Made by a program: the position numbers and the translations under genes. The notes beneath the pieces are model-generated. The model had not been told where the DNA came from. It did not search any database and saw nothing but the letters and a program-made list of their open reading frames with translations. From positions 41,972 to 105,971 of IMG/VR virus record IMGVR_UViG_3300021962_000047: 64,000 nucleotides of DNA. The stretch is one strand, 5' to 3'. The DNA comes from a virus. Below are positions 1 through 64,000 of this stretch, one piece after another (position 1 is the first letter of the stretch; every line of letters starts with the position of its first letter).

Positions 1-2702
1 GCAGTTGCGAACCATGGGAATGCGATGTTATCTGTCAATGCGATGTTTCTTACAACTTCAGATGTTGGTGGAATGTAGATTTGTGTGTTGTTAACACTAT
101 CTCTTACCAAAATCCATGGGTAATAAGTAGCTGTATAGTTTGAATCGATACCTGTTTCTTCTAAGTTGTCAACTGCCTCTTGTGGGTAGATAAAATCACC
201 TTGGAAGTTAGCGGTATTTGCTACATACATGTTGTAGTCAGGTGTTGTACAGAAGTAGATTGAATCTGCTCTTTCTGTTTCAATCATATTGATTGCTGAC
301 TCAACTAAGTTAGAGTTGTTTACATAGTCAATACCAGGTGTTACAAATACGTTGATGTTAACAGCTTCAGGGTTAGAATATGTATCTTGACCTAACAAGT
401 ATGCGTAGTAGTCAGAGTTTGCCCAGTTTACTGAGTCATCACCGACTGTGATTTGTTTGAACTGACCCCATCCTGTTGCAGTTGGGTAAGAAATTGAAGG
501 AGCTGCTCCTTTCAAATATCCTGAACCACCTAATCTGAATGTGTCTTGGTTACTTCTCCACTCTCTGTAGATATCCCAACCGTCAAAACCACCAGAAGCT
601 AAGATAGTGAACTTTCTTGCGTATGTTCTGTAGTATGGGTTAGACTGGTCTGTTGGGTCTGTTTGGAATGAAGCGTCACCACAATCAAATGCCTGTGTTC
701 CGTCTGTAATGTAACCACCTGTAATTAATACAACTGTTGCTCCTGAGTCCATGTGGAAACCTTTAGAAAGGTAAGCCCAAGGTTCAGACGTTGTTGCAGT
801 TGCTAAATTAGTTGGGTTTTGTTTTCCTTTATATGCAAAGTAATCAAAATCGATACCAACTGTATTAGAGAAACCTAAGTAAGTTCTTCTTACTTGGTCA
901 CCAGCTGCTAAAGAAGCGTTTGGTCCACCCGCCGCGTTACCGAATGGTGGGTTGTAAATTACTTGACCAGGAATGTAGTATTCTGTTTTGTAGATTGGGA
1001 AAGGTGATTTAGCACCTGAGTATTCTCTGTAAACGTAACCTTCAAATCCACAAGGTAATGCATCTACAGGAGCTTGTTCTTCCATCTCCACCATAATGAA
1101 TCTTGAATTCAATGCAAATTCACCATTTGCTGTACCCACTTTCTTAGCAACATATCCATTTTCAGTTGGGTCCATAGTACAGTTAGTGAATTTTTCAAGA
1201 ACTACTGGGTTAGAGTCAGTATCGTAGAAATCTCTCACAATAATATCAAAGGTATTATTACCAAATGACATATTAGCCAACGAAATCTTAACCAATTGGT
1301 TAGCTGCGTTACCATCAGATATTAAGATAAACTTAAATAATCTATATACGGTATTACCACGTAATTCAGAAACTACATATGGTGTTGATGGTGTTTGATA
1401 TTGTTCTAAGTACCAACCAATAGATGTGTTAGTACCAGCATCATTTCTAGCTGAAGGTAAAGAAATTAAATCACAATTTAAACCTCTAATATAACCTTTT
1501 CTATATGCCCAAGTTAATAATGAATATAAACCTTCTTCTAAGAAAATAGGTACATCAGTTCTTGGTTTACTAAAGTTAGATACTCCAAATACTTTAGGTA
1601 AGAAATTAGTATCACTTACTGTGAATGAAGTTTGGAATGAGAATGTAGCACCCGCAGATGTTACACCTGAAATTGCAAATGGTGCAAATGGGTTTTTCTG
1701 TACATTTGCATAAGTACCTGAACAATCCATAATTACATCAGTTAATCCCGTAACTGAATAAACTGGACCTCCATCTGTATTTGAATTGAGACCACGAGAA
1801 CGGAAAGTCGCTACGACAACATCATTATATTCCGTATAAGCGGTACCAACCCAGTTTAATACTGTACCTGAAATTGTTCCTGTAAATTCACCTGGTGTTC
1901 CCTCGATAAAGTCACTACCCATAACAGCGTTGAATGAAATACCTTGGTAGTTATCTCCCGCAGTAGGTTCAAACGCACCGTAGTACCAAACATCCATTGT
2001 GTCTGCAGTGTAGTTAGCTGTTGATTCAGTTAACCCACTAACTTGTAAATTATTAGTTACATCCGTAAAACCAGCACCTATGTAAGCGTTATATGTAGCA
2101 TCTTCCAACACACCCCAAATACCCTGTGTTGTTGCAGACAATGTATTGGTTTGGATAATTGAATAAATCATCTCCTCAATTTGGTCCTGCATTGTTGTTG
2201 TACTACCATTATATAATGTAATAGTATCGTTAATGTAGGTAGTTAACGGTGATGGGAATGCACTTGTAAATACAATCGATGATGAATTACCTGCAGTACC
2301 TGTAAAGGTTACAGACCAAGTTGCGTCGGTTGTTGGTGCTAATGTTGATGGATTAAGGTTAGCTTGTGTTGTAATAGACCAAGATGGTCCCGCATCGTAA
2401 CCTGACAATCCTAATACTCTTGTAACAAACAATTGGTTAGATTGTTGTAAATAAGATTTTGCGATGTAAGCCGCTTCGTATTTTGGGATTTGTGTGTTTA
2501 CGAATTTTTGCGGACTTGTACCCCCAAAGTATGAAACAAACTCATCATAATTACTGATGAAGATAGGTTCAAATGCAGGTCCTGTGAAAGTTTCACCTAC
2601 AATACCTAATGTTGTTACACCGACACTTTGAGCTACAAAACTTAAATCTCTTTCTGAGGTGTAGACACCTGGAGAAACGAAAACTTTGTTTGATGTTGCC
2701 AT
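1..2702 (-). CDS. Contractile tail sheath protein, partial (C-terminus beyond the left edge)
   Basis: The reading frame is open from the ATG at 2700-2702 to the window edge, giving about 900 codons without a stop. The N-terminus contains VFVSPGVYTSERDLS, the PGVY-x-E/D-x-S opening typical of phage tail sheath proteins. The last visible residues contain AFPWFATA, which resembles the PWFAPAG-like stretch near the conserved C-terminal domain of sheath proteins. By family knowledge the product polymerises around the tail tube and contracts during injection. It is much longer than T4 gp18 (659 residues), so the middle probably holds extra surface domains. A TATTTAT motif lies 32 bases upstream. 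It follows the gp15-like and neck-like genes on the same strand, as expected for a tail module. The fold is clear; the full length is unknown. Confidence 0.88.
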   Translation of the reverse strand, partial: MATSNKVFVSPGVYTSERDLSFVAQSVGVTTLGIVGETFTGPAFEPIFISNYDEFVSYFGGTSPQKFVNTQIPKYEAAYIAKSYLQQSNQLFVTRVLGLSGYDAGPSWSITTQANLNPSTLAPTTDATWSVTFTGTAGNSSSIVFTSAFPSPLTTYINDTITLYNGSTTTMQDQIEEMIYSIIQTNTLSATTQGIWGVLEDATYNAYIGAGFTDVTNNLQVSGLTESTANYTADTMDVWYYGAFEPTAGDNYQGISFNAVMGSDFIEGTPGEFTGTISGTVLNWVGTAYTEYNDVVVATFRSRGLNSNTDGGPVYSVTGLTDVIMDCSGTYANVQKNPFAPFAISGVTSAGATFSFQTSFTVSDTNFLPKVFGVSNFSKPRTDVPIFLEEGLYSLLTWAYRKGYIRGLNCDLISLPSARNDAGTNTSIGWYLEQYQTPSTPYVVSELRGNTVYRLFKFILISDGNAANQLVKISLANMSFGNNTFDIIVRDFYDTDSNPVVLEKFTNCTMDPTENGYVAKKVGTANGEFALNSRFIMVEMEEQAPVDALPCGFEGYVYREYSGAKSPFPIYKTEYYIPGQVIYNPPFGNAAGGPNASLAAGDQVRRTYLGFSNTVGIDFDYFAYKGKQNPTNLATATTSEPWAYLSKGFHMDSGATVVLITGGYITDGTQAFDCGDASFQTDPTDQSNPYYRTYARKFTILASGGFDGWDIYREWRSNQDTFRLGGSGYLKGAAPSISYPTATGWGQFKQITVGDDSVNWANSDYYAYLLGQDTYSNPEAVNINVFVTPGIDYVNNSNLVESAINMIETERADSIYFCTTPDYNMYVANTANFQGDFIYPQEAVDNLEETGIDSNYTATYYPWILVRDSVNNTQIYIPPTSEVVRNIALTDNIAFPWFAT

Positions 2703-2734
2703 TTTTTTATTTGTTAGTAAATTTATTTTTATAG

Positions 2735-2741
2735 ATAAATA
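2735..2741 (-). promoter_or_regulatory. TATTTAT motif before tail sheath gene
   Basis: An exact TATTTAT on the minus strand ends 32 bases before the sheath ATG, with an AT-rich leader. The leader is one of the three longest in the motif set. Confidence 0.55.
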
Positions 2742-2776
2742 TTCATAAAAATTACAAAATACCTATACTCCAGATA

Positions 2777-2784
2777 TATATTTG
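2777..2784 (+). promoter_or_regulatory. Possible host-type -7 element (TATATTTG)
   Basis: TATATTTG matches the Bacteroidota -7 consensus TAnnTTTG and lies 41 bases before the ATG of the small plus-strand gene at 2826. No TTG is found at the expected -33 distance, so the promoter is only half supported. Confidence 0.35.
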
Positions 2785-2825
2785 TTAATGAGTATGTATT
2801 TTTTCTGCCTTTTTTCTACCTACCT

Positions 2826-2975
2826 ATGAAAGAAATTAAAAACTTAAAAATATCAGTTGAAACACATAGTATCCTTAAATCATACTGTGATAGACGAGGA
2901 TTGAAGATGTATAAGTTTCTTGAGAAATTAATTGAAGATACTTGTACCGAAAAAAAAGATATATACGGGGAATAA
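2826..2975 (+). CDS. Small ribbon-helix-helix-like protein (49 aa)
   Basis: The ORF runs ATG to TAA, 49 residues, and its stop directly abuts the stop of the convergent gp15-like gene. The product is basic. Its layout of a short strand (NLKISVETH), a helix (SILKSYCDRRG), a turn and a second helix (MYKFLEKLIEDT) is what Arc/CopG-type ribbon-helix-helix DNA-binding proteins show. It is the only plus-strand gene in the left tail block, and a TAnnTTTG-like element lies upstream. A transcription-regulator role is inference from the fold pattern. It could also be a small protein of unknown role. Confidence 0.55.
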   Translation: MKEIKNLKISVETHSILKSYCDRRGLKMYKFLEKLIEDTCTEKKDIYGE

Positions 2976-4013
2976 TTAGATTAGGGTTGCCGTTGTAAAA
3001 ATTGTAGCATCCTTTAAATTGTCAATCTTTACCACATCTATTTTTAGAATATCATTTGTCGATATTTGTATTAGTCCGACATCATCCCCAATATAATTGT
3101 CATTTATATATACAGAATAACTGTCAACGTTTTCACTATCACCAACATTAATATCTGCGGTGTAATTAAATAATTCACTAATTGTTGTTACCGAATTTAA
3201 AAATTGTATATTCAATTCAAATTGATTACTCGGTGGCCACATTTCAGCTTTTCTAGCCTTTGTTTTAGTATCAACCTCAAACATTGTAAGTGTTCTTGAA
3301 ATTGCAGGTGTTACTTCAAATTCTTCTTCATCAATCAAAAATCCCATCATTAAGAATTCATAGTTTTGAATGTAGTATTTTCTTTTATCAACATCTAAAA
3401 CCGATTCATCAGATATATTATTTAATATAATTGGAACATAGTGTCCTTTAACAAAAGTATATGCCTGTCGAGATGTGAATTTTTGTAAAACAATTTTGTT
3501 AAACTGATTTAACTCTCTCATTCTATTACAAACAATCTTTACGTTATATGTGATATCAACAGGAACTGGTTGTGGAATTTTATAAATGTCCATTCCTTTT
3601 CTTTGTCCATCCCATGTTGGAACTTTGGCATAATAAAATTGCTTTCTATTTGGTATGGTATATTGTAATGATGGTGTTGTACCATATTTAACTTCAGGTT
3701 GTCTAACCGTAGTGATAAACGGAGGAACTGGATTACCGTTTAAATCTTCAAACTTCCAAGTTTGTGTAAATTGAGCCCAGTTCTGTGTGGTAATAATTAA
3801 ATCAATTGGTGGTACGGTTTTACCGTCAACAATTAATGTGATATCATCTTTAACAAAGTCCAACATACCTCTATCCAAATCTGCATGTAAAACAGATTTA
3901 GGAAGATAAGTTCCGTCTTCATTGATGTACTCAAGAAGCTGTTCTCTCCTCTCCCACCCAGTTTTAGGTGGAACCAATTGTAATGTCTTTTTAACTTTTT
4001 TAGGAAATGCCAT
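2976..4013 (-). CDS. Putative tail sheath stabiliser / tail completion protein (gp15-like)
   Basis: 345 residues. The central part (about residues 150-240) pairs an ITYNVKIVCNRMRELNQFN-type segment with a YIQNYEFLMMGFLIDEEEF segment. That resembles the core of T4 gp15, where a tail-end cap domain describes field strengths of similar strands and helices. The gene lies between a neck-like gene and the sheath gene on the same strand, and overlaps the upstream gene as TAATG, so the two are translated together. The C-terminal 60 residues look like an added beta-rich domain. The family call rests on local pattern and position; the residue-level similarity to T4 is weak. Confidence 0.5.
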   Translation of the reverse strand: MAFPKKVKKTLQLVPPKTGWERREQLLEYINEDGTYLPKSVLHADLDRGMLDFVKDDITLIVDGKTVPPIDLIITTQNWAQFTQTWKFEDLNGNPVPPFITTVRQPEVKYGTTPSLQYTIPNRKQFYYAKVPTWDGQRKGMDIYKIPQPVPVDITYNVKIVCNRMRELNQFNKIVLQKFTSRQAYTFVKGHYVPIILNNISDESVLDVDKRKYYIQNYEFLMMGFLIDEEEFEVTPAISRTLTMFEVDTKTKARKAEMWPPSNQFELNIQFLNSVTTISELFNYTADINVGDSENVDSYSVYINDNYIGDDVGLIQISTNDILKIDVVKIDNLKDATIFTTATLI

Positions 4014-4525
4014 TATAATCCTCTGAATTCATCTGTTGTTACAGGAGTTGCGGTATATGAATAATAGAAACTCTTATAACCACCATAAGTGTGTTTATTG
4101 TCATAGTCAGGTGTTGCAGCATCTATAACAGAATAGTAACGTATTTCATCCTCGGTAATTTGGTAACCGATGTAGTCACCCAGTTTAATTTCAATTTTTA
4201 ATTCTTCTAATTCTTTGTGGTAAACCGCAAATTCTATATTACCTGGTTCGTTTTGTAGAATACGAGAATTACCAATTGATTGTCTTGTTGGTTCTAAAAT
4301 TCTAACAAAAGCATTAAACTCAACGGGAGCTTTAAATTGAACCCCGTCAGAGGTAACTTCACCATAGACATCATCTTTGATTGTTCTTTGTTGGTCAACA
4401 GAATATAATACCATAGTAAAGTTCATGTCTCCATTGAGCCATTCTCTTCCCATCTCAATATCGAGATTATAATCCTCCTCGGCGAAGAACTTATTTAAAC
4501 GTGTAATTGGTACTCTACGTGTCAT
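4013..4525 (-). CDS. Putative neck / head-tail connector protein (gp14-like)
   Basis: 170 residues, no signal peptide or membrane segment. The second half contains KLGDYIGYQITEDEIRYYSV, a strand pattern seen in head-closure and neck proteins whose GDY-x-I and YY-x-V strands pack in a small beta barrel. It is the first gene of a minus-strand tail unit (neck-like, gp15-like, sheath) and has its own TATTTAT motif five bases before the ATG. The role is inferred from order and weak pattern. It could be another small tail-completion protein. Confidence 0.4.
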   Translation of the reverse strand: MTRRVPITRLNKFFAEEDYNLDIEMGREWLNGDMNFTMVLYSVDQQRTIKDDVYGEVTSDGVQFKAPVEFNAFVRILEPTRQSIGNSRILQNEPGNIEFAVYHKELEELKIEIKLGDYIGYQITEDEIRYYSVIDAATPDYDNKHTYGGYKSFYYSYTATPVTTDEFRGL

Positions 4526-4527
4526 CC

Positions 4528-4558
4528 TTGATAAATATTACAAAAATGATTATCTTTT
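4528..4558 (+). promoter_or_regulatory. Bacteroidota-type promoter for helicase gene
   Basis: TTG at 4528-4530 is followed after exactly 20 bases by TATCTTTT at 4551-4558, close to the Bacteroidota TAnnTTTG element. The helicase ATG is 15 bases further on. It overlaps the divergent TATTTAT motif of the minus-strand neck gene, so the two transcription systems share this 48-base gap. Confidence 0.5.
4531..4537 (-). promoter_or_regulatory. TATTTAT motif before neck-like gene
   Basis: Exact TATTTAT on the minus strand with only five bases between it and the ATG. If it is a -10-type element, transcription would start at or in the start codon. Confidence 0.6.
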
Positions 4559-4573
4559 ACTATATTTTATTGG

Positions 4574-6331
4574 ATGGAACAAAATAATCTTGTAAATAAT
4601 ATCCCTGAGATTCGTGCTCAACGTATATTGGATGTATACGATGGGTACAATAACTATATTCTGTCCATTAAGAAAAAGTCCGAAACACAAAAACATTTTA
4701 AGATGACTCGGGCTCAAGCCGACTACATTTTAGATTTTCATAAGGATGTTCCAAAGATTGCAAGAAAGTGGGTTCCATTAGATGGATACTTCTCAAAAAG
4801 AATGATGGAAGACAAATTATTAACCAAACAACCCGAACAAATTTATGTTGAGAAGATTTTGGTTGAAAAAGATAAGTCGTACCACATTTATGGGAAATTG
4901 TTTGAAAATGAACAACTACACGACTTTTGGTTACCAAAAGCAGCCATCGTCCCAAATAGAACAAGAAAGGTTGAAATTGATTATGAAAAGTATTCTCATA
5001 GACCTCCGTTATCACACCAAAAAGAAGCAATTGAAAAATTAGTGGGAAGTGATAAGTTTATCCTTGCCGATGATATGGGTCTTGGAAAGACAACATCAAC
5101 CGTAATTGCGGCATTAGAAGCCGGTGCTAAAAAAGTTTTAATCGTATGTCCAGCATCATTAAAGTTAAACTGGCAAAGAGAAATACAAAACTATACAGAC
5201 CGACCAACATTTGTTGTGGAAGGTAAGAAATGGGAACCCGCAGATTTCACAATCATCAACTACGACATCCTTAAGAATTTCCATGAACCAAAAGAGCCAA
5301 AGACATCTGATGTTTTAAATGCAGGATTTGATTTAGTGGTGGTGGATGAAGCTCACTACATTCAAAACAAACAAGCTCAAAGAACAAAGATTGTTAATGA
5401 CATTTGCAAAAAGATTGGAAAGGTTTGGTTATTAACAGGAACCCCAATGACATCACGTCCGATGAACTACTTTAATCTATTGGATTTGGTGGACTCACCA
5501 GTCGCATACAATTGGATGGCATATGTAATGAGATATTGTGAAGGATATCAATTCAGAGTAGGAAATAGAAAAGTGTGGAATGTGACTGGAGCATCCAACT
5601 TAGAAGAATTAAGGGACAGAACAAAACCTCAAGTATTAAGAAGATTAAAAGAAGAGATTTTAGATTTACCTGAAAAAATTATTACACCTGTTTACCTTCA
5701 CCTTAAATCAAAAGATTATGAAGGTTTAATGGGTGAATATTATAATTGGTATGACAATTCAACCGAGTCGTCATCACTAACCGTTCAATTCTCAAAACTG
5801 ATGAAAGTTAGAATGGTAATGGCTCAAGAGAAGGTTAAACACACAATTGAACTTGCAGAAAACATTGTAGAACAAGGAAAGAAAGTTATCATTTTCACCA
5901 ACTTTACCGACACTCTAAACCAAATCAAAGACCATTTTGGAAAGTCGGCAGTGGCTTTAGATGGTAGTATGAGCAAAGTAGCAAGACAAAATTCCGTGGA
6001 CCAATTCCAAGAAAATGACAATATTAAAGTTTTTGTGGGAAACCTTAAAGCCGCAGGTGTTGGTATCACCTTAACCGCAGCCGAAGCCGCCATAATGAAC
6101 GACCTGTCTTTCGTTCCATCAGACCACGCACAAGCAGAAGACAGAGCATATAGATACGGACAAAAATCAAACGTATCTATTTTTTACCCCCTATTCGATA
6201 ACACAATCGAGGGGATTATCTATGATATATTGACTAAAAAGAAACATATTTTCGAAACCGTTATGGGTGACAACGAAGATAAAGGAACCGTGATGGAAGA
6301 AATTTTAAACTCAATATCTCGCTTAAGGTAA
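4574..6331 (+). CDS. SNF2-type superfamily 2 helicase
   Basis: 585 residues with a full set of helicase motifs. Walker A is ADDMGLGKTTST (about 165-176), the DEAH box is VVDEAHYIQN (about 254-263) and motif III is LLTGTPM. The second RecA-like domain ends in the SNF2-type motif VI AEDRAYRYGQ (about 519-528). The compact layout resembles annealing or remodelling helicases of the SMARCAL1/HARP type, and such phage enzymes act in recombination-dependent replication or replication restart, a role like T4 UvsW. The N-terminal 150 residues are unassigned. It is monocistronic, with a host-type promoter upstream and no TATTTAT, which suggests early expression. Confidence 0.92.
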   Translation: MEQNNLVNNIPEIRAQRILDVYDGYNNYILSIKKKSETQKHFKMTRAQADYILDFHKDVPKIARKWVPLDGYFSKRMMEDKLLTKQPEQIYVEKILVEKDKSYHIYGKLFENEQLHDFWLPKAAIVPNRTRKVEIDYEKYSHRPPLSHQKEAIEKLVGSDKFILADDMGLGKTTSTVIAALEAGAKKVLIVCPASLKLNWQREIQNYTDRPTFVVEGKKWEPADFTIINYDILKNFHEPKEPKTSDVLNAGFDLVVVDEAHYIQNKQAQRTKIVNDICKKIGKVWLLTGTPMTSRPMNYFNLLDLVDSPVAYNWMAYVMRYCEGYQFRVGNRKVWNVTGASNLEELRDRTKPQVLRRLKEEILDLPEKIITPVYLHLKSKDYEGLMGEYYNWYDNSTESSSLTVQFSKLMKVRMVMAQEKVKHTIELAENIVEQGKKVIIFTNFTDTLNQIKDHFGKSAVALDGSMSKVARQNSVDQFQENDNIKVFVGNLKAAGVGITLTAAEAAIMNDLSFVPSDHAQAEDRAYRYGQKSNVSIFYPLFDNTIEGIIYDILTKKKHIFETVMGDNEDKGTVMEEILNSISRLR

Positions 6332-6349
6332 TGACATTTGTCATAACCT
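6326..6349 (+). terminator. Stem-loop at end of helicase gene
   Basis: AGGTAATGACA at 6326-6336 pairs with TGTCATAACCT at 6339-6349 with one mismatch and a two-base spacer. The stop codon lies in the left arm. There is no T-run after it, so it may be a weak terminator or an mRNA-end stabiliser. Confidence 0.4.
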
Positions 6350-6352
6350 GAT

Positions 6353-6359
6353 TATTTAT
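6353..6359 (+). promoter_or_regulatory. TATTTAT motif before SOD-fusion gene
   Basis: Exact TATTTAT 14 bases before the ATG at 6374, directly after the helicase stem-loop. It separates this gene from the helicase as a new transcription unit. Confidence 0.6.
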
Positions 6360-6373
6360 TATAAAAACATACG

Positions 6374-7924
6374 ATGAAATTCAACAAGCATAAAAAGCGA
6401 ATAGAAGAATTGGAATTACAATTAAGTGGACAAACAAAAACAGATAAATTACCACTACCAATTCAAGAACAAAAAACCGAAACTATGAAGAAAGTAAAAA
6501 TCGAAAGATTACCTTACTCTTACTCCGCCTTGTCAAGATTTATTGACCCCGAAACAATGAACGTACACTACAACAAACATTACAAAGGGTATGTAGAAAA
6601 GTTAAACAGGGAGTTAGAAAAATTAAAAGAACAGGATTTAGAATTAGAACAAATCATAAAAGGTATCTCAAGATACAACACAACCGTTAAGAATAATGCG
6701 GGGGGAGCTTACAACCACCAATTATTTTGGAAGATGTTGTCACCAAAACAACAAAGACCATCAGGACCCGTTTACGATAAGATTGTAAAAAAATATGGGG
6801 ACTATGAAAAGTTCAAACAAGAATTTTCAAGAAAGGCAAAAAACAAATTTGGAGCAGGATGGGTATGGTTGGTTCTTACAAAAAATAATGACTTAAAAAT
6901 TATTACCACCGACAATCAGGATAACCCGTTAATGAATACCATTAATTTTGGGGGATATCCTTTGTTAGGATTGGACCTTTGGGAACACGCTTACTACCTC
7001 AAATATAAAAACAGAAGAGACGATTATATCAAAAACTTCTTTAGTGTTATCAACTGGAGTTACGTGAACTACCTATTTGATAACAAAACCAAAAAGAAAA
7101 TTAACGAATCTCGTGATGTGAAAAGTATCATTGAGGAGGGAGCATCGAGAGGTTGTAGTCCCGCTCAGGTAAACACTTATAGAGAAATCTTTAACAAAAA
7201 TTCTGAAATCAAAAAAATCTTCATGTTTGCAATTATGGATATTTTAAAAGAAGTTTTCGCTGATTTTTGGTATGATAAAGGAAAATATGCTGAAGGTGAG
7301 ATGTCAGGTGTTTATGACTATGAAAAGAAAGGTCGTTCTGTGATTAACAAATTAAACACAAACTACACGGCATTTTGTACTTTGGTTAATGATATAAACG
7401 AGGTATTAAAGAAAATGGGTGTTGACCCAATTAATATGATTAACCAATCTCCTGAACAACAAGTTAGAGAAGTAAGAAGGTTAGTCAGATATATGACGGA
7501 ATTCCGTTATAGAATTTTCAATCCAGAATCGGCAACATTTAAAAAGATTATGTCAGGATTGGATACTTCAAATCGTTTTGGTGATGAAAGAGAAATCAAA
7601 GCGGTTGTAAATATGAAAAACATATTTGGAACAAAAGAAGTATTCAAAGTGGGTGACCTTGGGAATGTTGAGGATATGTTAGGTGGGGTTGATGCTACCA
7701 TTACTAAAGATGGTGAAACCAAAACAGCACAAATCAAACCGTTTTCAACATATGAAGAAGGTGAAGATGGTAAAATTACCGTCTTTAACACAGGAAACGT
7801 AAAACCATATAAAACTGATTATTTGGTGTTCCACAACGACAGAAAAGGTACTATTGTGTTTAAAAACGATAATACTGAAATTGTTGGTGGTAATTATGTT
7901 TTCCCAAAAGAAGATATGTTGTAA
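6374..7924 (+). CDS. Fe/Mn superoxide dismutase domain fused to a C-terminal PD-(D/E)XK-like domain
   Basis: 516 residues. Residues about 45-240 match Fe/Mn superoxide dismutase: LPYSYSALSRFIDPETMNVHYNK has the first metal-ligand histidine, GGAYNHQLFW the second, and GLDLWEHAYYLKYKNRR the Asp and last His ligands, followed by a NW-x-YVN segment. The first 40 residues are a charged extension. Residues 250-390 are helical and unrecognised. Residues 400-516 contain GDEREIKAVVN, then GGVDATITKDGE and TAQIKPF, with the spacing of a PD-(D/E)XK nuclease core (helix Glu, D, Q-x-K). The SOD part is well supported; the nuclease-like part is inference. A normal bacterial SOD is about 200 residues, so the fusion is unusual. 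A late-type motif precedes it, so it may be packaged or act late. Confidence 0.85.
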   Translation: MKFNKHKKRIEELELQLSGQTKTDKLPLPIQEQKTETMKKVKIERLPYSYSALSRFIDPETMNVHYNKHYKGYVEKLNRELEKLKEQDLELEQIIKGISRYNTTVKNNAGGAYNHQLFWKMLSPKQQRPSGPVYDKIVKKYGDYEKFKQEFSRKAKNKFGAGWVWLVLTKNNDLKIITTDNQDNPLMNTINFGGYPLLGLDLWEHAYYLKYKNRRDDYIKNFFSVINWSYVNYLFDNKTKKKINESRDVKSIIEEGASRGCSPAQVNTYREIFNKNSEIKKIFMFAIMDILKEVFADFWYDKGKYAEGEMSGVYDYEKKGRSVINKLNTNYTAFCTLVNDINEVLKKMGVDPINMINQSPEQQVREVRRLVRYMTEFRYRIFNPESATFKKIMSGLDTSNRFGDEREIKAVVNMKNIFGTKEVFKVGDLGNVEDMLGGVDATITKDGETKTAQIKPFSTYEEGEDGKITVFNTGNVKPYKTDYLVFHNDRKGTIVFKNDNTEIVGGNYVFPKEDML

Positions 7925-7945
7925 TAACAAACCGGGGTTGAATAA

Positions 7946-7952
7946 TATTTAT
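7946..7952 (+). promoter_or_regulatory. TATTTAT motif before gp13-like gene
   Basis: Exact TATTTAT 15 bases before the ATG at 7968, in the sequence AATATTTATTAG, which is almost the same as the motif context at 6353. Confidence 0.6.
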
Positions 7953-7967
7953 TAGTAAAAGACCCTT

Positions 7968-9080
7968 ATGGCTATTATCATTGGAACCGAAAGAGAAAAA
8001 CTTTATACGAGAATTCGTCACCTTTTAGGAGCACCTCTTCGTGGTGTTGAGATTGAAGACGAAATGATGGATTCACTATTAGAATTGTCTGTTGAAGATT
8101 ATTCTCAATATGTTGATGACTGGTTGATTGAATCTCAATGGACATCTTTATATGGTATGGACATTGATACCCAATCTTTAACCAGAGCATTCACTACTCG
8201 TTCATTAGATTGGGAAACCCAATACACTTATGCATATTCTAAGATTGTAGGTTTACAAGCCGGTGGTCCTTGGGTTCTTAAAAAAGATTATTTTGATTTG
8301 GTTCCTAACCAACAGATATATGAAATTCCTGCTTGTCGTGAGATTAATGAACTTTTATGGTTCACCAGAGCTGAGTTAGATGCTGCGTTCTTTGACCCAT
8401 TTATGGGTGGTTTTGGAGGATTCGGTGGTGTAGGTTTAGGTGGTGGTGCCGGTTTCTCACAAATGGGAACAACTGGTAGTTACTTCATTACACCAGCATT
8501 TGATATCCTTTTAAGAATGCAAGACATCAATATCAAAAGAAGAATTATCGCTGGTGAACTAACATACCGTATTACAGCATTACCTGAGGGTAAAAAGGCG
8601 GTACATCTTTATAACGTACCTGGAGGTAAATTTGATTTTGGTAATATCGAAAACAATAGTTATCGTGTTTGGTATTGGTATTATGATACCTGTGATAGAG
8701 ATGATTGTTTACAAGCCAATCCTGATGTGGTTAGATTACCATCTGATGTACCAATTTCAGGTTTAAGATGGGATGAGTTAAACTCACCCGCAAAAACTTG
8801 GGTTCGTCGTTGGTTTACCGCATATGTTAAAGAAACTTTAGGTAGAGTTAGAGGAAAATATCAAGGAAACTTGAAAACTCCCGATAGTGAACTACAATTA
8901 GAATATGATTCCTTGTTAACGGAAGCTAAAGATGAAAAATCTAAATTACTTGAAGAATTGATGGCGAGGTTAGAAAGGCTTCGTCCTGATAAGATGATGG
9001 AAAGAGAGGCTAACGTTGCGGAACAATTAAACAAGTCATTGCAATATAGAGCAATGCCTCGTCAAATTTATGTAATTTAA
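7968..9080 (+). CDS. Putative neck protein (gp13-like)
   Basis: 370 residues. The start LLGAPLRGVEIEDEMMDSLLE followed by a VEDYSQYVDDWLIESQW helix is the pattern of gp13-like neck and head-completion proteins, which begin with a short LG-x-P segment, a helical bundle and then a beta domain. A glycine-rich loop follows (GGFGGFGGVGLGGGAG, about residues 147-162). The C-terminal 80 residues form a charged helix (LLEELMARLERLRPDKMMERE). It is monocistronic or paired with the next small gene, and lies far from the gp14- and gp15-like genes on the other strand. The gp13 assignment rests on pattern, not alignment. Confidence 0.5.
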   Translation: MAIIIGTEREKLYTRIRHLLGAPLRGVEIEDEMMDSLLELSVEDYSQYVDDWLIESQWTSLYGMDIDTQSLTRAFTTRSLDWETQYTYAYSKIVGLQAGGPWVLKKDYFDLVPNQQIYEIPACREINELLWFTRAELDAAFFDPFMGGFGGFGGVGLGGGAGFSQMGTTGSYFITPAFDILLRMQDINIKRRIIAGELTYRITALPEGKKAVHLYNVPGGKFDFGNIENNSYRVWYWYYDTCDRDDCLQANPDVVRLPSDVPISGLRWDELNSPAKTWVRRWFTAYVKETLGRVRGKYQGNLKTPDSELQLEYDSLLTEAKDEKSKLLEELMARLERLRPDKMMEREANVAEQLNKSLQYRAMPRQIYVI

Positions 9081-9081
9081 C

Positions 9082-9414
9082 ATGCCAGTATTCAAGTCAC
9101 AACCTGTAGACAAATATATTAACGGAACTTCAAGATTAGTTTCAGAATTTTGCGTTGTTACTGACCCTCACTACACAACCGATGGTGAAATTGCAATCGT
9201 AGTTAAAGATGTAGAAGAGTGTATTTTAACATTAAATCATGAAACAACAAAACACATTACCATTAAATCTTTAACAAATACTTTAGTTATTTCATCTGAC
9301 AATATAGATAGTGAATACACTGAAATATATTTAGGAAAAGGTGCTTGTGTCGAATTACGTTATATCATCGGTGGATGGTATATTATGTCATCAGACGGAT
9401 TAAAAACTTCTTAA
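9082..9414 (+). CDS. Small beta-rich protein of unknown function
   Basis: 110 residues, starting one base after the stop of the gp13-like gene, so co-translated with it. Alternating hydrophobic residues (EIAIVVKDVEECILTL, KHITIKSLTNTLVI) suggest an all-beta fold, ending with GGWYIMSSDG, as in small virion decoration or fibre-adapter proteins. Its stop overlaps the convergent DNA polymerase stop by four bases. No family is recognised; a minor structural protein is the best guess from context. Confidence 0.6.
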   Translation: MPVFKSQPVDKYINGTSRLVSEFCVVTDPHYTTDGEIAIVVKDVEECILTLNHETTKHITIKSLTNTLVISSDNIDSEYTEIYLGKGACVELRYIIGGWYIMSSDGLKTS

Positions 9415-12203
9415 TCCTCATCATCTTCTTCAAACACAAACACATCTTTTACTGATTGGGCTAAACCACTCATAATCATTTGGTTTTTTTCCACATATTC
9501 ACGGTCAACTAATTCAATTGTACCGTCTAAATACATATAGAATGGGTCAATACCAACACTTGACCAGAATTCAACTTCACCTTCAGAAAGAGTTAAAACT
9601 TCATCTAACGTATCTTGGTCACCTATTCTACGAGGGAATCCACGTACTAATTGACATTGTGTTTTAGTAAAGAACGGTCTATCCTTTGGGTCCTCAATTA
9701 AAATTTCATCACGGATTTCAGGTGAAAATACAACCAACAAAGGTTCAATTCTTTTATTAAATGCAGCCATATATCGAGGAACATTGTATTCACCCAACAA
9801 ATCAGGGTTATTTTCAATATCCTTTTCATTAACCATATAACAGTTAATGATTACTTCAGTACCTTTTTTCTGTACGTCACCGTGTGATTTACGAGTACCG
9901 TTATTCACATAATAAACTGTATCGCCTAAACCTGCGGGAATGTTATTTTGAAGAAGAAGTTCCATATGTGCTTGACGAGACATTAAAGAACCCGACTTTG
10001 TCTTTTTGGTGATATGTTGTTTGTAGTCCGAAATACTCTGTTTAACTCGAGCTTTGTTTGCAACCTTAGCAATTGGTATCTTTTGATTAAACACCTTATC
10101 AACATATTCATAATAGTATTCCAAGAACTCGTGACCCTTACCATCTAACAACATACGGAGACCTGAGTCCAAGAACTCGGCAACATAAGTTTGTAACTTT
10201 TTAGATTTAATACTGTTACCTGTTAGTTTTACTTTACCCTTATCGGTTAACAAAGCGTAATTCTTACGAGCTACGTTAATGGTAGCCGGCCATTGTCCGT
10301 CAGTATCCAATCCCATCTCATTTCTCATAAACAGGTCGTTATACTCGGCAACATCCGCTTCAGTACCCTCGTACTCCTTACCCTCAATAACCAATCCGTT
10401 AAGACCCTTACCGACATACTTGTAAGAATATCTACTTTCAGGTACCGCAAAGTTCACACCGTCCGTATCCATTACCAATGGTTGATATCCACGTTTCATA
10501 AACCACATAATCATCTGACGAAGATATTGTCGACCCGTACAGGTAATCTGTTCACCCATATCCATATCCCCCCACGGAAATACCTGTGGTGCGGATAACG
10601 AACCGAAGAATGCGTTAATGAAGATTTTGATAGGTAATTGCTTACGAGCGTATTGTGATGACAACTTAGGGTCGGTTTTATAGTGTTTTTCCGCCAATTT
10701 CTTATAGTTAATACGAGTATCACGGAAATACTTCAGCATACTCTTCATCGCACCCGTTACGTCACATTTAGGGAATACGTCGTGTACCAACTGAATAGAT
10801 GGGTATAGTGACGAGTAGTCAAGTTTCAATACGTTTGTAGAGTAACCTACCGCCAACAAACGGGAAAGACCACCAGTAAAGTTTCGTTTTGGACCTTTCT
10901 GTGGAATAGCAAGGTTGTTCTTATAAGACCAAGAGCTCATAATCATTTTCCACAATGTTGCAGTTCCCATTGTAGAAAGACGCTCGTATGTCGTAGGTAC
11001 TAACTTCGCAAGAAGGAAGTTTGCTTGGTTGTATTCTTCATCAACAACCATAGTTTCGTAAATATCGTCATAAAGGTATCGTTCAATCAAATATGAACCG
11101 TTAACAATCTCATAGTGACCAGGAAATCTTTCCATTAGGTTTTCAGTACCTGGCGCACCAACCTCTTTGTATCCACCTGTCTTTGGGTTGAAGTAATAAT
11201 CCTTATTATCAAAATAGATGGTACCAATCTTACCACCGTCAACATAAACTCGGTTTTCTTTTTCTGCACCAATAAACTTGGTAATATATTTAAGTCCCCA
11301 ACTCTTAATGTCAGAGTTAATTGCTTGAGCTCTACGAACTGCGTGTGCAATATCCAATACGTTATAACCCCACATCAGAATCTGAGTGTATGGTTCCATT
11401 TCGTTTGCAAGTTTCAACATACCCTCTTTTTGACGAATGGGTTGTAGGGGGTTTAAGGTTTTTGCAACTTTTCTAATATCTAACCCTAATATCTTTGCTC
11501 GTTCAATAATAAACGGAAAGTCGAAGAACGCTGAGTTATAACCACCAATAAGTGTTGGTTTTAATCTATTAATGGTATCGAAGAAGTCGACAATCATTTG
11601 TTTCTCTTCTTCACCATTAGCGGCAGACAACACCTGTTCAAACCCTTTATTGTCTTTCATTCCGATAAGGAAGATGGAATCCGTTTTTGGGTTAAGTCCT
11701 GTGGTCTCGATGTCATATACAAATCGGTGGACCTCATCGTATTCTTCAAATCCCTTAAATAGTCGTTTTCCTCTCTGTACGAGGTATTGCTCGACAGGGG
11801 GGAGTACCATGATGTCATCGGTATTATCTCTTGACCAGGGGTCTAATCCACCGTTTCTGAAAAAGTTAATAAGGTTTTGATATGTCTTGGTTGTTTTAAC
11901 CAAAAACTTTAAACCATTTTCCAATCTCTCATCACCCATTGTCTCAAGACGCTCGATGATGATACCATTTTCTGACATGGCAATCTTTTGGGCGTGTTTG
12001 TCGCCCTTATAAAAATTCTTTCCGTGAAGGTCTCCGACCCACGCGAAAGGAACAAAACTGTCAGTTTTAATTTGTTTACCCTGAATTGGGTCTTGAATAA
12101 TTTTGTAGATTTTTGAGCTGAGGTAGTCGTATTCTAACGCTACAATGTATTTCTCGGGGTCTGTCCCGAGCAAAAACTCTTCGATTTCTTGTTGTGATAC
12201 CAT
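9411..12203 (-). CDS. DNA polymerase, family B, with 3'-5' exonuclease
   Basis: 930 residues. The exonuclease domain has Exo I YDIETTGLN (about 163-171), Exo II GYNSAFFDFPF and Exo III YNVLDIAHAV. The polymerase domain has motif A KLDYSSLYPSIQ (about 456), motif B KQLPIKIFINAFFGSL (about 525) and motif C MDTDGVNF (about 578). Both Asp residues of motifs A and C are present, so polymerase and proofreading activities should be intact. Length is close to T4 gp43 (898). It is the replicative polymerase of the phage. It stands alone on the minus strand between convergent plus-strand genes and the adhesin locus. No TATTTAT motif precedes it. A 7-bp hairpin lies 26 bases upstream of the ATG. Confidence 0.97.
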   Translation of the reverse strand: MVSQQEIEEFLLGTDPEKYIVALEYDYLSSKIYKIIQDPIQGKQIKTDSFVPFAWVGDLHGKNFYKGDKHAQKIAMSENGIIIERLETMGDERLENGLKFLVKTTKTYQNLINFFRNGGLDPWSRDNTDDIMVLPPVEQYLVQRGKRLFKGFEEYDEVHRFVYDIETTGLNPKTDSIFLIGMKDNKGFEQVLSAANGEEEKQMIVDFFDTINRLKPTLIGGYNSAFFDFPFIIERAKILGLDIRKVAKTLNPLQPIRQKEGMLKLANEMEPYTQILMWGYNVLDIAHAVRRAQAINSDIKSWGLKYITKFIGAEKENRVYVDGGKIGTIYFDNKDYYFNPKTGGYKEVGAPGTENLMERFPGHYEIVNGSYLIERYLYDDIYETMVVDEEYNQANFLLAKLVPTTYERLSTMGTATLWKMIMSSWSYKNNLAIPQKGPKRNFTGGLSRLLAVGYSTNVLKLDYSSLYPSIQLVHDVFPKCDVTGAMKSMLKYFRDTRINYKKLAEKHYKTDPKLSSQYARKQLPIKIFINAFFGSLSAPQVFPWGDMDMGEQITCTGRQYLRQMIMWFMKRGYQPLVMDTDGVNFAVPESRYSYKYVGKGLNGLVIEGKEYEGTEADVAEYNDLFMRNEMGLDTDGQWPATINVARKNYALLTDKGKVKLTGNSIKSKKLQTYVAEFLDSGLRMLLDGKGHEFLEYYYEYVDKVFNQKIPIAKVANKARVKQSISDYKQHITKKTKSGSLMSRQAHMELLLQNNIPAGLGDTVYYVNNGTRKSHGDVQKKGTEVIINCYMVNEKDIENNPDLLGEYNVPRYMAAFNKRIEPLLVVFSPEIRDEILIEDPKDRPFFTKTQCQLVRGFPRRIGDQDTLDEVLTLSEGEVEFWSSVGIDPFYMYLDGTIELVDREYVEKNQMIMSGLAQSVKDVFVFEEDDED

Positions 12204-12228
12204 AATACTTTTTTTTGAGACATTATTC

Positions 12229-12245
12229 TCTCACCAATGGTGAGA
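12229..12245 (-). promoter_or_regulatory. Perfect hairpin in DNA polymerase leader
   Basis: TCTCACC pairs with GGTGAGA around a three-base loop, 26 bases before the polymerase ATG. By analogy with T4, where gp43 binds a hairpin in its own mRNA leader to repress translation, it may be a translational operator. That role is inference; it could also be an operator for a repressor. Confidence 0.35.
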
Positions 12246-12289
12246 TTACTCTTGTACTATGATAAGTATAATAAACTATTTGTTATTCG

Positions 12290-12643
12290 TCAAATGATAT
12301 TGATGTATAGTGTTTCCCTGATTGGGGCAATTAGTTCACCCATTGAATTGATAACCGAAAACTCTCCGATATATCTACCTTTTTTCTTTGTATCTCTACC
12401 CGTCCACTTATAATATATGTAATATTCAACGGGAGAATCAATGTTTGTGTCTGTTTTTGACACAATATATGCATTATTCATAAGAATTTTTGGAATACCA
12501 GTCGCTTCGTCTTTCATGGAAAAACGAATGGTAGCATTGTCTAAGTCCTCATCAAATAACCTCCATGCATTGGTTCTACCATCACGGACCACTTGCATTT
12601 TAAGGATTGGAAGCTCACTATTTTGTTTAATAAAGAATTCCAT
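12290..12643 (-). CDS. Stand-alone copy of the adhesin N-terminal domain
   Basis: 117 residues starting MEFFIKQNSELPILKM and ending YIGEFSVINSMGELIAPIRETLYINII. It is clearly paralogous to residues 1-115 of the gene at 16532-19762 (MEFFIRQNSTLPKLMV and VGRYIGEFKIVNERGEYIVPVR). The shape (strand, SLKDxxTG, strands, RYIGEF, ETLYINI) recalls N-terminal domains of baseplate upper proteins that attach receptor-binding proteins to the baseplate. The attachment role is inference. Here the domain ends just after its last strand, with no fibre or repeat fused. It has its own TATTTAT motif. Confidence 0.6.
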   Translation of the reverse strand: MEFFIKQNSELPILKMQVVRDGRTNAWRLFDEDLDNATIRFSMKDEATGIPKILMNNAYIVSKTDTNIDSPVEYYIYYKWTGRDTKKKGRYIGEFSVINSMGELIAPIRETLYINII

Positions 12644-12658
12644 AAATTCTGTTTCCTA

Positions 12659-12665
12659 ATAAATA
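12659..12665 (-). promoter_or_regulatory. TATTTAT motif before stand-alone attachment domain
   Basis: Exact TATTTAT on the minus strand, 15 bases before the ATG of 12290-12643. It sits between that gene and the end of the large repeat protein, so both large and small genes can be expressed separately. Confidence 0.6.
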
Positions 12666-12683
12666 GTTTCTTAATCTAATTTA

Positions 12684-15600
12684 TTAAGAACAGTTAGAGT
12701 AGAACGTAATATTGTTAGGTGAACAACTTGTCAAAGTATATTGACTATAGTTAGTTGCTGGAGGGTCTCCAGGGTTAGATGGTGATTGTGCATAAATGTA
12801 GTTACCTTGGACATCTGCTGCGATTTCACTATAGAAAATCGTTAATGAACACGGTGCAGGTGGGTCAACCGCACCGATTTCAACACGAACCACATCACCA
12901 ACACATGCGGATATTGTAGTTGTAGTATTCGAACCACAAGGAACACCAGTTCCAAACGAATAAACCTGAACTCCATTAACTTTAATAACTCCAAGAGTTT
13001 TAATACAACAAGTAGAACCAACAATACAGCCTTGTTTAATATGTTGAACATTTATTGTACAACATTGAGTTGTTTGAGTTGGTGTAACAGTTCTGGTTGG
13101 TGTTGGAGTCCTTGTTGGAGTTCTCGTAACTGTTTGAGTTGCAGTTTTAGTTGGCGTAGGAGTTGCAGTTCTCGTAGGTGTTGCAGTTCTCGTAGGTGTT
13201 GGAGTCGGTGTTGGTGTTGTAATAACACTCGTACATGGGTAAGATTCGGTACATGTAGCACAATCATCATAAGTAATACCACCAAATCCACCTGTAAATA
13301 CAGACCAAGTTATTGGTACATCAAGTATTTTATTTAATGTGTAACAATTATTTGAAATTCCTCCTTGTTCTGAAACATACACAATTAGACCATTATTATT
13401 ACTCACATACTCACAAATACTAGTATCTTGACTACCAAAGTAATATATTTCAAATTCACCTTCGGAACAACAATTGTCCGATAAACTAAAGTAACAATAC
13501 TCAGGACTTGTTGGAGTCGGAGTTAATGTTGGTGTTTGAGTTGGTGTAGGTGTTGGTGTCGGACACGGAGCTACATCATTACAAGCTGAACAATCGACAT
13601 ATAATGTAGTCACTTTATACTCTGCGGGTTCTGGCGTTCCCACTAAGTCATAAATTGTGTAACAAATTCCGTCAATTATAACAACATACCCTTGTAATTC
13701 ACTTCCATATGCCGTTGGAACATCAACAAATTTCACAATTTCAGTTCTTCCATCACAACATTCAATCATTGTTAATTCCCATGTAGTGTATGCAACCGTT
13801 TCGGTTGGGGTATTAGTAGGTGTATTTGTTGCGGTTAATGTAGGTGTAGCTGTTGCGGTCAACGTAGGTGTTGATGTCAACGTAGGTGTGTTTGTCGATG
13901 TTAATGTTGGAGTTGAAGTCCTTGTTGGTGTATTTGTAGCTGTTAATGTTGGAGTATTTGTCGCGGTCAACGTAGGTGTTGCCGTTGCGGTTAGTGTTGG
14001 AGTCGAAGTCCTTGTTGGAGTATTTGTGGCAGTTAACGTAGGAGTTGAAGTCCTTGTTGGTGTATTTGTTGCAGTCAACGTAGGAGTTGAAGTCCTTGTT
14101 GGGGTATTTGTTGCGGTTAATGTTGGAGTATTTGTCGCGGTTAAAGTTGGAGTATTTGTTGCGGTTAAAGTAGGAGTTGAAGTTCTTGTCGGAGTATTTG
14201 TTGCGGTTAAAGTAGGTGTTGAAGTTCTTGTCGGAGTATTTGTCGCGGTTAAAGTAGGTGTTGATGTTAATGTTGGAGTATTTGTTGCAGTCAACGTAGG
14301 TGTTGATGTTAATGTTTGGGTTGGTGTAGGAGTAACTGTTCTTGTTGCCGTTAACGTAGGAGTGTTTGTCGCTGTTAGTGTAGGTGTTGATGTTAATGTT
14401 TGAGTCGGTGTAGGAGTAACTGTTCTCGTTGCAGTTAATGTAGGTGTACTGGTTGATGTAAGTGTTTGTGTTGATGTAACTGTTTGAGTTTGTGTTGGAG
14501 TAACCGTTCTCGTTGCGGTTAATGTTGGAGTACTAGTTGAAGTCAACGTAGGTGTTGAAGTCAATGTAGGTGTGCTGGTAGATGTTTGTGTTGGAGTACT
14601 TGTTAAAGTCGGTGTGTTAGTTGCAGTTAATGTTGGAGTAGATGTTAGTGTCTGAGTATTAGTAGGTGTAACCGTTCTGGTTGATGTTAATGTCGGTGTG
14701 TTAGTTGGTGTTTGAGTTGGCTGTGCAGTCAATGTAGGTGTCGCAGTTGAAGTCAATGTAGGTGTTGAAGTCAACGTAGGTGTACTTGTTGAAGTTAAAG
14801 TTGGAGTATTAGTTGCGGTTAATGTGGGAGTATTTGTTGATGTTAAAGTAGGTGTAGATGTTAATGTTTGAGTTAAAGTTGGCGTTTGTGTTGGAGTAGA
14901 TGTAACTGTTTGTGTCGGTGTCGGAGTTGGACATGTAAATGTAGTACCCGCAACTGCATCACCATCTACATCAGTTACAATATTGATTTGTGTTGGGTCA
15001 CTTATTCTTTGAATATATAGGCTTGGACCTCCGTATAATGAAATTAATTCACTATAAATGTAAGGTGTTAGATTACCATCTGAATATAATGTTTCACCTT
15101 CAATTACAGGGTGGTCATTATCATAAATTACAATAGTTGATGGTGTACCATAACATAAATCATTTAAACTATTTGATATATAATAGTTTTCAGCATTTTG
15201 AATTTGAGTTGGTGTTGGTGTAGATGTTTGAGTGCTCGTAGGGGTTGGAGTATTTGTAGAACTCAATGTCGGAGTAGAAGTTAATGATTGAGTCGGTGTT
15301 GGTGTAACTGTTCTTGTTGAGGTTAATGTAGGAGTATTAGTTGCGGTTAAAGTAGGTGTACTAGTTAAAGTAGGTGTTGAGGTCGAAGTTAAAGTAGGTG
15401 TGTTAGTTGATGTTAATGTTGGCGTATTAGTTGAAGTTAATGTTGGCGTTTGACTCTGAGTTTGTGTATTAGTTGGAGTAACAGTTCTTGTTGATGTCAA
15501 AGTAGGTGTTGACGTACTTGTCAATGTTGGAGTACTGGTCGTTGTTGGCGTTGAAGTGCTCGTCTGAGTTGGAGTATTAGTAAGTGTTTGAGTTGGAGTT

Positions 15601-16469
15601 GCAGTTAATGTTTTAGTGGCTGTTACTGTTTGAGTATTTGTTGGTGTTAAAGTTAAAGTACTTGTTAAAGTAGGTGTTGAAGTACTTGTTAGTGTTGGCG
15701 TTTGAGTTAAAGTAGGAGTTGAAGTACTTGTTAATGTTGGAGTACTTGTTAATGTAGGTGTTGAAGTACTTGTTAGAGTTGGCGTTTGAGTTAAAGTAGG
15801 TGTTGACGTACTTGTCAATGTCGGAGTACTTGTTAGAGTTGGTGTTGACGTACTTGTCAATGTTGGAGTACTCGTTAAGGTTTGAGTATTCGTTGGGGTT
15901 AAAGTGGGTGTTTGAGTTAAAGTAGGTGTTGAAGTACTTGTTAAAGTAGGAGTTGAAGTTAATGTAGGTGTAGATGTACTAGTTAAAGTTGGTGTGCTTG
16001 TTAATGTCGGTGTTGAAGTGCTTGTTAATGTTGGTGTAGATGTACTTGTTTGAGTCGGAGTATTAGTCGGAGTATTAGTAGATGTTAATGTCGGTGTCGA
16101 AGTGCTTGTTAAAGTTGGTGTTGCGGTACTCGTTTGTGTTGGAGTGTTTGACAAAGTCGGAGTACTCGTCAATGTAGGAGTTGACGTACTAGTTTGAGTA
16201 GGAGTATTTGTGAGTGTTTGAGTTAATGTTGGGGTGCTAGTTAATGTTGCAGTTAAAGTTGGTGTTGGTGGAATAATATGAATATATGTTTTATCATAAT
16301 AAGGAACATAAATTTCATAAGTACCTGTAAAATGAGGCGCAATATAATTAAAAGGCATTGTAAGCGTACCTAAATCAGATGGGTCACCACCTTCATCAGA
16401 CAAATACGTAACCTGAACTGTAAAACCACTTAGGTTTTCACTTAAAAATCTAATACCTTCTCCCGCCAT
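12684..16469 (-). CDS. Thr/Pro-repeat adhesin-like protein with cysteine-rich modules (1261 aa)
   Basis: 1261 residues, no signal peptide. An N-terminal beta domain (1-70) opens it. A Thr/Pro/Ser repeat stretch (units such as [14 protein letters not shown]) runs from about residue 73 to 425. A globular module follows (about 428-510: [27 protein letters not shown]), then a second long repeat to about residue 900. After that come two CC-x(n)-DC-x2-C modules joined by short Pro/Thr linkers and a cysteine-rich C-terminal domain ([13 protein letters not shown] onward). Two modules resemble modules of the next two upstream genes. Such stiff Thr/Pro stalks with knobs suggest a tail fibre or adhesin, which is inference. 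The stalks would be natural O-glycosylation targets. Confidence 0.75.
13785..16266 (-). repeat. Coding tandem repeat region encoding Thr/Pro stalks
   Basis: Nearly all of this stretch except 14932-15205 (a globular module) is made of variable 18-24-base units encoding T-[SA]-[TN]-T-P-T-L and similar. Codon changes between copies show long coding constraint. There are no spacers. The repeats are long and similar enough to allow copy-number change by recombination or slippage. Confidence 0.85.
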
Positions 16470-16482
16470 TTTTTATTTTATA

Positions 16483-16489
16483 ATAAATA
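16483..16489 (-). promoter_or_regulatory. TATTTAT motif before 1261-aa adhesin gene
   Basis: Exact TATTTAT on the minus strand, 13 bases before the ATG, with an A-rich leader (TATTATAAAATAAAAA). Confidence 0.6.
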
Positions 16490-16531
16490 TTACCTAATCT
16501 TATAATCCCATTTTATTTTTTAGTAATTTCT

Positions 16532-19500
16532 TTATATACAATAGAACCATTTATTATTTAAGTAGTTGTGTGTTACAGATAATTCTGAAGGTGTCAATAC
16601 TCTATTCCACAATAATACCTCATATATAAATCCACCGTAGTAATATCTGAATGATGATGTCCCTGTTCTATCAACACCAATATATAGTGTATCTATGGAT
16701 GCATTTGTTGATGTACCAACATTTGATAAGAATGTTAATGATTCCTGAACTCCGTCAATATAGAATTTAAGCTTGTCAGCATTTGTAGATTGTGTACCAT
16801 CAAATACCATAGTCCACATATGTGGGTTTAAATCGGCGATTTGGGATGTCTGAGCTAAACCATTTGCAGCTCCTACAACAAATGTACCACCACTTAATCT
16901 TAAGTTAGAATTGTTAGTGGATACGTTACCGATACCAGATGTGATAAATTGTTGTGTGGTACCAGTATTTACCAATTTACCTAAAACAATTGCAGTAAAC
17001 CCTGTGATAGCCGCAATAGATGTTAATGGGTTAACACTCAAGCCATCAGATGTCCCATCAAATTTAACAGCACTTAATCCACACTGTACATTGGTCCACC
17101 ACGCAGGTCTGGTTGTGGCACCTCCGATTGGGTTGGCATTATGTGCACTTGCAGATGAGTCATACCATTGAGTAAAGGTATCACCACTCACAGGTGTTGG
17201 GTTAAAGTTAGTATCTAAACTTGCGTCATAATAAATTTGTAGAGTTGGGTCTGACGGTACAACCGCCTGTGTTGCGGTTAATGTTAAAGTTGGTGTTGGT
17301 GTAAGTGTTTGAGTAATAGTAACCGTTTGTGTTAAAGTAGGTGTTGGAGTTGGAGTTAATCCGCCAAGTGTTTGTGTTGGTGGCAATGGTGTAGAAGTTA
17401 TATCATTAGTCGGAGCCGGCGTAAATGTTAATGTTTGAGTTGGTGTTAAAGTTGGAGTTGAAGTACTTGTTAATGTCGGAGAACTTGTTAAAGTTGGGGT
17501 TGAAGTACTTGTTAATGTCGGAGAACTTGTTAAAGTTGGGGTTGAAGTACTTGTTAATGTTGGTGTAGGTGTCGGTGTAGTCACAATAAATGGACTAAAA
17601 TCTACAATAACCGGACACTCACATTCTGAGGTATCCACACTAATCACACCAAATGATTGAACACATTCACCAGGTTGTAATACACCACTTAAATTAAATG
17701 TATGTACGTGGTCATTAAATGACATAGTTTCTGAACCATAGAACACAGTTCCCATATCACCACGAGCAACACCTGAAATAACATAATCACATAGAGCATT
17801 GGCATTACTTGTAAATCCACTATCGTTATATAACTTTATTGAGAAGTTAGAACATCCTCCTAATTCAACCTGAAGATATTGTGTAGTTACCGGACAACTT
17901 GGAGTATTAGTTAACGTTGGTGTATTTGTTAAGGTTGGTGTACTGGTTGAAGTTAAAGTAGGTGTTGAAGTTAAAGTAGGTGTTGACGTACTAGTTAAAG
18001 TCGGAGTAGAAGTTAAAGTAGGTGTTGATGTGCTCGTTAGTGTTGGTGTCTGAGTTAAAGTAGGTGTTGAAGTACTTGTTAATGTAGGAGTGTTAGTTAA
18101 TGTAGGTGTATTGGTTGATGTTAAAGTAGGTGTTGACGTACTAGTTAAAGTAGGTGTAGACGTACTTGTTAGTGTCGGCGTTTGAGTTAATGTCGGAGTA
18201 TTTGTAGGTGTTGGTGTAGGAGTTGGACAAATTTGGTCCACACCACAAACCGATTCACCATCAACATTATTAACTATATTAATTGTTGAACCACCAACCT
18301 TCTTAATGTAGAACGGAGTTCCACCAGCAATACTCTCTAAATCAACATACGGATATGGTGTTAATAAACTATCTTGATATAATGTTTCACCCTCAATAAC
18401 GGGATGGTCATTATCATAAATTAAAATAGTTGGATTTTCTCCATAACATAACGAATCTAAACTATCTGAAATATAATAGAAATCAGCATTTTGTACTTCA
18501 GTCGGTGTAGGTGTTGATGTTAATGTTGGCGTGTTCGTTGCAGTCAACGTCGGAGTTTGGGTCAACGTAGGAGTTGAAGTACTTGTTAAGGTTGGTGTAC
18601 TTGTAAGTGTTGGAGTATTAGTTGACGTTAATGTCGGAGTTTGAGTCAACGTTGGTGTCGAAGTACTTGTTAATGTCGGAGTTTGAGTCAGAGTCGGAGT
18701 TGAAGTACTTGTTAAAGTTGGGGTACTTGTTAATGTCGGTGTATTAGTTGAAGTTAAAGTCGGAGTACTTGTCAACGTAGGAGTTGATGTACTTGTCAAT
18801 GTTGGAGTTTGTGTTAAAGTAGGTGTAGAAGTACTTGTCAACGTAGGAGTACTTGTCAGTGTTGGTGTGTTAGTTGAAGTTAATGTAGGAGTACTGGTTA
18901 GGGTTGGGGTATTAGTTGCGGTTAAAGTAGGGCTACTTGTTAGGGTAGGCGTGGGTGTACTTGTTAAGGTAGGACTCGGTGTAGGTGTTTGAGTTGGTAT
19001 ATTAAAGATATACCTGAAAGTATAAACATAATTGTAAATTGTACTACCTGAATTAACGATACTAACATTACTAATACCACTGGTGTAATTCAATAAAGAA
19101 TAATTTGTGGTTGCACTTAATTGAGTCCCACCTGATAATGAACCCGCACCGAGTTCGATTGTAGGTTCAAACACCAATGACGAACCATTTTGTAATCCAA
19201 GAGTATTGTTAAAATTAATAACAACTGTATTATCTACAGTTCCATCCATGGTTGCCGAATATGATGCAAATACAGAACCCGCGGTGTATGTTCCAACAAT
19301 ATCAATAGTTCTAGTATTGATTAATGTTGGAGTTGGTGTTGGCGTTCTTCTTGGAGTTTCTGTTGGTCTAACAAAAGGAGTTACACCTTTATTTGGTCTA
19401 CAACACGTATCACTATCTGCGAACGATTCAATTATATTAACATATAATACATTCCTAACAGGAACAATATATTCACCTCTTTCATTAACAATTTTAAATT

Positions 19501-19762
19501 CACCAATGTATCTACCAACTTTAGATGATGTTTTTTTGTTGAATTGATAATAAACAGAATAACCTGAACCATCTTCATTGATAGTTACACCCGCAGGAAC
19601 ATTAGCTAATCTATAAATTCCTGTATCAACATCTTTAAGTGAGAATGTAACTGTAGACGCTGACAAATATTGGTCGAGCTGATGATACCCATTTCTCGAT
19701 TCATTTATTACCTCAACCATCAATTTAGGTAATGTACTATTCTGTCTTATAAAAAACTCCAT
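16532..19762 (-). CDS. Thr/Pro-repeat adhesin-like protein with attachment and lectin-like domains (1076 aa)
   Basis: 1076 residues. Residues 1-115 are the same domain as 12290-12643. A beta domain follows (about 150-260), then a Thr/Pro stalk with a YYISDSLDSLCYG / [14 protein letters not shown] module (about 428-510) also present in the 1261-aa protein. A second stalk leads to a domain opening CPVTTQYLQVELGGC. The C-terminal 230 residues resemble a LamG/concanavalin-type lectin fold: LQIYYDASL, VKFDGTSDGLSV, MWTMVFDGTQ, KFYIDGVQE and a YGGFIYEVLLWNRVLTPSE ending. LamG-like domains in phage fibres bind sugars, so this protein is the best candidate in the locus for surface-glycan recognition. 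No TATTTAT motif precedes it; it is likely co-transcribed with 19776-22562. Confidence 0.75.
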   Translation of the reverse strand: MEFFIRQNSTLPKLMVEVINESRNGYHQLDQYLSASTVTFSLKDVDTGIYRLANVPAGVTINEDGSGYSVYYQFNKKTSSKVGRYIGEFKIVNERGEYIVPVRNVLYVNIIESFADSDTCCRPNKGVTPFVRPTETPRRTPTPTPTLINTRTIDIVGTYTAGSVFASYSATMDGTVDNTVVINFNNTLGLQNGSSLVFEPTIELGAGSLSGGTQLSATTNYSLLNYTSGISNVSIVNSGSTIYNYVYTFRYIFNIPTQTPTPSPTLTSTPTPTLTSSPTLTATNTPTLTSTPTLTSTNTPTLTSTPTLTSTSTPTLTQTPTLTSTSTPTLTSTPTLTSTNTPTLTSTPTLTSTSTPTLTQTPTLTSTSTPTLTQTPTLTSTNTPTLTSTPTLTSTSTPTLTQTPTLTATNTPTLTSTPTPTEVQNADFYYISDSLDSLCYGENPTILIYDNDHPVIEGETLYQDSLLTPYPYVDLESIAGGTPFYIKKVGGSTINIVNNVDGESVCGVDQICPTPTPTPTNTPTLTQTPTLTSTSTPTLTSTSTPTLTSTNTPTLTNTPTLTSTSTPTLTQTPTLTSTSTPTLTSTPTLTSTSTPTLTSTPTLTSTSTPTLTNTPTLTNTPSCPVTTQYLQVELGGCSNFSIKLYNDSGFTSNANALCDYVISGVARGDMGTVFYGSETMSFNDHVHTFNLSGVLQPGECVQSFGVISVDTSECECPVIVDFSPFIVTTPTPTPTLTSTSTPTLTSSPTLTSTSTPTLTSSPTLTSTSTPTLTPTQTLTFTPAPTNDITSTPLPPTQTLGGLTPTPTPTLTQTVTITQTLTPTPTLTLTATQAVVPSDPTLQIYYDASLDTNFNPTPVSGDTFTQWYDSSASAHNANPIGGATTRPAWWTNVQCGLSAVKFDGTSDGLSVNPLTSIAAITGFTAIVLGKLVNTGTTQQFITSGIGNVSTNNSNLRLSGGTFVVGAANGLAQTSQIADLNPHMWTMVFDGTQSTNADKLKFYIDGVQESLTFLSNVGTSTNASIDTLYIGVDRTGTSSFRYYYGGFIYEVLLWNRVLTPSELSVTHNYLNNKWFYCI
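17240..19010 (-). repeat. Coding Thr/Pro tandem repeats in 1076-aa adhesin
   Basis: Repeat blocks at about 17270-17580, 17898-18225 and 18500-19010 encode units [20 protein letters not shown] and TQTPTL. They are interrupted by the globular modules of the protein. Some neighbouring copies are almost identical at DNA level, for example the copies of TTGAAGTACTTGTTAATGTC around 17460-17560. Confidence 0.8.
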
Positions 19763-19775
19763 CTACTTACTATAA

Positions 19776-22562
19776 TTATAAACAAGGGTTATCATTTATA
19801 CAATCAGCACAATCTGTATATACTGGTGAATCAATATAAAGTACATTACTACCAGGTGATATAGGACCAATTGGTCCAAAAAGTACCGTTATATAATAAC
19901 ACTTACCTTCATATTGGATTATATCACCAACATTCAATATTGACGTACTATTAATTGAATCTAGTAATGAGTCACCATCATCACAACAACTTAATGCCGT
20001 CATATCTCCATACCCATAAACACATTCATTTTCCGATGTACATTCAACACACGTTTCATAAACGTTAATTACAGTTAAACCTAATGGAGGTCCAATTGCT
20101 GGTGTTGGAAGAGTAATAATCTCAAAACATTGGACAAACCCATCATGTTCTATAGTAACAATATCACCAAGATTTAAAGTTGTAAGGGAACTAATAATCT
20201 CAATAGGTTCTTCCCATCCATCTATACAACACGATTTTAATGTTCCAACCTCATAATTGTAATATACCGGTTGTGAAAGTGTTGGTGTAGGTACTGGTGG
20301 TGTATATGTTGGTGTTGGCACCGGAGGTGTCTGTGTCGGAACTAACGGTGTTGACGTAACATCATTTGTCGGTTGAGGTGTAAATGACAATGTAGGTGTC
20401 ATCGTAGCCGTCAACGTAGGTGTCATTGTCAACGTCGGTGTTTGAGTTTGAGTTGGATATAAGATTACATTAACATCAACCTCACAATTTTCATCCGTTA
20501 CATTAAAGTTGAAATCACAATTTGCATCAATAATATTAAATCCAAAATCACATTCGATATCATTAATTGCATAATCAAATCTACAAGTGACTGTATCAAC
20601 ATTGAAGTCGAAATAACATTGTGACAATATCTCCAAACAGTTTGGACACCAATAATCGAATAAATTAAATCGGTCCTTCAATACCCTGAAGTTGTGTTGG
20701 ATTTGAGATGAATCCAATGGTTCAACATACATTCTGAATTGAGATATACCCCCCATAAAGGTTCCACCAAAATTTTGTTCCATCAAAATATCGGTTGTCA
20801 ATCCAGATAATGAGGTACCTGACAAAGTATTGTTCGGCATCAATTCAGGGTCCTGAATATATGGACCATAACGGTCTTCACAATTTTGGAAGATTAAACT
20901 CTCACGAAGACCTTGAGTACCACCACCCCATGAAATGTTAAACGGAACTCCGATTTGTTTTTCACGTTGGGTGTTTAACTCACGAGGAATAATTTCTTCA
21001 AAATCTTCGATAACCATAAACAGGTAACCGTTAACATATAAACGAAGAACACCTCTTCTATCTTCAACTTGTCTTAACCATTTTCTGTTAAGTTCAATAA
21101 CTTCTTCAGGTAATTCTTTTTTACCACCCTCGTGTGTTTGAGGGGGTTGAATAAGGTTTACCGTGGCACCATAGGTTTCAGAAGAATATACGTATTCGCG
21201 TATGTCTCCCAATCCCCCTTTATTTAATAGGTCACATCCGTCGTACCACCTATATCGGTCAAAGACAGCTGTTAACATTACCCATCTTTCTTTTGTTCTT
21301 TCGGCTTCAGAAACAGGATAACCACAAACATCATAGATACCACGAGATGAACATATCTCATTAATTGTATATCCCGAACAATATGTCAACCCAGTTGTTT
21401 CACATGTTCCCGTTGTGACGCAATCACCCGTTAACTTAATGTATTTAACACATAATCGTGGGTTTTTAGGGTCACCACTCAAACGAATAGACATTGCATT
21501 TGAGAATACATCCATCGCTGGGTCAACAGGTGGTTCAGGAACCTCTGTATTGTATGAACAAAACGGACCAATATTGTGTTGAACAGTTGTTGCGGTTTGA
21601 GGGTAAACCAACAAACAATGAGATAATGTATTTGCGGTGTCGGCACATCCGCATGTTTTAATACAATCAGTTAAACCTGATGTAACTCTTTGGTATTCCC
21701 ATTGTGTTCCACCCGACGTATCAAAATCAAAATCACATTTGAAATTCTCAGGAGTTTGAGTTAAACCAGAGGCTGGATGATAAAATTTATTTTCAGCACG
21801 AGTACCAAAGAAAAAGAATGTTCCCGCATTTTCAGGGTAAACTGTGTTTAGATATGTCTGGTGTTGTTCACGGATATGGTATTCATCTACCTGACGTGGT
21901 TTGATAACCGTCTCCATTGTCCACCCCTTATTAACCCTTTCAGGGAAAACTTCATAATCGTAACCATGTAATTTGTAGAAACCCTGAAAAAATCCACCAT
22001 ATAATTCTTGGTAATAACCAACTTGGCTATCCTCCTTACTCATTATATTATAAATGGTTTCTTTTGGGTTACCTGAAAATCTAACATTTGGGGGGTTGGT
22101 GTAATCATACACCTGTCTCATCTTAAATCTTCGGTCGTAATAATGGGGGTTATAAGTCATAAACTCATCAATACCCATCGTATAATATAGTGTTTGACCT
22201 GTCATGTATTGATACATTCCTGTATCAATCATTGTGAGACCCGCATCACATAATCCAGTATATCCTTTATAACAATTTAAATCTTCATTGTTTGGATTAT
22301 AATAGTTTTTAGATGTGGCAGTATTTCCTGAATTAAAATTACCCCAATAAAGATAATCTTTTGGGTTTGACGCAGCGGAATTTAAGTCAATATTGATTGG
22401 TAAAATGTTACCATTCGTTTCGGCAATTAGATAATTTGAAAATACTACTTCCTCGTCGTAATTTTTTTCATCCGACGCTAAAGTTAAGTCAAAGTATTCA
22501 CTATTATCTAACTTTATATCAAATCTATTAAAGTTAAAATTGTTAATGTTTTGAGTTGCCAT
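19776..22562 (-). CDS. Large virion structural protein with C-terminal cysteine modules (928 aa)
   Basis: 928 residues. Residues 1-650 are a novel, cysteine-containing, aromatic-rich domain; a segment near residue 510-530 (GVLRLYVNGYLFMVIEDF) and NFGGTFMGGISQFRMYVEPLD near 620 suggest a LamG-like sheet, as in other phage fibre proteins. Residues about 648-700 carry a short tandem 11-residue repeat beginning with Cys. A Thr/Pro linker follows, then two CC-x(n)-C-x2-C-x4-C modules similar to those of the 1261-aa protein. It starts the minus-strand adhesin unit and has a TATTTAT motif. It is probably the base or largest member of the fibre; no family is recognised. Confidence 0.7.
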   Translation of the reverse strand: MATQNINNFNFNRFDIKLDNSEYFDLTLASDEKNYDEEVVFSNYLIAETNGNILPINIDLNSAASNPKDYLYWGNFNSGNTATSKNYYNPNNEDLNCYKGYTGLCDAGLTMIDTGMYQYMTGQTLYYTMGIDEFMTYNPHYYDRRFKMRQVYDYTNPPNVRFSGNPKETIYNIMSKEDSQVGYYQELYGGFFQGFYKLHGYDYEVFPERVNKGWTMETVIKPRQVDEYHIREQHQTYLNTVYPENAGTFFFFGTRAENKFYHPASGLTQTPENFKCDFDFDTSGGTQWEYQRVTSGLTDCIKTCGCADTANTLSHCLLVYPQTATTVQHNIGPFCSYNTEVPEPPVDPAMDVFSNAMSIRLSGDPKNPRLCVKYIKLTGDCVTTGTCETTGLTYCSGYTINEICSSRGIYDVCGYPVSEAERTKERWVMLTAVFDRYRWYDGCDLLNKGGLGDIREYVYSSETYGATVNLIQPPQTHEGGKKELPEEVIELNRKWLRQVEDRRGVLRLYVNGYLFMVIEDFEEIIPRELNTQREKQIGVPFNISWGGGTQGLRESLIFQNCEDRYGPYIQDPELMPNNTLSGTSLSGLTTDILMEQNFGGTFMGGISQFRMYVEPLDSSQIQHNFRVLKDRFNLFDYWCPNCLEILSQCYFDFNVDTVTCRFDYAINDIECDFGFNIIDANCDFNFNVTDENCEVDVNVILYPTQTQTPTLTMTPTLTATMTPTLSFTPQPTNDVTSTPLVPTQTPPVPTPTYTPPVPTPTLSQPVYYNYEVGTLKSCCIDGWEEPIEIISSLTTLNLGDIVTIEHDGFVQCFEIITLPTPAIGPPLGLTVINVYETCVECTSENECVYGYGDMTALSCCDDGDSLLDSINSTSILNVGDIIQYEGKCYYITVLFGPIGPISPGSNVLYIDSPVYTDCADCINDNPCL

Positions 22563-22576
22563 TCAGGTTTTTAACT

Positions 22577-22583
22577 ATAAATA
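22577..22583 (-). promoter_or_regulatory. TATTTAT motif before 928-aa structural gene
   Basis: Exact TATTTAT on the minus strand in AAAGTATTTATAGTTAA, 14 bases before the ATG. It is divergent from the plus-strand motif at 22596, with 12 bases between them. Confidence 0.65.
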
Positions 22584-22595
22584 CTTTCTTTGTTA

Positions 22596-22602
22596 TATTT
22601 AT
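22596..22602 (+). promoter_or_regulatory. TATTTAT motif before 22611 gene
   Basis: Exact TATTTAT eight bases before the ATG at 22611. With the divergent motif at 22577-22583 it forms a compact two-way late promoter region of 48 bases. Confidence 0.6.
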
Positions 22603-22610
22603 ATGAAAAA

Positions 22611-23351
22611 ATGAGTATGGTAAAACATAACATATTTCGAAAACAATCTGCAGCTGAAAAGAAAGCGAAAGAATTAGGATGTAAGGGAACCCACAAGCAT
22701 GACGGTGGTTTTATGCCTTGCTCATCACATAAAGAATGGGAAAAGGTTACATCAAAAGATAAAGTTGAAGGAGAAATTGAGGAACTTGTTGACTTTGATG
22801 GTACAATGTTAAGTTCAAAAATTCCTATTTTAGACCCTAAGGTAACTAATAAAGGTACCGACACAACTGATAAGACAGTTGCAACGTCTCGTATTACTCA
22901 AGACCCATTACATAGAGGTTATAGATTATACTATGGTGAGTCAGTAGTAAAAGAAGTGAATATGGAAGATGCTTTTGGTTATGAGGAAACCAAAGATATG
23001 GATGCCGAAGAAACAATTAAATTTTTAGAAAAAGAATTTGGTTTTGATGAAGATAAGGCTGAAGAAAGAGCTGAAGAAATGGGTAAAACACTAGAGCTTG
23101 ATGATAAAAAATCTGACGGTGCATTTACAAGACAAAGATTACAAGAAAAAGAAAAAGTTTTTACAAAAGAAGAAATATTAAAAATGAAAGAAGATATTTT
23201 GGTAGACAAATCTGAAGATTCAGGTATTAAACCAGTATCAAAAGACATATCAAAAATTTTAATTAGAAACGTAAAAGCTTTAAAAACTTTAGCTAAAAAA
23301 GAAGGTGTATCAATTCAACAATTATTGAAGTACTTAAAAGATGAACAGTAA
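22611..23351 (+). CDS. Unknown protein with N-terminal Cys/His basic motif (246 aa)
   Basis: 246 residues from the ATG at 22611; the upstream TTG-started extension is not credible because the TATTTAT motif lies inside it. The N-terminus has SAAEKKAKELGCKGTHKHDG and a GFMPCSSHKEW segment (two Cys, two His: possibly a small metal site) similar to short tags in two other proteins of this window. The rest is acidic and helical, ending in KTLAKKEGVSIQQLLKYLKDE. It starts a five-gene plus-strand unit. No function is recognised; a virion or packaging-associated protein is inferred from the tag and the late motif. Confidence 0.6.
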   Translation: MSMVKHNIFRKQSAAEKKAKELGCKGTHKHDGGFMPCSSHKEWEKVTSKDKVEGEIEELVDFDGTMLSSKIPILDPKVTNKGTDTTDKTVATSRITQDPLHRGYRLYYGESVVKEVNMEDAFGYEETKDMDAEETIKFLEKEFGFDEDKAEERAEEMGKTLELDDKKSDGAFTRQRLQEKEKVFTKEEILKMKEDILVDKSEDSGIKPVSKDISKILIRNVKALKTLAKKEGVSIQQLLKYLKDEQ

Positions 23352-23811
23352 ACTATACGATAGAAAAGCAAAGTTACCTGAATCTTTAATCGGGCATTTA
23401 GAAAATGCATTTAATTCTATTGAAGCCGATGCAAATACTGAAGGTTTTAATAGAAACCAAGAAATTAGAAAAAATGGTATGATTAATTACCAACAATTAA
23501 AAAGAATTAAAAATTGGTTTGATTCATATCAAGGAAATAAAGAAGACGCACCTTTTATATTAAATGGTGGTGACAGAATGAATACTTGGTGTAATCATGT
23601 TTTGGACCATTGGAGAAACACTTTGGAAGGTGGTAATCAAGTTAAATCGGACACCGGAATGCAAAACCAATTTATCGATTCACATGAAAAAGACGGAACT
23701 TCAGTCAATCCTCATGATAGACATGAAAAAGGTATAAACAAATTCGACACTGCAATCAGTGAAGATATAAAAAGAATGAAAAAAATAATAACCCATGGCA
23801 ACACAAAATGA
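23341..23811 (+). CDS. Unknown conserved-looking phage protein (156 aa)
   Basis: 156 residues. The start overlaps the 22611 gene by 11 bases and the end overlaps the next gene by 17 bases, so the group is translationally linked. The first 60 residues form a helix pair (PESLIGHLENAFNSI, NYQQLKRIKNWFDSY), followed by a GGDRMNTWCNHVLDHWR stretch and a polar tail. No catalytic motif is visible. The pattern is common in small structural or DNA-associated phage proteins, but nothing decides a role. Confidence 0.65.
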   Translation: MNSKLYDRKAKLPESLIGHLENAFNSIEADANTEGFNRNQEIRKNGMINYQQLKRIKNWFDSYQGNKEDAPFILNGGDRMNTWCNHVLDHWRNTLEGGNQVKSDTGMQNQFIDSHEKDGTSVNPHDRHEKGINKFDTAISEDIKRMKKIITHGNTK

Positions 23812-24091
23812 CAAATTAGATTTTACCCAGCCAGCAAACAAGTTATCTGAGATTGCTGAACAAGAAAGAGGTAAATTATTCCCACGTAATGATTATTCTC
23901 CTGAATCACAACAGTATTCTGCAGGACACCCTGACGCATTGGCCGACGGTGATACTGAAGGTAGAGGTACTGGTAAATTTTTAGATATACATAACCAAAG
24001 TGCGGGAACTAGTGTTGATGTAAGCGAAAGAAAAGAAGACATCAAAATTAACAGATATAACCAAGACAAACCTTATTACGTACCAGCATAA
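23795..24091 (+). CDS. Unknown small protein (98 aa)
   Basis: 98 residues, polar and probably disordered (NDYSPESQQYSAGHPDALAD, KEDIKINRYNQDKPYYVPA). It overlaps both neighbours. It holds no Cys and no hydrophobic core longer than six residues. The role is unknown. The order of overlaps puts it in the middle of the 22611-25045 unit. Confidence 0.55.
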   Translation: MATQNDKLDFTQPANKLSEIAEQERGKLFPRNDYSPESQQYSAGHPDALADGDTEGRGTGKFLDIHNQSAGTSVDVSERKEDIKINRYNQDKPYYVPA

Positions 24092-24486
24092 TGAAACTTC
24101 TCAATAGTTTTAAATCCCTAATCACAGAAATTGCGTCCTTGAATGATATTCAAAATTCAATCAAGAACAAAACCGTCATGACCATATTTTACGATGGTGA
24201 CGAACCAGGTGGTAGAGGATTAAGAACTATTGAACCTGTTTGTATTGGGTATAGTAAAGCAGGAAACTTAGTTTTAAGAGCTTGGGATTTGACGGGAGCA
24301 TCTCACACAGCATATCTCGGCTCTCAGCCATTACCATCGTGGAGATTATTTAGGGTAGATAAAATCTTTACTTATAAACCAACTGGTGATAAGTTTTATT
24401 CACCAAGACCGGGGTATAACCCAAATGGAGATAAAAGTATGTCAAGAGTAATACTTAACGCAAATTTTAATACAGAAAATGAGTGA
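24091..24486 (+). CDS. WYL-like domain protein
   Basis: 131 residues. GGRGLRTIEPVCIGYSKAGN, LVLRAWDLTGASHTA and WRLFRVDKIFTYKPT match the shape of a WYL domain (an Sm-like beta barrel that binds nucleic acid or nucleotide ligands). Host WYL proteins usually also have a helix-turn-helix, which is absent here. The TAA of the upstream gene overlaps the ATG by one base. In phages single WYL-like domains are common without a proven role. The domain call is by pattern. Confidence 0.55.
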   Translation: MKLLNSFKSLITEIASLNDIQNSIKNKTVMTIFYDGDEPGGRGLRTIEPVCIGYSKAGNLVLRAWDLTGASHTAYLGSQPLPSWRLFRVDKIFTYKPTGDKFYSPRPGYNPNGDKSMSRVILNANFNTENE

Positions 24487-25045
24487 TTTAATGCAAAAAC
24501 TAGCATTATCTAAAAAGATAATGGAAGCACAAGATAGAATTCCAAGAGGTCAGTCCGCAGGATTACCTATGAATGAAAATAATGCCAATTATAATATTCC
24601 ATCAGAATATATGGAATCTCAAACAACTACACCTGTTCAACAGAATGTACAACCAATTACCGAAGATAAAATTAATAACTCTAAATTACCTGACCACATT
24701 AAAAAATTAATGTTAGAAAATCCTATTCAACAACCAAACGTTATGGGATTTGGTGGAGGTTCGGTTCTTTCAGATGATATCATTGAAGGTGCCTCAAGAT
24801 TGATGAATACAGAAAAAAAATCTTCTCCTCAAAGACAACCTCAATCACAATCTGTAGTTGAGAATTCTGAATTAAAGCAAATGATTAGAGATGTTGTCCG
24901 TGATACTGTTAGAGATGTAGTTAAAGAAGAGTTACAAAAGGCTGGAATGATATCTGAAGGTGAAAAATCAGACGAATTATTACAGCTAAAAGTTGGTAGT
25001 CACATTTTTGAAGGTAGAATTACCAAAATCAAAAAACTAAAGTAA
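24479..25045 (+). CDS. Unknown protein with helical C-terminus (188 aa)
   Basis: 188 residues, overlapping the WYL-like gene by eight bases. The N-terminal half is polar and low in order (Asn, Gln, Pro rich). The segment KQMIRDVVRDTVRDVVKEEL forms an amphipathic helix and could oligomerise. The last part (LLQLKVGSHIFEGRITKIKKL) looks like a strand pair. It is the last gene of the unit, before a probable terminator. The function is unknown. Confidence 0.6.
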   Translation: MSDLMQKLALSKKIMEAQDRIPRGQSAGLPMNENNANYNIPSEYMESQTTTPVQQNVQPITEDKINNSKLPDHIKKLMLENPIQQPNVMGFGGGSVLSDDIIEGASRLMNTEKKSSPQRQPQSQSVVENSELKQMIRDVVRDTVRDVVKEELQKAGMISEGEKSDELLQLKVGSHIFEGRITKIKKLK

Positions 25046-25068
25046 AACCCTTTTTTTATTAGTTTTTT
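25031..25068 (+). terminator. AT-rich stem-loop terminator
   Basis: AAAAAACTAA at 25031-25040 pairs with TTAGTTTTTT at 25059-25068, and an eight-T run ends the structure. The left arm lies in the end of the 24479 gene. It may also stop the 22611-25045 transcript before the sugar cluster. Confidence 0.4.
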
Positions 25069-25097
25069 TTGGTTATACTTAAGTTAAAACTTATAGT

Positions 25098-26306
25098 ATG
25101 TCCAAAATAAAAGTATTAGTATTACCATCCGATAAAACAGGAGTTGGTAAATTTCGTTCACTCGACCCACACATTTTTTTACAAACAAAATATCCTGAAG
25201 ATTTTCACGTTGATATCGATTATGAACCTCGGGTTAATGATATCAATTATTGGAAACAATATCATATTGTACATTTTCACAGAACCATCTTTCCTGATTA
25301 CGATGCCAGTGCTAAAATAATTAGAAACCTTAATCAAATGGGTATCGTCACTATTATGGATATTGACGACTATTGGATGCCAACAAAGGAGCATCCTGTT
25401 TATCATTTAGTAAACGAATCTAAATTGAATTTAAAGATTGTTGAGAATATAAAGGCAGCTCAATACGTTACAACTACTACTGAAATTTTTGCTCAAGAAA
25501 TTAAAAAACATAATAAAAATGTTTTCGTATTACCAAACGCAATAAATCCTGACGAACCTCAGTTTAAAGAACCAACACAACCTTCAGATAAAGTACGTTT
25601 TGGTTGGTTAGGTGGTTCATCTCACTTACATGACTTAATGTTAATGAATGGTTCATTTAACAGATTAGAACCCCTTAAAGATAAATTTGAAGTTTATTTA
25701 TGTGGTTTTGATATTAGAGGCACTGTTACGGAAATTAATCAACAAACAGGTGAAAAAAGACAAAGACCAATTCAACCAAACGAAACCGTATGGCATCAAT
25801 ATGAACAGATATTCACAGCAAATGGTTTGTTAATAACACCTGAACACCAAGAATTTTTATCTAAATTTAAAGATGAAGAGTGGAATGGTGAATCTGTATA
25901 TCATAGAGTTTGGACAAAACCTGTAACCTCTTACGCTAAAAACTATTCAAAATTTGATGTATCATTAGCACCAATTAAAGACCATATTTTTAATAGAGCT
26001 AAATCACAACTTAAAGTTATTGAGGCTGGGTTTTATAAGAAAGCAATAATAGCATCTAATATTGGTCCTTACACAATTGACTTGAAACATTCATTAGAAA
26101 ATGGTAACTTTGTTGATGGAAACGCATTGTTAGTTGATGAACGTAGAAATCATAGTGATTGGTCTAAGTTTATGAAAAAATTAATCGACAACCCATCTTG
26201 GGTTGAAGATTTAGGAAATAGATTATACGAAACAGTAAAACCAAAGTATGATTTAAATGTAGTCACAGAAACAAGAGCTCAACTTTACAAACACTTAGCA
26301 AAATGA
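25098..26306 (+). CDS. Glycosyltransferase, GT-B type
   Basis: 402 residues. The N-terminal half has a Rossmann-like pattern with a conserved GVGKFR start and HIVHFHRTI, then YVTTTTEIFAQEI and VLPNAINPDE, as in GT4-type enzymes where the chain turns into the second domain. The second half has VRFGWLGGSSHLHDL, then SLAPIKDHIFNRAKSQLKV and EAGFYKKAIIASNIGPY, where the acceptor and sugar-nucleotide binding Glu-containing loop of GT-B enzymes sits. It transfers a sugar from a nucleotide donor; donor and acceptor cannot be read. It is the first gene of the glycan cluster and overlaps the next gene by four bases. Confidence 0.8.
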   Translation: MSKIKVLVLPSDKTGVGKFRSLDPHIFLQTKYPEDFHVDIDYEPRVNDINYWKQYHIVHFHRTIFPDYDASAKIIRNLNQMGIVTIMDIDDYWMPTKEHPVYHLVNESKLNLKIVENIKAAQYVTTTTEIFAQEIKKHNKNVFVLPNAINPDEPQFKEPTQPSDKVRFGWLGGSSHLHDLMLMNGSFNRLEPLKDKFEVYLCGFDIRGTVTEINQQTGEKRQRPIQPNETVWHQYEQIFTANGLLITPEHQEFLSKFKDEEWNGESVYHRVWTKPVTSYAKNYSKFDVSLAPIKDHIFNRAKSQLKVIEAGFYKKAIIASNIGPYTIDLKHSLENGNFVDGNALLVDERRNHSDWSKFMKKLIDNPSWVEDLGNRLYETVKPKYDLNVVTETRAQLYKHLAK

Positions 26307-27004
26307 TTAATATACCTATTACAAAAATTTTATTTATTGACATCGAAACTGTAGGTGCCGCACCTGATTTTGATGGGTTGGAAAAAGTTTATCCCGAATT
26401 GTCTTATCAGTTTAAAAATTATCTCGATTGGTTTGAAAAGAGATTTCCTGAACATGCAGGAAAGGGTCCTAATGAGATGTTTTACAACAAAGCAGCATTA
26501 GTATCTGAATTCTTAAAAATTGTATGTGTCAGTGTTGGTTTCGTAGACCCAACAGGAGAAATAAAGATGCAAAGTTTTTATGGTGATGACGAAAAACAAA
26601 TTTTAAAAGAAACTCAAAATTTATTAAAAAGAATTGGTAAACTCGGATTTCACCTTTGTGGTCACAACGTTAAAGGATTTGATATTCCCGTATTGGCAAA
26701 ACGAATGGTTATCAACGGAATCAAACCACCTGAAATTCTTCCAAATCACGATACTAAACCATGGGAAATTAAAGCTCTCGATACCAAAGAACTTTGGCAG
26801 TTTGGAAGCTTCTCAACTATCGGTTCGTTAGAATTGATGTGTATTTGTATGGGTGTTGAATCATCAAAAAATATGGAAGTGGTTGGTAACAAAGTTCACG
26901 AAGCATATTGGATTGATGGTAAATTGGAACAAATTAAAGATTATTGTGAAAAGGATGTTGAAGTCCTTATAAATGTTGTACGTAAATTTTATGAATTGTC
27001 ATGA
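26303..27004 (+). CDS. DnaQ-like 3'-5' exonuclease (PolB-exonuclease type)
   Basis: 233 residues. Exo I is FIDIETVG (about 10-17), Exo II is GHNVKGFDIPVL (about 119-130) and Exo III is YCEKDVEV (about 214-221), so all three acidic metal-binding motifs are present. It resembles the stand-alone predicted exonucleases related to family B polymerase proofreading domains. The genome also carries a polymerase with its own exonuclease, so this one may serve in repair, primer processing or degradation. It overlaps both neighbours (ATGA type). Confidence 0.85.
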   Translation: MINIPITKILFIDIETVGAAPDFDGLEKVYPELSYQFKNYLDWFEKRFPEHAGKGPNEMFYNKAALVSEFLKIVCVSVGFVDPTGEIKMQSFYGDDEKQILKETQNLLKRIGKLGFHLCGHNVKGFDIPVLAKRMVINGIKPPEILPNHDTKPWEIKALDTKELWQFGSFSTIGSLELMCICMGVESSKNMEVVGNKVHEAYWIDGKLEQIKDYCEKDVEVLINVVRKFYELS

Positions 27005-27597
27005 TTAACAAAATAAAAGGAATTAAAGATAGTATTAAAATGTTGACGGAATTACAAGAAAATTCCGCAAACATGGATTTAAATAAAATGATGTCAAATA
27101 TGGGTATCGATATGGAAACCCTTAATAAAGAATTTGAAAAATCTTTTGAGTTTGATAAAACAATAGATTTAGAATATACATTCAAATCGGTAAACCCTGA
27201 ACCATCATACGCATATCCAACAGATTCTGGTTTTGATTTAAGAGCCAATGAGAATGTAAAATTTTCGGGTTTTGAAAGAAAATTAGTATCAACGGGTTTG
27301 TTTGTTAATATCCCAGAAGGGTATGAAATTCAAGTAAGACCAAAAAGTGGTTTAGCACTAAATAAAGGTTTGTCAGTTTTAAATACCCCAGGTACGGTAG
27401 ACCAAGGTTATACTGGCGAAATTAAAGTAATTGTAATCAATATGTCTAATCTACCACAGGAGATTAAGATTGGAGATAAAATTGGTCAAGCAGTTTTATG
27501 TCCTGTAGTTGCGGGTAAATTCGTTAATCTAAAACGAGTTTTAAATGTAGAGGAAAAAGACAGAGGAGATAATGGATTCGGCTCAACTGGAAATTAA
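27001..27597 (+). CDS. dut: dUTPase (dUTP diphosphatase)
   Basis: 198 residues. All five trimeric dUTPase motifs are visible: SGFDLRA, RPKSGLAL, NTPGTVDQGYTGE, KIGQAVLCPV and RGDNGFGSTG. The enzyme turns dUTP into dUMP, keeping uracil out of phage DNA. Before the fold there is an unusual N-terminal extension of about 60 helical residues (usual length is about 150). Start and stop overlap both neighbours. No sign of loss of function. Confidence 0.95.
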   Translation: MINKIKGIKDSIKMLTELQENSANMDLNKMMSNMGIDMETLNKEFEKSFEFDKTIDLEYTFKSVNPEPSYAYPTDSGFDLRANENVKFSGFERKLVSTGLFVNIPEGYEIQVRPKSGLALNKGLSVLNTPGTVDQGYTGEIKVIVINMSNLPQEIKIGDKIGQAVLCPVVAGKFVNLKRVLNVEEKDRGDNGFGSTGN

Positions 27598-27985
27598 TAT
27601 GGAAAATATTAGCCCTGTACTACCTGAAGGTATTAAAAATTACCTTATTGATATTGACGGAACAATTACCGATGATATCCCAAATGAAGAACCATGGAGA
27701 ATGCTCGACTCATTACCATATGAAGGGTGTGTTGACATTATTAATCAATGGTACCAAGAAGGACACATAATTACATTTTTTACATCAAGAACTGAAGAAC
27801 ATAGAGCGGTTACTGATACGTGGTTACAAAAAAATGGATTTCAGTTCCATCATCTTTTAATGAATAAACCTCGTGGCGGTAACTATCATTGGATTGATAA
27901 CCATATTGTGAGAGCAACTCGATATAATGGCAAATGGACACCAATGACTACCGTAACCACGGACATACAAGTTTTTGGAGAATGA
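27572..27985 (+). CDS. HAD-superfamily phosphatase-like protein
   Basis: 137 residues from the ATG at 27572, or 128 if the ATG at 27599 is used (just past the dUTPase stop). LIDIDGTITDD is HAD motif I with both Asp residues; HIITFFTSRTEEHR carries motif II Ser and a motif III-like basic patch. HYHWIDNHIV resembles motif IV with one Asp. Such small HAD proteins are usually nucleotide or sugar phosphatases. The position among sugar genes and dUTPase leaves both open. Confidence 0.7.
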   Translation: MDSAQLEINMENISPVLPEGIKNYLIDIDGTITDDIPNEEPWRMLDSLPYEGCVDIINQWYQEGHIITFFTSRTEEHRAVTDTWLQKNGFQFHHLLMNKPRGGNYHWIDNHIVRATRYNGKWTPMTTVTTDIQVFGE

Positions 27986-29361
27986 TTACAATTGGGTATA
28001 GTACAAAAAAAATTGACCCGTCGTTTAAGGAATATATTACAAAATCAGTTGGGTTACCAAATGTGGAAGTTATTCCATTTGAAAATCCGGGAACACACTC
28101 ATTAACTGAAGCTTATAATATTATTTTAGAACAATCATCAAATGATATCGTGGTATTGTGTCACGATGACATTTATTTTGAGAATAACAACTGGGGTAAT
28201 AAAGTATTAAAACACTTTAAACGCAATCCTGAATATGGAATTATCGGTGTTGCCGGTTCTAAATATATGCCTCCATCAGGTAGATGGTGGGAAGTACAAA
28301 CAGAAATGTTTGGTATTGTAAATCACGAACACGAAGGTAGAAAATGGACATCAAAATATAGTGAAACTAAAAATAGTAAATTAGATGACACTATCATTGT
28401 TGATGGACTTTTTATGGTCTTAAACAAAAAGAACATTAAAACAAAATTTAATGAAGAGGTAAAAGGATTTCATTTTTATGAAATAGATTTTTGTTATAGA
28501 AACTTTTTAAATGGTGTTAAAATTGGTGTTTTTTATGATGTTAGAATTACTCATAAATCAATTGGTATGACCAATGAACAATGGGAAAATAATAGACAAC
28601 AATTCACCGAAACATTTAAAAATGATTTACCTAAAATCATTCCAACAGAATTTGATAAAAAACAAATTAAAAAGAATGAACCACTGGTTACTATTGCAAT
28701 GCCAATTTATAACTACGCAAAAAGATTGAACCATACGTTATTATCTATTTTTAATCAGGATTACACCAACTTTGAAATTATCATAGTCAACGACGGGTCA
28801 ACCGATGAGTATTGTTTAATGAAATTAAAAACATTAGAAGGTCAAGAAGGTATTAAGATAATTCATAAAGATAATGGTGGAGTATCATCAACAAGAAACC
28901 GTGCCGTTAGAGAAGGTAATGGTGAATATGTACTACCATTAGATGCTGATGATATGATATTACCAGGATACATAAAAACGGGTGTTGCGATACTAAAAAA
29001 TAATCCTAAAATAAGTCCCGTTTATTGTGATACCATCCATGTTGGTGAGATGCAAGGTTTAGAAAAAAGACCTGAATGGAGCAATGAACGACTTTTACAA
29101 GGACCATTTATCGTAAATAGCTCTTTATACACAAGAGATGCTTACAACGAGGTTGGGGGTTATGATGAAGAATTACAGGGTTGGGAAGATTATCACTTTT
29201 GGTTGAAAATGATGAAAAAAGGATATGTCGGAAAACGTATCCCTAAAGGTTTATTTATTTATTTTCATCACGAAAAAGATGGTTCAGTTTCTACGGAAGC
29301 GAATACTAATCAACAAATGTTGTATAATAAAATAATGGATAAATTATCAACATATGAATAA
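27982..29361 (+). CDS. Two-domain glycosyltransferase (GT2 type)
   Basis: 459 residues from the ATG at 27982, which overlaps the stop of the HAD gene as ATGA; an earlier in-frame ATG lies inside that gene and is less likely. The first 220 residues resemble a GT2-like domain (NDIVVLCHDDIYFEN with a D-x-D-like site, and HFYEIDFCYR). Residues 225-459 are a typical GT2 domain: LVTIAMPIYNYAKRL, FEIIIVNDGSTDE, VSSTRNRAVREGNGEYVLPL, LDADDMI and a QGWEDYHFWLKM region with the catalytic-base ED. It could add two different sugars. Likely target: virion or host-surface glycan, by inference. Confidence 0.85.
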   Translation: MITIGYSTKKIDPSFKEYITKSVGLPNVEVIPFENPGTHSLTEAYNIILEQSSNDIVVLCHDDIYFENNNWGNKVLKHFKRNPEYGIIGVAGSKYMPPSGRWWEVQTEMFGIVNHEHEGRKWTSKYSETKNSKLDDTIIVDGLFMVLNKKNIKTKFNEEVKGFHFYEIDFCYRNFLNGVKIGVFYDVRITHKSIGMTNEQWENNRQQFTETFKNDLPKIIPTEFDKKQIKKNEPLVTIAMPIYNYAKRLNHTLLSIFNQDYTNFEIIIVNDGSTDEYCLMKLKTLEGQEGIKIIHKDNGGVSSTRNRAVREGNGEYVLPLDADDMILPGYIKTGVAILKNNPKISPVYCDTIHVGEMQGLEKRPEWSNERLLQGPFIVNSSLYTRDAYNEVGGYDEELQGWEDYHFWLKMMKKGYVGKRIPKGLFIYFHHEKDGSVSTEANTNQQMLYNKIMDKLSTYE

Positions 29362-29968
29362 TATGCAAAATTATAAAATACTTGGAGTAGGACACCCTAG
29401 AACAGGAACGGGTTATACATCAAAATTATTATCTAGTTTTGGATTCTCTGTTGGTCATGAAACATTGCAAAATGATGGGATTGTGGCATGGCAAGTTATG
29501 TTATCATCTAAAGATTTTAAAAATGGAATACCGTGGGTATATCCAAAAATTGATTACGACAAAATTAATTTTGAAACTATAATATATAACACTCGAAATC
29601 CACTAAACAGTATACCATCTATTGTTTATACTGAAAATCCATCTTTGAGTGATAGAAAAACCATTGTGGATTTTTCAGAGGCATCAAACCCAGTCGAGAT
29701 GGCAATAATTTCAATTTGTACTTTTGATACTTTAATCAAAAATAAGTATAAAAACCTTATTCAATATCGTGTTGAAGACGAACAAGAAAAATTGTTCAAT
29801 TTACTGTCAAAAAAATATGAAATAAATCCCAATTATAATCTACCACCATCGAGTTATAATTCAAGAAAAAATAGAATAGGAAAAATCGATTATTCGGTAG
29901 TTAGACCAAAATTTCAAGAAATGATTAATAATTATTGTTTGGAATATGGATACCCAAAAATCTTTTAA
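29354..29968 (+). CDS. Sulfotransferase-like protein A
   Basis: 204 residues. GHPRTGTGYTSKLLSSFG matches the 5'-phosphosulfate loop of PAPS-dependent sulfotransferases, and YNTRNPLNSIPSI matches the 3'-phosphate-binding R-x7-S-like motif. The family moves sulfate from PAPS to sugars or other alcohols. At 204 residues it is near the short end for the family, but both cofactor motifs are intact. It overlaps the glycosyltransferase gene by eight bases, which suggests sulfation of a sugar made by the neighbours. Start ATG at 29354; a second ATG at 29363 would also fit. Confidence 0.75.
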   Translation: MNNMQNYKILGVGHPRTGTGYTSKLLSSFGFSVGHETLQNDGIVAWQVMLSSKDFKNGIPWVYPKIDYDKINFETIIYNTRNPLNSIPSIVYTENPSLSDRKTIVDFSEASNPVEMAIISICTFDTLIKNKYKNLIQYRVEDEQEKLFNLLSKKYEINPNYNLPPSSYNSRKNRIGKIDYSVVRPKFQEMINNYCLEYGYPKIF

Positions 29969-29970
29969 TT

Positions 29971-30612
29971 ATGTTAGTTTCACACAGATATAAATTTATT
30001 TATTTAAAACCAAGAAAAGTTGCTGGGACATCTGTAGAATCATTTTTGGAAAGGTATTGTGTTAGCCCAGAATTAGAATCAACATATAAAATTAATGAAG
30101 ATACCAATTTTAAATCAGACGAGTACGGTATTATTGGTGGAAGAATGAAAGGTAAAGTTAGCGCAAAATGGTTAAACCATAAAAGTGTTCCTGAAATGAA
30201 AAGAGATTTGCCAAGTAATATATGGAATGAATATACAAAAATTTGTAATATTCGTAATCCATATGATATGACAGTTTCTTGGTTTCATTATAACCGACCT
30301 GGAAATGCGGTGAATAAAGAAATCTTTAAAAATTTTATTTTAAAAACAAATAATTTAACCACTCTCAGGTTTAATAAAAATATATGGTCAGATGGTGGCA
30401 AATTTAATTTTGAATATATTAAATTTGAAAATCTTGAGGAGGATTTAGATAATATAATGACTAAACTAAATTTACCAAAATACAACTTTGACCTACCCAA
30501 ATATAAGATTAGTCGTAGAGGTGAATGGCCACAATACTACGATACCCGTTCAAAAGACATCGTAACATCAATGTTTGAGGATGAAATTAACTTCTTTAAT
30601 TACAAATTTTAA
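29971..30612 (+). CDS. Sulfotransferase-like protein B
   Basis: 213 residues from the ATG at 29971, two bases past the previous stop; a longer frame from 29935 would overlap that gene and has no support. YLKPRKVAGTSVESFLERY is the PAPS-loop pattern of sulfotransferase family 2, and NIRNPYDMTVSWFHY gives the 3'-phosphate motif. It differs too much from protein A to be a recent duplicate. It may sulfate a second position. The strand has a stem-loop at its end. Confidence 0.75.
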   Translation: MLVSHRYKFIYLKPRKVAGTSVESFLERYCVSPELESTYKINEDTNFKSDEYGIIGGRMKGKVSAKWLNHKSVPEMKRDLPSNIWNEYTKICNIRNPYDMTVSWFHYNRPGNAVNKEIFKNFILKTNNLTTLRFNKNIWSDGGKFNFEYIKFENLEEDLDNIMTKLNLPKYNFDLPKYKISRRGEWPQYYDTRSKDIVTSMFEDEINFFNYKF

Positions 30613-30620
30613 GAAGTTAA
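30587..30620 (+). other. Stem-loop at end of sulfotransferase B
   Basis: TTAACTTCTT at 30587-30596 pairs with AAGAAGTTAA at 30611-30620 over a 14-base loop. The stop codon lies in the loop end. No T-run follows, so it may be a weak terminator or an mRNA-end structure. Confidence 0.3.
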
Positions 30621-30687
30621 AACATATACATTAAATCTTTAATATTCTTAAGGTTTAAACTATTATTACTATGATAATTTAAGCTTT

Positions 30688-31851
30688 ATGAAAAAACTAG
30701 GTGTAATCGGTATCGGCAAATTAGGTTTATCTTTTGCATTGTTAGCCGAAAATAAAGGATATATAGTATGGGGTTCTGATGTCGATAAAGAATATATAAA
30801 TTCTTTAAAAAATAAGACATTTAAAACTAATGAACCACATATTACCGAGTATTTAAAAAACTCAAAAAATTTTAATCCCACAATAGAGAATATAGATGTA
30901 ATTGGTAATTGTGATTTAATCTTCACATTTGTACCAACTAATTCATTACCTAACGGTGAATATGACCACAAATACATTGAAGAGGTTGTGGATGCCTTCG
31001 AGGCAATGCATTACACGGGTTGTGACATATTAGGTAAAACTTTAGTAATCGGATGTACAACCAGTCCTGGTTATGTTGATACAATTCAAGAAAGATTAGA
31101 AGAATATGGAGTAAATGTTTGTTATAACCCTGAATTCATCGCTCAAGGAGATATAATAAATGGATTAGTCAATTCTGATTTTGTCTTAATCGGAACAAAC
31201 ACCCCCAACGAAATTAAGGATTTAACCGAGGTTTATTACACAATAATGAACGATGAACCCGTCTTTAAGATAATGTCAAATACCGCAGCGGAGATTACAA
31301 AAATTGCAGTTAATTGTTATCTAACAACAAAAATATCTTTTGCCAACATGATTGGTGAAATTTGTCACAATACAGGTATCGGTGATGAGGTTGATACAGT
31401 TTTATCCGCCATCGGTACTGATAAGAGAATCGGCAATAGATACCTCAAATATGGGTTTGGATTTGGTGGTCCGTGTTTACCTCGTGATAATAGAGCCCTC
31501 GGAGCTCACGCGGAAAAAGTTGGACTTGAAGTCAATCTACCGTTATCTGTAGATAAGTTTAACTTCGAACATCACAAGTATTTGGTAAATAAATTTGTTA
31601 CCGAATATCCCGACAGAAACACAACATTTGTTTTTGACTCTATTAGTTATAAAAAAGGAGTCGATATATTAGAAGATTCACAACAACTAACACTTCTATT
31701 AACACTCCTATCTGAAGGGTATAATTGTGTGGTCTTAGAAATGGATAGTATCATAGAAAAGATTGAGACACCTCTTAAAAATGTGTGGGGAGATAGAATC
31801 ACTATGTTACCATTAAACTCTGAAGTTGAAGGTGTTAAAATAAATTTATGA
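30688..31851 (+). CDS. UDP-glucose/GDP-mannose-type nucleotide-sugar 6-dehydrogenase
   Basis: 387 residues. N-terminal Rossmann domain KLGVIGIGKLGLSFALLAE (NAD site, 3-21). The middle has NCYLTTKISFANMIGE and the GFGFGGPCLPRDNR segment holding the catalytic Cys (about 262), both typical of the UDP-glucose/GDP-mannose dehydrogenase family. The family oxidises the sugar C6 to a uronic acid in two steps. Which sugar it uses cannot be read. It overlaps the epimerase gene as ATGA and they are likely one functional pair. The 75-base gap upstream shows no TATTTAT, so it is not marked late. Confidence 0.9.
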   Translation: MKKLGVIGIGKLGLSFALLAENKGYIVWGSDVDKEYINSLKNKTFKTNEPHITEYLKNSKNFNPTIENIDVIGNCDLIFTFVPTNSLPNGEYDHKYIEEVVDAFEAMHYTGCDILGKTLVIGCTTSPGYVDTIQERLEEYGVNVCYNPEFIAQGDIINGLVNSDFVLIGTNTPNEIKDLTEVYYTIMNDEPVFKIMSNTAAEITKIAVNCYLTTKISFANMIGEICHNTGIGDEVDTVLSAIGTDKRIGNRYLKYGFGFGGPCLPRDNRALGAHAEKVGLEVNLPLSVDKFNFEHHKYLVNKFVTEYPDRNTTFVFDSISYKKGVDILEDSQQLTLLLTLLSEGYNCVVLEMDSIIEKIETPLKNVWGDRITMLPLNSEVEGVKINL

Positions 31852-32933
31852 AAAAAGTCATAGTACTTGGTGGGGGTGGATTCATTGGTGGTCACCTAGC
31901 GAAAAGATTAAAAGATGAAGGACATGAAGTCACAATCTGTGATATCAAACCTCATGACTATTGGAATCACGAAGACATCTGTGATGAATTTATTTTTGGG
32001 GATTTAAGACACCCCGGAGTTGTTGCGGATGTTATTGATGAAAACATAGATGAGGTATATCAATTAGCCGCGGATATGGGTGGTGCTGCGTACATCTTTA
32101 CTGGTGAAAATGATGCTGATGTAATGCATAATTCAGCAATGATAAACCTAAATGTTGCTAAAGAATGTGTTAAGAAAAAAGTTAAAAAAGTATTTTATTC
32201 TTCTTCGGCCTGTATGTATCCTGAATACAATCAGATGGACCCTGATAATCCAAATTGTGAAGAATCGTCAGCTTATCCTGCAAACCCCGATTCAGAATAC
32301 GGATGGGAAAAATTATTCTCAGAGAGAATGTTTTTATCCTTCTACCGTAATTACGGTTTGGATGTAAGAATTGCACGATTTCATAACATCTTCGGTCCTA
32401 TGGGTACTTGGAAGGGTGGAAAGGAAAAAGCACCTGCAGCTATGTGTAGAAAAGTCGCCGAATCTGAATCTGAAATTGAGGTGTGGGGTGATGGTCAACA
32501 AACCAGGTCATTCCTTTATATTGACGAATGTGTGGATGCCGTTCTAAAATTTATGGATTCAGATTTTACAGGTCCTGTTAATATTGGTTCCGAAGAAATG
32601 GTAACAATAAATCAGTTAGCTCAGATGTGTATTGATATTTCAAAAAAAGACATTAAAATTAATAATATAAATGGACAAGAATTTATTGAAAAATATGGAT
32701 TTAAATGTCCGATTGGAGTCAGGGGTAGAAACTCTGACAATAAACTTTACAAAGATAAAATAGGTTGGGTAGTATCTCAGCCGCTAATTGTTGGTATGGA
32801 AAAAACATATGAATGGATAGAAAATCAAGTAAACGAAGAAAAGAAAACCTACATTTATGAAAGTCCTGATGGAGGTAAGACAGTTTACAGAAGAGAGTTT
32901 GGACAACCTCACGAAACTAGAGAATTGATTTAA
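31848..32933 (+). CDS. GDP-mannose 3,5-epimerase-like enzyme
   Basis: 361 residues of the extended short-chain dehydrogenase fold. NAD site VLGGGGFIGGHLA. FYSSSACMYPEYNQ carries the catalytic Cys; SEYGWEKLFSER carries the Tyr-x3-Lys; RFHNIFGPMGTWKGGKEKAP carries the Lys near the substrate; EVWGDGQQTRSFLYIDECVD and GVRGRNSDNKL are nearly those of plant GDP-mannose 3,5-epimerase (GME). GME makes GDP-L-galactose (and GDP-L-gulose) from GDP-mannose. All catalytic residues known from Arabidopsis GME appear kept. Specificity is inferred by pattern, yet the match is unusually close for an epimerase. It is a clear case of a host-like sugar gene in a phage. Confidence 0.85.
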   Translation: MKKVIVLGGGGFIGGHLAKRLKDEGHEVTICDIKPHDYWNHEDICDEFIFGDLRHPGVVADVIDENIDEVYQLAADMGGAAYIFTGENDADVMHNSAMINLNVAKECVKKKVKKVFYSSSACMYPEYNQMDPDNPNCEESSAYPANPDSEYGWEKLFSERMFLSFYRNYGLDVRIARFHNIFGPMGTWKGGKEKAPAAMCRKVAESESEIEVWGDGQQTRSFLYIDECVDAVLKFMDSDFTGPVNIGSEEMVTINQLAQMCIDISKKDIKINNINGQEFIEKYGFKCPIGVRGRNSDNKLYKDKIGWVVSQPLIVGMEKTYEWIENQVNEEKKTYIYESPDGGKTVYRREFGQPHETRELI

Positions 32934-32955
32934 AATAAACAATAACAAAATATAC

Positions 32956-33681
32956 ATGGCAAATACAAGAAGAAAACCTGAGTCAACATCAACACCACTA
33001 CCGAAAATGACTCGGAAAGACCTAATTCAAAGTGTTATCGGTAAAACACCAAGAAAGAAATTCTTATCTGAAGGACAAAGACACTACTTTGAATTATTAG
33101 AAAATAAAGAAATAACAATTTGTACAGGACCTGCAGGGGTTGGTAAATCATACATCGCAATGAATGCGGCGGTACAATTATTATTAGACCCAAATAACTC
33201 ATATGAAAAAATTATAATTGTTAGACCTGCGGTTGAAGCTGAAGAAAAACTCGGAGCATTACCAGGAAACGTTGAAGAGAAATTGGACCCTTATATTTTC
33301 CCATCATATTATCTTTTAAATAAAATAATAGGTAAAGATGCTAGAGAAAAATTAAAAGAATATGATATTATTGAAGTTTTCGCATTGGCATACATGAGAG
33401 GTATGAATATCGATAATTCAATTCTAATTTTTGAAGAAGCACAAAACTGTACACCTAAACAAATGAAACTTTTATTAACTCGAATTGGTTTTAATAGTAA
33501 GTTTTTTATCTCAGGAGACCTTGAGCAAACTGACCGTTACAAAGATAAAACACATTCAGGTTTATGGGATGCGATTGAACGATTAAAAGATTTAGATAAT
33601 ATCGGTATTTACCAATTTGATAATAAAGATATTATTAGAAATCCAATCATAACTAAAATCTTAGATAGATACGAAGAATGA
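32956..33681 (+). CDS. phoH: PhoH-like ATPase
   Basis: 241 residues. Walker A GPAGVGKSYIAM (about 58-69), Walker B ILIFEEAQN (about 156-164), and the phage-PhoH signature IIVRPAVEAEEKLGALPG with SGDLEQTDR. PhoH-like proteins are common in marine phages; an RNA-remodelling or phosphate-stress role has been suggested, not proven. It is followed with a four-base overlap by a HAD-like gene. Confidence 0.93.
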   Translation: MANTRRKPESTSTPLPKMTRKDLIQSVIGKTPRKKFLSEGQRHYFELLENKEITICTGPAGVGKSYIAMNAAVQLLLDPNNSYEKIIIVRPAVEAEEKLGALPGNVEEKLDPYIFPSYYLLNKIIGKDAREKLKEYDIIEVFALAYMRGMNIDNSILIFEEAQNCTPKQMKLLLTRIGFNSKFFISGDLEQTDRYKDKTHSGLWDAIERLKDLDNIGIYQFDNKDIIRNPIITKILDRYEE

Positions 33682-34289
33682 AAATAGCATTTGATGTAAA
33701 TGGAGTATTAAGAGACACTTTTGGTAAGGCCGAACAGGTTTACCAAAAGTTTTATATTGATGACTACATAAAAGAAGAAGGTGAAGATGATTTTGAATTT
33801 AAATTAAATTTACCAATGACTTCTTATACCCTTTCGGACCATTTTATTTTCCCAAAGGAAGAAGATTTATATGATTTTCTATATGTAGAATACCCAATGC
33901 AGATTTTTGGTCATGCTCCATCACCAAGTGGTAATACATTTAACGTACTAAACGAAATATATGAAGAATTAAGAGATGACCACGAGATAATTGTTGTGTC
34001 TGATGAAATACAAAAATCAAAACCGGCAACATTATTTTTCTTATCAAAGTATGGATGTTTAATTGAGAAGATACTTTTTTATTCTAAAATAACTGAAAAT
34101 AATATGTGGTCAGAATGTGACATTTTAATAACCGCTAATCCAAATTTATTAATGGAATATCCGGTGGATAAAATTTTAGTGAAGTTTGAAACCGAATATA
34201 ATCAAGGTATTGATTGTGATTATACCATCAAAAATCTCGAAGAGTTTAAATCTCTTTATGAACAACTTAAATTAAAAGAAAATGATTAA
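33678..34289 (+). CDS. HAD-like protein with altered motif I
   Basis: 203 residues. IAFDVNGVLRDTF is in the place of HAD motif I but has Asp-x-Asn instead of Asp-x-Asp, so the general acid/base is missing. EIIVVSDEIQKSKPATLFFL carries a motif II Ser and a motif III-like Lys. ECDILITANP has a weak motif IV. It may have lost phosphatase activity or use another mechanism. It overlaps both neighbours and sits in the sugar/PhoH unit. Confidence 0.6.
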   Translation: MKIAFDVNGVLRDTFGKAEQVYQKFYIDDYIKEEGEDDFEFKLNLPMTSYTLSDHFIFPKEEDLYDFLYVEYPMQIFGHAPSPSGNTFNVLNEIYEELRDDHEIIVVSDEIQKSKPATLFFLSKYGCLIEKILFYSKITENNMWSECDILITANPNLLMEYPVDKILVKFETEYNQGIDCDYTIKNLEEFKSLYEQLKLKEND

Positions 34290-34548
34290 TATTTTTGGAA
34301 AAAATTACTTTATTGATATGAATGCTCTTGAAGAGTTTATTCAAATAAATAAAGTAACAACTACGGGTGATACTGAAAGTTTTTCGGTTATCAAGTTTGA
34401 AATGGCTAAAACCTTTATTGAGGTAATATTAACAGAAAGGGAAGAAATTGATGAAAATTTAGGCACATATAGTGTTAAAAATTTAAGTATTCCCTTTAAA
34501 ATCGCATTTAATACTTTATTAGTATATAATATTTTAAAAGAAATTTAA
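34282..34548 (+). CDS. Unknown small protein (88 aa)
   Basis: 88 residues, overlapping the HAD-like gene by eight bases. It starts MINIFGKNYFIDMNALEEFI and has mixed alpha/beta character (KFEMAKTFIEVILTEREEI). No motif, signal or membrane segment is visible. The downstream glycosyltransferase begins two bases after its stop. The function is unknown. Confidence 0.6.
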   Translation: MINIFGKNYFIDMNALEEFIQINKVTTTGDTESFSVIKFEMAKTFIEVILTEREEIDENLGTYSVKNLSIPFKIAFNTLLVYNILKEI

Positions 34549-34550
34549 AA

Positions 34551-35615
34551 ATGGACCAAGAAACAATTAAAAAAATAGAGAAATCTATTGAAAATTTAGC
34601 TGAGAAAAAATCGAGAATCTTATTCTTAACTCAAGACACTAAAGGTAATGCCAAAGCTTCTATTAGACACATTTATGAAATGGCATTAACTTTAAAAAAC
34701 AATGGGTTTAATCCAATTATCCTTCACGAATCAAATGACTACAAAGGTGTTGCCGGATGGTTAGGCGAAGAATATATGGAAATTCCACATCAATCAATCG
34801 AATCACAAAATTTACAAATTTCACCAGAAGATTTTATTGTAGTTCCTGAATTATACGGTCACGTATTAGAACAATTATCAAATATTACTACAGGTAAAAT
34901 TATTCTTTGTCAAGCATATGACCATATGTTAGAGACATTACAGCCAGGTGCAACTTGGAGTCAATATGGTTTTGTTAAATGTATTACAACAACTGAATTA
35001 CAAAAAGAGTATGTTTCAGAAATTATGAAATCGGTTTCTTTTGATGTTATTAAACCAACAATTGCAGATGTTTTTACTAAAAAAGAAAAACCGGCAAAAC
35101 CATTTATCGCGGTACACACAAGAGACCAAAGAGATACAATGAAATTGATTAAAACTTTTTATCTAAAATTCCCACAATTTAGATGGGTTACATTTAGAGA
35201 TATGAGAGGATTAAATCAAAACGAATTCGCAGAAGCATTAAAAGAAAGTTTCGTTTCAATATGGGTAGACGATACTTCAGGTTTTGGTACATATCCATTA
35301 GAGAGTATGGCATGTGGTACACCAGTAATCGGTAAAGTACCAAACATGAAACCAGAATGGATGAATGAGAAAAACGGTATTTGGACGTATGATTTAAATG
35401 CGTTAGTAAATATTGTAGCAGAATTTACACAAAATTGGTTAGAAGATAACATCGCAGACCAATTGTATGAATCAGGATATGAAACTGCAAAAACATATCA
35501 GAATATGGAATCATTTGAAAAAGACGTTGTCTTAAAATTCACAGAATATTTGGGAATTAGACATGATAATTTCAAAGCACAATTAGATAAACTTAAATTA
35601 GAAGAGGTAAATTAA
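34551..35615 (+). CDS. Glycosyltransferase, GT-B type
   Basis: 354 residues. RILFLTQDTKGNAKASIRHIYEMA is a GT-B-like N-terminus, FNPIILHESNDYKG a second strand-helix, and ITTTELQKEYVSEIM a chain turn. The C-terminal domain has IWVDDTSGFGTYPLESMACGTPVIGKVP, the conserved GT4-like donor-binding loop with Glu (E-S-M-A-C-G-T-P). Donor unknown. It precedes a GT2 gene by two bases; the two may act in series. Confidence 0.8.
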   Translation: MDQETIKKIEKSIENLAEKKSRILFLTQDTKGNAKASIRHIYEMALTLKNNGFNPIILHESNDYKGVAGWLGEEYMEIPHQSIESQNLQISPEDFIVVPELYGHVLEQLSNITTGKIILCQAYDHMLETLQPGATWSQYGFVKCITTTELQKEYVSEIMKSVSFDVIKPTIADVFTKKEKPAKPFIAVHTRDQRDTMKLIKTFYLKFPQFRWVTFRDMRGLNQNEFAEALKESFVSIWVDDTSGFGTYPLESMACGTPVIGKVPNMKPEWMNEKNGIWTYDLNALVNIVAEFTQNWLEDNIADQLYESGYETAKTYQNMESFEKDVVLKFTEYLGIRHDNFKAQLDKLKLEEVN

Positions 35616-35616
35616 A

Positions 35617-36420
35617 ATGGAAAAGTTAGACGTATCAGTAATTTTACCAGTAGAATCATCAAAACATAAAGATTTTACTGAATACTTAACAAAGGCAATA
35701 ATGTCTATAAACAATCAATCAGTTCCTGTAAACGAATTAGTATTGGTTCACTCAGGTGAAGAATCTTTACAGACCATTGTTGATGGTTTTGATTACAGTG
35801 GATTAACTATTAATATCGTAAAAAATGATGGGAAAACTGATTTTCCATCTCAAATTAATTTAGGAGTTAAAAACGCAAAATCAAAATGGATTTCTATTTT
35901 GGAATTTGATGATGAATACGCTTCTATTTGGTTTAAGAACGTTAAAGAATATATGGAATCTTATCCTGATTTTGATGGGTTCTTACCATTAGTTGTTGAT
36001 GTAGACAGTACAGGTATGTTTGTTGGTTTTACAAACGAAGCAACATTCGCAGCAAGTATGAATATGGAAATTGGTATTCTTACTAATGAACTATTATTAA
36101 ACTACCAAAACTTCCAAACCAGTGGATTGGTTGTTAAAAAATCAATTTTTGAAGATTTTGGAGGATTTAAATCATCATTTAAGTTAACTTTTGTTTATGA
36201 ATTCTTATTGAGAATGACGTACAACGCGGCTAAATTAATGACAATACCAAAGATTGGTTATAAACATATAAACCTAAGGGAGGGTTCAATTTTTTGGAAC
36301 TATAAAAACGGCTCAAACCGAATTTCTGAAGATGAAGTAAGTTTTTGGATTGAATCTGCAAAGAAAGAACATTTCTTTGCCGATGATAGGGGCATAAAAT
36401 ATGAACCAACAAATGTTTAA
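35617..36420 (+). CDS. Glycosyltransferase family 2-like protein
   Basis: 267 residues. VSVILPVESSKHKDFTEYL opens a GT2 fold, MSINNQSVPVNELVLVHSG gives its second strand, and GVKNAKSKWISILEFDDEYAS has an acidic FDDE in place of D-x-D. The C-terminal part (FLLRMTYNAAKLMTIPKIGY) fits GT2 ends. Its stop overlaps the start of the gp55-like gene by one base, tying sugar cluster and sigma gene in one transcript. Substrates are unknown. Confidence 0.75.
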   Translation: MEKLDVSVILPVESSKHKDFTEYLTKAIMSINNQSVPVNELVLVHSGEESLQTIVDGFDYSGLTINIVKNDGKTDFPSQINLGVKNAKSKWISILEFDDEYASIWFKNVKEYMESYPDFDGFLPLVVDVDSTGMFVGFTNEATFAASMNMEIGILTNELLLNYQNFQTSGLVVKKSIFEDFGGFKSSFKLTFVYEFLLRMTYNAAKLMTIPKIGYKHINLREGSIFWNYKNGSNRISEDEVSFWIESAKKEHFFADDRGIKYEPTNV

Positions 36421-37172
36421 TGTTTTTATCTGAATTATCGGGTACATCTGCAGAATCAATACTAAAGAAAAGAGGTAGAAAACCCAAAAACACTAACTAT
36501 TTCGATGTAAGAGAAGAGACGGCAGTCAGGATGTTCTTGACTGCCACTACTTACAACGAGCGTAACCAGATATACAATGATTATCTGAGAGCGCCAGTAG
36601 ATAAGATGATTGAATCAATCATACGACGTTATAAACTATACCGTAAAGATATGGATTTTATTGAAATCCATAATGATACTCATTCATTTTTGGTTACAAA
36701 AATAGAAAAGTTTAAACCAGATAAAAATAAAAAAGCATATTCTTATTTTGGTACAATTTGTAAAAACTATTTGATGGGTCAAATCATCAAAGACCAAAAA
36801 GACCAAAATAGAAAAATATCATACGAAGACATTTCAGCATCGTTAGAAAATAGACCTGATTTAATTTATCACTTAGAACATGATGTTATCGAACCTTCAC
36901 AGGTTATTGAAGAGTTTTTAAAGAAGTTAAAAGAATATGTTTTAGATGAGAGTATGAGTCAAAACGAAGTTAAACTTGGTTATGCTCTTATCGAATTATT
37001 TGAAAATTATGATAATATTTTTATTGGAAATGATAACAATAAATTTAATAAAAATATTATTTTACTTTCATTACGAGAAATGACAAACCTATCAACTAAA
37101 GAAATTAGAACATCTATGAAAAAATATCGTAAGTTCTATTATGAGTTGATGAAAACATTAAATGAACTTTAA
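36420..37172 (+). CDS. Late RNA polymerase sigma factor, gp55-like
   Basis: 250 residues. The segment NERNQIYNDYLRAPVDKMI, then RRYKLYRKDMDFIEIHNDTHS, KIEKFKPDKNKKAYSYFGTI and CKNYLMGQIIKDQKD is a region-2-like sigma core and parallels T4 gp55 (FDETKYKNPHAYI, then a helix and RIKKERK). It is longer than T4 gp55 (185 residues). gp55-type proteins replace the host sigma to read late promoters with only an -10-like element. Here such an element (TATTTAT) is found before many structural genes. It is probably expressed with the upstream GT genes, before the late motif at 37189. Assignment by motif, moderate to good. Confidence 0.75.
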   Translation: MFLSELSGTSAESILKKRGRKPKNTNYFDVREETAVRMFLTATTYNERNQIYNDYLRAPVDKMIESIIRRYKLYRKDMDFIEIHNDTHSFLVTKIEKFKPDKNKKAYSYFGTICKNYLMGQIIKDQKDQNRKISYEDISASLENRPDLIYHLEHDVIEPSQVIEEFLKKLKEYVLDESMSQNEVKLGYALIELFENYDNIFIGNDNNKFNKNIILLSLREMTNLSTKEIRTSMKKYRKFYYELMKTLNEL

Positions 37173-37188
37173 AAATATTACAGCTAAC

Positions 37189-37195
37189 TATTTAT
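37189..37195 (+). promoter_or_regulatory. TATTTAT motif before 37202 gene
   Basis: Exact TATTTAT in AACTATTTATAGTATTATG, with six bases to the ATG. It opens the baseplate unit right after the sigma gene. Confidence 0.65.
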
Positions 37196-37201
37196 AGTAT
37201 T

Positions 37202-37576
37202 ATGTCTAGACCAAAAAAGAAAGATATTGTCCTAACCAAAGACTCGGTACTTAGTCTGATGCAGGAAATCTACAATGAACTTGTAGAACAAAGAACTACT
37301 GCAATAAGAATACAAAATAAAATGTTAGCCATGTTGAAAGACCCCGAAGACATGACTGTAATCGGACCTGTAATTAAAGAACAACAGAAAATCATAAACG
37401 ACACCATCGAAAAAAAATTGAGCCTCTCAAAACTACAATCAGGCATTTGGGAAAAATCTCAAAATAACAATGATGAGTCATTTAACTTATCTGAGATGGA
37501 TGATGATGTTCTTAAAGCTTTAATCAACAAAGATTTAGATAACGAAGAAAAAGGGGGGTATAACTTAGGTAAATAA
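37202..37576 (+). CDS. Unknown helical protein (124 aa)
   Basis: 124 residues, almost wholly helical (SVLSLMQEIYNELVEQRTTAI, KEQQKIINDTIEKKLSLSKL), with a basic start and acidic C-terminus ending EEKGGYNLGK. It begins a unit with late motif, so a structural or transcription-cofactor role (T4 gp33-like, next to sigma) is possible, but no gp33 motif was found. It overlaps nothing and precedes the 665-residue protein by eight bases. Confidence 0.6.
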   Translation: MSRPKKKDIVLTKDSVLSLMQEIYNELVEQRTTAIRIQNKMLAMLKDPEDMTVIGPVIKEQQKIINDTIEKKLSLSKLQSGIWEKSQNNNDESFNLSEMDDDVLKALINKDLDNEEKGGYNLGK

Positions 37577-37584
37577 CCCTCAAG

Positions 37585-39582
37585 ATGGCAGACATTAAAA
37601 ATCAATACAAAGAATTTACTAACAAAACAGAATCTCTTTATACTGTTAATAAAGCTAAGACAGATAAAAAGAGAATCGAAAAAGAAAAATCTCAAAATAA
37701 TTTTGAGGAGGTTAAAAAAGATGCATTTAGTAATCTAAATGAGTGGGGTAATACTGCAAATGGAATCGATAATGATTTCAAAAAACAAATGCAGGCATTT
37801 AAAGAAAATCAATTAGATTCTTTAACAAAATTATTCTTAATTACAGATTCAAAGGCAATTAACCAAGATAGTAAAACAAACTCTACTGCCAACAAAAAAC
37901 CACAATACGGTAAAAAAACAAAAGACACTCTAATCAGTTGTTATAATGACGCAATTTTAGCTACAAAATCTAGAATACCTGAAATCTTTATACAAGAAGT
38001 CATTTCAACTTTAGGTTGTTCTGAAGAACAAACATATGAATTAGCACCAGTATATGTTAGAGTCGAATCTATAGATTTATTTAAGACACTTAAAGAAGAC
38101 CCATCATCTACACCGGGTAATCTTTATTATGAAGCAAATACAACACCAAACGGTACTGTTCCATATAGTATGGACCTCGAATTATATAATCGTCTAAATA
38201 AATTTGGACAATCATTTAGTACCGAATATGGTTCAGATTATATTGGAGCGTCATCAAATCAATTGATGAATTTTGAATATGTCGACCAAGATGGTAATGG
38301 TAACTTTGGTAACTTTTATAAAGTAACATTAAATTCAAGACCTGATAATGTTAATAAGGTTACGGATTTTTTAATGGATTATTATTCATCTATTGAAATT
38401 TTAAATTTAGACCAATTTGCAACAAATGTGTTAAATCTTTTAATGGGGGCTTTTTCATTTAAAATGAATGTATCTGTAGACCAATTAAGAGACCAGACAA
38501 AATTTGAAAAGATATTACAAAGAGTTTTAGGTTTATGTTTTGACGCGGCTGAAGAAATTGATGTTAGCGGTAATGCTAAGTTATCTGTGTTAGATTTAGT
38601 TGATGAAAGTTTTTTTGAACTTAATTCAACAGAGTTAAAAGAAATTGATGAAAGAATCAATGATATCAAAAGAGGTGTTGTTGAATTTACTGATTGTAAC
38701 AATGTTAAAGTTCCTTTTGATTATGACGCAATTAATGGTTATGCACAAGATGTTATGTCTAAAACTAACGATACGGATAAACTAAACGCATTGGGAGATG
38801 CAATAGACACTATGTCACAAAATGAAAATTGGAAATTGTTATTACCTAATGTAGATATTGAGGCATCCGTAAAATTTGATTTTTTAAGACAAATACCAAA
38901 AGCATTAATGATGACAGTTTTATCTCCAAAAGTATTATTTGGGTTATTAATTTTAGTTAAAGCGTTAAAAAATACTATTGCCGACTTAGTTGAGGATTTG
39001 AATTCATTTCTTCAAGCATTTAAAGATTTAATTATTGAAGTTATGTCTAAAATAGGTGCTATTTTTGTTGAGGAGTTAGTGAAACAAATTAAAAAGAATA
39101 TAAAAAGATTAGTACAAAACATCGCATTAGATATTATCAAAGAATCTAAAGATGCGAGAATTAAAATTATCACATCACTAATAGCATCGGCACTTACTGT
39201 TGCACAATTAGTGAGAGATTATCGTAGATGTAAATCAGTGATTGATGAATTAATATATCTACTACGAATAGTCGCGGCCAATTTCGGTCAGAATAAATTA
39301 CCTTCATTCGCAGTTGCCCTTTCGGCGACTCGTTCAGGGATGTCACAAACAAGAGCGTTGTCAAACATTATTGATGAAATGCAAAAAATAGGATTACCTA
39401 CTGGAGATTTACCGGATGGTTCACCTAATATGATGATACAATCAAAACTAGCGGACCTTAATGGATTCTTTACTGAAATGCAACAAAATGGTAAAGTCCA
39501 AGGATTTTCACCACCGGTACCTGTTGGAGGTATTGGAGCTGGTGTAACCGCACCAATTAACATAGATGGATTATTTTTTTAA
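37585..39582 (+). CDS. Large structural protein with membrane-like helices, baseplate unit (665 aa)
   Basis: 665 residues. The first 110 are charged coiled coil. The middle (about 120-440) is mixed. At about 438-470 (RQIPKALMMTVLSPKVLFGLLILVKAL) and 480-560 there are long hydrophobic helices (EVMSKIGAIFVEELVKQIKK, IITSLIASALTVAQLV) that could cross a membrane or pack as a helical bundle. The C-terminus is Gly/Pro-rich. It is next to the gp5-like hub, so a baseplate or injection protein is inferred; T4 homology is not visible. Confidence 0.65.
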   Translation: MADIKNQYKEFTNKTESLYTVNKAKTDKKRIEKEKSQNNFEEVKKDAFSNLNEWGNTANGIDNDFKKQMQAFKENQLDSLTKLFLITDSKAINQDSKTNSTANKKPQYGKKTKDTLISCYNDAILATKSRIPEIFIQEVISTLGCSEEQTYELAPVYVRVESIDLFKTLKEDPSSTPGNLYYEANTTPNGTVPYSMDLELYNRLNKFGQSFSTEYGSDYIGASSNQLMNFEYVDQDGNGNFGNFYKVTLNSRPDNVNKVTDFLMDYYSSIEILNLDQFATNVLNLLMGAFSFKMNVSVDQLRDQTKFEKILQRVLGLCFDAAEEIDVSGNAKLSVLDLVDESFFELNSTELKEIDERINDIKRGVVEFTDCNNVKVPFDYDAINGYAQDVMSKTNDTDKLNALGDAIDTMSQNENWKLLLPNVDIEASVKFDFLRQIPKALMMTVLSPKVLFGLLILVKALKNTIADLVEDLNSFLQAFKDLIIEVMSKIGAIFVEELVKQIKKNIKRLVQNIALDIIKESKDARIKIITSLIASALTVAQLVRDYRRCKSVIDELIYLLRIVAANFGQNKLPSFAVALSATRSGMSQTRALSNIIDEMQKIGLPTGDLPDGSPNMMIQSKLADLNGFFTEMQQNGKVQGFSPPVPVGGIGAGVTAPINIDGLFF

Positions 39583-39584
39583 AT

Positions 39585-39791
39585 ATGGAAAACGTAGAAA
39601 AGTTAAAATCGGTCTTAACAGAATATAAAAGCAAATCGAATAATGATTTAAGATTTGCCATGGATGAGATATCTAAAGATTTTGAAGATACAAAAGAATT
39701 AGTTATTAAATTAACTCATCATTTAGATGCCTTGGAGCACAATTACAATAGATTATTAGAAGAGTATAAATCTAGAAATATTAAAGAATAA
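39585..39791 (+). CDS. Small coiled-coil protein (68 aa)
   Basis: 68 residues, a single long amphipathic helix pair (LKSVLTEYKSKSNNDLRFA, LVIKLTHHLDALEHNYNRLL). Two bases after the 665-residue protein and overlapping the hub gene by one base. It may be a chaperone or adaptor of the baseplate hub. No family is recognised. Confidence 0.65.
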   Translation: MENVEKLKSVLTEYKSKSNNDLRFAMDEISKDFEDTKELVIKLTHHLDALEHNYNRLLEEYKSRNIKE

Positions 39792-41320
39792 TGAATGATG
39801 TAGTTTCAAAAAGGTTAAGACAGATAATTTTTCCAGGTAAATGTGTGGACAATGATGACCCGCAAATGCTTGGGAGAATTCGTGTTTACCCTGAACAAGA
39901 AAATGTTATAGATAGAAAAGCATCTGTTTATGAATTTAATGAAGAAAGAGATAAGTGGACTGAAAAAGACCCATTTATATTTTTACCATTATTACCTTAT
40001 TTTTTATACCAAGTACCAAAAGTTGATGAATATGTTCAGATTCTTTATGCAAATCCCGGTGATACCTCGGCAAATAATAAATTTTACGTACAAGGTCCAT
40101 TTTCATCACCTACCACAACGCCAGCTGAAAACTTCAACTCAGCCAAAACATATTTAAATGCGGGTTCAAGAAATAAAAGATACAAATCATTAAAGAACAA
40201 CAAGGGTGAGTATTTGAATTTAAATACTACTGGTATATATCCCGAACCTGGTGACAATGCTTTGTTGGGTCGAGGTTCTGCGGACATAATCATCAAAGAA
40301 GATGAGGTATTAATAAGAGCGGGAAAATATAAACCATATAAAAATGGTCAAATACCAAACAAAAATGAAGAAAGAGCATTTATTGATTTGGTAAAATATA
40401 CAACGACGGAACAATACGCACCGACAAAAAAAGAAATTAGATTTATATCTCAAGATAAAGATATTACAAAACTTATTGAGTATACTATTTTTAATCCTGA
40501 AAACACTATGAGTGCATTTACGGGTCAAGTTATTTTATATAACATAACTCCCGATACATCTAATAGTGGTAATACGAAATCAAATAACATATCACCAAAT
40601 TCAGATTTAAACAATTATAAATCGGTCCAATATATTTCACAATTTAGTTCATTAAATTTATTACAAGTTGCCAATTTTATTAACAACTTTATTTTAAGTG
40701 TGATGAAAGGAGTTTTTGAAGATGGAAGACCGGTATTAAATCAATACCCATTATATTACCGTCCTGCAGAAAATCTTTACAATATTGTTAATTCAAACCC
40801 TGATACTGTTGATGAAAATGCTTGGTTCAATGTATTAGCATTATTACCACTAATTAAACCAACAAAATTTAGTCCATCATTTGGTGGTAATGGTTTGGTA
40901 TATGATAAAACAGGAACCCCATACGCACCAAAGATACCTCAGATTGAAAAGTTCCAACCTAAACGAGTTATCCAACAAGAAAATACGGTAGCATATATCG
41001 GAGCGAAACAGGTATATCTATTATCACAAGAATCCACACACCCAATCAAGGGTAAAATAGATTTTACAGATACTTTGTATGGAATTAGTCAGACAAAATT
41101 ATTGGATGAGATTCAACCGAAAACCTCATCACTTGTTAGAGGTGAAGAATTATTAGAACTATTAAATCTAATGGTTAGATATATAACAACTCACGTTCAC
41201 CCCTATCCTGGATTACCACCAGTAGGTGTTACAACAGATGGAACAAACGTACAAGATTTGTTAAAAGAACTTTTAGATGCCAACGAAAAAATATTAAACA
41301 AAAATATTCGACTTAACTAA
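39791..41320 (+). CDS. gp5-like baseplate hub with OB-fold, no lysozyme
   Basis: 509 residues. Residues 1-110 match the OB-fold of gp5/VgrG-type hubs: KCVDNDDPQMLGRIRVYPEQ, PFIFLPLLPYFLYQVPKVDEYV, and LYANPGD with FYVQGPF. T4 gp5 has a lysozyme after this domain; here none is seen, and the rest is beta-rich with no recognised motif except the C-terminal stretch YITTHVHPYPGLPP, a His-containing segment common in baseplate ends. In the T4 plan gp5 sits at the tail tip and carries the membrane-piercing tip. A M23 peptidase is encoded elsewhere and may take over wall-lysis. Confidence 0.7.
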   Translation: MNDVVSKRLRQIIFPGKCVDNDDPQMLGRIRVYPEQENVIDRKASVYEFNEERDKWTEKDPFIFLPLLPYFLYQVPKVDEYVQILYANPGDTSANNKFYVQGPFSSPTTTPAENFNSAKTYLNAGSRNKRYKSLKNNKGEYLNLNTTGIYPEPGDNALLGRGSADIIIKEDEVLIRAGKYKPYKNGQIPNKNEERAFIDLVKYTTTEQYAPTKKEIRFISQDKDITKLIEYTIFNPENTMSAFTGQVILYNITPDTSNSGNTKSNNISPNSDLNNYKSVQYISQFSSLNLLQVANFINNFILSVMKGVFEDGRPVLNQYPLYYRPAENLYNIVNSNPDTVDENAWFNVLALLPLIKPTKFSPSFGGNGLVYDKTGTPYAPKIPQIEKFQPKRVIQQENTVAYIGAKQVYLLSQESTHPIKGKIDFTDTLYGISQTKLLDEIQPKTSSLVRGEELLELLNLMVRYITTHVHPYPGLPPVGVTTDGTNVQDLLKELLDANEKILNKNIRLN

Positions 41321-41321
41321 G

Positions 41322-41328
41322 TATTTAT
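41322..41328 (+). promoter_or_regulatory. TATTTAT motif before 503-aa structural gene
   Basis: Exact TATTTAT starting one base after the hub gene stop, 14 bases before the ATG at 41343, in the context GTATTTATAGTAAAAA. Confidence 0.65.
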
Positions 41329-41342
41329 AGTAAAAATAGATA

Positions 41343-42854
41343 ATGTCAGCGTTAAAGTCATATTTCAAAAAAAACGATACGATAATTTATAATTCCTACA
41401 CAAATACAGGTAGAAATCCTGTTGTAGAATTATTTTTTGGTAGAGTAGACAATGTTATTGGACCAATCGGGTTTTCTCGATTTATTTTTGATTTGGATTT
41501 AACCCAACTACAACAAAATTTTAATGACGGTGTTATATCATTAGATTGTTCAGGTAGTACTATGACACATACTTTAAGAATGACAAACACATCGTCATTT
41601 GATGAGGAACTATTAAACACAACTTGGTCAAACGGAAGAAGAAGAGCGACATCATTTGATTTGATTCTTTTTAGAATACCAAAAGTATCGGGAACAACAG
41701 GAGACCCACAAACATGGGATGAAGGTGTTGGTTATGACTATTACTACTCATCAACCCCCCTTAATAGTTCAAGTAGCATGAGTATCTCCAATCAGATATT
41801 AACAGACAAAGCATTTTCAGACCGTCCTGTTAACTGGTTCCAAAGAGAGACAATATCTAATTGGTCTTATCCAGGTATCTACGACAATACAAATTCACAA
41901 ACCGGTGGTATGGCAGGATTAAACTACAATGCATTGACCATTATCGATAGACAACATTTTGAGTTTGGAAATGAGGACATCGAATTTGATATGACAAATG
42001 AAATTAACGACATCTTAACGGGGGCAACAACAGGTTCCACAGGATGGGGGATTGCATTTGTACCACAGGTAGAGAACATTACAGGAATGACCGAGAGTTA
42101 CGCAGTTGGTTTCTTCTCTCGTCACACACAGACATTTTATGAGCCATATCTTGAAACAAATTATGATGATTTGATTCAGGATGATAGAAATACATTCTAC
42201 GAGGGGAAAGAAAACAACTTATATCTATATGCATATACGGCAGGTAACCCAATTAATTTTGACGTTAATCCTACTGTAGATATTTTAGATGAAAGTGATG
42301 GTTCAGTATTTGCCTCGTTACCCACTTGTTTGATAACAAAGGGGGTTTACAAAGTAGAGGTTCCACCAATTACAGCCGACACCGTTCCATGTATGTATTA
42401 TGACGTATGGAAAGGATTATCAATTAATGGTAAATCATTATCTAATGTTGAAAACGATATCGTGTTAAAACCAAGTGATGAATATTATTCAATAGGAACA
42501 ACAACCAAAGACCCTGAAATTTATGGGTTTGATTATTATGGTATTAAACAGAACGAAAAGATATTAAGTTCTGATGTCAGAAAAGTTAGTGTTATCATCA
42601 AAAAGGCATATACGACAAATGTTGTATTAAATCAAGTTGATGTTTCATATAGAGTTTACGTTAGAGAGGGAACAACTGAAGTTATGGTTCAGGATTGGAC
42701 CCAAGTTAACAGAACACCTGACGGGTACTATTTTGTATTCGATACGAGAGATAAAATACCTAATGAATATTTTATAGATATCCAAGTTAATACAGACCAA
42801 AATGTTGATACTTATAAAAGACAGATTCAATTTCAAATAGTAAACAACAAATGA
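41343..42854 (+). CDS. Beta-rich virion protein of unknown family (503 aa)
   Basis: 503 residues. The early part (SRFIFDLDLTQLQ, then THTLRMTNTSSFDEELL) and later segments (QHFEFGNEDIEFDMTNEI, GWGIAFVPQVE) resemble repeated beta sandwich strands as in carbohydrate-binding or fibre-tip domains. The C-terminus (YRVYVREGTTEVMVQDWTQ, IDIQVNTDQNVDTYKRQI) looks like an immunoglobulin-like pair. It is preceded by a late motif and followed with overlap by a small Cys-rich gene. A fibre or baseplate role is inferred. Confidence 0.65.
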   Translation: MSALKSYFKKNDTIIYNSYTNTGRNPVVELFFGRVDNVIGPIGFSRFIFDLDLTQLQQNFNDGVISLDCSGSTMTHTLRMTNTSSFDEELLNTTWSNGRRRATSFDLILFRIPKVSGTTGDPQTWDEGVGYDYYYSSTPLNSSSSMSISNQILTDKAFSDRPVNWFQRETISNWSYPGIYDNTNSQTGGMAGLNYNALTIIDRQHFEFGNEDIEFDMTNEINDILTGATTGSTGWGIAFVPQVENITGMTESYAVGFFSRHTQTFYEPYLETNYDDLIQDDRNTFYEGKENNLYLYAYTAGNPINFDVNPTVDILDESDGSVFASLPTCLITKGVYKVEVPPITADTVPCMYYDVWKGLSINGKSLSNVENDIVLKPSDEYYSIGTTTKDPEIYGFDYYGIKQNEKILSSDVRKVSVIIKKAYTTNVVLNQVDVSYRVYVREGTTEVMVQDWTQVNRTPDGYYFVFDTRDKIPNEYFIDIQVNTDQNVDTYKRQIQFQIVNNK

Positions 42855-43099
42855 AAACGATAACCATAACTGAAGAAATGATTGAACAAATCATTCGTAG
42901 AGTAATCCACGAAAAGAAAAAGAGTAAGAAGAAGAAAGACACTACTCTTTGTGCTAGAGGTAAGTCGGCGGCTAAAGCTAAATTTGATGTATATCCATCA
43001 GCATATGCTAATGGTTATGCTGTTCAGGTTTGTAAAGGTTCAATGCCGGGTTTGGATGGGAAGAAAAGATGTTCAGGAAAATATTGTTCAGGTAAATAA
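42851..43099 (+). CDS. Small basic Cys-rich protein with AKAKFDVYPSAYANGY motif
   Basis: 82 residues. A helix at the start (EEMIEQIIRRVIHEKKK), a lysine patch, and then LCARGKSAAKAKFDVYPSAYA followed by GYAVQVCKG and RCSGKYCSGK: five Cys in all, perhaps a zinc site. This small Cys/Lys motif is common in large marine phages (a DUF5872-like type, recalled from family knowledge), role unknown. It resembles tags in the 22611 and 43879 genes. It overlaps the 503-residue gene as ATGA. Confidence 0.7.
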   Translation: MKTITITEEMIEQIIRRVIHEKKKSKKKKDTTLCARGKSAAKAKFDVYPSAYANGYAVQVCKGSMPGLDGKKRCSGKYCSGK

Positions 43100-43114
43100 T
43101 TTTTACTATCTTTG
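43084..43114 (+). promoter_or_regulatory. Bacteroidota-type promoter before 43136 gene
   Basis: TTG at 43084-43086 and TATCTTTG at 43107-43114 are 20 bases apart, matching the Bacteroidota promoter form. The ATG lies 21 bases past the -7 element. It is the clearest host-type promoter in the window. Confidence 0.6.
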
Positions 43115-43135
43115 CCATCTAATACCAAAAATAAA

Positions 43136-43330
43136 ATGAGTCACAAAACATACATCCTTAAAAAGAACGATACGTTAGTTATGGAAACCCAAGCGGTAAC
43201 TGTTGACCGAGCTCTTGATTATTTTATTGAATCTGACCCTGATATTTACAACAACTTTTCTCAGTATTCTATTGGTATTAAACCAACACCAGCACCTAAT
43301 TACGAACTTTTGGTTAAAGGGTTAGAGTAA
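43136..43330 (+). CDS. Unknown small protein (64 aa)
   Basis: 64 residues from the ATG at 43136 (MSHKTYILKKNDTLVM). A longer frame from a TTG at 43112 falls within the -7 promoter element and is not used. The protein mixes strand and helix (TVDRALDYFIESDPD), ending NYELLVKGLE. It may be expressed early from the host-type promoter. It converges on the cupin-like gene, with a nine-base overlap of ends. Confidence 0.65.
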   Translation: MSHKTYILKKNDTLVMETQAVTVDRALDYFIESDPDIYNNFSQYSIGIKPTPAPNYELLVKGLE

Positions 43331-43879
43331 TCTTCTACACTCTTTAACTACCCACTTATAACCTATTTCACCACCCCTTAATAATGACATTACATAGTCA
43401 TTGTCTTCGTGTGGTCTACCCTTAAACCCTTCTTTTAAAAGAGGGGTATTTTTTTGTGAATCAAAATACTTTTTGATTGTTTGTATATCTTCTACTGTGA
43501 TATTCTTGCCTTCTAATAGTTTTTCCGCAAACATATCTTTTTTACCTTGTTTTCTTAAGTAAAAAATACCTCTTTTTACGTTTTCTTTTACAACCTTAGG
43601 TACACGTACAGTTCTAGTATCTTCTTTTACCTCAATTATAAGGTCACCAGTACCTTTAATTACTCTATGGTAGGTCTCCTTAGGTATAAAGTATTTTTGT
43701 CCTTCTAATAAAGGTTTTGGTAGTTCATTTTCAATCTGTAACATCCATCCATTAGACGATTCAATAAAAACCTCTCGGTCTCGTCTATCACGATGCCAAA
43801 CCAACTCTTCAGAATCTACATTTTCTGAAAATGTTCTTCTGAATTTTCCCGTACTAATATCTTCTTGTTTGTATACCAT
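43322..43879 (-). CDS. Cupin-like protein (185 aa)
   Basis: 185 residues from the ATG at 43879, which overlaps the stop of the upstream large gene as TAATG. ELVWHRDRRDREVFIESSNGW, then PLLEGQKYFIPKETYHRVI and KGTGDLIIEVKED form a cupin-like beta barrel with two His (HRD and YHRV) and a Glu in the usual places of metal ligands. A helical tail follows from residue 100. Small cupins of this kind occur in marine phages, function unknown. It is co-translated with the multidomain protein. Confidence 0.6.
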   Translation of the reverse strand: MVYKQEDISTGKFRRTFSENVDSEELVWHRDRRDREVFIESSNGWMLQIENELPKPLLEGQKYFIPKETYHRVIKGTGDLIIEVKEDTRTVRVPKVVKENVKRGIFYLRKQGKKDMFAEKLLEGKNITVEDIQTIKKYFDSQKNTPLLKEGFKGRPHEDNDYVMSLLRGGEIGYKWVVKECRRLL

Positions 43880-46800
43880 TACCAATATCTTCCTGGAACG
43901 TTATTACCAAAATCTTTGTGTGCTCTACAAGCCCAATATCCTGCTTTGGTTCTATCTTTTTTCTTTTCACACTGATGTCTTGCCGCAAACGATGCTCTAG
44001 CCCCTGAGTCATTCCATTTAGCTGTCATAACAGGTGAACCGTAAGAAACTTTAACAATCTTTCCTGTTTTAGGATTTCTAACATATACATACCATTTTTT
44101 AGAACCACCCTTTTTAGGTTTTCCTAATTCTACATTCTTACCTTTATACTCCGCCTCCGATAAACCAAATATTTTTTTAGCCATAGGATTTAAGTCTGAT
44201 GGTTTAATAAGTTTAGCAGGTATGGTTTTTGATTTAGACCTTAATGCTTTTTGAGCTCTGTGGTTACCATCAAGTATCCATTGTATTTTATTTTGCTCAT
44301 CCACCATTACTAAAATGGGGTATTGAGTTGAAATTTCTACTTGAGATATTCGTTCAATTTCTTCAGGATTATCATCCCAATTTAAAACTATTGGAGCTAA
44401 TTTTTCTGTAGGTAAGTTTACAATTTTAATATTTTTAGTTAATTCTAAAATATCTTGTAATGTAATAGTTTCATTATCAGCACCTGTCCAAGATGTATCT
44501 TCCCCTTGCTCATTAACCATTGGGAAATCTAATGGTAACCTTTCACCCTCATAGATAAAGAATTTACCTAAATCTGTATTTAATAAATCTTCATCCTCTT
44601 CATTAATATAAAAACCTTTTTGTTTTAACTCTCGAGCTTCATTAATAATCTCAAAATATTTATCACTACCATGTCTGAATACATTTTCTGAAACGGGTAT
44701 TTTATTATCAATATGATATTGTAACTCTTCAGAAATTTGAGGTTTTGTTTTTATTTTATTTAATTCATTTTGAATCGATTCTTTAATTCCGAATCCTTTT
44801 CCTTTGTGTTGAGATGGATTATCCATATATTCGTAATAGTTGTTAAAAATTTTCATTATTTTATGGTAATCACTATCTATTCTAAATTTTTCAAATTCGT
44901 TAGATAACCATTGTTCACCATTAAGGTGTTCGTTATTTAATTCATCGTAAACCAATAATCTACCAGGACCTTCACCCCACCCACGGTATAATCCGTATTT
45001 TGTATTATTTAGTTTATCGGCAATTTCTTTGTTTTTAATTATCAAATAAATTAATGTACCTCCGATAATATGTTCATCAAACATCTCATCATTATCCTTG
45101 TTAGTTGTACACCACTTTGTATTTGCACCATATTTACAAGAAGCATTATGTGTTAACGGTACTACCAATAGATAATCTTCGGTGTCGTATAATTTTTCAT
45201 ATTCTTTAGGTTCTACCTTAAATTTTTCCGTAACTAAAGTATCCGATTCTTCACCATCAATTTGTGGTTCAATATCTTTTGGTTGTAATGGTGGATTTAA
45301 TAAGAATCTTTGGTTGACCCAATTTCTTAATTCATTTTCTACAAAATATTCTGGTACCACTTCATCATCTGGTTTTGATGATGCAACTTCAGATATATAA
45401 TAAGCAAACTTTAATTTAGCTTCTTCATTCATTAAATTCATCAAACCATCACTAACAAAGAAGATTTTACTAAATGGGTCCGTTGGATTTATATCACCTT
45501 CGGCAACGGTAAACAATCTAAGTATTGTTTTAGCCCACCAAGACTTATAAGATTTTGTTTCTTTCAATGTTGGAGATAATATCTTATTGGCGGCTCTCAT
45601 TGCTGAACCAATAAACCCAGCAACTGCAACTTGAGGTAAGAACCACGGTAATAAACGAATAATTGCCTTTACACCTCCCTCACCAACGTGTAAGGCTAAA
45701 CGTTTACTCATTGCAGCATCTACAATGCTCTTTAATTGACCAAATGTGATTGGTCCTTGAGATGAGCAAAACTTTTGTGAATCACAAATACTTTTAACAA
45801 CTTGTTTAGATGGATTTACAGTTTGAATTTCTTCTTCCTGTTCATTTAAATTTTCACTCTTAAGTGCTGTTGAAGTTTCAATACCAACAATTCCATCAAT
45901 CATATTAAGTTTTCTATCTTTTTGGAATTTTTTAATTTGAGATGCGGTATTAAAATCGTACACACCATTAATATCATCAGCACTTAAGTTATCAAAGTAA
46001 TTCAAATCTTTTAATATTTTTTGAATCATTTCAACACCCTTACCTTCAGACCCAATAGATAATAGTTCAGAATTGTCCCCATTTTCTATAATATCATCTA
46101 TGGTTAAATCATTTTTAACAATTTCACCATCAATTTTATCAACAACATCACTAGGTTCAATAATAGTCATTTCACCATTTAAACTATCTTTTAAATTATC
46201 CCACGGATTTATATTACCATTTGTATAACCTTTATCCGCATAATACATAGAAAAATGCAAGTGAGGGTGTGTATTAGAGGCATTTCCTGTATTACCAACG
46301 GTACCTATAAAATCTCCTTTATAAATTTTATCACCTTTTTTTAATTGGTCTGAAATCTGATTTAAGTGGGCGTAATAATAAACTATACCGTCTTTTAAAA
46401 TACTAACGGTATTACCACCTATTCCTAAATTTCTACCAATTTTATATATAGTACCATCAACACACGCAACTAGTGGTGTTCCTTTTGGTGCAAAAATATC
46501 GATACCGCTATGACCTCCGTGAGCTTGGTGTCGAGCATCACCACCACCATAATCACTATTATGTACTGCCCTATCTTTATCTAATATTTTTTTAGATGAA
46601 CCTAATCCTTCAGTATCATAACCAATATTAAATTGATTGTTACCTATCGGAAATAGAAATGAAGAACTCTCCTTAATTAATAAAGATGATTCATTATTTT
46701 CTTGTTCCGATAATCTTTTTATTACCAAGTTGGTTAATCTTTCCAAAGATTCGTTTTTCTTATCTTTTGGTTTATATGAAGTCATAATTGGCGTTTGTCC

Positions 46801-47073
46801 TTTTCCTGTTTGTGTATCCTTTTTTTCCGCAGAACGTTTTTGTCTGCAAGCCGCCTTTTTTTCCGCATCCGTCATTTTACCCGCAACACCAGCTGCTCTA
46901 CATTTTGGGTACGCACCCTTATCTGCAGTTTTTCTACCACAGGGAGGGTGTTTTCCATCCTTATCTTTACTACATATGTTAACCCACGGCCCTTTAGGTT
47001 GCTTACTACCCTTTGGTTTTTTCTTCTTACCAAACCAAACAGCTAAATCTTCACTTAAAATATATTCAGACAT
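43879..47073 (-). CDS. Multidomain protein with M23 peptidase, PG-binding, W-C-T and ParB-like domains (1064 aa)
   Basis: 1064 residues from the ATG at 47073; a TTG frame from 47118 would use the promoter motif as coding. Order: Cys-rich basic tag (about 25-85: PWVNICSKDKDGKHPPCGRK), LytM/M23 peptidase (about 170-275: HSGIDIFAPKG with His-x3-Asp and HPHLHFSM), peptidoglycan-binding helix bundle (about 338-405), a hydrophobic segment (LLPWFLPQVAVAGFIGSAM), a KYGANTKWCTTN domain (about 648-700), a ParB-like part (QWILDGNHRAQKALRSK, about 925-960), and a C-terminal tag with ARHQCEKKKDR and GYWACRAH. Such stacked proteins resemble polyvalent proteins injected with phage DNA. That role is inference; M23 catalytic residues look intact, so wall cleavage at entry or lysis is likely. 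Confidence 0.8.
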   Translation of the reverse strand: MSEYILSEDLAVWFGKKKKPKGSKQPKGPWVNICSKDKDGKHPPCGRKTADKGAYPKCRAAGVAGKMTDAEKKAACRQKRSAEKKDTQTGKGQTPIMTSYKPKDKKNESLERLTNLVIKRLSEQENNESSLLIKESSSFLFPIGNNQFNIGYDTEGLGSSKKILDKDRAVHNSDYGGGDARHQAHGGHSGIDIFAPKGTPLVACVDGTIYKIGRNLGIGGNTVSILKDGIVYYYAHLNQISDQLKKGDKIYKGDFIGTVGNTGNASNTHPHLHFSMYYADKGYTNGNINPWDNLKDSLNGEMTIIEPSDVVDKIDGEIVKNDLTIDDIIENGDNSELLSIGSEGKGVEMIQKILKDLNYFDNLSADDINGVYDFNTASQIKKFQKDRKLNMIDGIVGIETSTALKSENLNEQEEEIQTVNPSKQVVKSICDSQKFCSSQGPITFGQLKSIVDAAMSKRLALHVGEGGVKAIIRLLPWFLPQVAVAGFIGSAMRAANKILSPTLKETKSYKSWWAKTILRLFTVAEGDINPTDPFSKIFFVSDGLMNLMNEEAKLKFAYYISEVASSKPDDEVVPEYFVENELRNWVNQRFLLNPPLQPKDIEPQIDGEESDTLVTEKFKVEPKEYEKLYDTEDYLLVVPLTHNASCKYGANTKWCTTNKDNDEMFDEHIIGGTLIYLIIKNKEIADKLNNTKYGLYRGWGEGPGRLLVYDELNNEHLNGEQWLSNEFEKFRIDSDYHKIMKIFNNYYEYMDNPSQHKGKGFGIKESIQNELNKIKTKPQISEELQYHIDNKIPVSENVFRHGSDKYFEIINEARELKQKGFYINEEDEDLLNTDLGKFFIYEGERLPLDFPMVNEQGEDTSWTGADNETITLQDILELTKNIKIVNLPTEKLAPIVLNWDDNPEEIERISQVEISTQYPILVMVDEQNKIQWILDGNHRAQKALRSKSKTIPAKLIKPSDLNPMAKKIFGLSEAEYKGKNVELGKPKKGGSKKWYVYVRNPKTGKIVKVSYGSPVMTAKWNDSGARASFAARHQCEKKKDRTKAGYWACRAHKDFGNNVPGRYW

Positions 47074-47107
47074 ACTTGAATTTTTTATATCTTTTCTTAT
47101 ATATATT

Positions 47108-47114
47108 ATAAATA
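47108..47114 (-). promoter_or_regulatory. TATTTAT motif before multidomain gene
   Basis: Exact TATTTAT on the minus strand, 34 bases before the ATG at 47073. It also lies in the 49-base divergent gap to the plus-strand 47123 gene. Confidence 0.55.
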
Positions 47115-47122
47115 TCAAATAA

Positions 47123-47380
47123 ATGAGTAATACAAAGCCATTCGGAACCTTATTTGACCAAATTAATTACAACAGTAGTGAAGATTTGGACCGATTCCTC
47201 GAAAAGATGACCCCCGACCAAGCACTTTATTGTATCCTACAAGCTGTTCGTTCAGCTCATTACAGAAATGCTTTTAGTATGGAAGAATCTGAAGTGGTGT
47301 CAAAATCAGTTAGGTTAATAACAAAAGATAATCCGACAGCCAATGGGAGTCCCAATCCCGAGGTCTATAAATCAGAGTAA
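47123..47380 (+). CDS. Unknown small helical protein (85 aa)
   Basis: 85 residues. LEKMTPDQALYCILQAVRSAH and EESEVVSKSVRLITKD form two helices; the tail is polar. It is a single-gene unit with a strong terminator right after it. No TATTTAT precedes it on this strand. It is of the type of small phage proteins found next to tRNA-ligase or metabolism genes; role unknown. Confidence 0.65.
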   Translation: MSNTKPFGTLFDQINYNSSEDLDRFLEKMTPDQALYCILQAVRSAHYRNAFSMEESEVVSKSVRLITKDNPTANGSPNPEVYKSE

Positions 47381-47387
47381 TTTTATT

Positions 47388-47415
47388 AAAGAGGACTATT
47401 AGTCCTCTTTTTTTT
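47388..47415 (+). terminator. Rho-independent terminator
   Basis: AAAGAGGACT at 47388-47397 pairs with AGTCCTCTTT at 47401-47410 over a three-base loop, followed by more T (to 47415). It ends the 47123 gene transcript and isolates the next gene. Confidence 0.85.
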
Positions 47416-47462
47416 GCCCTATAAAAACTAAATAAACCAAATAAAAACAAAAAACAAACAAA

Positions 47463-48293
47463 ATGAAAAACACAAAAACCTACAATGAATTAGTTCAAAA
47501 AATGAGACACTTCTTTTTAAATAAAGGATTTAAAGAAGTACCTACACAAAGTCGATTATCAATCTTAGCTGCATGTGAAAACCCACATTCAATTACAACA
47601 TTTACCTATAACGGTGAAATTTGGCCTCTACCACAAACAGGTCAAATGTGGTTGGAATATGAATTACTTAAAAACCCTGAGTGGGAAGGAGTATTCTGTA
47701 TCTCCACATCGTACCGTCAAGAAAAAAGTCCAATTCCAGGTAGACACGAACTTATCTTCCCTATGTTCGAATTTGAATCAAAAGGTGAAATGAAAGATAT
47801 GTTAAAACTAGAATCTGAATTATTAGAATGGTTAGGTTTTGATTCTCCAGTAGAAGTTAATTACAACGATGTATGTGAAGAATACGGCGGAGTTGAAATC
47901 TTAGAAGATGAACACGAAACAAGAATGTGGAAAGAAAAAGGTTCGGTAGTATCTCTTCAGAATTTTCCATTAAGGACTAACCCATTTTGGAACATGAGAC
48001 ATAAAGAGAATAATATCTTTAACAAAGTTGATGTTATCCTTTATGGTCAAGAAACAATCGGAAGTGCTGAAAGAAGTTGTAATGTTGAAGAAATGAAACA
48101 TAATTTCTACACTATCGAAAATGGTGGTTATTCCGCCAAGTTGTTCGAATTGTTCGGTAAAGAACGTGTAGAAAAAGAATTAGAAGAATTTTTATCTTTT
48201 GATTTCTTCCCTCGATTTGGTGGAGGTATAGGTATGACTCGATTAGCTAGAGCATACGAACTAATGTTAGAAGAAGAATTAGCAGTAGTATAA
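47463..48293 (+). CDS. Class II aminoacyl-tRNA-synthetase-like enzyme (AsnRS/AspRS core; possible asparagine synthetase)
   Basis: 276 residues. Motif 2 is SYRQEKSPIPGRHELIFPMF (about 81-100) and motif 3 is GGGIGMTRLARAYEL (about 253-267), the ATP-binding parts of class II synthetases of the Asp/Asn/Lys group. There is no anticodon-binding N-terminal domain. That is the layout of archaeal asparagine-synthetase-like AsnRS relatives (AS-AR), which make asparagine from aspartate with ATP. A tRNA-independent role is thus likely, but aminoacylation or other amide ligation cannot be excluded. It has an A-rich leader and follows a terminator; no TATTTAT. Confidence 0.8.
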   Translation: MKNTKTYNELVQKMRHFFLNKGFKEVPTQSRLSILAACENPHSITTFTYNGEIWPLPQTGQMWLEYELLKNPEWEGVFCISTSYRQEKSPIPGRHELIFPMFEFESKGEMKDMLKLESELLEWLGFDSPVEVNYNDVCEEYGGVEILEDEHETRMWKEKGSVVSLQNFPLRTNPFWNMRHKENNIFNKVDVILYGQETIGSAERSCNVEEMKHNFYTIENGGYSAKLFELFGKERVEKELEEFLSFDFFPRFGGGIGMTRLARAYELMLEEELAVV

Positions 48294-48301
48294 AATAAAA
48301 A

Positions 48302-48324
48302 AAGGGGACCCATTGGGTCCCCTT
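48302..48324 (-). terminator. Rho-independent terminator of the capsid operon
   Basis: AAGGGGACCCA at 48302-48312 pairs with TGGGTCCCCTT at 48314-48324. On the minus strand it is followed by a T-run (TTTTTATTTTA), so it ends the major capsid transcript. The plus side lacks a T-run but may still stop the 47463 gene transcript. Confidence 0.85.
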
Positions 48325-48345
48325 CCTATTTAGTGTTTAAGATGA

Positions 48346-50175
48346 TTATCTTAATTCTCTCAAGTCGAATGTTCTAACACCATCAACTGTGATTCTACCA
48401 TAGAAACGGTTGTTAACCATTTTCTTAGCGTATCTTGTCATGATACCCTTGATAGGTGTGAAGTTGAATGGGTTGTACATAGTTGGAGTCAACTGAAGAG
48501 GTACATATGGTGCGTAAACGTAACCTGTGTCTAACAAAGATGAACCTTTGTGACCCAACAATACTTGGTTTGCTGGGAAGTAAGGGTCACGATATACTTG
48601 ATATCTACCTGCTAATGTACCAACTCTCTCGATACCCATGTTGTACTGGTCCTGCTCAGGAGATGCATTTGAAACGTGGAAGTACTCCAAGTCATCAAAG
48701 ATAGCAGAAACTTCTGAAGAAACAACAATCCAGTTAGCTCCACCTCTCAACGTAGATTTGTGAATCTGTGCTGATAATTGGTTGATAGCTGTGATTAATG
48801 TTTGGTTCCAGTCTTTCTGAGTGTATTGAGTTAATGGATTAGCTGCAGTTCCTCTCTTCCATCCGTTGTAGTCCCAACGTAAGTTCCAAGCCGCACCTTT
48901 TCTCAAGTCTCTTAAGATTTCACGGTCGATTTCAGCAGCCACTTGCTCAGACAATAAAGCTGTTAATTCAGCTTCAGCGTCGATGTTGTGGAATGCAGAA
49001 ACGTCTTGTGCCAATTCAGGAGACCATTGTGCTCTTAATTTTCTTTCTGTTACAGAAACAGTAACTGACTCAAGGTCGAAAGAAACTTCACCGATTTCAT
49101 CTTCGAATTCCAAGTTCTTGTAAACTCTATATGTTGCAGTGAATTGAGTGTTAGCAACAGTTGTACCGTCAACAGCTGTAGTTAAACCTGAGTATCCGTC
49201 GATAGAATTTGGACCGATAGTACATGGTACTTGTAAGTCAACTTCTAAGTAGATAACACCGTCAGCGTCACAAAGTTGTTGGAATGAACCACTGTTACCT
49301 CTATCAGCACCTGAGTAGAAATCAGTTTGTGTTTGGTTACCGTATTGTACAATACCCTTACCATACTTCTGTGTTACAACTCTAAATAACAAGTTACCTG
49401 AACCTGCTCCTGAGAATGCTCCTGAAGCGTTTGCGTTGATTGTCAAGTCAGACAAGAATGATTCGTTATCCATTTCGTTACCGTCAGGACCGATGATTTT
49501 ACCAGCTCCTGCAGGTGCGAAACCTTCCATAGCAAGAATTACCTTTCTCCAAGGACCATCAGCCGCTAAGTAAGCAGTTGGTACTAATTCATTGTTTGAA
49601 TTCCAGTTTACAGTAACTACCTGAGTAATTGGTGCAGTAACTGCTGACCACTGACCTTTAGAGTAGTCAAATAACCCTGGAGGGTCTAATGCTGCTTCGT
49701 TACCTTCGTAGAACAAGTCATACAAGTTCTTTTGGTATGCGTTAGCATTTGGTGGATAACCTGCTCCTTGTGCAGCTGGACCGTTTGGTGCTCCCAATGG
49801 TGCGTAGTGCGTGTTAGGATTTGGTGCAGTGTTATCGTAACCCTGAATTCTAGGTACGAAGTAGAATAATTTACCGATAGGTAAGTTCATAGCTTGTACA
49901 GACACGATGTCGTTAGCTAATAATTTAGAGAATACTCTTCTCACGATAGGGAAAACTACAGTTTCAAATGAACCTGAACTGTCTGAAGACGATGCTTCAT
50001 TGATTAAGTGAGATGCTTGGTTTTCATATAACTGTGCAATGTTCTCTCTTAAGTGACCTTTCAAACCCTCTAAGAATCCTAATTTGTCCCATTTGTTGAT
50101 TGTGTCTTCTTTGATAACTTTCAAGTGCTTCATGCCGATGTTACCAACTAGACCGCTTTCTAATAATGCTCCCAT
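48346..50175 (-). CDS. Major capsid protein, gp23-like
   Basis: 609 residues. The N-terminus (LKVIKEDTINKWDKLGFLEGL, then helices to about residue 65 with ASHLINEASSSDSSGSF) is the removable delta domain of gp23-type capsid proteins. The body has VFPIVRRVFSKLLANDIVSVQ, PIGKLFYFVPR, and C-terminal DTGYVYAPYVPLQLTPT, YNPFNFTPIKGIMTRYAKKM, all close to T4-like capsid proteins. It is larger than T4 gp23 (521). It forms the capsid shell, is cleaved by the gp21-like protease coded upstream, and is the last gene of its operon. Confidence 0.95.
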   Translation of the reverse strand: MGALLESGLVGNIGMKHLKVIKEDTINKWDKLGFLEGLKGHLRENIAQLYENQASHLINEASSSDSSGSFETVVFPIVRRVFSKLLANDIVSVQAMNLPIGKLFYFVPRIQGYDNTAPNPNTHYAPLGAPNGPAAQGAGYPPNANAYQKNLYDLFYEGNEAALDPPGLFDYSKGQWSAVTAPITQVVTVNWNSNNELVPTAYLAADGPWRKVILAMEGFAPAGAGKIIGPDGNEMDNESFLSDLTINANASGAFSGAGSGNLLFRVVTQKYGKGIVQYGNQTQTDFYSGADRGNSGSFQQLCDADGVIYLEVDLQVPCTIGPNSIDGYSGLTTAVDGTTVANTQFTATYRVYKNLEFEDEIGEVSFDLESVTVSVTERKLRAQWSPELAQDVSAFHNIDAEAELTALLSEQVAAEIDREILRDLRKGAAWNLRWDYNGWKRGTAANPLTQYTQKDWNQTLITAINQLSAQIHKSTLRGGANWIVVSSEVSAIFDDLEYFHVSNASPEQDQYNMGIERVGTLAGRYQVYRDPYFPANQVLLGHKGSSLLDTGYVYAPYVPLQLTPTMYNPFNFTPIKGIMTRYAKKMVNNRFYGRITVDGVRTFDLRELR

Positions 50176-50199
50176 TTTAGTTTTTATTTAGTTTTTAGT

Positions 50200-51459
50200 T
50201 TATTTTAATTTATTCATCAAATCCTTCATTCTTAAGAATTGTGGATTCTCATAAGTTTTTGACTCGATAAGATTTGTAGAAGCTCCTCTCGATGGAGTTT
50301 TAGCAACTTTAGATTCAACACTTTCGTTGATTGAAGTTGACTCCTTAGATTCGAATTCTTCTTTCAAGTTCTTATACAAAGTCTTTGATTCCTTCAATGT
50401 TTCAACAGAATCGAAACGTCTTAGGATGTTTATTTTTTCTTGTTTAGTAGTAGTGTGCTCTGTAAACAAACGAGTTGCGTAAGCCAAGTTTGAATTAAAT
50501 ACAGCAACTTCATTTAACTTCTCTCTAAAGATGTTTAATGCTTTTCTGTACTCTTCATTTTTAGCTCTTAAAGATTCAACTTCAGATTTCAATTCACTTT
50601 CATTAGTTTTAACTTTCATTTTAGGTAATGACTTTTTCTTTGAGTCATTTCTTGAACCGTTTCCTAATGTGTGAGCCGCTTCTTCCATTTCACCTTCATT
50701 TTCATAATCCTTGTAATGTCCGTCTACATCACCAGTCTTATGACCTTTTTCACGCTTAAATTCGTGCTTTTTAGAACCCCACTCTTCTTCAACTTCTTCT
50801 TTCCACTCTTCGTCGATTTCCATTTCAGTTTCGTCTTCTACTTCTTCCATGTCGTCGTCCTCTTCTTCAGAGATTTCGATTTCGTAAACTACTTCATCCT
50901 CTTCAGCTTCGTCTTCGCTTTCAGTATGGATTTCGTATTCTACGCCAGCCTCATCATCCTTAAGTGAAATGCCATCTTCGTCTTTTGTTACGATGATACC
51001 ATCTTCTTCACCCATAGCCTTGAATACTTTCAAGATTTCTTCGTCTGATGCACCTGTTAAATCAAGTGGTAATAGAACTTCTTCTTCGTCGTCAACTTCA
51101 AGTTCATCACCAGGTAAGTCCATCATTAACATTTCTTCACCTTCGTCTTCACTATCCATGTCCAACATTTCTTCATCATCTTCCGACTCTTCGTCTTCAG
51201 AATCTACATCAATGTCAAGTTCCATTTCTTCTTGTTCAGCCATTTCTGACTCTTTTTCCATTTCTGAACTTTCTTCCATTGACACCATTTCGTCTTCAAC
51301 CTCATCTTCTTGTTCAGATAGAGATTCTTTTACCAATTCGCTGATTTCTTCCTTCATTGTAGAAGCAAGTATTCCTTTTGCGTTTTGAGTAACGGCTTCC
51401 TCCAAATTTTTCATTTGTAGTAACGCCTCTTCAACTAGAGATTTTTTTGTGTCTGCCAT
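50200..51459 (-). CDS. Prohead core scaffold protein, gp22-like
   Basis: 419 residues. Residues 40-225 are extremely acidic (long Glu/Asp runs such as EEMLDMDSEDEGEEMLMMDL), then a basic stretch and a coiled coil (SELKSEVESLRAKNEEYRKA, about 290-350). This is what prohead core proteins show; T4 gp22 is 269 residues. The gene lies between protease and capsid genes, exactly as gp21-gp22-gp23. It is the inner scaffold on which the capsid forms and is later cut by the protease. A role by order and composition. Confidence 0.8.
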   Translation of the reverse strand: MADTKKSLVEEALLQMKNLEEAVTQNAKGILASTMKEEISELVKESLSEQEDEVEDEMVSMEESSEMEKESEMAEQEEMELDIDVDSEDEESEDDEEMLDMDSEDEGEEMLMMDLPGDELEVDDEEEVLLPLDLTGASDEEILKVFKAMGEEDGIIVTKDEDGISLKDDEAGVEYEIHTESEDEAEEDEVVYEIEISEEEDDDMEEVEDETEMEIDEEWKEEVEEEWGSKKHEFKREKGHKTGDVDGHYKDYENEGEMEEAAHTLGNGSRNDSKKKSLPKMKVKTNESELKSEVESLRAKNEEYRKALNIFREKLNEVAVFNSNLAYATRLFTEHTTTKQEKINILRRFDSVETLKESKTLYKNLKEEFESKESTSINESVESKVAKTPSRGASTNLIESKTYENPQFLRMKDLMNKLK

Positions 51460-51492
51460 TTTTTTAATTGCAAGAGTTTATTGTTTCAACTT

Positions 51493-51499
51493 ATAAATA
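51493..51499 (-). promoter_or_regulatory. TATTTAT motif before scaffold-capsid operon
   Basis: Exact TATTTAT on the minus strand, 33 bases before the scaffold ATG. It gives the scaffold and capsid genes their own late unit after the terminator at 51546. Confidence 0.6.
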
Positions 51500-51545
51500 T
51501 CTCTATTTTTAAAAAAATTCATTTTGTACATAAAAGAGCAAAAAA

Positions 51546-51567
51546 AAATCAGGGTTTCCCCTGATTT
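51546..51567 (-). terminator. Rho-independent terminator after 51595 gene
   Basis: AAATCAGGG (51546-51554) pairs with CCCTGATTT (51559-51567) around a four-base loop; a T-run follows on the minus strand. It separates the protease unit from the scaffold-capsid unit. Confidence 0.8.
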
Positions 51568-51594
51568 AAAAAGTTTTTAATTTGTTATTTTTAG

Positions 51595-51804
51595 TTATTC
51601 GTAAACCTCATCAATCTTACTTTCAGCACATGCTGTAATTCTCCAATCGTGTGGGAACCCTGTAAATTTAGAAGTTACTTTAGCTTCAACGTCAGTAACG
51701 TTAAAACCTTTAACTAATTTTTCTTCTCTGATTTTTTTAATTTTACCTGAGTTCTCATCTGGCAAATCATACTGAATTTTTGCAACGAAATATTTTTCTT
51801 CCAT
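51595..51804 (-). CDS. DUF4494-like small protein (69 aa)
   Basis: 69 residues: YFVAKIQYDLPDENSGKI, REEKLVKGFNVTDVEAKV, WRITACAESKIDEVY. The strand-helix-strand layout resembles DUF4494, a family found in Bacteroidota and their phages, role unknown. It sits 13 bases after the protease gene and before a terminator, so it is expressed with the protease. Confidence 0.6.
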   Translation of the reverse strand: MEEKYFVAKIQYDLPDENSGKIKKIREEKLVKGFNVTDVEAKVTSKFTGFPHDWRITACAESKIDEVYE

Positions 51805-51817
51805 GGTTATAATTTTT

Positions 51818-52540
51818 TTAATAACCTAAATAATCGGAAAGTCTTTTCATTAAGTCAAGTGATTTGTTGTTAGAACCTCCACTAATAGGGTTAGAAAGTT
51901 TCATATTTCTTTCTTCTTCTAAATTTTCGTCATACTGACTTCTATCATCTTTGTTTAAAAACAAGTACGCTCCTGGTGTTGATGGTGATGATACTAAGTC
52001 AAAACAAATCAATTCAAAATCATCTTGTACTTCATTTTGTTCACCCTTTTTAGCTAATGAACCAACACCACGAGAAGATACACCCATAGTAACACCTTGT
52101 CTCATTAAATTAGCTGCAATATCACCAGGTGAAGATACAATACCTCTTTCGTGGAATCCAGGTGTTGTTAATAGTTTAATCTTACCCATTAAAACATTAC
52201 CTTCCCACCATACATCAGTAATTAAGTGCGATACTCTTTCTAAATCTATTAAAGAAGATTCAGGGTGATTTAATTCTGAAATTGATAAACCTTTTTCGAT
52301 TGCCTTCTTATAATTTTCAGCTTCTCTTTTTAATATTCTTTCAGGGTATACTCTACCATTTCTATTTGGTACACCATATTTTTGTAAAACGGCATAAAAT
52401 ACAAATGGTTTAGAATGTTCTAATTGACCATATGATTCTCTTATTACTTGAGCGTTTCTTTCTTCAGTTGGTGATACGAAACCCGCATCCCACTCAACTA
52501 ATATTCCTTTTCCTGTATCGCTAGGACCTAATACTTTCAT
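51818..52540 (-). CDS. Prohead protease, gp21-like
   Basis: 240 residues. KYGVPNRNGRVYPERILKRE, then LSISELNHPESS (His, about 92), VSHLITDVWWEGN, MGKIKLLTTPG, and GVTMGVSSRGVGS (Ser, about 153) match the gp21 family of herpes-protease-like serine enzymes. It cuts scaffold and capsid proteins during head maturation. Length is near T4 gp21 (212). It lies before the scaffold gene, in the canonical order. A late motif precedes it. Confidence 0.93.
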   Translation of the reverse strand: MKVLGPSDTGKGILVEWDAGFVSPTEERNAQVIRESYGQLEHSKPFVFYAVLQKYGVPNRNGRVYPERILKREAENYKKAIEKGLSISELNHPESSLIDLERVSHLITDVWWEGNVLMGKIKLLTTPGFHERGIVSSPGDIAANLMRQGVTMGVSSRGVGSLAKKGEQNEVQDDFELICFDLVSSPSTPGAYLFLNKDDRSQYDENLEEERNMKLSNPISGGSNNKSLDLMKRLSDYLGY

Positions 52541-52554
52541 GATATATTTTTACT

Positions 52555-52561
52555 ATAAATA
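52555..52561 (-). promoter_or_regulatory. TATTTAT motif before prohead protease
   Basis: Exact TATTTAT in GTATATTTATAGTAAAAATA on the minus strand, 14 bases before the ATG. Confidence 0.65.
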
Positions 52562-52568
52562 TACCTGT

Positions 52569-53006
52569 TTATTCCTTTTTTGTTTTTGACTTACTTAAAT
52601 CAAAATATTCGGACTTTAATAATTCTTCAGAATATACGGATTTAGCGATTTGTTTAACACGGTCCTTTAATGTTGTTGATTTAAAATCTATTGGATTTTT
52701 AATAAAAAAAGTAATCTCTAAATTCATAAAACTCTTTTTATTTAATTGAATTCCACTTGAACGTAAATCTAAATCCACAATAAAATTATTATCAAAAATA
52801 GTATTATCTACAACTTCTAATAATGTATGTTTAATTTGTCTGTTCAAATTCCCTGTAACTCTATCCCAATTTGTTACTTCTTTTTTGGGTTCTACCCACG
52901 ATTGAATGTTTAAGTATAATGATTTAAAATTTATTGAATCTACCGTACCATATACACATTTAGCATTTTCAAAAATTGAAAGCTTAGATGTCTTCCCTTT
53001 TTTCAT
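52569..53006 (-). CDS. Unknown protein in head block (145 aa)
   Basis: 145 residues, basic at both ends. SINFKSLYLNIQSWVEPKKE, then LLEVVDNTIFDNNFIVDLDL and KKSFMNLEITFFIKNPIDF form alternating strands. No known motif. It lies upstream of the protease motif and downstream of the bS21 gene region, with no visible promoter. Possibly a head-assembly cofactor, by position only. Confidence 0.6.
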   Translation of the reverse strand: MKKGKTSKLSIFENAKCVYGTVDSINFKSLYLNIQSWVEPKKEVTNWDRVTGNLNRQIKHTLLEVVDNTIFDNNFIVDLDLRSSGIQLNKKSFMNLEITFFIKNPIDFKSTTLKDRVKQIAKSVYSEELLKSEYFDLSKSKTKKE

Positions 53007-53117
53007 ATAAAATATTTCATATTTTTTCTTCGTTTATTTTAATAAAATATAATAAAAATATTTGTATTAGTCAAAACTTGTCAAAAGAGTTTATATTTAT
53101 TATCATTAAATCAACGT

Positions 53118-53309
53118 ATGATAGTAATTCAATTAAAAAAAGGTGAGAGTATCGAAAAAGCTTTAAAACGATACAAGTATAAAGTTATTAAAACCCGTCA
53201 AATTGAAAAATTAAGGGAAAAACAAGAGTTTGTCAAAAAATCAGTTAAAAAACGAGAACAAAAGATGAAAGCCATATACAAACAATCATTATCCGATAAT
53301 GATGAATAA
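53118..53309 (+). CDS. rpsU: Ribosomal protein bS21 (Bacteroidota-like)
   Basis: 63 residues: MIVIQLKKGESIEKALKRYK, then KTRQIEKLREKQEFVKKSVK and KKREQKMKAIYKQSLSDNDE. The order KKGE-x-I-x-ALKRYK, R-x-x-F-x-K-x-SV-x-KR-x-Q-x-KA-x-Y matches bS21 of flavobacteria. Length fits (about 64). Tyr54 and its surroundings line up with the residue that I recall as contacting the anti-Shine-Dalgarno in Flavobacterium ribosomes. The protein binds the 30S platform. In the phage it may replace host bS21 and alter initiation. It lies alone on the plus strand inside the minus-strand late head block, with a terminator palindrome at its end. Confidence 0.85.
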   Translation: MIVIQLKKGESIEKALKRYKYKVIKTRQIEKLREKQEFVKKSVKKREQKMKAIYKQSLSDNDE

Positions 53310-53337
53310 AAAAAGGTCCAATTAATTGGACCTTTTT
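53310..53337. terminator. Bidirectional palindromic terminator
   Basis: AAAAGGTCCAATT at 53311-53323 and AATTGGACCTTTT at 53324-53336 form a perfect palindrome with T-runs on both strands. It ends bS21 on the plus strand and the 53363 gene on the minus strand. Confidence 0.85.
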
Positions 53338-53362
53338 TATTTTTAAGTAATTTTAAAATTTA

Positions 53363-53647
53363 TTATTGTTCATCAGTTTCCTGATTCATTTGTTTTTCTT
53401 TTTGTATTTGGTTTAACATATATCCACTAATAGCAAACTCAACACCAGCCCATAGTACAATATCTGAAGTACTCATAGTCGATAGATTTTGTAATAAGAA
53501 ATATATCATACCCCATTGTCCAACTGCAAATGCAATTCCAGACTCAACTCGTTTTTTAGAAAAATAAGAATCTTTACTCGTATAAAGATTACCAATTTCT
53601 TTAATTAACCATTTAATGTTGTTCCAACCAAAAAATAAATTCTTCAT
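53363..53647 (-). CDS. Small membrane protein, holin-like B (94 aa)
   Basis: 94 residues with two hydrophobic helices: AFAVGQWGMIYFLLQNL (about 39-55) and DIVLWAGVEFAISGYML (about 63-79), then a charged Gln/Glu tail. Its ATG overlaps the stop of the upstream 53-residue membrane protein (TAATG). The two may work as holin and partner (antiholin or holin B). No signal peptide cleavage site. The lysis role is inference. Confidence 0.65.
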   Translation of the reverse strand: MKNLFFGWNNIKWLIKEIGNLYTSKDSYFSKKRVESGIAFAVGQWGMIYFLLQNLSTMSTSDIVLWAGVEFAISGYMLNQIQKEKQMNQETDEQ

Positions 53648-53808
53648 TATTTCTTACTTAATACTGACCATACACCACCAACTAAGGTGATTAATGCACC
53701 GCTTAATTCTAAAAACTGCGTCTCATCAATTAAGCCTTTAGCCATTAAAATACCACCAATAAATGTAAGTGAGTGTCTTAATACACCTAATACTTGTTCT
53801 TTGTTCAT
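53647..53808 (-). CDS. Small membrane protein, holin-like A (53 aa)
   Basis: 53 residues, MNKEQVLGVLRHSLTFIGGI followed by LMAKGLIDETQFLELSGALI and TLVGGVWSVLSKK. Two hydrophobic segments are separated by a short charged turn, with a basic end; this is the plan of small class II-type holins. Its ATG overlaps the TGA of the 243-residue gene and its stop overlaps the next ATG, so all three are translationally coupled. Short gene; the holin function is inference. Confidence 0.6.
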   Translation of the reverse strand: MNKEQVLGVLRHSLTFIGGILMAKGLIDETQFLELSGALITLVGGVWSVLSKK

Positions 53809-54536
53809 AATCCTTGTTCTAATTGTTTTAGTTTATACAATGAAACCAAATCAGGTTTACTTTCATTGATTTTATTTATCGTCTGTGAAACTTTAGATGA
53901 CAATTCATTATCATCAGATTCACTACGAGTCATTTCCAATTTCGAAACGACTGACTCCTTTAATTCAATAAATTGTTTTTCAATTTCCTTTTTGTTCAAA
54001 GAAAGTAGAGATTTTAACTCTGTTTTTTCTTCTTCTGAAATTGTAGAGAATTCATTATTAAACGTAGAAGTTGCAATTTTTAACATAGATGATAATGGAA
54101 TATTAACACTCTCAGTTAAAGATTTTTCTTCTTTTGTTACAATTAAATTTTTAAGACGTGTTTTAGATTCTAAAACTTTTTCCAAGTTTGTAATTTTGTT
54201 TTCATAAACCACAAAATCAATATCTGAATATTGATTTCCATCAACATCTTTAATCAAAGTATCTACCCAATCACTTAATTCTTGGATTTTGCTTTTGTTT
54301 TTATCAATTAAGGAAACTAATTTTTCCAAAGATTCATTAACATATTCTGATGCGATATCTTTATTTATACCTTTTTTAGATGATAAATCATCATAGATAT
54401 AATAAATTTCAGAGATGTTTTTATTAGATAAAACTCTTTTTTTAAATTCTTTAATATGATTCTTGAATGAATCTTTACCGTAAGAATTGGCTAGAAGATT
54501 TTCGATATTTGATTTTATTTGACCGAATTTTTTCAT
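53805..54536 (-). CDS. Unknown helical protein after portal (243 aa)
   Basis: 243 residues, nearly all helix (KEFKKRVLSNKNISEIYYIY, ESLEKLVSLIDKNKSKIQEL, EKQFIELKESVVSKLEMTRS), rich in Lys and Glu. Placed directly after the portal gene, where T4 has small prohead-core genes (gp67/gp68), so it may be a core or scaffold part. It starts with its own late motif and is coupled to the holin-like genes. Confidence 0.6.
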   Translation of the reverse strand: MKKFGQIKSNIENLLANSYGKDSFKNHIKEFKKRVLSNKNISEIYYIYDDLSSKKGINKDIASEYVNESLEKLVSLIDKNKSKIQELSDWVDTLIKDVDGNQYSDIDFVVYENKITNLEKVLESKTRLKNLIVTKEEKSLTESVNIPLSSMLKIATSTFNNEFSTISEEEKTELKSLLSLNKKEIEKQFIELKESVVSKLEMTRSESDDNELSSKVSQTINKINESKPDLVSLYKLKQLEQGL

Positions 54537-54549
54537 GATATTTTATTTT

Positions 54550-54556
54550 ATAAATA
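54550..54556 (-). promoter_or_regulatory. TATTTAT motif before 243-aa gene
   Basis: Exact TATTTAT on the minus strand, 13 bases before the ATG and directly after the portal stop. Confidence 0.6.
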
Positions 54557-56428
54557 TCACTTGTTTAATAACTGGTCCAATTTACTTTCAATTTCACCTA
54601 ATGATTTTCTACCTTTTGACAAATCTATGGTGTCAATTACATTACCCTTCAATAAATTACCTTCCTCAACTATAAGGTTCATATCCCTTTCTTTTACAGA
54701 TTCAGGAGTAACTTCAGATTCAGGTGATGCCTCGGCTCCACCCACTTCAGGTGCTCCACCCACTTCAGGTGCTCCTCCAAAATCGGCACCTAAGTCACCA
54801 AAACCAGTATCTGCAGGTTCTGTTATTTCACTATCACCACCCGGCTCAGGGGATTCACTACCACCCTCTCCAGGTCTATTACCATATAACTTATCCAAGT
54901 TATCAAAAATACCTGTCTTAGTGATAACCTCAGGAGTTTTTTCCAATTCAGACGCAACAGCCTTTTCAATACGTTGTTGTTGGATATCCAATTTAATTTC
55001 TTCATCAGAGAAACCAAGGATGTGTTTCTTAGCCCAAGAAGAAGAAACGGGTTGAATACCATTACCTGGGTCAGCAACAGCATCTTTGTACAATTGTATT
55101 TTTTGTTGCCAGTTCTCAACCTTTAATAAATCAGCTTGAGTAGATGGGTTAGTTAAACCTAATGTGAAGTTATTTAATTCATCTTCAAATCCTAAAACGT
55201 AAAGGTGAATGATTGCAATTTTGTTTAACTCCTGAATCATAGATTTTTGAATTCTATTGATTGTACGAGCGAAACGAATATCCTGTAACGCCAAATTCTT
55301 ACCATCACCAACAACTTCTTCAAAACCTAAGAACGCTTTAGGAACACGAAGTGCCGTTAACAATTTCTTTTGGATATACTCAATATCAGCAATCTCAGAT
55401 AAGTTCTGAGCTCCTGGTAATGTATCAATTGGGTTTGGTGCGTTAGGGTCACGAACAGGAATAAAATAATCCTGGTCAACCGCCATCTGATTGTATCTTA
55501 AATCTACGTTACCTGTAGCTGAATCCACAACTTGGTCACGCTTGAATTTGTTGGCAACTCTTTGTACATAAGGCTCAACGTCCTTATCATCCATATTACC
55601 CACGAATACCTTAAACACCCTTCTTTCAGGTGCTCTTGATGTTCTATAGATTAACATAGCATCTTCAGACAAAATAAGTTGTTTCCAAATCCTTCTGGCT
55701 TTTTCCAACATAGAAGTACCGTATGGTAATTTTCTATCATCACCCAATAATCTAAAGTGAGCAATTTCCCATGTGTTGAATTCCAAGTCCTTTTCTTTCC
55801 ACGTAAACTTCAACATATCGTTTTCAGTTTCGGTTTGATATCTACCGGGACTTGATTTCATCCCCCTTTCTAAACGTTCGATTTGAATGTTTGGAAGCTG
55901 TTGAGCTCCCATAATACCTTTTTCGGAGTCAAGTTTTAAAAAGACAAAATTGTCCCCATACTTACAAGTATTTCTTGTCCACATAGGTAGATTAGTATTA
56001 ATATCAAGTCGATTGTTGAATAAGTCAGCAAGTACTGATTTAATACGTTTACTTTCGGAATAAATTTGTAGAATGTATCCATCTTCATTTGTTGTTGTTG
56101 ATTCTTCTGAATAAATATCCAACGCGGCGGAGATTTCAGGAGTATATTCCATACTCTCATAATCATAAAAGGCTGCTAATCTTGTTGGAGTATAATAAAC
56201 GGCTTGAGTATATAAGTTACTTTCAACCTTGGTCCATTGTTGACCCAAATACAAAGATTGTTGAGCTTCTAATTTCTCTCTTTCGTATTCGTTTTTATCG
56301 GTAGTTTTTAATAACTCCTTTTTGTCAAATTTATAAACCGGCGCTTGCTGGTCTAACGTAGAGTCAGGACCAAACACTTTGGTTAATCTCTGCCAAATTG
56401 TTAAGTTATTTAAATTGTTATCTGCCAT
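54557..56428 (-). CDS. Portal protein, gp20-like
   Basis: 623 residues. TPEISAALDIYSEESTTTNE, RNTCKYGDNFVFLKLDSEKG, ERLERGMKSSPGRYQTETEN, GTSMLEKARRIWKQLILSED, and KKLLTALRVPKAFLGFEEVV are the portal core patterns of T4-like phages. Portal rings form the DNA entry channel and head-tail joint. T4 gp20 is 524 residues; the extra 100 are an acidic Pro/Gly/Glu-rich tail (about 525-580) with repeated GGAPEVGGA. It lies downstream of terminase on the same strand, and has its own late motif. Confidence 0.95.
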   Translation of the reverse strand: MADNNLNNLTIWQRLTKVFGPDSTLDQQAPVYKFDKKELLKTTDKNEYEREKLEAQQSLYLGQQWTKVESNLYTQAVYYTPTRLAAFYDYESMEYTPEISAALDIYSEESTTTNEDGYILQIYSESKRIKSVLADLFNNRLDINTNLPMWTRNTCKYGDNFVFLKLDSEKGIMGAQQLPNIQIERLERGMKSSPGRYQTETENDMLKFTWKEKDLEFNTWEIAHFRLLGDDRKLPYGTSMLEKARRIWKQLILSEDAMLIYRTSRAPERRVFKVFVGNMDDKDVEPYVQRVANKFKRDQVVDSATGNVDLRYNQMAVDQDYFIPVRDPNAPNPIDTLPGAQNLSEIADIEYIQKKLLTALRVPKAFLGFEEVVGDGKNLALQDIRFARTINRIQKSMIQELNKIAIIHLYVLGFEDELNNFTLGLTNPSTQADLLKVENWQQKIQLYKDAVADPGNGIQPVSSSWAKKHILGFSDEEIKLDIQQQRIEKAVASELEKTPEVITKTGIFDNLDKLYGNRPGEGGSESPEPGGDSEITEPADTGFGDLGADFGGAPEVGGAPEVGGAEASPESEVTPESVKERDMNLIVEEGNLLKGNVIDTIDLSKGRKSLGEIESKLDQLLNK

Positions 56429-56441
56429 TATATATTTTTAC

Positions 56442-56448
56442 ATAAATA
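56442..56448 (-). promoter_or_regulatory. TATTTAT motif before portal
   Basis: Exact TATTTAT on the minus strand (CTATTTATGTAAAAATATATA), 13 bases before the portal ATG. Confidence 0.65.
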
Positions 56449-56504
56449 GTAGGATTCTTTACAAGAAATTAAATATCAACTTTACTTTCGTTTAAATAAT
56501 CCGT

Positions 56505-58286
56505 TTATTTTGACTTTCCGAATAACCATAAATAGTTTTGATAGTCATTTTTAGTTGCACCCCCTCCTCTACTTCCACCACCAATACCAAACGGGTCAGC
56601 ACCCATAGGAGTAGATGGACTGAAGTCATCAATAGGGTTTCTAACAGCCGATTCCTGAACGGTCCAACTATCAACCATAGCCTTTGTCTGTTCCGTAACC
56701 TTCTCCAATAAGGTAAATGATGTTTCACCCACATAGATAGCCATGGCACAAGCCATAATCAAATCGTCGTGTTGACCTTTAATATGGTCAGGTCTTCCGT
56801 TAACATATACAAACGTATTCAACTCATTTAATAAACGTGATGAACGAATATCAAAACCATGTCTTAATGCCTCTTCAAATGCAGCAACAATCTGAACCCT
56901 TTTTGAGTTAAAGTTAATACCTGGTATCTTCTCATCTGCCTTGGGGTTATACTTCCACTTATCGGCTAAATTAATACCATCAATATATAGATTTTTATAC
57001 CCCAATTCTTGCATTTTTCTTGAGGTAGAAACACCCATACCACCCGTTATATCAATCACCACAAAGGCTGAATACATCGTAGCCCATTTCAGTGCAATAT
57101 CGGCAGCCACATCAGGTGGTATCTTACCCAAATATTCTACAACCTGTTCACGAGTGTCAAAATCAAGAATACAAAAAGTCGTGAAGTCCTCAGAATCACC
57201 ACGAGAAACGTCAATACCCATAATGTATTTGTGACCCATCTGAGCTTCTTTCCATTGCCACAATGCTCCACCCATAAATTTATTAATCGGCTGACGAATA
57301 GAATTTTCTTTAATCTTTTCTATTGTTTCGGGGGGAATAACACTATCACCTGAACCTAAGAAATTACACTCCAATTCCTGTGCAATCTTTCTTCTGTCAA
57401 ATTTAAGTTTTTTGGCCATCGCTTCAAACCAAGATGAATATGGTTTATATCCGTCTAATATTTTTTTCTTAATATCTTCGAAATCCCTATCTCTTGGGTC
57501 TACGGTACTGTAATCAATTACAACATCCTCATCTTTATAATCTTCACGATTTAACATATAGTGAATCACATCTTTAACCTTAAGAAGTTTTAAATCTCGG
57601 GTATATCGTGGGTCTCTATACCAATACATTTCCGTGATTTTAAAGTCATTCATACCACGGAGAGCTTGGTCGTATATTGAATAGTAGATTTGGTCAAAAC
57701 CGTTTGGTGTTGAGATAACTATCACTTTACCACCTGTAGAAAGTGACGCCATACAAGCTGACCAGAAGTCGTCATCAGCTTCAATAAACGCAGCCTCGTC
57801 AAATATAAGAATAGTGGGGGTATAACCACGGAGTGCGTCTTTGGATGTTGCTACGGACTTTACTTCACACCCATTAGATAGTTTAAAGTGACGAGCTGCG
57901 TTTTTTTCGGTAGAGAATGTTACCCCCAACCAAGATGGCCATTGGTCGACAAACGACCTTACTTTGTTTGCAAATTCAACTGACGTATCAAGTTTGTTTG
58001 CAATAATAAGAATTTTTTCAGGTTTTGTTTTAGATGCAAAAACTAATCTTTTTGATACCCACGCCGAGGTAACTGTCGATACTCCAGCTTGACGATATTT
58101 TAACGCAATATTTTCCTCGTAGTTATCATAATCATTTACCAACTGTTCTTGGTCGGCAAATAAATCTAATGGTACATACTTGGATTGTGTGTTATCGTAG
58201 GTTTGTAAATATGTTTTAAGTGCGTAAGGTGTGTTTCTTACGCACTTAGCATATTCTAAGATTGCTTGTTCTTTGGATAAAGCCAT
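56505..58286 (-). CDS. Terminase large subunit, gp17-like
   Basis: 593 residues. ATPase: adenine-binding and Walker A region ALKYRQAGVSTVTSAWV (about 60-77), Walker B TILIFDEAAF (about 158). Nuclease (RNase H fold): GIDVSRGDSEDFTTF (about 353), FVVIDITGGMG (about 408), and GQHDDLIMACAMAI (about 503) supply the acidic residues. It cuts the concatemer and pumps DNA into the prohead through the portal. Near T4 gp17 (610). It has no late motif directly upstream; probably in the long 62067-56505 unit. Confidence 0.96.
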   Translation of the reverse strand: MALSKEQAILEYAKCVRNTPYALKTYLQTYDNTQSKYVPLDLFADQEQLVNDYDNYEENIALKYRQAGVSTVTSAWVSKRLVFASKTKPEKILIIANKLDTSVEFANKVRSFVDQWPSWLGVTFSTEKNAARHFKLSNGCEVKSVATSKDALRGYTPTILIFDEAAFIEADDDFWSACMASLSTGGKVIVISTPNGFDQIYYSIYDQALRGMNDFKITEMYWYRDPRYTRDLKLLKVKDVIHYMLNREDYKDEDVVIDYSTVDPRDRDFEDIKKKILDGYKPYSSWFEAMAKKLKFDRRKIAQELECNFLGSGDSVIPPETIEKIKENSIRQPINKFMGGALWQWKEAQMGHKYIMGIDVSRGDSEDFTTFCILDFDTREQVVEYLGKIPPDVAADIALKWATMYSAFVVIDITGGMGVSTSRKMQELGYKNLYIDGINLADKWKYNPKADEKIPGINFNSKRVQIVAAFEEALRHGFDIRSSRLLNELNTFVYVNGRPDHIKGQHDDLIMACAMAIYVGETSFTLLEKVTEQTKAMVDSWTVQESAVRNPIDDFSPSTPMGADPFGIGGGSRGGGATKNDYQNYLWLFGKSK

Positions 58287-58300
58287 TTTTCATATCTAAC

Positions 58301-59593
58301 TTATGAAAGGTCTATACCGAGTCCACCCAAAAAGTTTCTGAAATCATCATCGTCGTCGTCTTCTTCATCATCTTCAGAACCTAACGCATCTTCTAAGTCA
58401 TAACGCTTAAGTTCATCGATAATTTCATCAACCATTTTCTTAACGATTTTCTTTCCTGTGTCACTACCTGATAAAATTTCTCTTGCTACCTCAAAAAATT
58501 CTTCTGTTGATAGTGATGAAAAACGAGAGAATAAATAATTCTGAATCTCTCTCATATCATCTTCAAATAATTCATCAGGATATGATTGTAAAAACTTTTC
58601 CCAAATTACGGGACCCATACGTAAATCCCATATCTCATATGGCATTGTGTCTTGAGACTGCATCACCATTTCAGCAGCTCTTGGGTCATCAGGTAAACCT
58701 TGTGTACCCAAAACCTCATAAACACCTTTCAAAAGTTCATGAATAAGAATTGGGAAGAATAAACCTTTTGCCTTAATTGTTGGTGGGTCAGTAGTTTCAT
58801 CTACTTCTTCAGTTCCCTCTACCCCTTGTCCTGATGCTGCCATCATTTGTGTGGCTTCATCTGGCATAATCCAATAAACCAAATCGTTGATTGACATAAT
58901 CACACCATAAAGGTTCAACAATCTTGGATTAATACGATTTAACTCATCTTCAACTAAAGAGAACATATAATGTCCTTTTTTAGATGCTCCTTGGATTAAT
59001 GAGTTAATAAATCTACGCTTAGCTTTTTCCATATCAAACTTTTCAAAAGCTTTCATAAAATCTTCTAAGTCATCTTCAGCTTCTTCAGATGATACACCAA
59101 ATTGTTGTAACACCTCTTCTTCTTCAGGTTCTTGAGATTGCTTTTGTAGTTTGCTTCTATCAATTTGATTCATACCTGTGGTCAACTCAACGTCGAATTG
59201 AAATGCTTCATCTGGTAAAGACATTTCTTTCTTAACTAAATCTACGGCTAAGTTTTCAAGATATTCTTTGTTATCGTTTTCGATAGTTTTAACTTCTTGT
59301 ACTGCCTGCATCAACATCATTTGAAGTTGCATAAACGCACTTTGTGTTGAAACTGTTTGTAGACCTGTATATCTTTTTACCTTATCTACTACGTCTTTAA
59401 ATCTTTTAGACGCAACCAATTCTTCAAATGTTGAGATAACACCATCACCGTCAATGTCAATATCCAATGCAGGATTGTCAGACAAAGGAGTTTCTCTGTC
59501 CTCAATCTTCTTTTGAATATCCGGCGCCATTCTTTCAGGACGGTCACCATAGTCAATAGGTGCTTCCTTAATTGTTATCTTCTGCCTTTTCAT
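58301..59593 (-). CDS. Unknown structural protein with EF-hand loop (430 aa)
   Basis: 430 residues. Residues 46-57 (DIDGDGVISTFE) follow the 12-position EF-hand calcium loop with Asp at 1, 3, 5, Gly at 6, Ile at 8 and Glu at 12. The rest is helical and acidic, ending in a run of Glu and Asp (EDDEEDDDDDDFRNFL). Homology to known families is not seen. It overlaps the next gene by 26 bases and precedes the terminase. A packaging or head role is inferred by place. Confidence 0.65.
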   Translation of the reverse strand: MKRQKITIKEAPIDYGDRPERMAPDIQKKIEDRETPLSDNPALDIDIDGDGVISTFEELVASKRFKDVVDKVKRYTGLQTVSTQSAFMQLQMMLMQAVQEVKTIENDNKEYLENLAVDLVKKEMSLPDEAFQFDVELTTGMNQIDRSKLQKQSQEPEEEEVLQQFGVSSEEAEDDLEDFMKAFEKFDMEKAKRRFINSLIQGASKKGHYMFSLVEDELNRINPRLLNLYGVIMSINDLVYWIMPDEATQMMAASGQGVEGTEEVDETTDPPTIKAKGLFFPILIHELLKGVYEVLGTQGLPDDPRAAEMVMQSQDTMPYEIWDLRMGPVIWEKFLQSYPDELFEDDMREIQNYLFSRFSSLSTEEFFEVAREILSGSDTGKKIVKKMVDEIIDELKRYDLEDALGSEDDEEDDDDDDFRNFLGGLGIDLS

Positions 59594-60257
59594 CTCTAAA
59601 TTGTATATTAAGGTTATTAAAATTTAAAAAACTTGGTAATTCTACCGAACTACGATTTTTTTCTTTTTCAGCCTTTGGGGCTGGCTTGTGTTTTGGTTTG
59701 TAAGGAGTTTTTCTGTCAGGTTTTGAAGGTGTCTTCACTGGAGTTTTTGTAGGAGCCTCCTTGGTTCCCTGTTCAACTAAACCAATTAAATCTTTCTTTG
59801 TCATAGTATTCGGAATGTGTTTACGAATCAAATTTACTAAAGATTCTTCAATTTGTCTAATTGTTTTTTCGTTTTCCTTAATTTGAGCATCACTCATCAT
59901 AGGACGGTTGTTATCTGAATCATCATCCATTCCGTCAGGTGCCATATCATCAGCATCATGTGGAGTTTCCTGTCCTGTATTTGCCTGTAGTGCATCTGCA
60001 CCTAATGCATTACTGTCATCAATATTCTCATTTTCAACATCATCTTGTTCAGATGCAATTTTTTTAGCAATACTGTCTACAGTTTTATTTAAACCAACCA
60101 ATTCTTCTTTAGCTTTTTTAGTTGCATCGGATATACTGGTTCCCTGTTCTAAGATAACCTTACCATATAAGGTGTTAATTTGAGATTCGTTTAACATTTT
60201 TAATGTTTCAAATCTAAAACCTTCTTGTAACAATCTAACGACTTTATGATTTTTCAT
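59568..60257 (-). CDS. Unknown protein with Lys/Pro-rich C-terminus (229 aa)
   Basis: 229 residues. N-terminal helix (VVRLLQEGFRFETLKMLNES), an acidic middle (ADDMAPDGMDDDSDNN), a helix (IRQIEESLVNLIRKHI) and a Lys/Pro/Thr-rich stretch (about 165-210: APTKTPVKTPSKPDRKTPYK). Charge blocks suggest binding to other head proteins or DNA. Overlaps both neighbours, as part of the head operon. Confidence 0.6.
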   Translation of the reverse strand: MKNHKVVRLLQEGFRFETLKMLNESQINTLYGKVILEQGTSISDATKKAKEELVGLNKTVDSIAKKIASEQDDVENENIDDSNALGADALQANTGQETPHDADDMAPDGMDDDSDNNRPMMSDAQIKENEKTIRQIEESLVNLIRKHIPNTMTKKDLIGLVEQGTKEAPTKTPVKTPSKPDRKTPYKPKHKPAPKAEKEKNRSSVELPSFLNFNNLNIQFRDEKAEDNN

Positions 60258-60658
60258 GATTCTATTAATGATTTTTCAAATGACAATACTATGTCTCTTT
60301 CATATAATTTATCAGATACTTGTTTTTCATTATCTCCGTAATGAAATACGAGTCTCTTATATCCTTTGTCTGTTATTTCTTCTGTGTCAGCGTCTTCCCA
60401 AGCCAATGCTATAACCCCTTCAACAGAATCATAAACTGAAAAAAAGTCCGAGTTTTGAATTAAATTAAGTTGTACACCCGAATTTTTCAAAACACCTACC
60501 TTCTTTATAAAATTAATTTGGGGTGGAGATGGTTTACCCGAAGCTGGCTCGGAATCCCATTCATCACCCCAAACATTATCTTCGTCTGAGAAGATAAACT
60601 CGTAAATGTTGTCGCCCTTATAGTTAGGTCCTAATTCATTTACATATACAAGGTTCAT
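60254..60658 (-). CDS. Unknown protein of head operon (134 aa)
   Basis: 134 residues. MNLVYVNELGPNYKGDNIYE, then PPQINFIKKVGVLKNSGVQL, YDSVEGVIALAWEDADTEEI; alpha/beta type. It occurs with four-base overlaps to both neighbours, so it is translated in the same chain. No motif visible. Small head-related protein by context. Confidence 0.6.
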   Translation of the reverse strand: MNLVYVNELGPNYKGDNIYEFIFSDEDNVWGDEWDSEPASGKPSPPQINFIKKVGVLKNSGVQLNLIQNSDFFSVYDSVEGVIALAWEDADTEEITDKGYKRLVFHYGDNEKQVSDKLYERDIVLSFEKSLIES

Positions 60659-61887
60659 AACAATTCACCTTTAGGAGAAACTTTTATCTGTTGACCTTCG
60701 TTTTCAAAAACAAGATTTCCCTTATTAGTTTTTCCTAAAAATTTGATTGTTTCGTTTTCGCCTAACAAAAAGTCAGCTGTCATTTCTTGCTCGATTGTTT
60801 CAGAAAGAGTTTTGATTTGGTCTTTTACTAATACTCTGTTTTTAACTTCAGAAATATATCTTTTAACCTTTTTTTCTTTTAACTCAGTTTCTTCAGATTC
60901 AGTAATTACAAAATATTTTGATAATACTTTATCTATTTTAGATTCTGAAAAAATCTCATCCATTATTTTACTACCGAATTCTGATTCAGCAGCTTCACCA
61001 GCTGGTACTTCCATATCTAAACCTAAATCAAGTTCGTCACCTCCTAAGTCTAGTTCATCACCAGCATCAACATTCAAATCAGATTCATCATCAACACCGT
61101 AGTCAATACCCTCTTCATCCTCAAAATTAGAAAGGATATCATCATAATCTTCTTCACTAAGTTTTGTTAAATCCACGGCAGATAATATGGAATTAATAAC
61201 ATACTTAATGTTTTCAGATGTAAGACCTTGTGTTTCGTCTAATGTTCTTAATTTTTGACCTAATTTTCCTGTTAACTTTTGAACGTATTTAAATGTAGTT
61301 TCTTCGTCACCTTCAGCAGGTACTTCTGCATCTAAACCTAAATCTAATTCCTCTTCACCACCATCAGCAGGTACTTCAGCATCTAAACCTAAATCTAAGT
61401 TAAAATCTTCACCACCATCGGCAGCAGGTGCTTCAGTATCTAAACCTAAATCTAATTCAGCATCAACTTCAGGAGCCGGTGCCGCATCAACTTCAGGTGA
61501 TGGTTCTGGTTTAGGTGTTTTTAAAACAAATTTCTTTTGTTCTCCAAATAATTCAACACCTTCTTCGTTTTCGAATAAACGGTTAATTTCTTTTGCCTTT
61601 AAATTCAAAGATTTTAAAGCTGCTGAATAAGATTTATAATATTTTCTATTTTGGATTGGCTCAATGTAGTCCAATTCCGATTCGTTTATTGAACTTTTGA
61701 TGATATATCCATTTTTTTCATTAACGATAGAATAATCTTTACCATCAGCTAACGAAATCGAATACTCTACAGTTGATTCTGTGATTTCACTTTTCTCAAC
61801 TTCACCATAACGAGCAATTTCCATGATACGGTTTATCTTATCCATACCTTGTAATTTCTCACTTCCTAGAGGTCTTAAATCTGCCAT
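60655..61887 (-). CDS. Acidic repeat-containing protein (410 aa)
   Basis: 410 residues. Residues about 125-200 and 272-300 carry acidic tandem repeats (LDLGLDAEVPA and close variants, at least four). The N-terminal 110 and C-terminal 110 residues are mixed alpha/beta (ADLRPLGSEKLQGMDKINRI; KVKRYISEVKNRVLVKDQIK). Acidic phage proteins of this kind often act as scaffold or DNA mimics; here the head operon suggests scaffold. A strong late motif is not directly upstream; see 62084. Confidence 0.65.
   Translation of the reverse strand: MADLRPLGSEKLQGMDKINRIMEIARYGEVEKSEITESTVEYSISLADGKDYSIVNEKNGYIIKSSINESELDYIEPIQNRKYYKSYSAALKSLNLKAKEINRLFENEEGVELFGEQKKFVLKTPKPEPSPEVDAAPAPEVDAELDLGLDTEAPAADGGEDFNLDLGLDAEVPADGGEEELDLGLDAEVPAEGDEETTFKYVQKLTGKLGQKLRTLDETQGLTSENIKYVINSILSAVDLTKLSEEDYDDILSNFEDEEGIDYGVDDESDLNVDAGDELDLGGDELDLGLDMEVPAGEAAESEFGSKIMDEIFSESKIDKVLSKYFVITESEETELKEKKVKRYISEVKNRVLVKDQIKTLSETIEQEMTADFLLGENETIKFLGKTNKGNLVFENEGQQIKVSPKGELL
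61308..61470 (-). repeat. Acidic LDLGLD(A/T)EVPA coding repeat
   Basis: Three close copies of about 51-60 bases encode LDLGLD-x-E-[VA]-PA with Gly/Glu linkers; a further diverged copy lies at about 61000-61055. The copies are similar at DNA level (for example CATCTAAACCTAAATCTAA), so they could recombine. Confidence 0.7.
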
Positions 61888-61902
61888 TTTATTTTTTTTA
61901 TT

Positions 61903-62067
61903 TTAATTATTTAATCCATTAATACCGCCAAGAGCAACAGCATTTAACTGAACAACTGTATTACCTGATAAATCAGAATATTGAGGATAGGGTGGTATTG
62001 CAGTCTCTCCTTTGCCATTCCATGGTTCAAAGTATTGATAGTATGTGTTTGCACTATAGGTCGCCAT
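61903..62067 (-). CDS. Small unknown protein (54 aa)
   Basis: 54 residues ATG to TAA. MATYSANTYYQYFEPWNGKG, then ETAIPPYPQYSDLSGNTVVQ and LNAVALGGINGLNN: Tyr, Pro and Gly rich, no membrane segment. It begins with a late motif 16 bases upstream and leads a large downstream unit. The ending with LGGINGL may be a short structural peptide. Real gene status is moderately supported by motif and spacing. Confidence 0.55.
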   Translation of the reverse strand: MATYSANTYYQYFEPWNGKGETAIPPYPQYSDLSGNTVVQLNAVALGGINGLNN

Positions 62068-62083
62068 AATAGTTTTTTACTTA

Positions 62084-62090
62084 ATAAATA
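62084..62090 (-). promoter_or_regulatory. TATTTAT motif heading the packaging unit
   Basis: Exact TATTTAT on the minus strand, 16 bases before the 54-aa gene. It may drive the acidic-repeat gene through the terminase, as no other motif lies between. Confidence 0.6.
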
Positions 62091-62135
62091 TATTGATTAT
62101 TGTGATTTTTCAAAATTTGACGGATAATTATGCAG

Positions 62136-62888
62136 TTATTCAGAAATTTCTTGTTCTAAAGACAATCTTTTATCCATAAGTTCGTTGGTGAAATCAAATA
62201 ATTTTTGAATATATCCGTTTCTTCTTAAAAATTTAAACACTAAATTTTCATACGAATATTCACCTTCTTTTTCTAATCCAGCTGAACGGTATGTTTTTAA
62301 CTTATCTTTTATTTTCTCAATCTCAACCAACGCATCATCTAACTCATCATCTTCAACATTATCTATTGTTGTATCAATAATGTCCATCCATTGGTCTACT
62401 TTCTGTTTGATTTTATTCTCATCAATAGTAACATCTTCAGGTGATGGTTCGGCAATCCACTTATCATATAGTACCGAATATACTCCAGTAGAAAAATGAG
62501 ATTCTTCAGTATCTTGTACATATAATTCCACATCATATCCCTTAACCGTAATATCGTGTGTAGAATTAAATAAGGTTTTCTTTAATTTAAATAATTCTTG
62601 ATATATCTCTTTAAACTCACCCGCCTCGTCAAAATTATACATAACATGTAAATCAACATCAGAAAATTCTGACCAGTTATAATTTGCCAATGAGCCGGTC
62701 ATAGTTATATCTGAAATAAAAATTTCAATACCTAAAAAATCAATAAATTCATTGGCGATTCGTAATAGAGAGTTTCTAACCTCATCTTGCATTTTGGCTT
62801 TAGATGGATTGTCAGGATTTGTCCATATAGTTGGATTAAGTTCATCCTGAATATTAAAGCTTGATATAATTTTGTTAAAGTTTTCCAT
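62136..62888 (-). CDS. Nucleotidyltransferase-fold protein
   Basis: 250 residues. TMTGSLANYNWSEFSDVDLH is the G-S-x(n)-D-x-D signature of the pol-beta nucleotidyltransferase fold, and GYDVELYVQDTEE carries the third acidic residue. The remainder is helical (DDALVEIEKIKDKLKTYRSA). The family includes tRNA-, antibiotic- and toxin/antitoxin-type NTases; the phage role is unknown. It has its own late motif, so it is probably made late and may be packaged. Confidence 0.75.
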   Translation of the reverse strand: MENFNKIISSFNIQDELNPTIWTNPDNPSKAKMQDEVRNSLLRIANEFIDFLGIEIFISDITMTGSLANYNWSEFSDVDLHVMYNFDEAGEFKEIYQELFKLKKTLFNSTHDITVKGYDVELYVQDTEESHFSTGVYSVLYDKWIAEPSPEDVTIDENKIKQKVDQWMDIIDTTIDNVEDDELDDALVEIEKIKDKLKTYRSAGLEKEGEYSYENLVFKFLRRNGYIQKLFDFTNELMDKRLSLEQEISE

Positions 62889-62893
62889 CTTAA

Positions 62894-62900
62894 ATAAATA
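62894..62900 (-). promoter_or_regulatory. TATTTAT motif before nucleotidyltransferase
   Basis: Exact TATTTAT on the minus strand, five bases before the ATG, one of the tightest spacings. Confidence 0.6.
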
Positions 62901-62996
62901 TTACGTATTACAATACCAAACTTCAAGGTCATATGATTGTAGATATAAGTCAAAAAACTTATTATTCGCAGCTTCTTTTAATTGGTTGTCAGTCAT
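62901..62996 (-). CDS. Possible 31-residue protein
   Basis: ATG to TAA of 31 codons (MTDNQLKEAANNKFFDLYLQ and SYDLEVWYCNT). It starts 15 bases after a TATTTAT motif and ends at the motif of the next gene, so spacing fits the unit plan. It is short, so real expression is uncertain. Confidence 0.4.
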   Translation of the reverse strand: MTDNQLKEAANNKFFDLYLQSYDLEVWYCNT

Positions 62997-63011
62997 TAAA
63001 AACGTTTAGTA

Positions 63012-63018
63012 ATAAATA
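63012..63018 (-). promoter_or_regulatory. TATTTAT motif before 31-residue ORF
   Basis: Exact TATTTAT on the minus strand, 15 bases before the ATG at 62996, directly after the KTSC gene stop. Confidence 0.5.
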
Positions 63019-63270
63019 TCACTCTTGCGATACTTTTGAAAAAACGTATTTTTTTGAGATTTCTTTGTTAAAGAATGACCCTTGGGATTCCGCCATTCTA
63101 AATTTTGTATATGCTTGGTGAGGAACACCTTCATATTCGTATTGTGTCCCATTTTTAAAAGTCACCAAAAGTTTTTTAGTTGCAGTATCGTAAATGGAAT
63201 AAATAACATTTGACGATTCAACTTCATTGATGATTTTTGTACCTTCTATTTTTTCACTTTTAATTGACAT
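63019..63270 (-). CDS. KTSC-domain protein (83 aa)
   Basis: 83 residues. ESSNVIYSIYDTATKKLLVT, FKNGTQYEYEGVPHQAYTKF, MAESQGSFFNKEISKKYVFS match the KTSC domain, a small alpha/beta fold found alone in many phages; role unknown, possibly RNA-related. Four bases separate it from the upstream 100-aa gene stop. Confidence 0.75.
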   Translation of the reverse strand: MSIKSEKIEGTKIINEVESSNVIYSIYDTATKKLLVTFKNGTQYEYEGVPHQAYTKFRMAESQGSFFNKEISKKYVFSKVSQE

Positions 63271-63274
63271 AGTG

Positions 63275-63577
63275 TTAATCTTTTAATGGTGTTTCTAAAT
63301 CTATTTTATATAATTCTTGCATTAAGTAATCAGTAAAATCTTTTTGATTTTCAATTAGACCATACTTTTTTAAATTTACATTAATATGATTTATATAATT
63401 TAAAAGTTTGTCCCTCATACGGTATCCTTCGGGGGATATATTCTCACCCTTTTCAAGGTCACTTTTTTTAACATTATTTTTTTGGAACAATATTCTCATT
63501 TCGTAATATGTTCTGAGTAGATTCTCAAAATCATCTTTCAAAACTGTGTCTAAGAATTTTTTCCAAGGTCTTTCCAT
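63275..63577 (-). CDS. Unknown helical protein (100 aa)
   Basis: 100 residues, all helix (KFLDTVLKDDFENLLRTYYE, RDKLLNYINHINVNLKKYGL, TDYLMQELYKIDLETPL). It starts with a TATTTAT motif only four bases from the ATG. No family is seen. Forms a two-gene unit with the KTSC gene. Confidence 0.6.
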   Translation of the reverse strand: MERPWKKFLDTVLKDDFENLLRTYYEMRILFQKNNVKKSDLEKGENISPEGYRMRDKLLNYINHINVNLKKYGLIENQKDFTDYLMQELYKIDLETPLKD

Positions 63578-63581
63578 AATA

Positions 63582-63588
63582 ATAAATA
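63582..63588 (-). promoter_or_regulatory. TATTTAT motif before 100-aa gene
   Basis: Exact TATTTAT on the minus strand, four bases before the ATG, the shortest spacing in the set. It directly follows the terminator hairpin at 63596. Confidence 0.55.
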
Positions 63589-63595
63589 CAAGAAA

Positions 63596-63614
63596 CCCCC
63601 ACTTTTGGTGGGGG
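63596..63614 (-). terminator. Hairpin terminator
   Basis: CCCCCAC (63596-63602) pairs with GTGGGGG (63608-63614) over a five-base loop; a short T-rich stretch follows on the minus strand (GGGTTTCTTG). It ends the UVR-motif gene. Confidence 0.7.
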
Positions 63615-63620
63615 CTCTAA

Positions 63621-64000
63621 TTAACCCTGATACTTTTTTAGTTGTTCTCTGATTTCGATTGCTAGTTCGAAATCTTGTTTTTCGATACAATCTTTGAGTT
63701 TAGCCTCAAGTTCCGCAATTAGGTCCTTATTATCTTCAAGGTCTTTAATCATATCACGAATCTTGATTGCCAGTAGAAAATCCTCGTTTTCGACTGCTCG
63801 GTCTAATTCTTTTTTTAGATTTTCAACATTTGCGGTTTCTTTCTTTTTAGTGTTAAATGGTTTCATACCTTCGGAACCGTAAGTTCTTACAATACTTGTA
63901 ATTTGGTATGAACCATCTTTTGATGTGAAGGTTTCTTTTGTCCAATCACCATTTTCATCAGTTCCTTTTTCTGTTGATGATTTACCAACAATATAACCAC
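63621..64000 (-). CDS. UVR-motif protein, partial (N-terminus beyond the right edge)
   Basis: The frame stays open from 63621 to the window end; an internal ATG at 63866 is not the true start, because in-frame coding runs on upstream (KGTDENGDWTKETFTSKDGS, YQITSIVRTYGSEG). At least 126 residues. The C-terminus has two UVR-like helices (DRAVENEDFLLAIKIRDMI and DCIEKQDFELAIEIREQLK), which in UvrB and Clp-type proteins bind partner proteins. The upstream part is beta-rich. Function unknown; an adaptor role is inferred. Confidence 0.65.
   Translation of the reverse strand, partial: GYIVGKSSTEKGTDENGDWTKETFTSKDGSYQITSIVRTYGSEGMKPFNTKKKETANVENLKKELDRAVENEDFLLAIKIRDMIKDLEDNKDLIAELEAKLKDCIEKQDFELAIEIREQLKKYQG

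Follow-up and report, generated by a model that had tools for sequence, protein, structure and literature searches.

The closest described system is the late promoter of the Straboviridae, known from phage T4, where a single -10-like box without a -35 element precedes the virion genes and is used together with gp55, a sigma-region-2 factor. The T4 box, TATAAATA, lies at -13 to -6 (PMC2988020, PMC7892883), and gp55 ends in a clamp-binding epitope (PMC2988020). A late box departing from TATAAATA has been described for the T4 relative Aeromonas phage Aeh1, with changes at -13/-12 (PMC2988020), and Geiduschek and colleagues raised the idea of a hypothetical gp55-gp33 fusion (PMC2988020, section 9). 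In this paper we study a 64,000-nt stretch (the window) of a viral contig of 105,971 bp (the parent contig), which belongs to a large and for the most part uncultured group of T4-like phages whose late genes appear to be marked by the heptamer TATTTAT, probably read by a gp55 relative. The locus shares with T4 the single box without a -35 element, its place before virion genes and a sigma-region-2 factor, and probably also the distance from box to transcription start. It differs from T4 in the change from AA to TT at -10/-9 of the box, which unlike the Aeh1 box keeps -12A and -8A, in the C-terminal part of the sigma factor, in very short leaders, in the near absence of Shine-Dalgarno sites and in that gp45 is not recognised. 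An earlier report of TATTTAT as a phage promoter could not be found in the literature searched, which covered few subscription journals.

TATTTAT boxes in the window and in related phages

In total the window contains 33 exact TATTTAT heptamers, 14 on the plus and 19 on the minus strand. Nineteen had been listed in an earlier note as a late-promoter motif; all of them are exact in coordinates and strand, and the re-measured distances between motif end and ATG span the same 4-34 nt. A twentieth promoter-placed heptamer, at 53094 on the plus strand, was absent from that list. The boxes and the genes discussed in this paper are as follows (distances are from box to start codon; gene starts here and in the relatives are those of our own gene caller).

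2735-2741, minus: box, 32 nt before the tail sheath gene (start 2702; phrog_23, E 5.5e-14)
4531-4537, minus: box, 5 nt (leaderless-like) before a 170-aa ORF (4013-4525)
6353-6359, plus: box, 14 nt before the gene of a 516-aa protein with an Fe/Mn superoxide dismutase domain (6374-7924)
7946-7952, plus: box, 15 nt before a head-tail adaptor Ad2-like gene (7968-9080)
12659-12665, minus: box, 15 nt before a 117-aa ORF (12290-12643)
16483-16489, minus: box, 13 nt before a 1261-aa ORF (12684-16469)
22577-22583, minus: box, 14 nt before a 928-aa ORF (19776-22562), forming a divergent pair with the next box
22596-22602, plus: box, 8 or 14 nt before a 244/246-aa ORF (22611 or 22617 to 23351)
22617-36420, plus: block of exonuclease, dUTPase, glycosyltransferase, UDP-glucose dehydrogenase, epimerase and PhoH genes up to the sigma gene
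36420-37172, plus: gp55-like sigma gene (P0001, 250 aa)
37189-37195, plus: box, 6 nt before a conserved 124-aa gene (37202-37576) adjoining the sigma gene
41322-41328, plus: box, 14 nt before a 503-aa ORF (41343-42854); found in 73/101 family members
47108-47114, minus: box, 34 nt before the gene of a 1064-aa peptidase/tail-type protein (43879-47073)
48346-50175, minus: major capsid gene (gp23 type), without a box of its own
51493-51499, minus: box, 33 nt before the putative scaffold gene (50200-51459); 49/53 orthologues
52555-52561, minus: box, 14 nt before the prohead protease gene (gp21 type, 51818-52540); 38/44 orthologues
53094-53100, plus: box, 17 nt before the bS21 gene (53118-53309; Pfam Ribosomal_S21, E 6.9e-11)
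54550-54556, minus: box, 13 nt before a 243-aa ORF (53805-54536); 19/25 orthologues
56442-56448, minus: box, 13 nt before the portal gene (gp20 type, Portal_T4, 54557-56428)
56505-58286, minus: terminase large subunit gene, without a box; 2/20 orthologues have one
62084-62090, minus: box, 16 nt before a 54-aa ORF (61903-62067)
62894-62900, minus: box, 5 nt before a 250-aa ORF (62136-62888; nucleotidyltransferase-like, phrog_36119)
63012-63018, minus: box, 15 nt before a 31-aa ORF (start 62996); weakest site
63582-63588, minus: box, 4 nt before a 100-aa ORF (63275-63577)

Two of the listed sites need correction: the heptamer at 63012 is exact, but the ORF behind it has merely 31 aa, and the one at 22596 is equally exact, with the nearest ATG at 8 nt where our gene call gives 14. 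The bS21 gene had been excluded from the marked genes, which is wrong for this genome because the 53094 box precedes it; among its orthologues only 11 of 27 carry the motif. The 63582 box directly follows a G+C hairpin that resembles a terminator and has a T-rich tail. In the window as a whole, scans for Rfam families and tRNAs gave no matches.

Of the 88 genes of the parent contig, 23 carry a sense-strand TATTTAT in the 40 nt before their start, while dinucleotide shuffling predicts 2.3 +/- 1.5 (maximum 8 in 2,000). On the antisense strand three genes have it, below the expected 5.2, and among all heptamers upstream of genes TATTTAT is the strongest by a wide margin. As a positive control, the same script returned TATAAATA as top octamer of T4 (11/52 genes). 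The motif follows operon structure: it is missing from all 37 genes that start less than 10 nt behind a same-strand neighbour and present at 22 of the 38 that are divergently oriented or preceded by a gap of 30 nt or more.

The virion module encodes homologues of the gp20 portal, gp21 protease, gp23 capsid protein and gp17 terminase in a T4-like order. ORF 50200-51459 occupies the place of the T4 scaffold gene, between those of protease and capsid protein, and we therefore regard it as a putative scaffold gene. It sits upstream of the capsid gene, which is probably read from the scaffold-gene promoter; a TATTTAT of their own is found in only 2 of 80 capsid orthologues. The gene of the 1064-aa protein has its box in 51 of 55 orthologues at varied spacing, and in the 124-aa family it precedes 67 of 89 members, with a spacing of 4-6 nt in nearly every case. 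Of the genes in the block 22617-36420 only the first has the motif before it (at 22596), and the orthologue families sampled from this block yielded no match.

Studying the parent contig together with 160 IMG/VR loci, 161 related sequences in total, reveals that the same 10 gene families are marked, with the exact heptamer in 419 of 512 members and just 10 variants with one mismatch. In the other families it is nearly absent (8 of 1,539). In 80 relatives (1,811 genes) TATTTAT ranks first of all heptamers with 224 occurrences against 19.7 expected. Thus enrichment, sense-strand bias and family conservation support the proposal of a late-promoter system before virion genes.

Two cultured phages, Flavobacterium phage immuto (MW353176) and Microcystis phage Mel-JY01 (PP395634), share with the window phage a gp23-type capsid protein, a homologous sigma factor and TATTTAT before virion genes. 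In immuto 27 genes carry the motif versus 2.8 expected, 19 of 80 in the virion half and 8 of 139 in the remainder (p=2e-4). In Mel-JY01, where the motif is also enriched, it is mostly located 24-37 nt from start codons and the genes possess Shine-Dalgarno sites. Immuto differs from the window phage by a family A DNA polymerase; Mel-JY01 has, like the window phage, family B polymerases, and differs in its T4-type clamp-loader genes, its Shine-Dalgarno sites and the longer box spacing. In search of the host of the window phage we found no bacterial relatives of the UDP-glucose dehydrogenase, and for PhoH only distant ones from Coriobacteria and a planctomycete.

The gp55-like protein P0001

The earlier assignment of a gp55-like sigma factor to 36420-37172 is borne out: P0001 is a distant gp55 homologue whose sigma region 2 spans approximately residues 45-130. 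A gp55 profile matches residues 51-186 (E 2e-5), and of the 21 family members 17 match the late-sigma PHROG and 18 Sigma70_r2. The gp55 structure 7d7c is the third PDB match, collinear with E 0.56, and the Foldseek matches are rich in sigma factors, the full chain aligning to two-domain sigmas. Judged by sequence and predicted fold, each single match to a known sigma is weak and only the sum is convincing. The -12 pocket of T4 gp55 (Y97, R57, F86) is kept. We could not trace the altered box to gp55 contacts, as this pocket is unchanged and position 95 is aromatic in cyanophage gp55 as well.

In place of the short hydrophobic/acidic tail which forms the clamp-binding epitope of gp55, P0001 ends in a domain of five helices (about residues 158-250, roughly 90 residues). 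Sigma70_r4 matches none of the 21 family members, the confidently modelled domain (pLDDT 87) finds nothing in the PDB below E 1 and nothing in a viral fold library, and hhalign gives a probability of 1.3% for T4 gp33. An identification as gp33 or region 4 is therefore not supported. P0001 resembles the hypothetical gp55-gp33 fusion in that a gp55-type domain and a further folded domain share a single chain, but differs from it in that no sequence or fold link of the second domain to gp33 or region 4 was found.

The gp45 profile PF09116 detects T4 and five of five distant T4-like controls; in the records of eight large relatives, the parent contig, immuto and Mel-JY01, which may be incomplete, it has no match. 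Because Mel-JY01 encodes clamp-loader genes of the gp44/gp62 type, a diverged clamp is likely there. For a 250-aa protein adjoining its polymerase, a possible clamp, no relative was found. These loader genes, together with the family B polymerases of Mel-JY01 and the window phage, led us to drop the idea of a group without a sliding clamp. The RNA polymerase beta domain PF00562 was found in none of 11 genomes, with all 14 controls positive. That the system is simply that of T4 is not supported, since the sigma C-terminus differs and the T4 clamp activator is not recognised.

That P0001 reads TATTTAT is suggested by homology and co-occurrence. The same promoter might have another reader, such as an unrecognised second phage sigma, an activator or a modified host sigma, with P0001 employed otherwise. 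We consider this unlikely, though it is the strongest alternative: a P0001 homologue also exists in LR756508, where TATTTAT is not enriched in the 100 kb scanned. Against it, the family is the only sigma-like protein found among the portion of parent-contig genes scanned, and occurs in all three motif-enriched lineages (in immuto, as immuto35A_152, and in Mel-JY01 annotated as hypothetical).

Architecture of the box and competing readings

A logo of 301 unique sites gives aTATTTAT followed by A-rich positions 5-8 nt past the box and lacks a -35 element, with only weak T-richness 13-16 nt upstream. To judge from these sequences TATTTAT behaves as a single-box, -10-like promoter. Distances to the ATG peak at 4-6 nt (leaderless-like) and 12-18 nt, with a lower floor of 4 nt (0-3 nt in 4 families, 4-7 nt in 29), and therefore we place the transcription start 4-7 nt past the box. 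The N-termini of families with a box at 4-6 nt are conserved. The peak at 4-6 nt supports the very short or absent leaders claimed before, given the inferred starts.

With Shine-Dalgarno sites at only 6 of the 88 parent-contig genes, many boxes at similar distances from the ATG and A-rich signals known upstream of Flavobacterium starts (PMC6847099), TATTTAT could instead be an mRNA element replacing them in translation initiation, an AU-rich bS1 or Kozak-like enhancer. However, genes inside operons lack the box, and among orthologues of one gene its spacing drifts from 3 to 36 nt; on these two grounds we reject this improbable reading. Moreover, in Mel-JY01, whose genes possess Shine-Dalgarno sites, the motif lies mostly far from the start, and at 4 nt the box would abut the start codon.

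Even less probable is an RNA-processing site yielding short-leader mRNAs. It is generally known that RNases can cut AU-rich sites, and the 4-nt floor would also fit cleavage just downstream. In three cases, however, the box is separated from the gene before it by a terminator-like hairpin on the same strand, so that a new transcription start is needed there; these cases are illustrative, as terminators are not enriched overall upstream of motif genes (p=0.35).

A promoter of the host primary sigma, of the Bacteroidota TTTG / TAnnTTTG type, would agree with the Flavobacterium host of the relative immuto and with an A+T-rich -10, but is very improbable: the box has neither TTTG nor a -35 element, and intergenic TAnnTTTG is rare, with 6 sites that all lack the -33 part, for which reason we reject it. 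The description of the motif as part of TATTTATA, the reverse complement of TATAAATA, and thus as an ordinary T4 promoter in opposite orientation, fails because it is the sense strand that is enriched and because the completing base is variable (A in 55%); moreover, the RNA would run away from the genes. TATTTAT is more naturally compared with TATAAAT, whose central AA has become TT.

A probable variant of T4-type late transcription

We assign a probability of about 75% to the reading that TATTTAT is a late-promoter box read by P0001 on the host core, with transcription starting 4-7 nt downstream. Its direct support comes from the enrichment, strand, position and conservation of the box, the lack of a -35 element, the spacing floor and the region 2 homology to gp55. 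What speaks against it are the individually weak sigma matches of P0001, LR756508 with its sigma homologue and no enrichment in the part scanned, gp55 contact residues that do not account for the altered box, and the capsid and terminase genes, which have no box of their own. TATTTAT would be the entire recognition box, positioned like the -10-like element of T4, at which the host RNA polymerase core with P0001 would open the DNA; the transcription starts, the late timing, the use of the host enzyme and the reading by P0001 are what we infer. With an ATG 4-6 nt past the box the message would begin at the start codon or no more than 1-2 nt away from it, and with 12-18 nt it would have a leader of about 7-13 nt. 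Most virion genes would be made from TATTTAT, some via a promoter one gene upstream as in scaffold and capsid, and replication, nucleotide, sugar and sigma genes within the early block would do without a box.

More speculatively, the P0001 family could be a naturally occurring late sigma in which a gp55-type region 2 and a beta-flap or activator domain are joined in a single chain. Such a protein would read a divergent single box without gp33 and gp45 and would give rise to late mRNAs that for the most part have no leader or almost none, in hosts not using Shine-Dalgarno sites. We hold this to be doubtful; if true, P0001 would be the fused late sigma whose existence was raised as a question in the T4 field, where no natural example had been found. 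In any case the extra domain makes the old question why the T4 late sigma is split directly testable.

TATTTAT and P0001 are best seen as a T4-type late promoter and sigma factor in variant form, and T4-type late transcription would extend to phages with another box and sigma architecture. Promoter spacing seems tied to the mode of translation, with apparently very short leaders where Shine-Dalgarno sites are missing and longer ones in Mel-JY01, which has them. For an abundant uncultured group of T4-like phages this provides an exact, testable late-promoter rule by which late genes and operons can be recognised in sequence data.

TATTTAT upstream of genes in the contig

The parent contig (105,971 bases, 33.4% G+C, a virus by IMG/VR classification) carries in the window, its positions 41972-105971, a T4-like virion module with portal, gp21-type protease, gp23-type capsid, terminase and tail sheath; the portal gene matches Portal_T4 with an E of 5.9e-80. 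By capsid, the nearest named phages are Mel-JY01 (Microcystis, PP395634), the uncultured LR756508 and immuto (Flavobacterium, MW353176), each below 60% identity. Genes were called with a custom script, so that individual start codons may be wrong.

The nineteen TATTTAT heptamers reported in the earlier note are all present, and their distance of 4-34 nt to the start codon agrees with the spacing measured here. However, a twentieth at 53094 had been overlooked, and as it lies upstream of the bS21 gene it refutes the statement that this gene lacks the motif. The motif is enriched: within 40 nt upstream, 23 of the 88 contig genes carry the heptamer, against 2.3 +/- 1.5 in shuffled sequence and 3 on the opposite strand, and no other heptamer approaches it. 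Of 38 genes that are divergent or separated by 30 nt or more from the gene before, 22 carry it; of the 37 located less than 10 nt behind a same-strand neighbour, none does. As a positive control, the same script applied to T4 gives TATAAATA. No earlier description of the motif was found in the literature searched.

6374-7924 (+): protein of 516 aa that contains a complete Fe/Mn superoxide dismutase domain (E 1e-37), flanked by helicase and head-tail adaptor genes
12684-16469, 16532-19762, 19776-22562 (-): neighbouring very long proteins, each with a phrog_15511 stretch (unknown function)
22577-22602: two back-to-back boxes, 12 bp apart, before divergent genes
36420-37172 (+): P0001, the gp55-like protein
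37202-37576 (+): conserved 124-aa gene of unknown function immediately after the sigma gene, box mostly 4-6 nt before the ATG
51595-51804 (-): 69-aa DUF4494 protein between the protease and scaffold genes
53118-53309 (+): phage bS21 gene with a box 17 nt before it; roughly 40% of the orthologues carry one

The superoxide dismutase-domain gene has its own late box, therefore its product could be an enzyme that is made late or associated with the virion. The shared stretch suggests that the three long proteins are paralogues, perhaps tail proteins. The back-to-back boxes form a compact arrangement in which strand-specific starts could be tested, and the 124-aa product is a candidate late co-factor. 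The DUF4494 protein is kept in 48 relatives, and immuto also possesses such a gene.

Conservation, spacing and leaders

Relatives were fetched by sigma (80 loci) or by capsid protein (80 loci). In the sigma-fetched set TATTTAT is the top enriched heptamer upstream of genes (224 against 19.7 expected). Among orthologues around the capsid gene it precedes scaffold (49/53), protease (38/44) and a peptidase/tail protein (51/55), and is scarce before capsid (2/80) and terminase (2/20) and nearly absent from operon-internal genes. Considering all gene families with at least eight members, in which related sequences are included so that counts are not independent events, ten families carry the motif before half or more of their genes (419 exact copies among 512 members and 10 one-mismatch variants); it precedes 8 of 1,539 members of the families that largely or wholly lack it. 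In immuto it stands before 27 genes against 2.8 expected, concentrated in the virion half (19/80 versus 8/139, p=2e-4) and including terminase, portal, sheath, tail completion, baseplate hub and tape measure. It ranks first among heptamers in the capsid/tail part of Mel-JY01; 100 kb of LR756508 showed no enrichment.

The logo of the motif sites consists of the box alone, an A before it and an A-rich stretch 5-8 nt beyond, and has no -35 element. A leader or ribosome-binding element hardly fits, because the distance to the ATG drifts between 3 and 36 nt among orthologues of a single gene. Distances concentrate at 4-6 and 12-18 nt, with 7-11 nt sparse; counted by gene family, there are 4 cases at 0-3 nt against 29 at 4-7 nt. 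Since a start codon cannot precede the RNA start, this floor implies an RNA start some 4 nt or further downstream of the box, and the T4 late box at -13 to -6 (numbering of PMC2988020) predicts 5-6 nt. Families with the box at 4-6 nt have N-termini conserved from residue one, so that their mRNAs probably have no leader or almost none. Shine-Dalgarno cores are rare in the contig (6 of 88 genes) and in immuto (10 of 218), and more frequent in a T4 stretch (34 of 52) and part of Mel-JY01 (25 of 64); in Mel-JY01 the box mostly lies 24-37 nt from the ATG. The difference is consistent with promoter spacing that varies with the mode of translation.

The sigma and the late-promoter reading

P0001 is 66-81% identical across the nearest 80 loci. 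Single-sequence searches gave weak matches, but as a set the proteins support the gp55-like assignment of the earlier note: 17 of 21 members match the late sigma PHROG (best E 7e-4), 18 of 21 Sigma70_r2 (best E 9e-4), and the gp55 profile is matched over residues 51-186 (E 2e-5). The model of the full chain is of low quality (pTM 0.38), but many of the structures that Foldseek lists for it are sigma factors, all at E of at least 0.05. Homologues occur in immuto and Mel-JY01, annotated as hypothetical in both, and in LR756508 (all E 5e-14 or better). In the last (484 kb; 98812-102474) the homologue's frame opens when TAG is read as an amino acid, and this genome may be recoded.

In the gp55 structure -12A, -9A and -8A are held in protein pockets (PMC7892883). 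TATTTAT retains -12A and -8A and differs from the T4 box at -9. P0001 retains Y97, R57 and F86 of the -12 pocket, and has G in place of T99; taken alone, these residues do not account for the altered specificity.

Regarding T4's other late factors, the gp45 C-terminal domain was not found in eight large relatives, the contig, immuto or Mel-JY01, while T4 and five distant T4-like phages were positive as controls. However, Mel-JY01 has clamp-loader genes, so the missing match does not establish absence of a clamp. An unannotated 250-aa protein between its DNA polymerase and clamp-loader genes (L219:29156-29905) may be a diverged sliding clamp. A search of 11 genomes for an RNA polymerase beta domain gave no match.

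The best reading is a T4-type late-promoter system, as the earlier note had thought likely, but with box and sigma both variant relative to T4. We are highly confident that the box is a promoter, and give a probability of about 0.75 to P0001 being its reader. Unlike T4 gp55, P0001 lacks the clamp-binding tail and has a predicted five-helix C-terminal domain (pLDDT 87, pTM 0.78). This domain matched nothing in the PDB with E under 1, and no connection to gp33 was found. The Geiduschek review (PMC2988020) raised the question of why gp55 and gp33 have not been found fused into one late sigma. The two-domain chain of P0001 is a candidate for such a fusion that deserves testing, in which the second domain might take the role of gp33.

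What the first reader, a model, noticed from the sequence alone, without database searches (positions are those of the whole stretch)
6374..7924. Superoxide dismutase fused to a probable PD-(D/E)XK-like domain
The N-terminal half keeps all four Fe/Mn SOD metal ligands. The C-terminal 115 residues have the Glu-helix, GVDATI and QIK spacing of PD-(D/E)XK nucleases. I know of no SOD-nuclease fusion in phages. A late-type motif precedes it, so it could protect phage DNA from oxidative damage and act on DNA in the same place, or be packaged.
Basis: partly seen in the sequence, partly recalled or inferred. Interest (0 to 1): 0.75.

Follow-up and report, generated by a model that had tools for sequence, protein, structure and literature searches.

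The report
Phage superoxide dismutase–nuclease fusion cassette
A large, uncultivated family of T4-like phages carries one gene that joins an antioxidant enzyme (superoxide dismutase) to a DNA-cutting-enzyme fold through a short floppy linker. The linker carries motifs like the one where the phage's own head-maturation protease cuts its capsid protein, which hints that both enzymes are made as one precursor and packed into the virus head.

Summary
ORF 6374-7924 encodes an Fe/Mn superoxide dismutase (SOD; residues 39-232, four metal ligands intact) fused to a C-terminal domain. That domain's AlphaFold model (pLDDT 92) best matches PD-(D/E)XK enzymes (I-Ssp6803I, archaeal Hjc), and E407, D440, Q453 and K455 are invariant in the family alignment. 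The fusion is not a one-off: hundreds of viral contigs encode the nuclease part, no match was found in bacterial or archaeal genomes, and 77 of the 80 best relatives carry it fused to SOD. In the loci examined the gene sits between an SNF2-type helicase and a neck gene. Relatives fill that slot with SOD alone, Zn-protease-like domain-SOD, the nuclease alone, or all three module types. It is disordered, yet 46 of 46 non-redundant fusions carry [LIVFM]xE[AGS] there (76 sites, 8 expected), while the SOD body is depleted. The phage's major capsid protein has LINE|A where T4 gp23 is cut by its prohead protease, and the linker sites (INE|S, L(S/T)E|G) match it. Best reading: a late, head-targeted precursor that the prohead protease cuts into free SOD and free nuclease, packaged like T4 internal proteins. 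The fusion and folds are supported; cutting, packaging and activity are inferred.

The parts
6353..6359 (+). TATTTAT promoter-like element shared with head and tail genes
   Evidence: 15 of 55 upstream regions hold it, 1.1 expected
6374..7924 (+). 516-aa SOD-nuclease fusion gene
6374..6487 (+). leader, residues 1-38: short amphipathic helix then disordered stretch; leader helix kept in SOD-only, nuclease-only and Zn-protease-like-SOD relatives
   Evidence: helix 3-17, residues 14-39 pLDDT < 50; leaders compared
6488..7069 (+). Fe/Mn superoxide dismutase domain, residues 39-232; ligands H65, H115, D201, H205; Q182 and G199 as in Mn-preferring enzymes
7070..7153 (+). interdomain linker, residues 233-260, disordered at 240-258
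   Evidence: pLDDT < 50 at 240-258; motif enrichment 76 vs 8.2 expected
7100..7111 (+). candidate prohead-protease site 1, INE|S (E245 in 46 of 46)
   Evidence: matches capsid-protein site LINE|A
7130..7141 (+). candidate prohead-protease site 2, IEE|G, family consensus (L/I)(L/I)(S/T/N)E|G (position 253 I/L in 46 of 46, E255 in 44 of 46)
7154..7513 (+). helical middle domain (MID), residues 261-380, starts at invariant C261
7514..7921 (+). PD-(D/E)XK-fold domain, residues 381-516; E407 (7592-7594), D440 (7691-7693), Q453 (7730-7732), K455 (7736-7738)
4574..6331 (+). SNF2-type helicase, conserved upstream neighbour
7968..9080 (+). neck protein (head-tail adaptor Ad2 type), conserved downstream neighbour
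   Evidence: phrog_211 E 4e-10
49993..50007 (-). LINE|A site in the major capsid protein, aligned with the T4 gp23 cleavage site LTE|A
   Evidence: 81 of 81 LINE, 80 of 81 A; profile alignment to T4 gp23 E 9e-7
51818..52540 (-). prohead (head maturation) protease, T4 gp21 type
   Evidence: phrog_207 E 1.7e-44

Best explanation
The gene makes a late-expressed precursor with three parts: a short leader helix, a manganese-type SOD, and a helical-plus-PD-(D/E)XK nuclease module. The leader targets the precursor to the prohead, as the propeptides of T4 internal proteins do. The phage's gp21-type prohead protease then cuts the disordered linker after E245 and E255, freeing SOD and nuclease inside the head, to be injected with the DNA or to protect it. 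The genomic slot is a cassette: related phages put different modules behind the same kind of leader. Shown by computation: the fusion, both folds, conserved active-site residues, disordered linker, conserved protease-type motifs, conserved neighbourhood, structural-gene promoter motif, module swapping. Inferred: cleavage, packaging, injection, enzymatic activity and the benefit to the phage.
For: SOD and nuclease folds and residues. Linker disorder (240-258, pLDDT < 50). [LIVFM]xE[AGS] in the linker: 76 sites vs 8.2 expected in shuffles, present in 46 of 46 nr90 fusions (7.7 expected), but 3 vs 19.3 in the SOD body and 18 vs 32.9 in the nuclease module; E245 46 of 46 and E255 44 of 46 in otherwise variable sequence. 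Specificity estimated independently: capsid protein LINE|A in 81 sequences, aligned with T4 gp23 LTE|A; the phage has a gp21-type protease. T4 head proteins carry the same motif (gp24 LRE|S, gp67 LIE|A and FAE|A, gp22 IAE|A). In this genome only six places have two such sites within 14 residues; besides this linker they include the predicted scaffold protein (50203-51459) and a likely core protein (59571-60257). Nuclease-only relatives are leader + LxLSE|S + module, the T4 internal-protein layout. Promoter motif shared with head/tail genes. T4 internal proteins are packaged via cleaved N-terminal propeptides and even carry foreign enzymes into the host (PMC9026906).
Against: No virion proteomics or cleavage data for any member. 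The leader (about 30-45 aa) is longer than T4 propeptides (10-19 aa) and does not resemble them in sequence. The leader site just before SOD is weaker: next residue M or I rather than A/G/S, and absent in 29 of 110 fusions, including this window. The [LIVFM]xE[AGS] motif is short and only slightly enriched in the whole proteome (123 vs 103). Zn-protease-like-SOD forms have the protease-like domain in front of the leader.
Confidence: 0.5

Rival explanations
1. The intact fusion works in the infected cell, not in the virion: a late DNA-processing nuclease (for example a branch or Holliday-junction resolvase working with the neighbouring helicase during packaging) with SOD tethered to it to keep DNA and enzyme free of superoxide damage.
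For: Closest solved folds include Hjc resolvases; SNF2-type helicase is the constant neighbour; no Endonuclease VII or RuvC found in the 106-kb record.
Against: The nuclease module is missing in 37 of 79 neck-anchored relatives that do have SOD, odd for an essential resolvase; tethering does not explain conserved protease-type motifs in the linker; the record may be incomplete, so the missing resolvases mean little.
Confidence: 0.22
2. Packaged as in the best explanation, but the PD-(D/E)XK module is a DNA-binding or inactive fold, and the useful cargo is SOD alone.
For: The motif is QxK rather than (D/E)xK; SOD is kept without the nuclease in many relatives.
Against: E407, D440, Q453 and K455 are invariant in 46 of 46 sequences down to 28% identity, and a distant second domain keeps the same E / GxD / QxK pattern; nuclease-only relatives exist.
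Confidence: 0.12
3. The SOD-fold domain is a structural part of the head-tail neck, with no enzymatic role.
For: The gene lies directly before the neck gene and shares its promoter motif.
Against: Metal ligands and second-sphere residues are conserved in 145 distinct SOD domains; SOD is absent in nuclease-only relatives and one relative has no such gene.
Confidence: 0.05
4. The linker glutamates are conserved for another reason (for example an interaction motif), and the fusion is an ordinary metabolic SOD gene that picked up a neighbour by gene fusion.
For: The motif is short; SOD genes occur in other large phages.
Against: Both the position and the residue choice mirror the capsid-protein site; leaders are kept in all module combinations.
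Confidence: 0.11

Closest known systems
Fe/Mn superoxide dismutase (SodFM family), e.g. Clostridioides difficile SOD 3tjt, Sphingobacterium MnSOD 6gsc
   Same: Full-length domain, about 40-46% identity, all ligands, Q182 (Q-Cterm) and G199 (X-D-2) as in mostly Mn-preferring members (PMC10172142)
   Different: Fused to leader and nuclease module; those relatives are stand-alone bacterial enzymes
PD-(D/E)XK nucleases I-Ssp6803I (2ost) and archaeal Hjc resolvases (4tkd, 2wcw)
   Same: Core fold and order helix-E, strand-D, strand-QxK
   Different: Weak match (E 2.7e-3, TM-score on target about 0.4), no detectable sequence similarity, extra helical MID domain, no Pfam family
T4 internal head proteins (IPI-IPIII, Alt) with capsid targeting sequence
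   Same: N-terminal leader, LxE|(A/S/G)-type sites, phage with gp21-type protease, variable cargo
   Different: No sequence homology seen; longer leader; internal sites between two enzymes; virion presence not shown
UniProt A0A6J5L953, 'superoxide dismutase [uncultured Caudovirales phage]', 501 aa
   Same: It holds the nuclease module (Foldseek E 1.5e-27, 37% identity) and is named SOD, so the same fusion was already deposited
   Different: Named only as SOD; nuclease part and linker not reflected in the name
Stand-alone phage SODs (Pseudomonas phages PA5oct, MIJ3; Vibrio phage 2.275.O) and virion-borne SOD of giant viruses
   Same: Virus-encoded SOD; SOD can be virion cargo in giant viruses (PMC9405923)
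   Different: No match to the nuclease module; 24-27% identity or an unrelated SOD class

Membership tests
Fe/Mn superoxide dismutase | Two-domain Sod_Fe_N + Sod_Fe_C sequence profile | tested here: met
   E 1.8e-22 and 1.4e-37
Fe/Mn superoxide dismutase | Metal ligands His, His, Asp, His | tested here: met
   H65, H115, D201, H205 invariant
Fe/Mn superoxide dismutase | SOD fold | tested here: met
   TM-score 0.90 on 6gsc
Fe/Mn superoxide dismutase | Superoxide dismutation, metal content | not testable with these tools
   needs purified protein
PD-(D/E)XK nuclease superfamily | Alpha-beta core with E on helix A, D on strand 2, (D/E/Q)xK on strand 3 | tested here: met
   E407 in helix 387-418, D440 at start of strand, Q453/K455 in strand 448-456
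PD-(D/E)XK nuclease superfamily | Structural match to solved members | tested here: met
   the top ten PDB hits are I-Ssp6803I and Hjc-type resolvases; E-values weak (best 2.7e-3)
PD-(D/E)XK nuclease superfamily | Sequence profile match to a named family | tested here: not met
   none; not required for a superfamily defined by fold
PD-(D/E)XK nuclease superfamily | Metal-dependent DNA cleavage | not testable with these tools
   needs assay
T4-type head-internal (capsid-targeted) protein | Prohead-protease sites (L/I)xE|(A/G/S) at processing points | tested here: met
   motif in linker; reference site from capsid protein; cleavage itself untested
T4-type head-internal (capsid-targeted) protein | Short (10-19 aa) N-terminal propeptide ending at a protease site | tested here: inconclusive
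   leader about 38 aa with a weak site before SOD; nuclease-only relatives have a 15-32 aa leader ending in a hydrophobic-x-E site
T4-type head-internal (capsid-targeted) protein | Late expression | tested here: inconclusive
   promoter-like motif shared with structural genes; no expression data
T4-type head-internal (capsid-targeted) protein | Present in the virion and injected | not testable with these tools
   no proteomics
Holliday-junction resolvase (Hjc) | Cleaves four-way junctions as a dimer | not testable with these tools
   fold resemblance only

The most novel reading that the evidence does not exclude
A large group of T4-like environmental phages uses one genomic slot to build head-packaged polyproteins from interchangeable enzymes (superoxide dismutase, PD-(D/E)XK nuclease, a Zn-protease-like domain). 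The capsid-maturation protease cuts them apart in the head, and they enter the host with the DNA: a phage delivery system for a pre-made antioxidant and nuclease.
Probability: 0.42. Interest if true: 0.82.

Novelty: new variant of a known kind. Interest (0 to 1): 0.62.

Why it matters
SOD in phage genomes is usually filed as an auxiliary metabolic gene. If this one is a head-packaged precursor, it is instead a delivered effector. The same precursor would carry a nuclease, and prohead-protease sites would be used to release two enzymes from one chain. The module swapping in a fixed slot gives a way to find other packaged enzymes in uncultivated phages by motif and position, and it makes a concrete prediction (new N-termini at S246 and G256) that one mass-spectrometry run on a relative could settle. 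The nuclease module is also a sequence family absent from Pfam and found here only in phages.

Tried and rejected
Assembly chimera or chance ORF: rejected, same fusion in hundreds of contigs. C-terminal part as a known Pfam/PHROG/PADLOC family: no credible hit; weak PHROG hits (phrog_5018, E 0.003-0.04) are unannotated. Sequence search of the PDB with the nuclease profile: nothing credible. Bacterial or archaeal homologues of the nuclease module: none in two scans of 84,980 species genomes (pattern-seeded, so very distant homologues could be missed). Named phages: no match to the nuclease module. T4 head-completion protein gp4 was considered as a relative but not tested. Resolvase role supported by absence of other resolvases: looked for Endonuclease VII and RuvC, neither found, but the record may be incomplete. 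Literature: no report of an SOD-nuclease fusion or of SOD in Far-T4 phages found (the library lacks most subscription journals). L088 and L091, where the gene is split into two ORFs, look like frame breaks (L088 at a run of A) and were not used as evidence for separate genes. The same contigs recur under several queries, so counts are of contigs, not of independent events.

Full report
OBSERVATION. The ORF 6374-7924 (+) is 516 aa long. Residues 43-232 match both Fe/Mn SOD Pfam profiles, with solved bacterial SODs as relatives up to E 2.7e-58. The AlphaFold model of the whole protein (30-sequence alignment, mean pLDDT 81.7) gives an SOD domain that superposes on 6gsc with a TM-score of 0.90. 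The metal ligands H65, H115, D201 and H205, and the second-sphere residues Q182 and G199, are kept across 145 distinct phage SOD domains (G199 in 138). In PMC10172142 Gln at this position and Gly or Ala two residues before the Asp ligand go with Mn preference, so Mn is the likely metal.

The C-terminal part has no Pfam match. A second model of residues 259-516 with 46 sequences has pLDDT 92.1 and pTM 0.83. Its best PDB matches are the PD-(D/E)XK homing endonuclease I-Ssp6803I (Foldseek probability 1.00, E 2.7e-3) and archaeal Holliday-junction resolvases. E407 lies in the long helix, D440 at the start of the next strand, and Q453/K455 in the following strand: the canonical arrangement. All four are invariant in 46 sequences down to 28% identity. 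The E-values are modest, as usual for this fold, and nuclease activity is untested.

DISTRIBUTION. A scan with the SOD part brought 236 viral relatives, of which the best 80 were kept. 67 of these have SOD, middle and nuclease regions in one ORF; 3 are cut by the contig end, 2 are split, and 8 carry other architectures. A scan with the nuclease module brought 460 relatives; of the 80 kept, 77 are fused to SOD and 3 are not. Nothing was found in 84,980 bacterial and archaeal species genomes nor in 50,697 named phage records. BFVD holds A0A6J5L953, 'superoxide dismutase [uncultured Caudovirales phage]', 501 aa, which contains the nuclease module. The fusion was therefore already deposited, named only as SOD. 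A 1,113-aa marine phage protein, A0A8D9CCA0, holds the module in another context.

ONE SLOT, MANY MODULES. The order is SNF2-type helicase, this gene, neck gene (phrog_211), a ~110-aa protein, then DNA polymerase on the other strand; upstream lie gp14/gp15/sheath-like genes on the other strand (the gp14, gp15, sheath and polymerase names are my reading). Anchoring on the neck gene gave 79 loci: 38 SOD-nuclease, 20 Zn-protease-like-SOD, 17 SOD alone, 3 nuclease without SOD, 1 empty. In another clade the gene is 714 aa: an N-terminal HExxH domain (LAHEWVHEHQ), SOD, and a second, diverged domain that aligns with this nuclease family at E 7.5e-6 and keeps E / GxD / QxK-PF. SOD-only and nuclease-only forms keep the leader helix. 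These counts are of the contigs that resemble this one most, not an unbiased census.

THE LINKER. AlphaFold leaves residues 14-39 and 240-258 without confident structure. In 46 non-redundant fusions (90% identity cut) the stretch from the end of SOD to C261 contains [LIVFM]xE[AGS] 76 times against 8.2 expected from shuffling the same residues, and every sequence has at least one. The SOD body has 3 against 19.3, the nuclease module 18 against 32.9. E245 is conserved 46/46, position 253 is I or L 46/46, E255 44/46, while neighbours vary. The consensus is K(L/I)NE|S and (L/I)(L/I)(S/T/N)E|G.

Why this points to the prohead protease: the phage has a gp21-type head maturation protease (phrog_207, E 1.7e-44). 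Its capsid protein carries LINE|A in all 81 sequences examined (A in 80). A profile alignment puts that site opposite T4 gp23 LTE|A, the gp21 site, at E 9e-7 (that T4 gp23 is cut at E65 is my own knowledge, and the T4 record fetched notes that gp23 is cleaved by gp21). T4 gp24, gp67 and gp22 show the same motif. Cleavage after a glutamate within a short motif is general for these proteases (PMC9026906, PMC5694885). T4 packs internal proteins by such cleaved propeptides, and foreign enzymes fused to them are delivered into cells. Nuclease-only relatives have this layout: a 15- to 32-residue leader ending in L-x-L-S-E|S or L-L-T-E, then the module. The gene also has the TATTTAT element of the head and tail genes.

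MECHANISM. I therefore favour: late synthesis, leader-driven incorporation in the prohead, cutting after E245 and E255, and free SOD and nuclease in the mature head. From there they could protect packaged DNA from oxidative damage in water, or be injected, SOD to quench superoxide in the dying host and the nuclease to attack host or rival DNA or to process the incoming genome. None of these last steps is shown. What weakens the model: the leader does not resemble T4 propeptides, the site before SOD is weak, the motif is short and only slightly enriched proteome-wide, and there is no proteomic evidence.

RIVALS. An intact cytoplasmic SOD-resolvase is the main rival: Hjc-like fold, helicase neighbour, no Endonuclease VII or RuvC in this possibly incomplete record. 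But the module is dispensable in many relatives and the linker conservation stays unexplained.

VERDICT. The fusion is real, widespread in phages, and both folds are well supported. The architecture and the linker are new to me and I found no report of them, but each piece works like known things, so I rate it a new variant of a known kind.

Noticed in passing
L056:2747-4091 (-), L074:4718-5086, L168:2693-3542 (-), window 42851-43099: Many small genes in these phages begin with a short leader such as MKDLIKKILKEET (three tandem paralogues in L056), MRKTIRLTEADLSRLIRRIIKE, MKVVITEN or MKTITITEE, which recalls T4 internal-protein propeptides; they may mark a whole set of head-packaged proteins.
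   Followed up: no
window 43879-47118 (-): A 1079-aa protein with M23 peptidase and peptidoglycan-binding domains plus further C-terminal domains, joined by linkers with LIKE|S-like motifs: another candidate multi-enzyme precursor.
   Followed up: partly
window, 15 of 55 upstream regions: TATTTAT element before head, tail and scaffold genes, 15 seen vs 1.1 expected; probably the late promoter of this phage.
   Followed up: partly
window 12684-22562 (-): Three large proteins, two built mainly of long Thr/Pro/Ser repeats ([14 protein letters not shown]), likely tail or fibre proteins.
   Followed up: no
window 47463-48293: A 276-aa class II tRNA-synthetase-like protein (tRNA-synt_2, E 8e-14) next to the capsid genes, apparently only the catalytic core.
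   Followed up: no
L077:5524-7665, L074:5518-6609: HExxH (Zn-protease-like) domain fused in front of SOD; no confident Pfam match.
   Followed up: partly
L270:3895-4974: The second, diverged nuclease-like domain as a stand-alone 360-aa gene directly after a nuclease-only form of this gene.
   Followed up: no

Follow-up and report, generated by a model that had tools for sequence, protein, structure and literature searches.

A recombining locus of modular proteins on alternating threonine stalks, probably adhesion fibres, in a large T4-like aquatic phage

Gene content and layout of the locus

The window, which is the whole stretch of 64,000 nucleotides analysed here, spans positions 41972-105971 of a virus record 105,971 bases long. 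The source virus is a large T4-like aquatic phage. The window carries T4-type genes for the capsid (gp23-type), terminase (gp17-type) and portal (gp20-type); the capsid and terminase have matches in more than 1200 phage records each, and the portal matches phrog_213. The closest cultured phages, the Flavobacterium immuto phages and Microcystis phage Mel-JY01, are distant. The locus lies on the minus strand, where the transcription order is D (928 aa), C (1076 aa), B (1261 aa), A (117 aa) and DNA polymerase. All four open reading frames (A-D) are uninterrupted at the coordinates first given for them, and their features are as follows.

22577..22583, minus strand: TATTTAT promoter-like motif, 21 nt before D
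20628..22562, minus strand: conserved core of D, residues 1-645, putative anchor (31-sequence alignment)
20469..20627, minus strand: tail of D, short C-x-F-x-F repeats (alignment)
20274..20468, minus strand: stalk of D, Thr/Pro rich, about 65 aa, absent from many relatives
20022..20231, minus strand: CC module 1 of D, residues 778-847
19782..19988, minus strand: CC module 2 of D, residues 859-927
19418..19762, minus strand: N-terminal MEFFI domain of C, putative Ig-like anchor, 43% identical to A (alignment of 46 domains)
19004..19300, minus strand: module d2 of C, residues 155-253
18485..19003, minus strand: stalk 1 of C, alternating Thr-X
18236..18484, minus strand: YYIS module of C, residues 427-509, 58% identical to the B copy
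17879..18235, minus strand: stalk 2 of C, alternating Thr-X
17597..17878, minus strand: module d3 of C, residues 629-722
17264..17596, minus strand: stalk 3 of C, the least regular, Thr at 78% of alternate positions
16535..17263, minus strand: terminal lectin-like module of C (ConA/LamG-like, weak)
16483..16489, minus strand: TATTTAT promoter-like motif, 20 nt before B
16281..16469, minus strand: N-terminal domain of B (B_N), putative third anchor, in seven loci including the window
15192..16280, minus strand: stalk 1 of B, about 360 aa, Thr at 97% of alternate positions
14937..15191, minus strand: YYIS module of B, residues 427-511
13791..14936, minus strand: stalk 2 of B, about 380 aa, Thr at 99% of alternate positions
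13563..13760, minus strand: CC module 1 of B, residues 904-969
13233..13472, minus strand: CC module 2 of B, residues 1000-1079, the most diverged copy
13065..13232, minus strand: stalk 3 of B
12687..13064, minus strand: terminal Cys-containing module of B
12659..12665, minus strand: TATTTAT promoter-like motif, 22 nt before A
12290..12643, minus strand: gene A, the MEFFI domain alone (model pLDDT 85.6)

The preliminary description of this DNA had overlooked the conserved core of D, the B_N domain (63 residues, recurring in relatives) and the lectin-like module at the C terminus of C. When the whole A-D proteins were compared with Pfam and PHROGs, there were next to no matches; phrog_15511, a family of unknown function, aligns with the stalk and, in B, also with the CC region. 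Among 50,697 phage records, no match was found to D, A or the C-terminal modules of B, and the lectin-like module of C had four weak matches only. For the latter module, Pfam gave nothing over the cut-off, the Sialidase N-terminal domain being below it at E 0.067. Its comparison by hhalign with the Laminin_G_3 module of a relative gave an E of 3e-4 and a probability of 39%, over the C-terminal half only; the Laminin_G_3 modules of that relative match PF13385. Elsewhere, the lectin-like module is carried by C in locus L001 and by D in L118, a phage of 321 kb; L117 has it in the corresponding position. In L102 (12646-14166), the tip module of the C protein shows weak similarity to reprolysin-type metallopeptidases. 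Structure prediction of D reached a pLDDT of 37 with no fold obtained, and a profile comparison of D with the lectin modules found no similarity.

The 205-aa plus-strand open reading frame at 13786-14403 is the antisense of a B stalk. We rejected it as a gene and regard it as a by-product of the stalk repeat.

Modules shared among the large genes

It had been proposed that the large genes have building blocks in common. This was confirmed: YYIS is present in B and C, CC in B and D, and MEFFI in A and C. First, the YYIS module occurs in both repeat proteins, as described. Second, MEFFI is found both alone, as gene A, and fused, as the N-terminal domain of C. Finally, the CC module was correctly assigned to the 1261-aa and 928-aa proteins, but the C-x4-C spacing reported for it was wrong; the expression C-x2-C-x4-C has no match, and the tail of the module is C-x2-C-x5-C. 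Four copies exist, two in B and two in D, and by phmmer the D1-D2 and B1-D2 pairs are significant, with B2 marginal only. Judged from the sequences, the sharing of YYIS and CC is beyond chance, because YYIS matches between B and C at an E of 3e-33 (58% over 89 aa) and of the 126 window ORFs only B and D have the C-x2-C-x5-C pattern, which shuffling produced in 4 of 4000 stretches.

YYIS alone and CC alone, searched as fixed patterns against viral contigs, found no relatives; weak relatives of both exist within the loci collected with A and D, described below. A search of bacterial genomes with a single MEFFI pattern found no relative.

A fixed frame with variable content in related loci

With A and D as queries, 114 loci were collected. 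About 40 non-redundant viral loci hold the frame D-(variable)-A-DNA polymerase, in which the position of A beside the polymerase is conserved. The order is constant wherever D, A and the polymerase share a contig, and variation lies between them or on the D end. The D core is present in all relatives with this frame, at 46-69% identity to the window in the 31-sequence alignment; the number of C-x-F-x-F units in the D tail differs among relatives. The length of D ranges from about 626 aa to 2013 aa, and C ranges from a bare MEFFI domain (about 125 aa) up to 1767 aa.

Invariance among close relatives, which the preliminary description had named as one of the results that would speak against its reading, was not found. 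Bare and long C are set against each other at polymerase identities of 93-95%: L001 and L002 differ in this way (polymerase 93%, D 95%), as do L017 and L024 (polymerase 95%, D 87%) and L092 and L102 (polymerase 94%, D 93%). On a polymerase tree of 19 loci, the bare or long state of C changed at least five times.

Alternating Thr-X stalks

The stalks had been described as up to 350 Thr/Pro residues long. The length was borne out by the two long stalks of B (about 359 and 378 aa), but 'Thr/Pro' falls short of the composition, which is a strict alternation of Thr-X. In five of the six stalk stretches, Thr occupies 95-99% of alternate positions; in the sixth, it occupies 78%. In the two B stalks, it is at 97% and 99% of alternate positions and nearly absent between them, where Pro, Ser, Leu, Ala, Asn and Gln are found. 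Across composition-defined stalks of the window and its relatives, the probability of Thr two residues after a Thr was 0.74, compared with 0.04 at the next residue. The relatives' stalks, selected by a script that itself favours the register, keep that register with Val/Ile in place of Leu and Ser for some Thr. Codon use is mixed, with all four Thr codons and both Ser families represented, indicating that the alternation is held at the protein level. The repeat periods of the stalk DNA are nearly all multiples of 6 nt. The ratio of even to odd indels between relatives was 141:15 in stalks and 29:40 in modules, counted with an aligner that favours even lengths and over pairs that are non-independent. 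We consider the alternating Thr-X stalk an unusual fibre design.

A plus-strand block at 25098-36420 holds glycosyltransferase, UDP-sugar dehydrogenase, epimerase and sulfotransferase-like genes, and GT2 genes are in most relatives' records. The stalks might be mucin-like, with each alternating Thr/Ser glycosylated by these phage enzymes to give a stiff, protease-resistant rod. The hydroxyl at each second residue and the swapping of Thr for Ser in register among relatives are in line with this idea, as is the presence of the GT2 enzymes and their companions in the window. However, GT2 genes occur in bare-C and long-C records alike, with no co-occurrence, and the glycosyltransferases may act elsewhere. 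We regard a mucin-like stalk as unlikely; it would be compatible with the adhesion fibres that we favour.

Evidence for recombination

Locus L010 equals L107 base for base over 8.1 kb: the identity spans the left flank and D and ends within C, at nt 8126 of L010. The point of divergence is C residue 1307, inside the stalk at 1297-1360, beyond which the right arms differ. The A gene and polymerase region of L010 is mostly 97-100% identical to L009 and about 75-86% to L107. Between the L107-like and L009-like parts lies a zone that fully matches neither parent. In the pair L019 and L107, the flanks are 98-100% identical and the C-terminal module of C is replaced, with junctions near stalks.

Exchange also reaches across genes. 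Module 8 (296 aa) shows 88-95% identity in loci that share 56-62% in their D genes, and it rides on three carriers: MEFFI carriers (C), D (L147 and L148) and a third carrier (L105). At 54-62% identity, it is also seen in the stalk-less phages L157-L170, inside an 857-aa protein (MLHEYIVTLHNKDD...). For the window itself, the D and polymerase trees conflict significantly in AU tests, which rejected a grouping of its D with L001/L002 (p=1.7e-5) and of its polymerase with L017/L024/L085 (p=1.6e-4). The proposal of a modular, recombining locus is thus strongly supported by bare and long C, swapped C-terminal modules, a module on three carriers and conflicting trees.

Since the contigs are metagenome assemblies, single mosaics of the L010 type could be chimeras. 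The middle zone of L010, matching neither parent, argues against a simple two-template chimera. We also considered whether the apparent shuffling as a whole is mostly an assembly artefact of the repeats, which can misjoin contigs; the deletions in L123 look like such a misassembly. Yet what is present or absent in many independent samples is entire genes, and their flanks are coherent; modules are shared at 88-95% and not at 100%, which a misjoined single template cannot yield, and the tree conflict concerns whole genes, the window included. A general artefact is therefore very improbable.

The DNA repeats had also been thought to drive length change. This was upheld in part: one contig pair, 98.7% identical at the nucleotide level, has three 6-nt stalk indels, and the L010 crossover falls in a stalk. 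On the other hand, the stalks do not differ at all among six contigs of the L118 population, and rapid slippage is thus not general. Compared with these six, L123 lacks 80 nt in a stalk and 149 nt in the lectin module, which breaks the frame; we considered it as a repeat-length variant and set it aside, since it is probably a misassembly and possibly a real variant.

A crossover that begins in a stalk, together with the L019/L107 junctions near stalks, would also be expected if the stalk served DNA exchange and not protein structure, its repeats being selected as recombination sites. Against this stand the varied Thr/Ser codons, the modest DNA identity between units, the protein register that is kept, and indels that preserve the two-residue register. 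We judge this explanation improbable.

The TATTTAT motif and expression

The window has 33 copies of TATTTAT, both strands counted. Of 60 genes, 17 have the motif around the start; nine of the 17 have it at -20 to -22, among them A, B, D, the portal, a prohead protease-like gene and neck genes. It is missing from the glycosyltransferase block of the window. Gene C lacks it and starts about 13 nt past D. TATTTAT resembles a late promoter element, apparently the main one in this phage, and its positions support co-expression of A, B and D with virion genes. The plus-strand gene at 6374-7924, with the motif at -21, encodes a 516-aa protein in which both Pfam halves of an iron/manganese superoxide dismutase domain are present.

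The MEFFI domain as a candidate anchor

The MEFFI model, built from 46 sequences, has a pLDDT of 85.6. Its top three matches in VIA were phage proteins, 6v8i_AN (80alpha baseplate, Z 8.4), 9mt4_H (8.3) and 9m8o_P (8.2), the second-best being the Bas63 connector and the other the NF5 baseplate. From the chain length and PMC7048315, chain AN of 6v8i is probably FibU. Antibody domains matched at Z 7.9, within 0.5 of these baseplate and connector matches. The top Foldseek match in the PDB is a baseplate protein. In BFVD, a set of viral predicted structures, MEFFI has 42 matches at E<=1e-3; a protein annotated as BppU_N, from Sinorhizobium phage phiM12, matches at 1.2e-3. By profile, MEFFI and the BppU-type/FibU N-termini showed no homology (hhalign, 0.3%), and PF10651 (BppU_N) had no Pfam match in A-D or in 13 records. 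The predicted fold is Ig-like, and the link to baseplates is only suggestive. Such a fold fits a role in attachment.

Ig-like folds decorate phage heads and necks too. The proteins may accordingly be Hoc-like or whisker-like decorations, with the Ig-like anchor on the capsid or neck and the modules binding environmental glycans or particles. The second-best structural match of MEFFI being a connector protein is consistent with such a place, as are the head-tail adaptor-like gene close by (7968-9080) and the lack of a recognised tail gene beside the locus. The top Foldseek and best VIA matches are nevertheless baseplate proteins, though tied, and lineage-specific swapping is typical of receptor-binding proteins (PMC10684548). 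We consider head or neck decoration somewhat unlikely.

A model of interchangeable adhesion fibres

The locus probably encodes virion-borne adhesion fibres made of interchangeable parts, which are exchanged partly within the stalks. The three anchors (the D core, MEFFI on C with its paralogue A, and B_N) would attach the proteins to the particle. The long stalks, with a hydroxyl at every second position, would be extended and hold small binding modules off the particle, where they may adhere to host cells and thus serve the host recognition first proposed for the locus. The phages would retool by gain, loss and exchange of stalk-plus-module blocks through homologous recombination. The homology for this would lie in the conserved flanks, D on one side and A with the polymerase on the other, and at least once in the stalks themselves.

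A bolder form of these adhesion fibres is possible, and we put it forward only tentatively. The Thr-X stalks would be a universal connector, and the tip modules would move among the three anchors by stalk recombination, with displays present or absent between siblings; the stalk may then be a phage-made mucin-like rod.

Swapping of recognition domains is already known in phages, but the usual evidence is a comparison of scattered pairs. In this case, fixed anchors, a common stalk grammar and exchangeable tips are seen across dozens of related contigs, and at least one junction can be placed to the base. How large uncultured phages alter adhesion thus becomes directly testable in population long-read data.

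Comparison with known systems

In the gp38 adhesins of T-even phages, hypervariable segments lie between glycine-rich motifs. The likeness is that conserved low-complexity stretches part exchangeable recognition segments. However, no sequence relation is seen, and the proteins here are far larger and multi-module.

FibU, the upper fibre of 80alpha, is dispensable; its N-terminus is Ig-like and its shaft is predicted to be like collagen (PMC7048315). It may serve as a working analogue of the locus proteins, with no kinship claimed. Like FibU/FibL of 80alpha and the BppU fibres of TP901-1 (PMC7048315), the proteins here combine an N-terminal domain, predicted to be Ig-like, with a low-complexity fibre and distal domains. 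They differ in that the stalk is alternating Thr-X and not collagen (FibU) or a coiled coil, and in that the phage is T4-like, with two further anchors and a stand-alone copy of the anchor domain; no sequence relation was found.

Mosaicism of phage receptor-binding proteins joins highly similar fragments to unrelated ones (PMC10684548). The mosaics of that study, which include tail fibres and proteins with N-terminal Ig-like domains, resemble this locus in having similar fragments beside unrelated domains, and we found high-identity shared fragments in just this setting. In contrast, here one module rides on three carrier genes of one locus, and close relatives differ in having or lacking entire displays. 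Metaviromic islands of marine phages, defined by read recruitment, hold variable host-recognition genes in conserved genomes (PMC3909814). They share with this locus a fixed N-terminus, lineage-specific repeats and a variable C-terminus, whereas the example in that paper has T7-like fibres with no alternating Thr stalk, threonine being unmentioned there. We conclude that the locus belongs with the mosaic receptor-binding proteins (PMC10684548) and the metaviromic islands (PMC3909814), and that it is a distinct variant of them, marked by three carriers, presence or absence of whole displays and the alternating Thr-X stalk.
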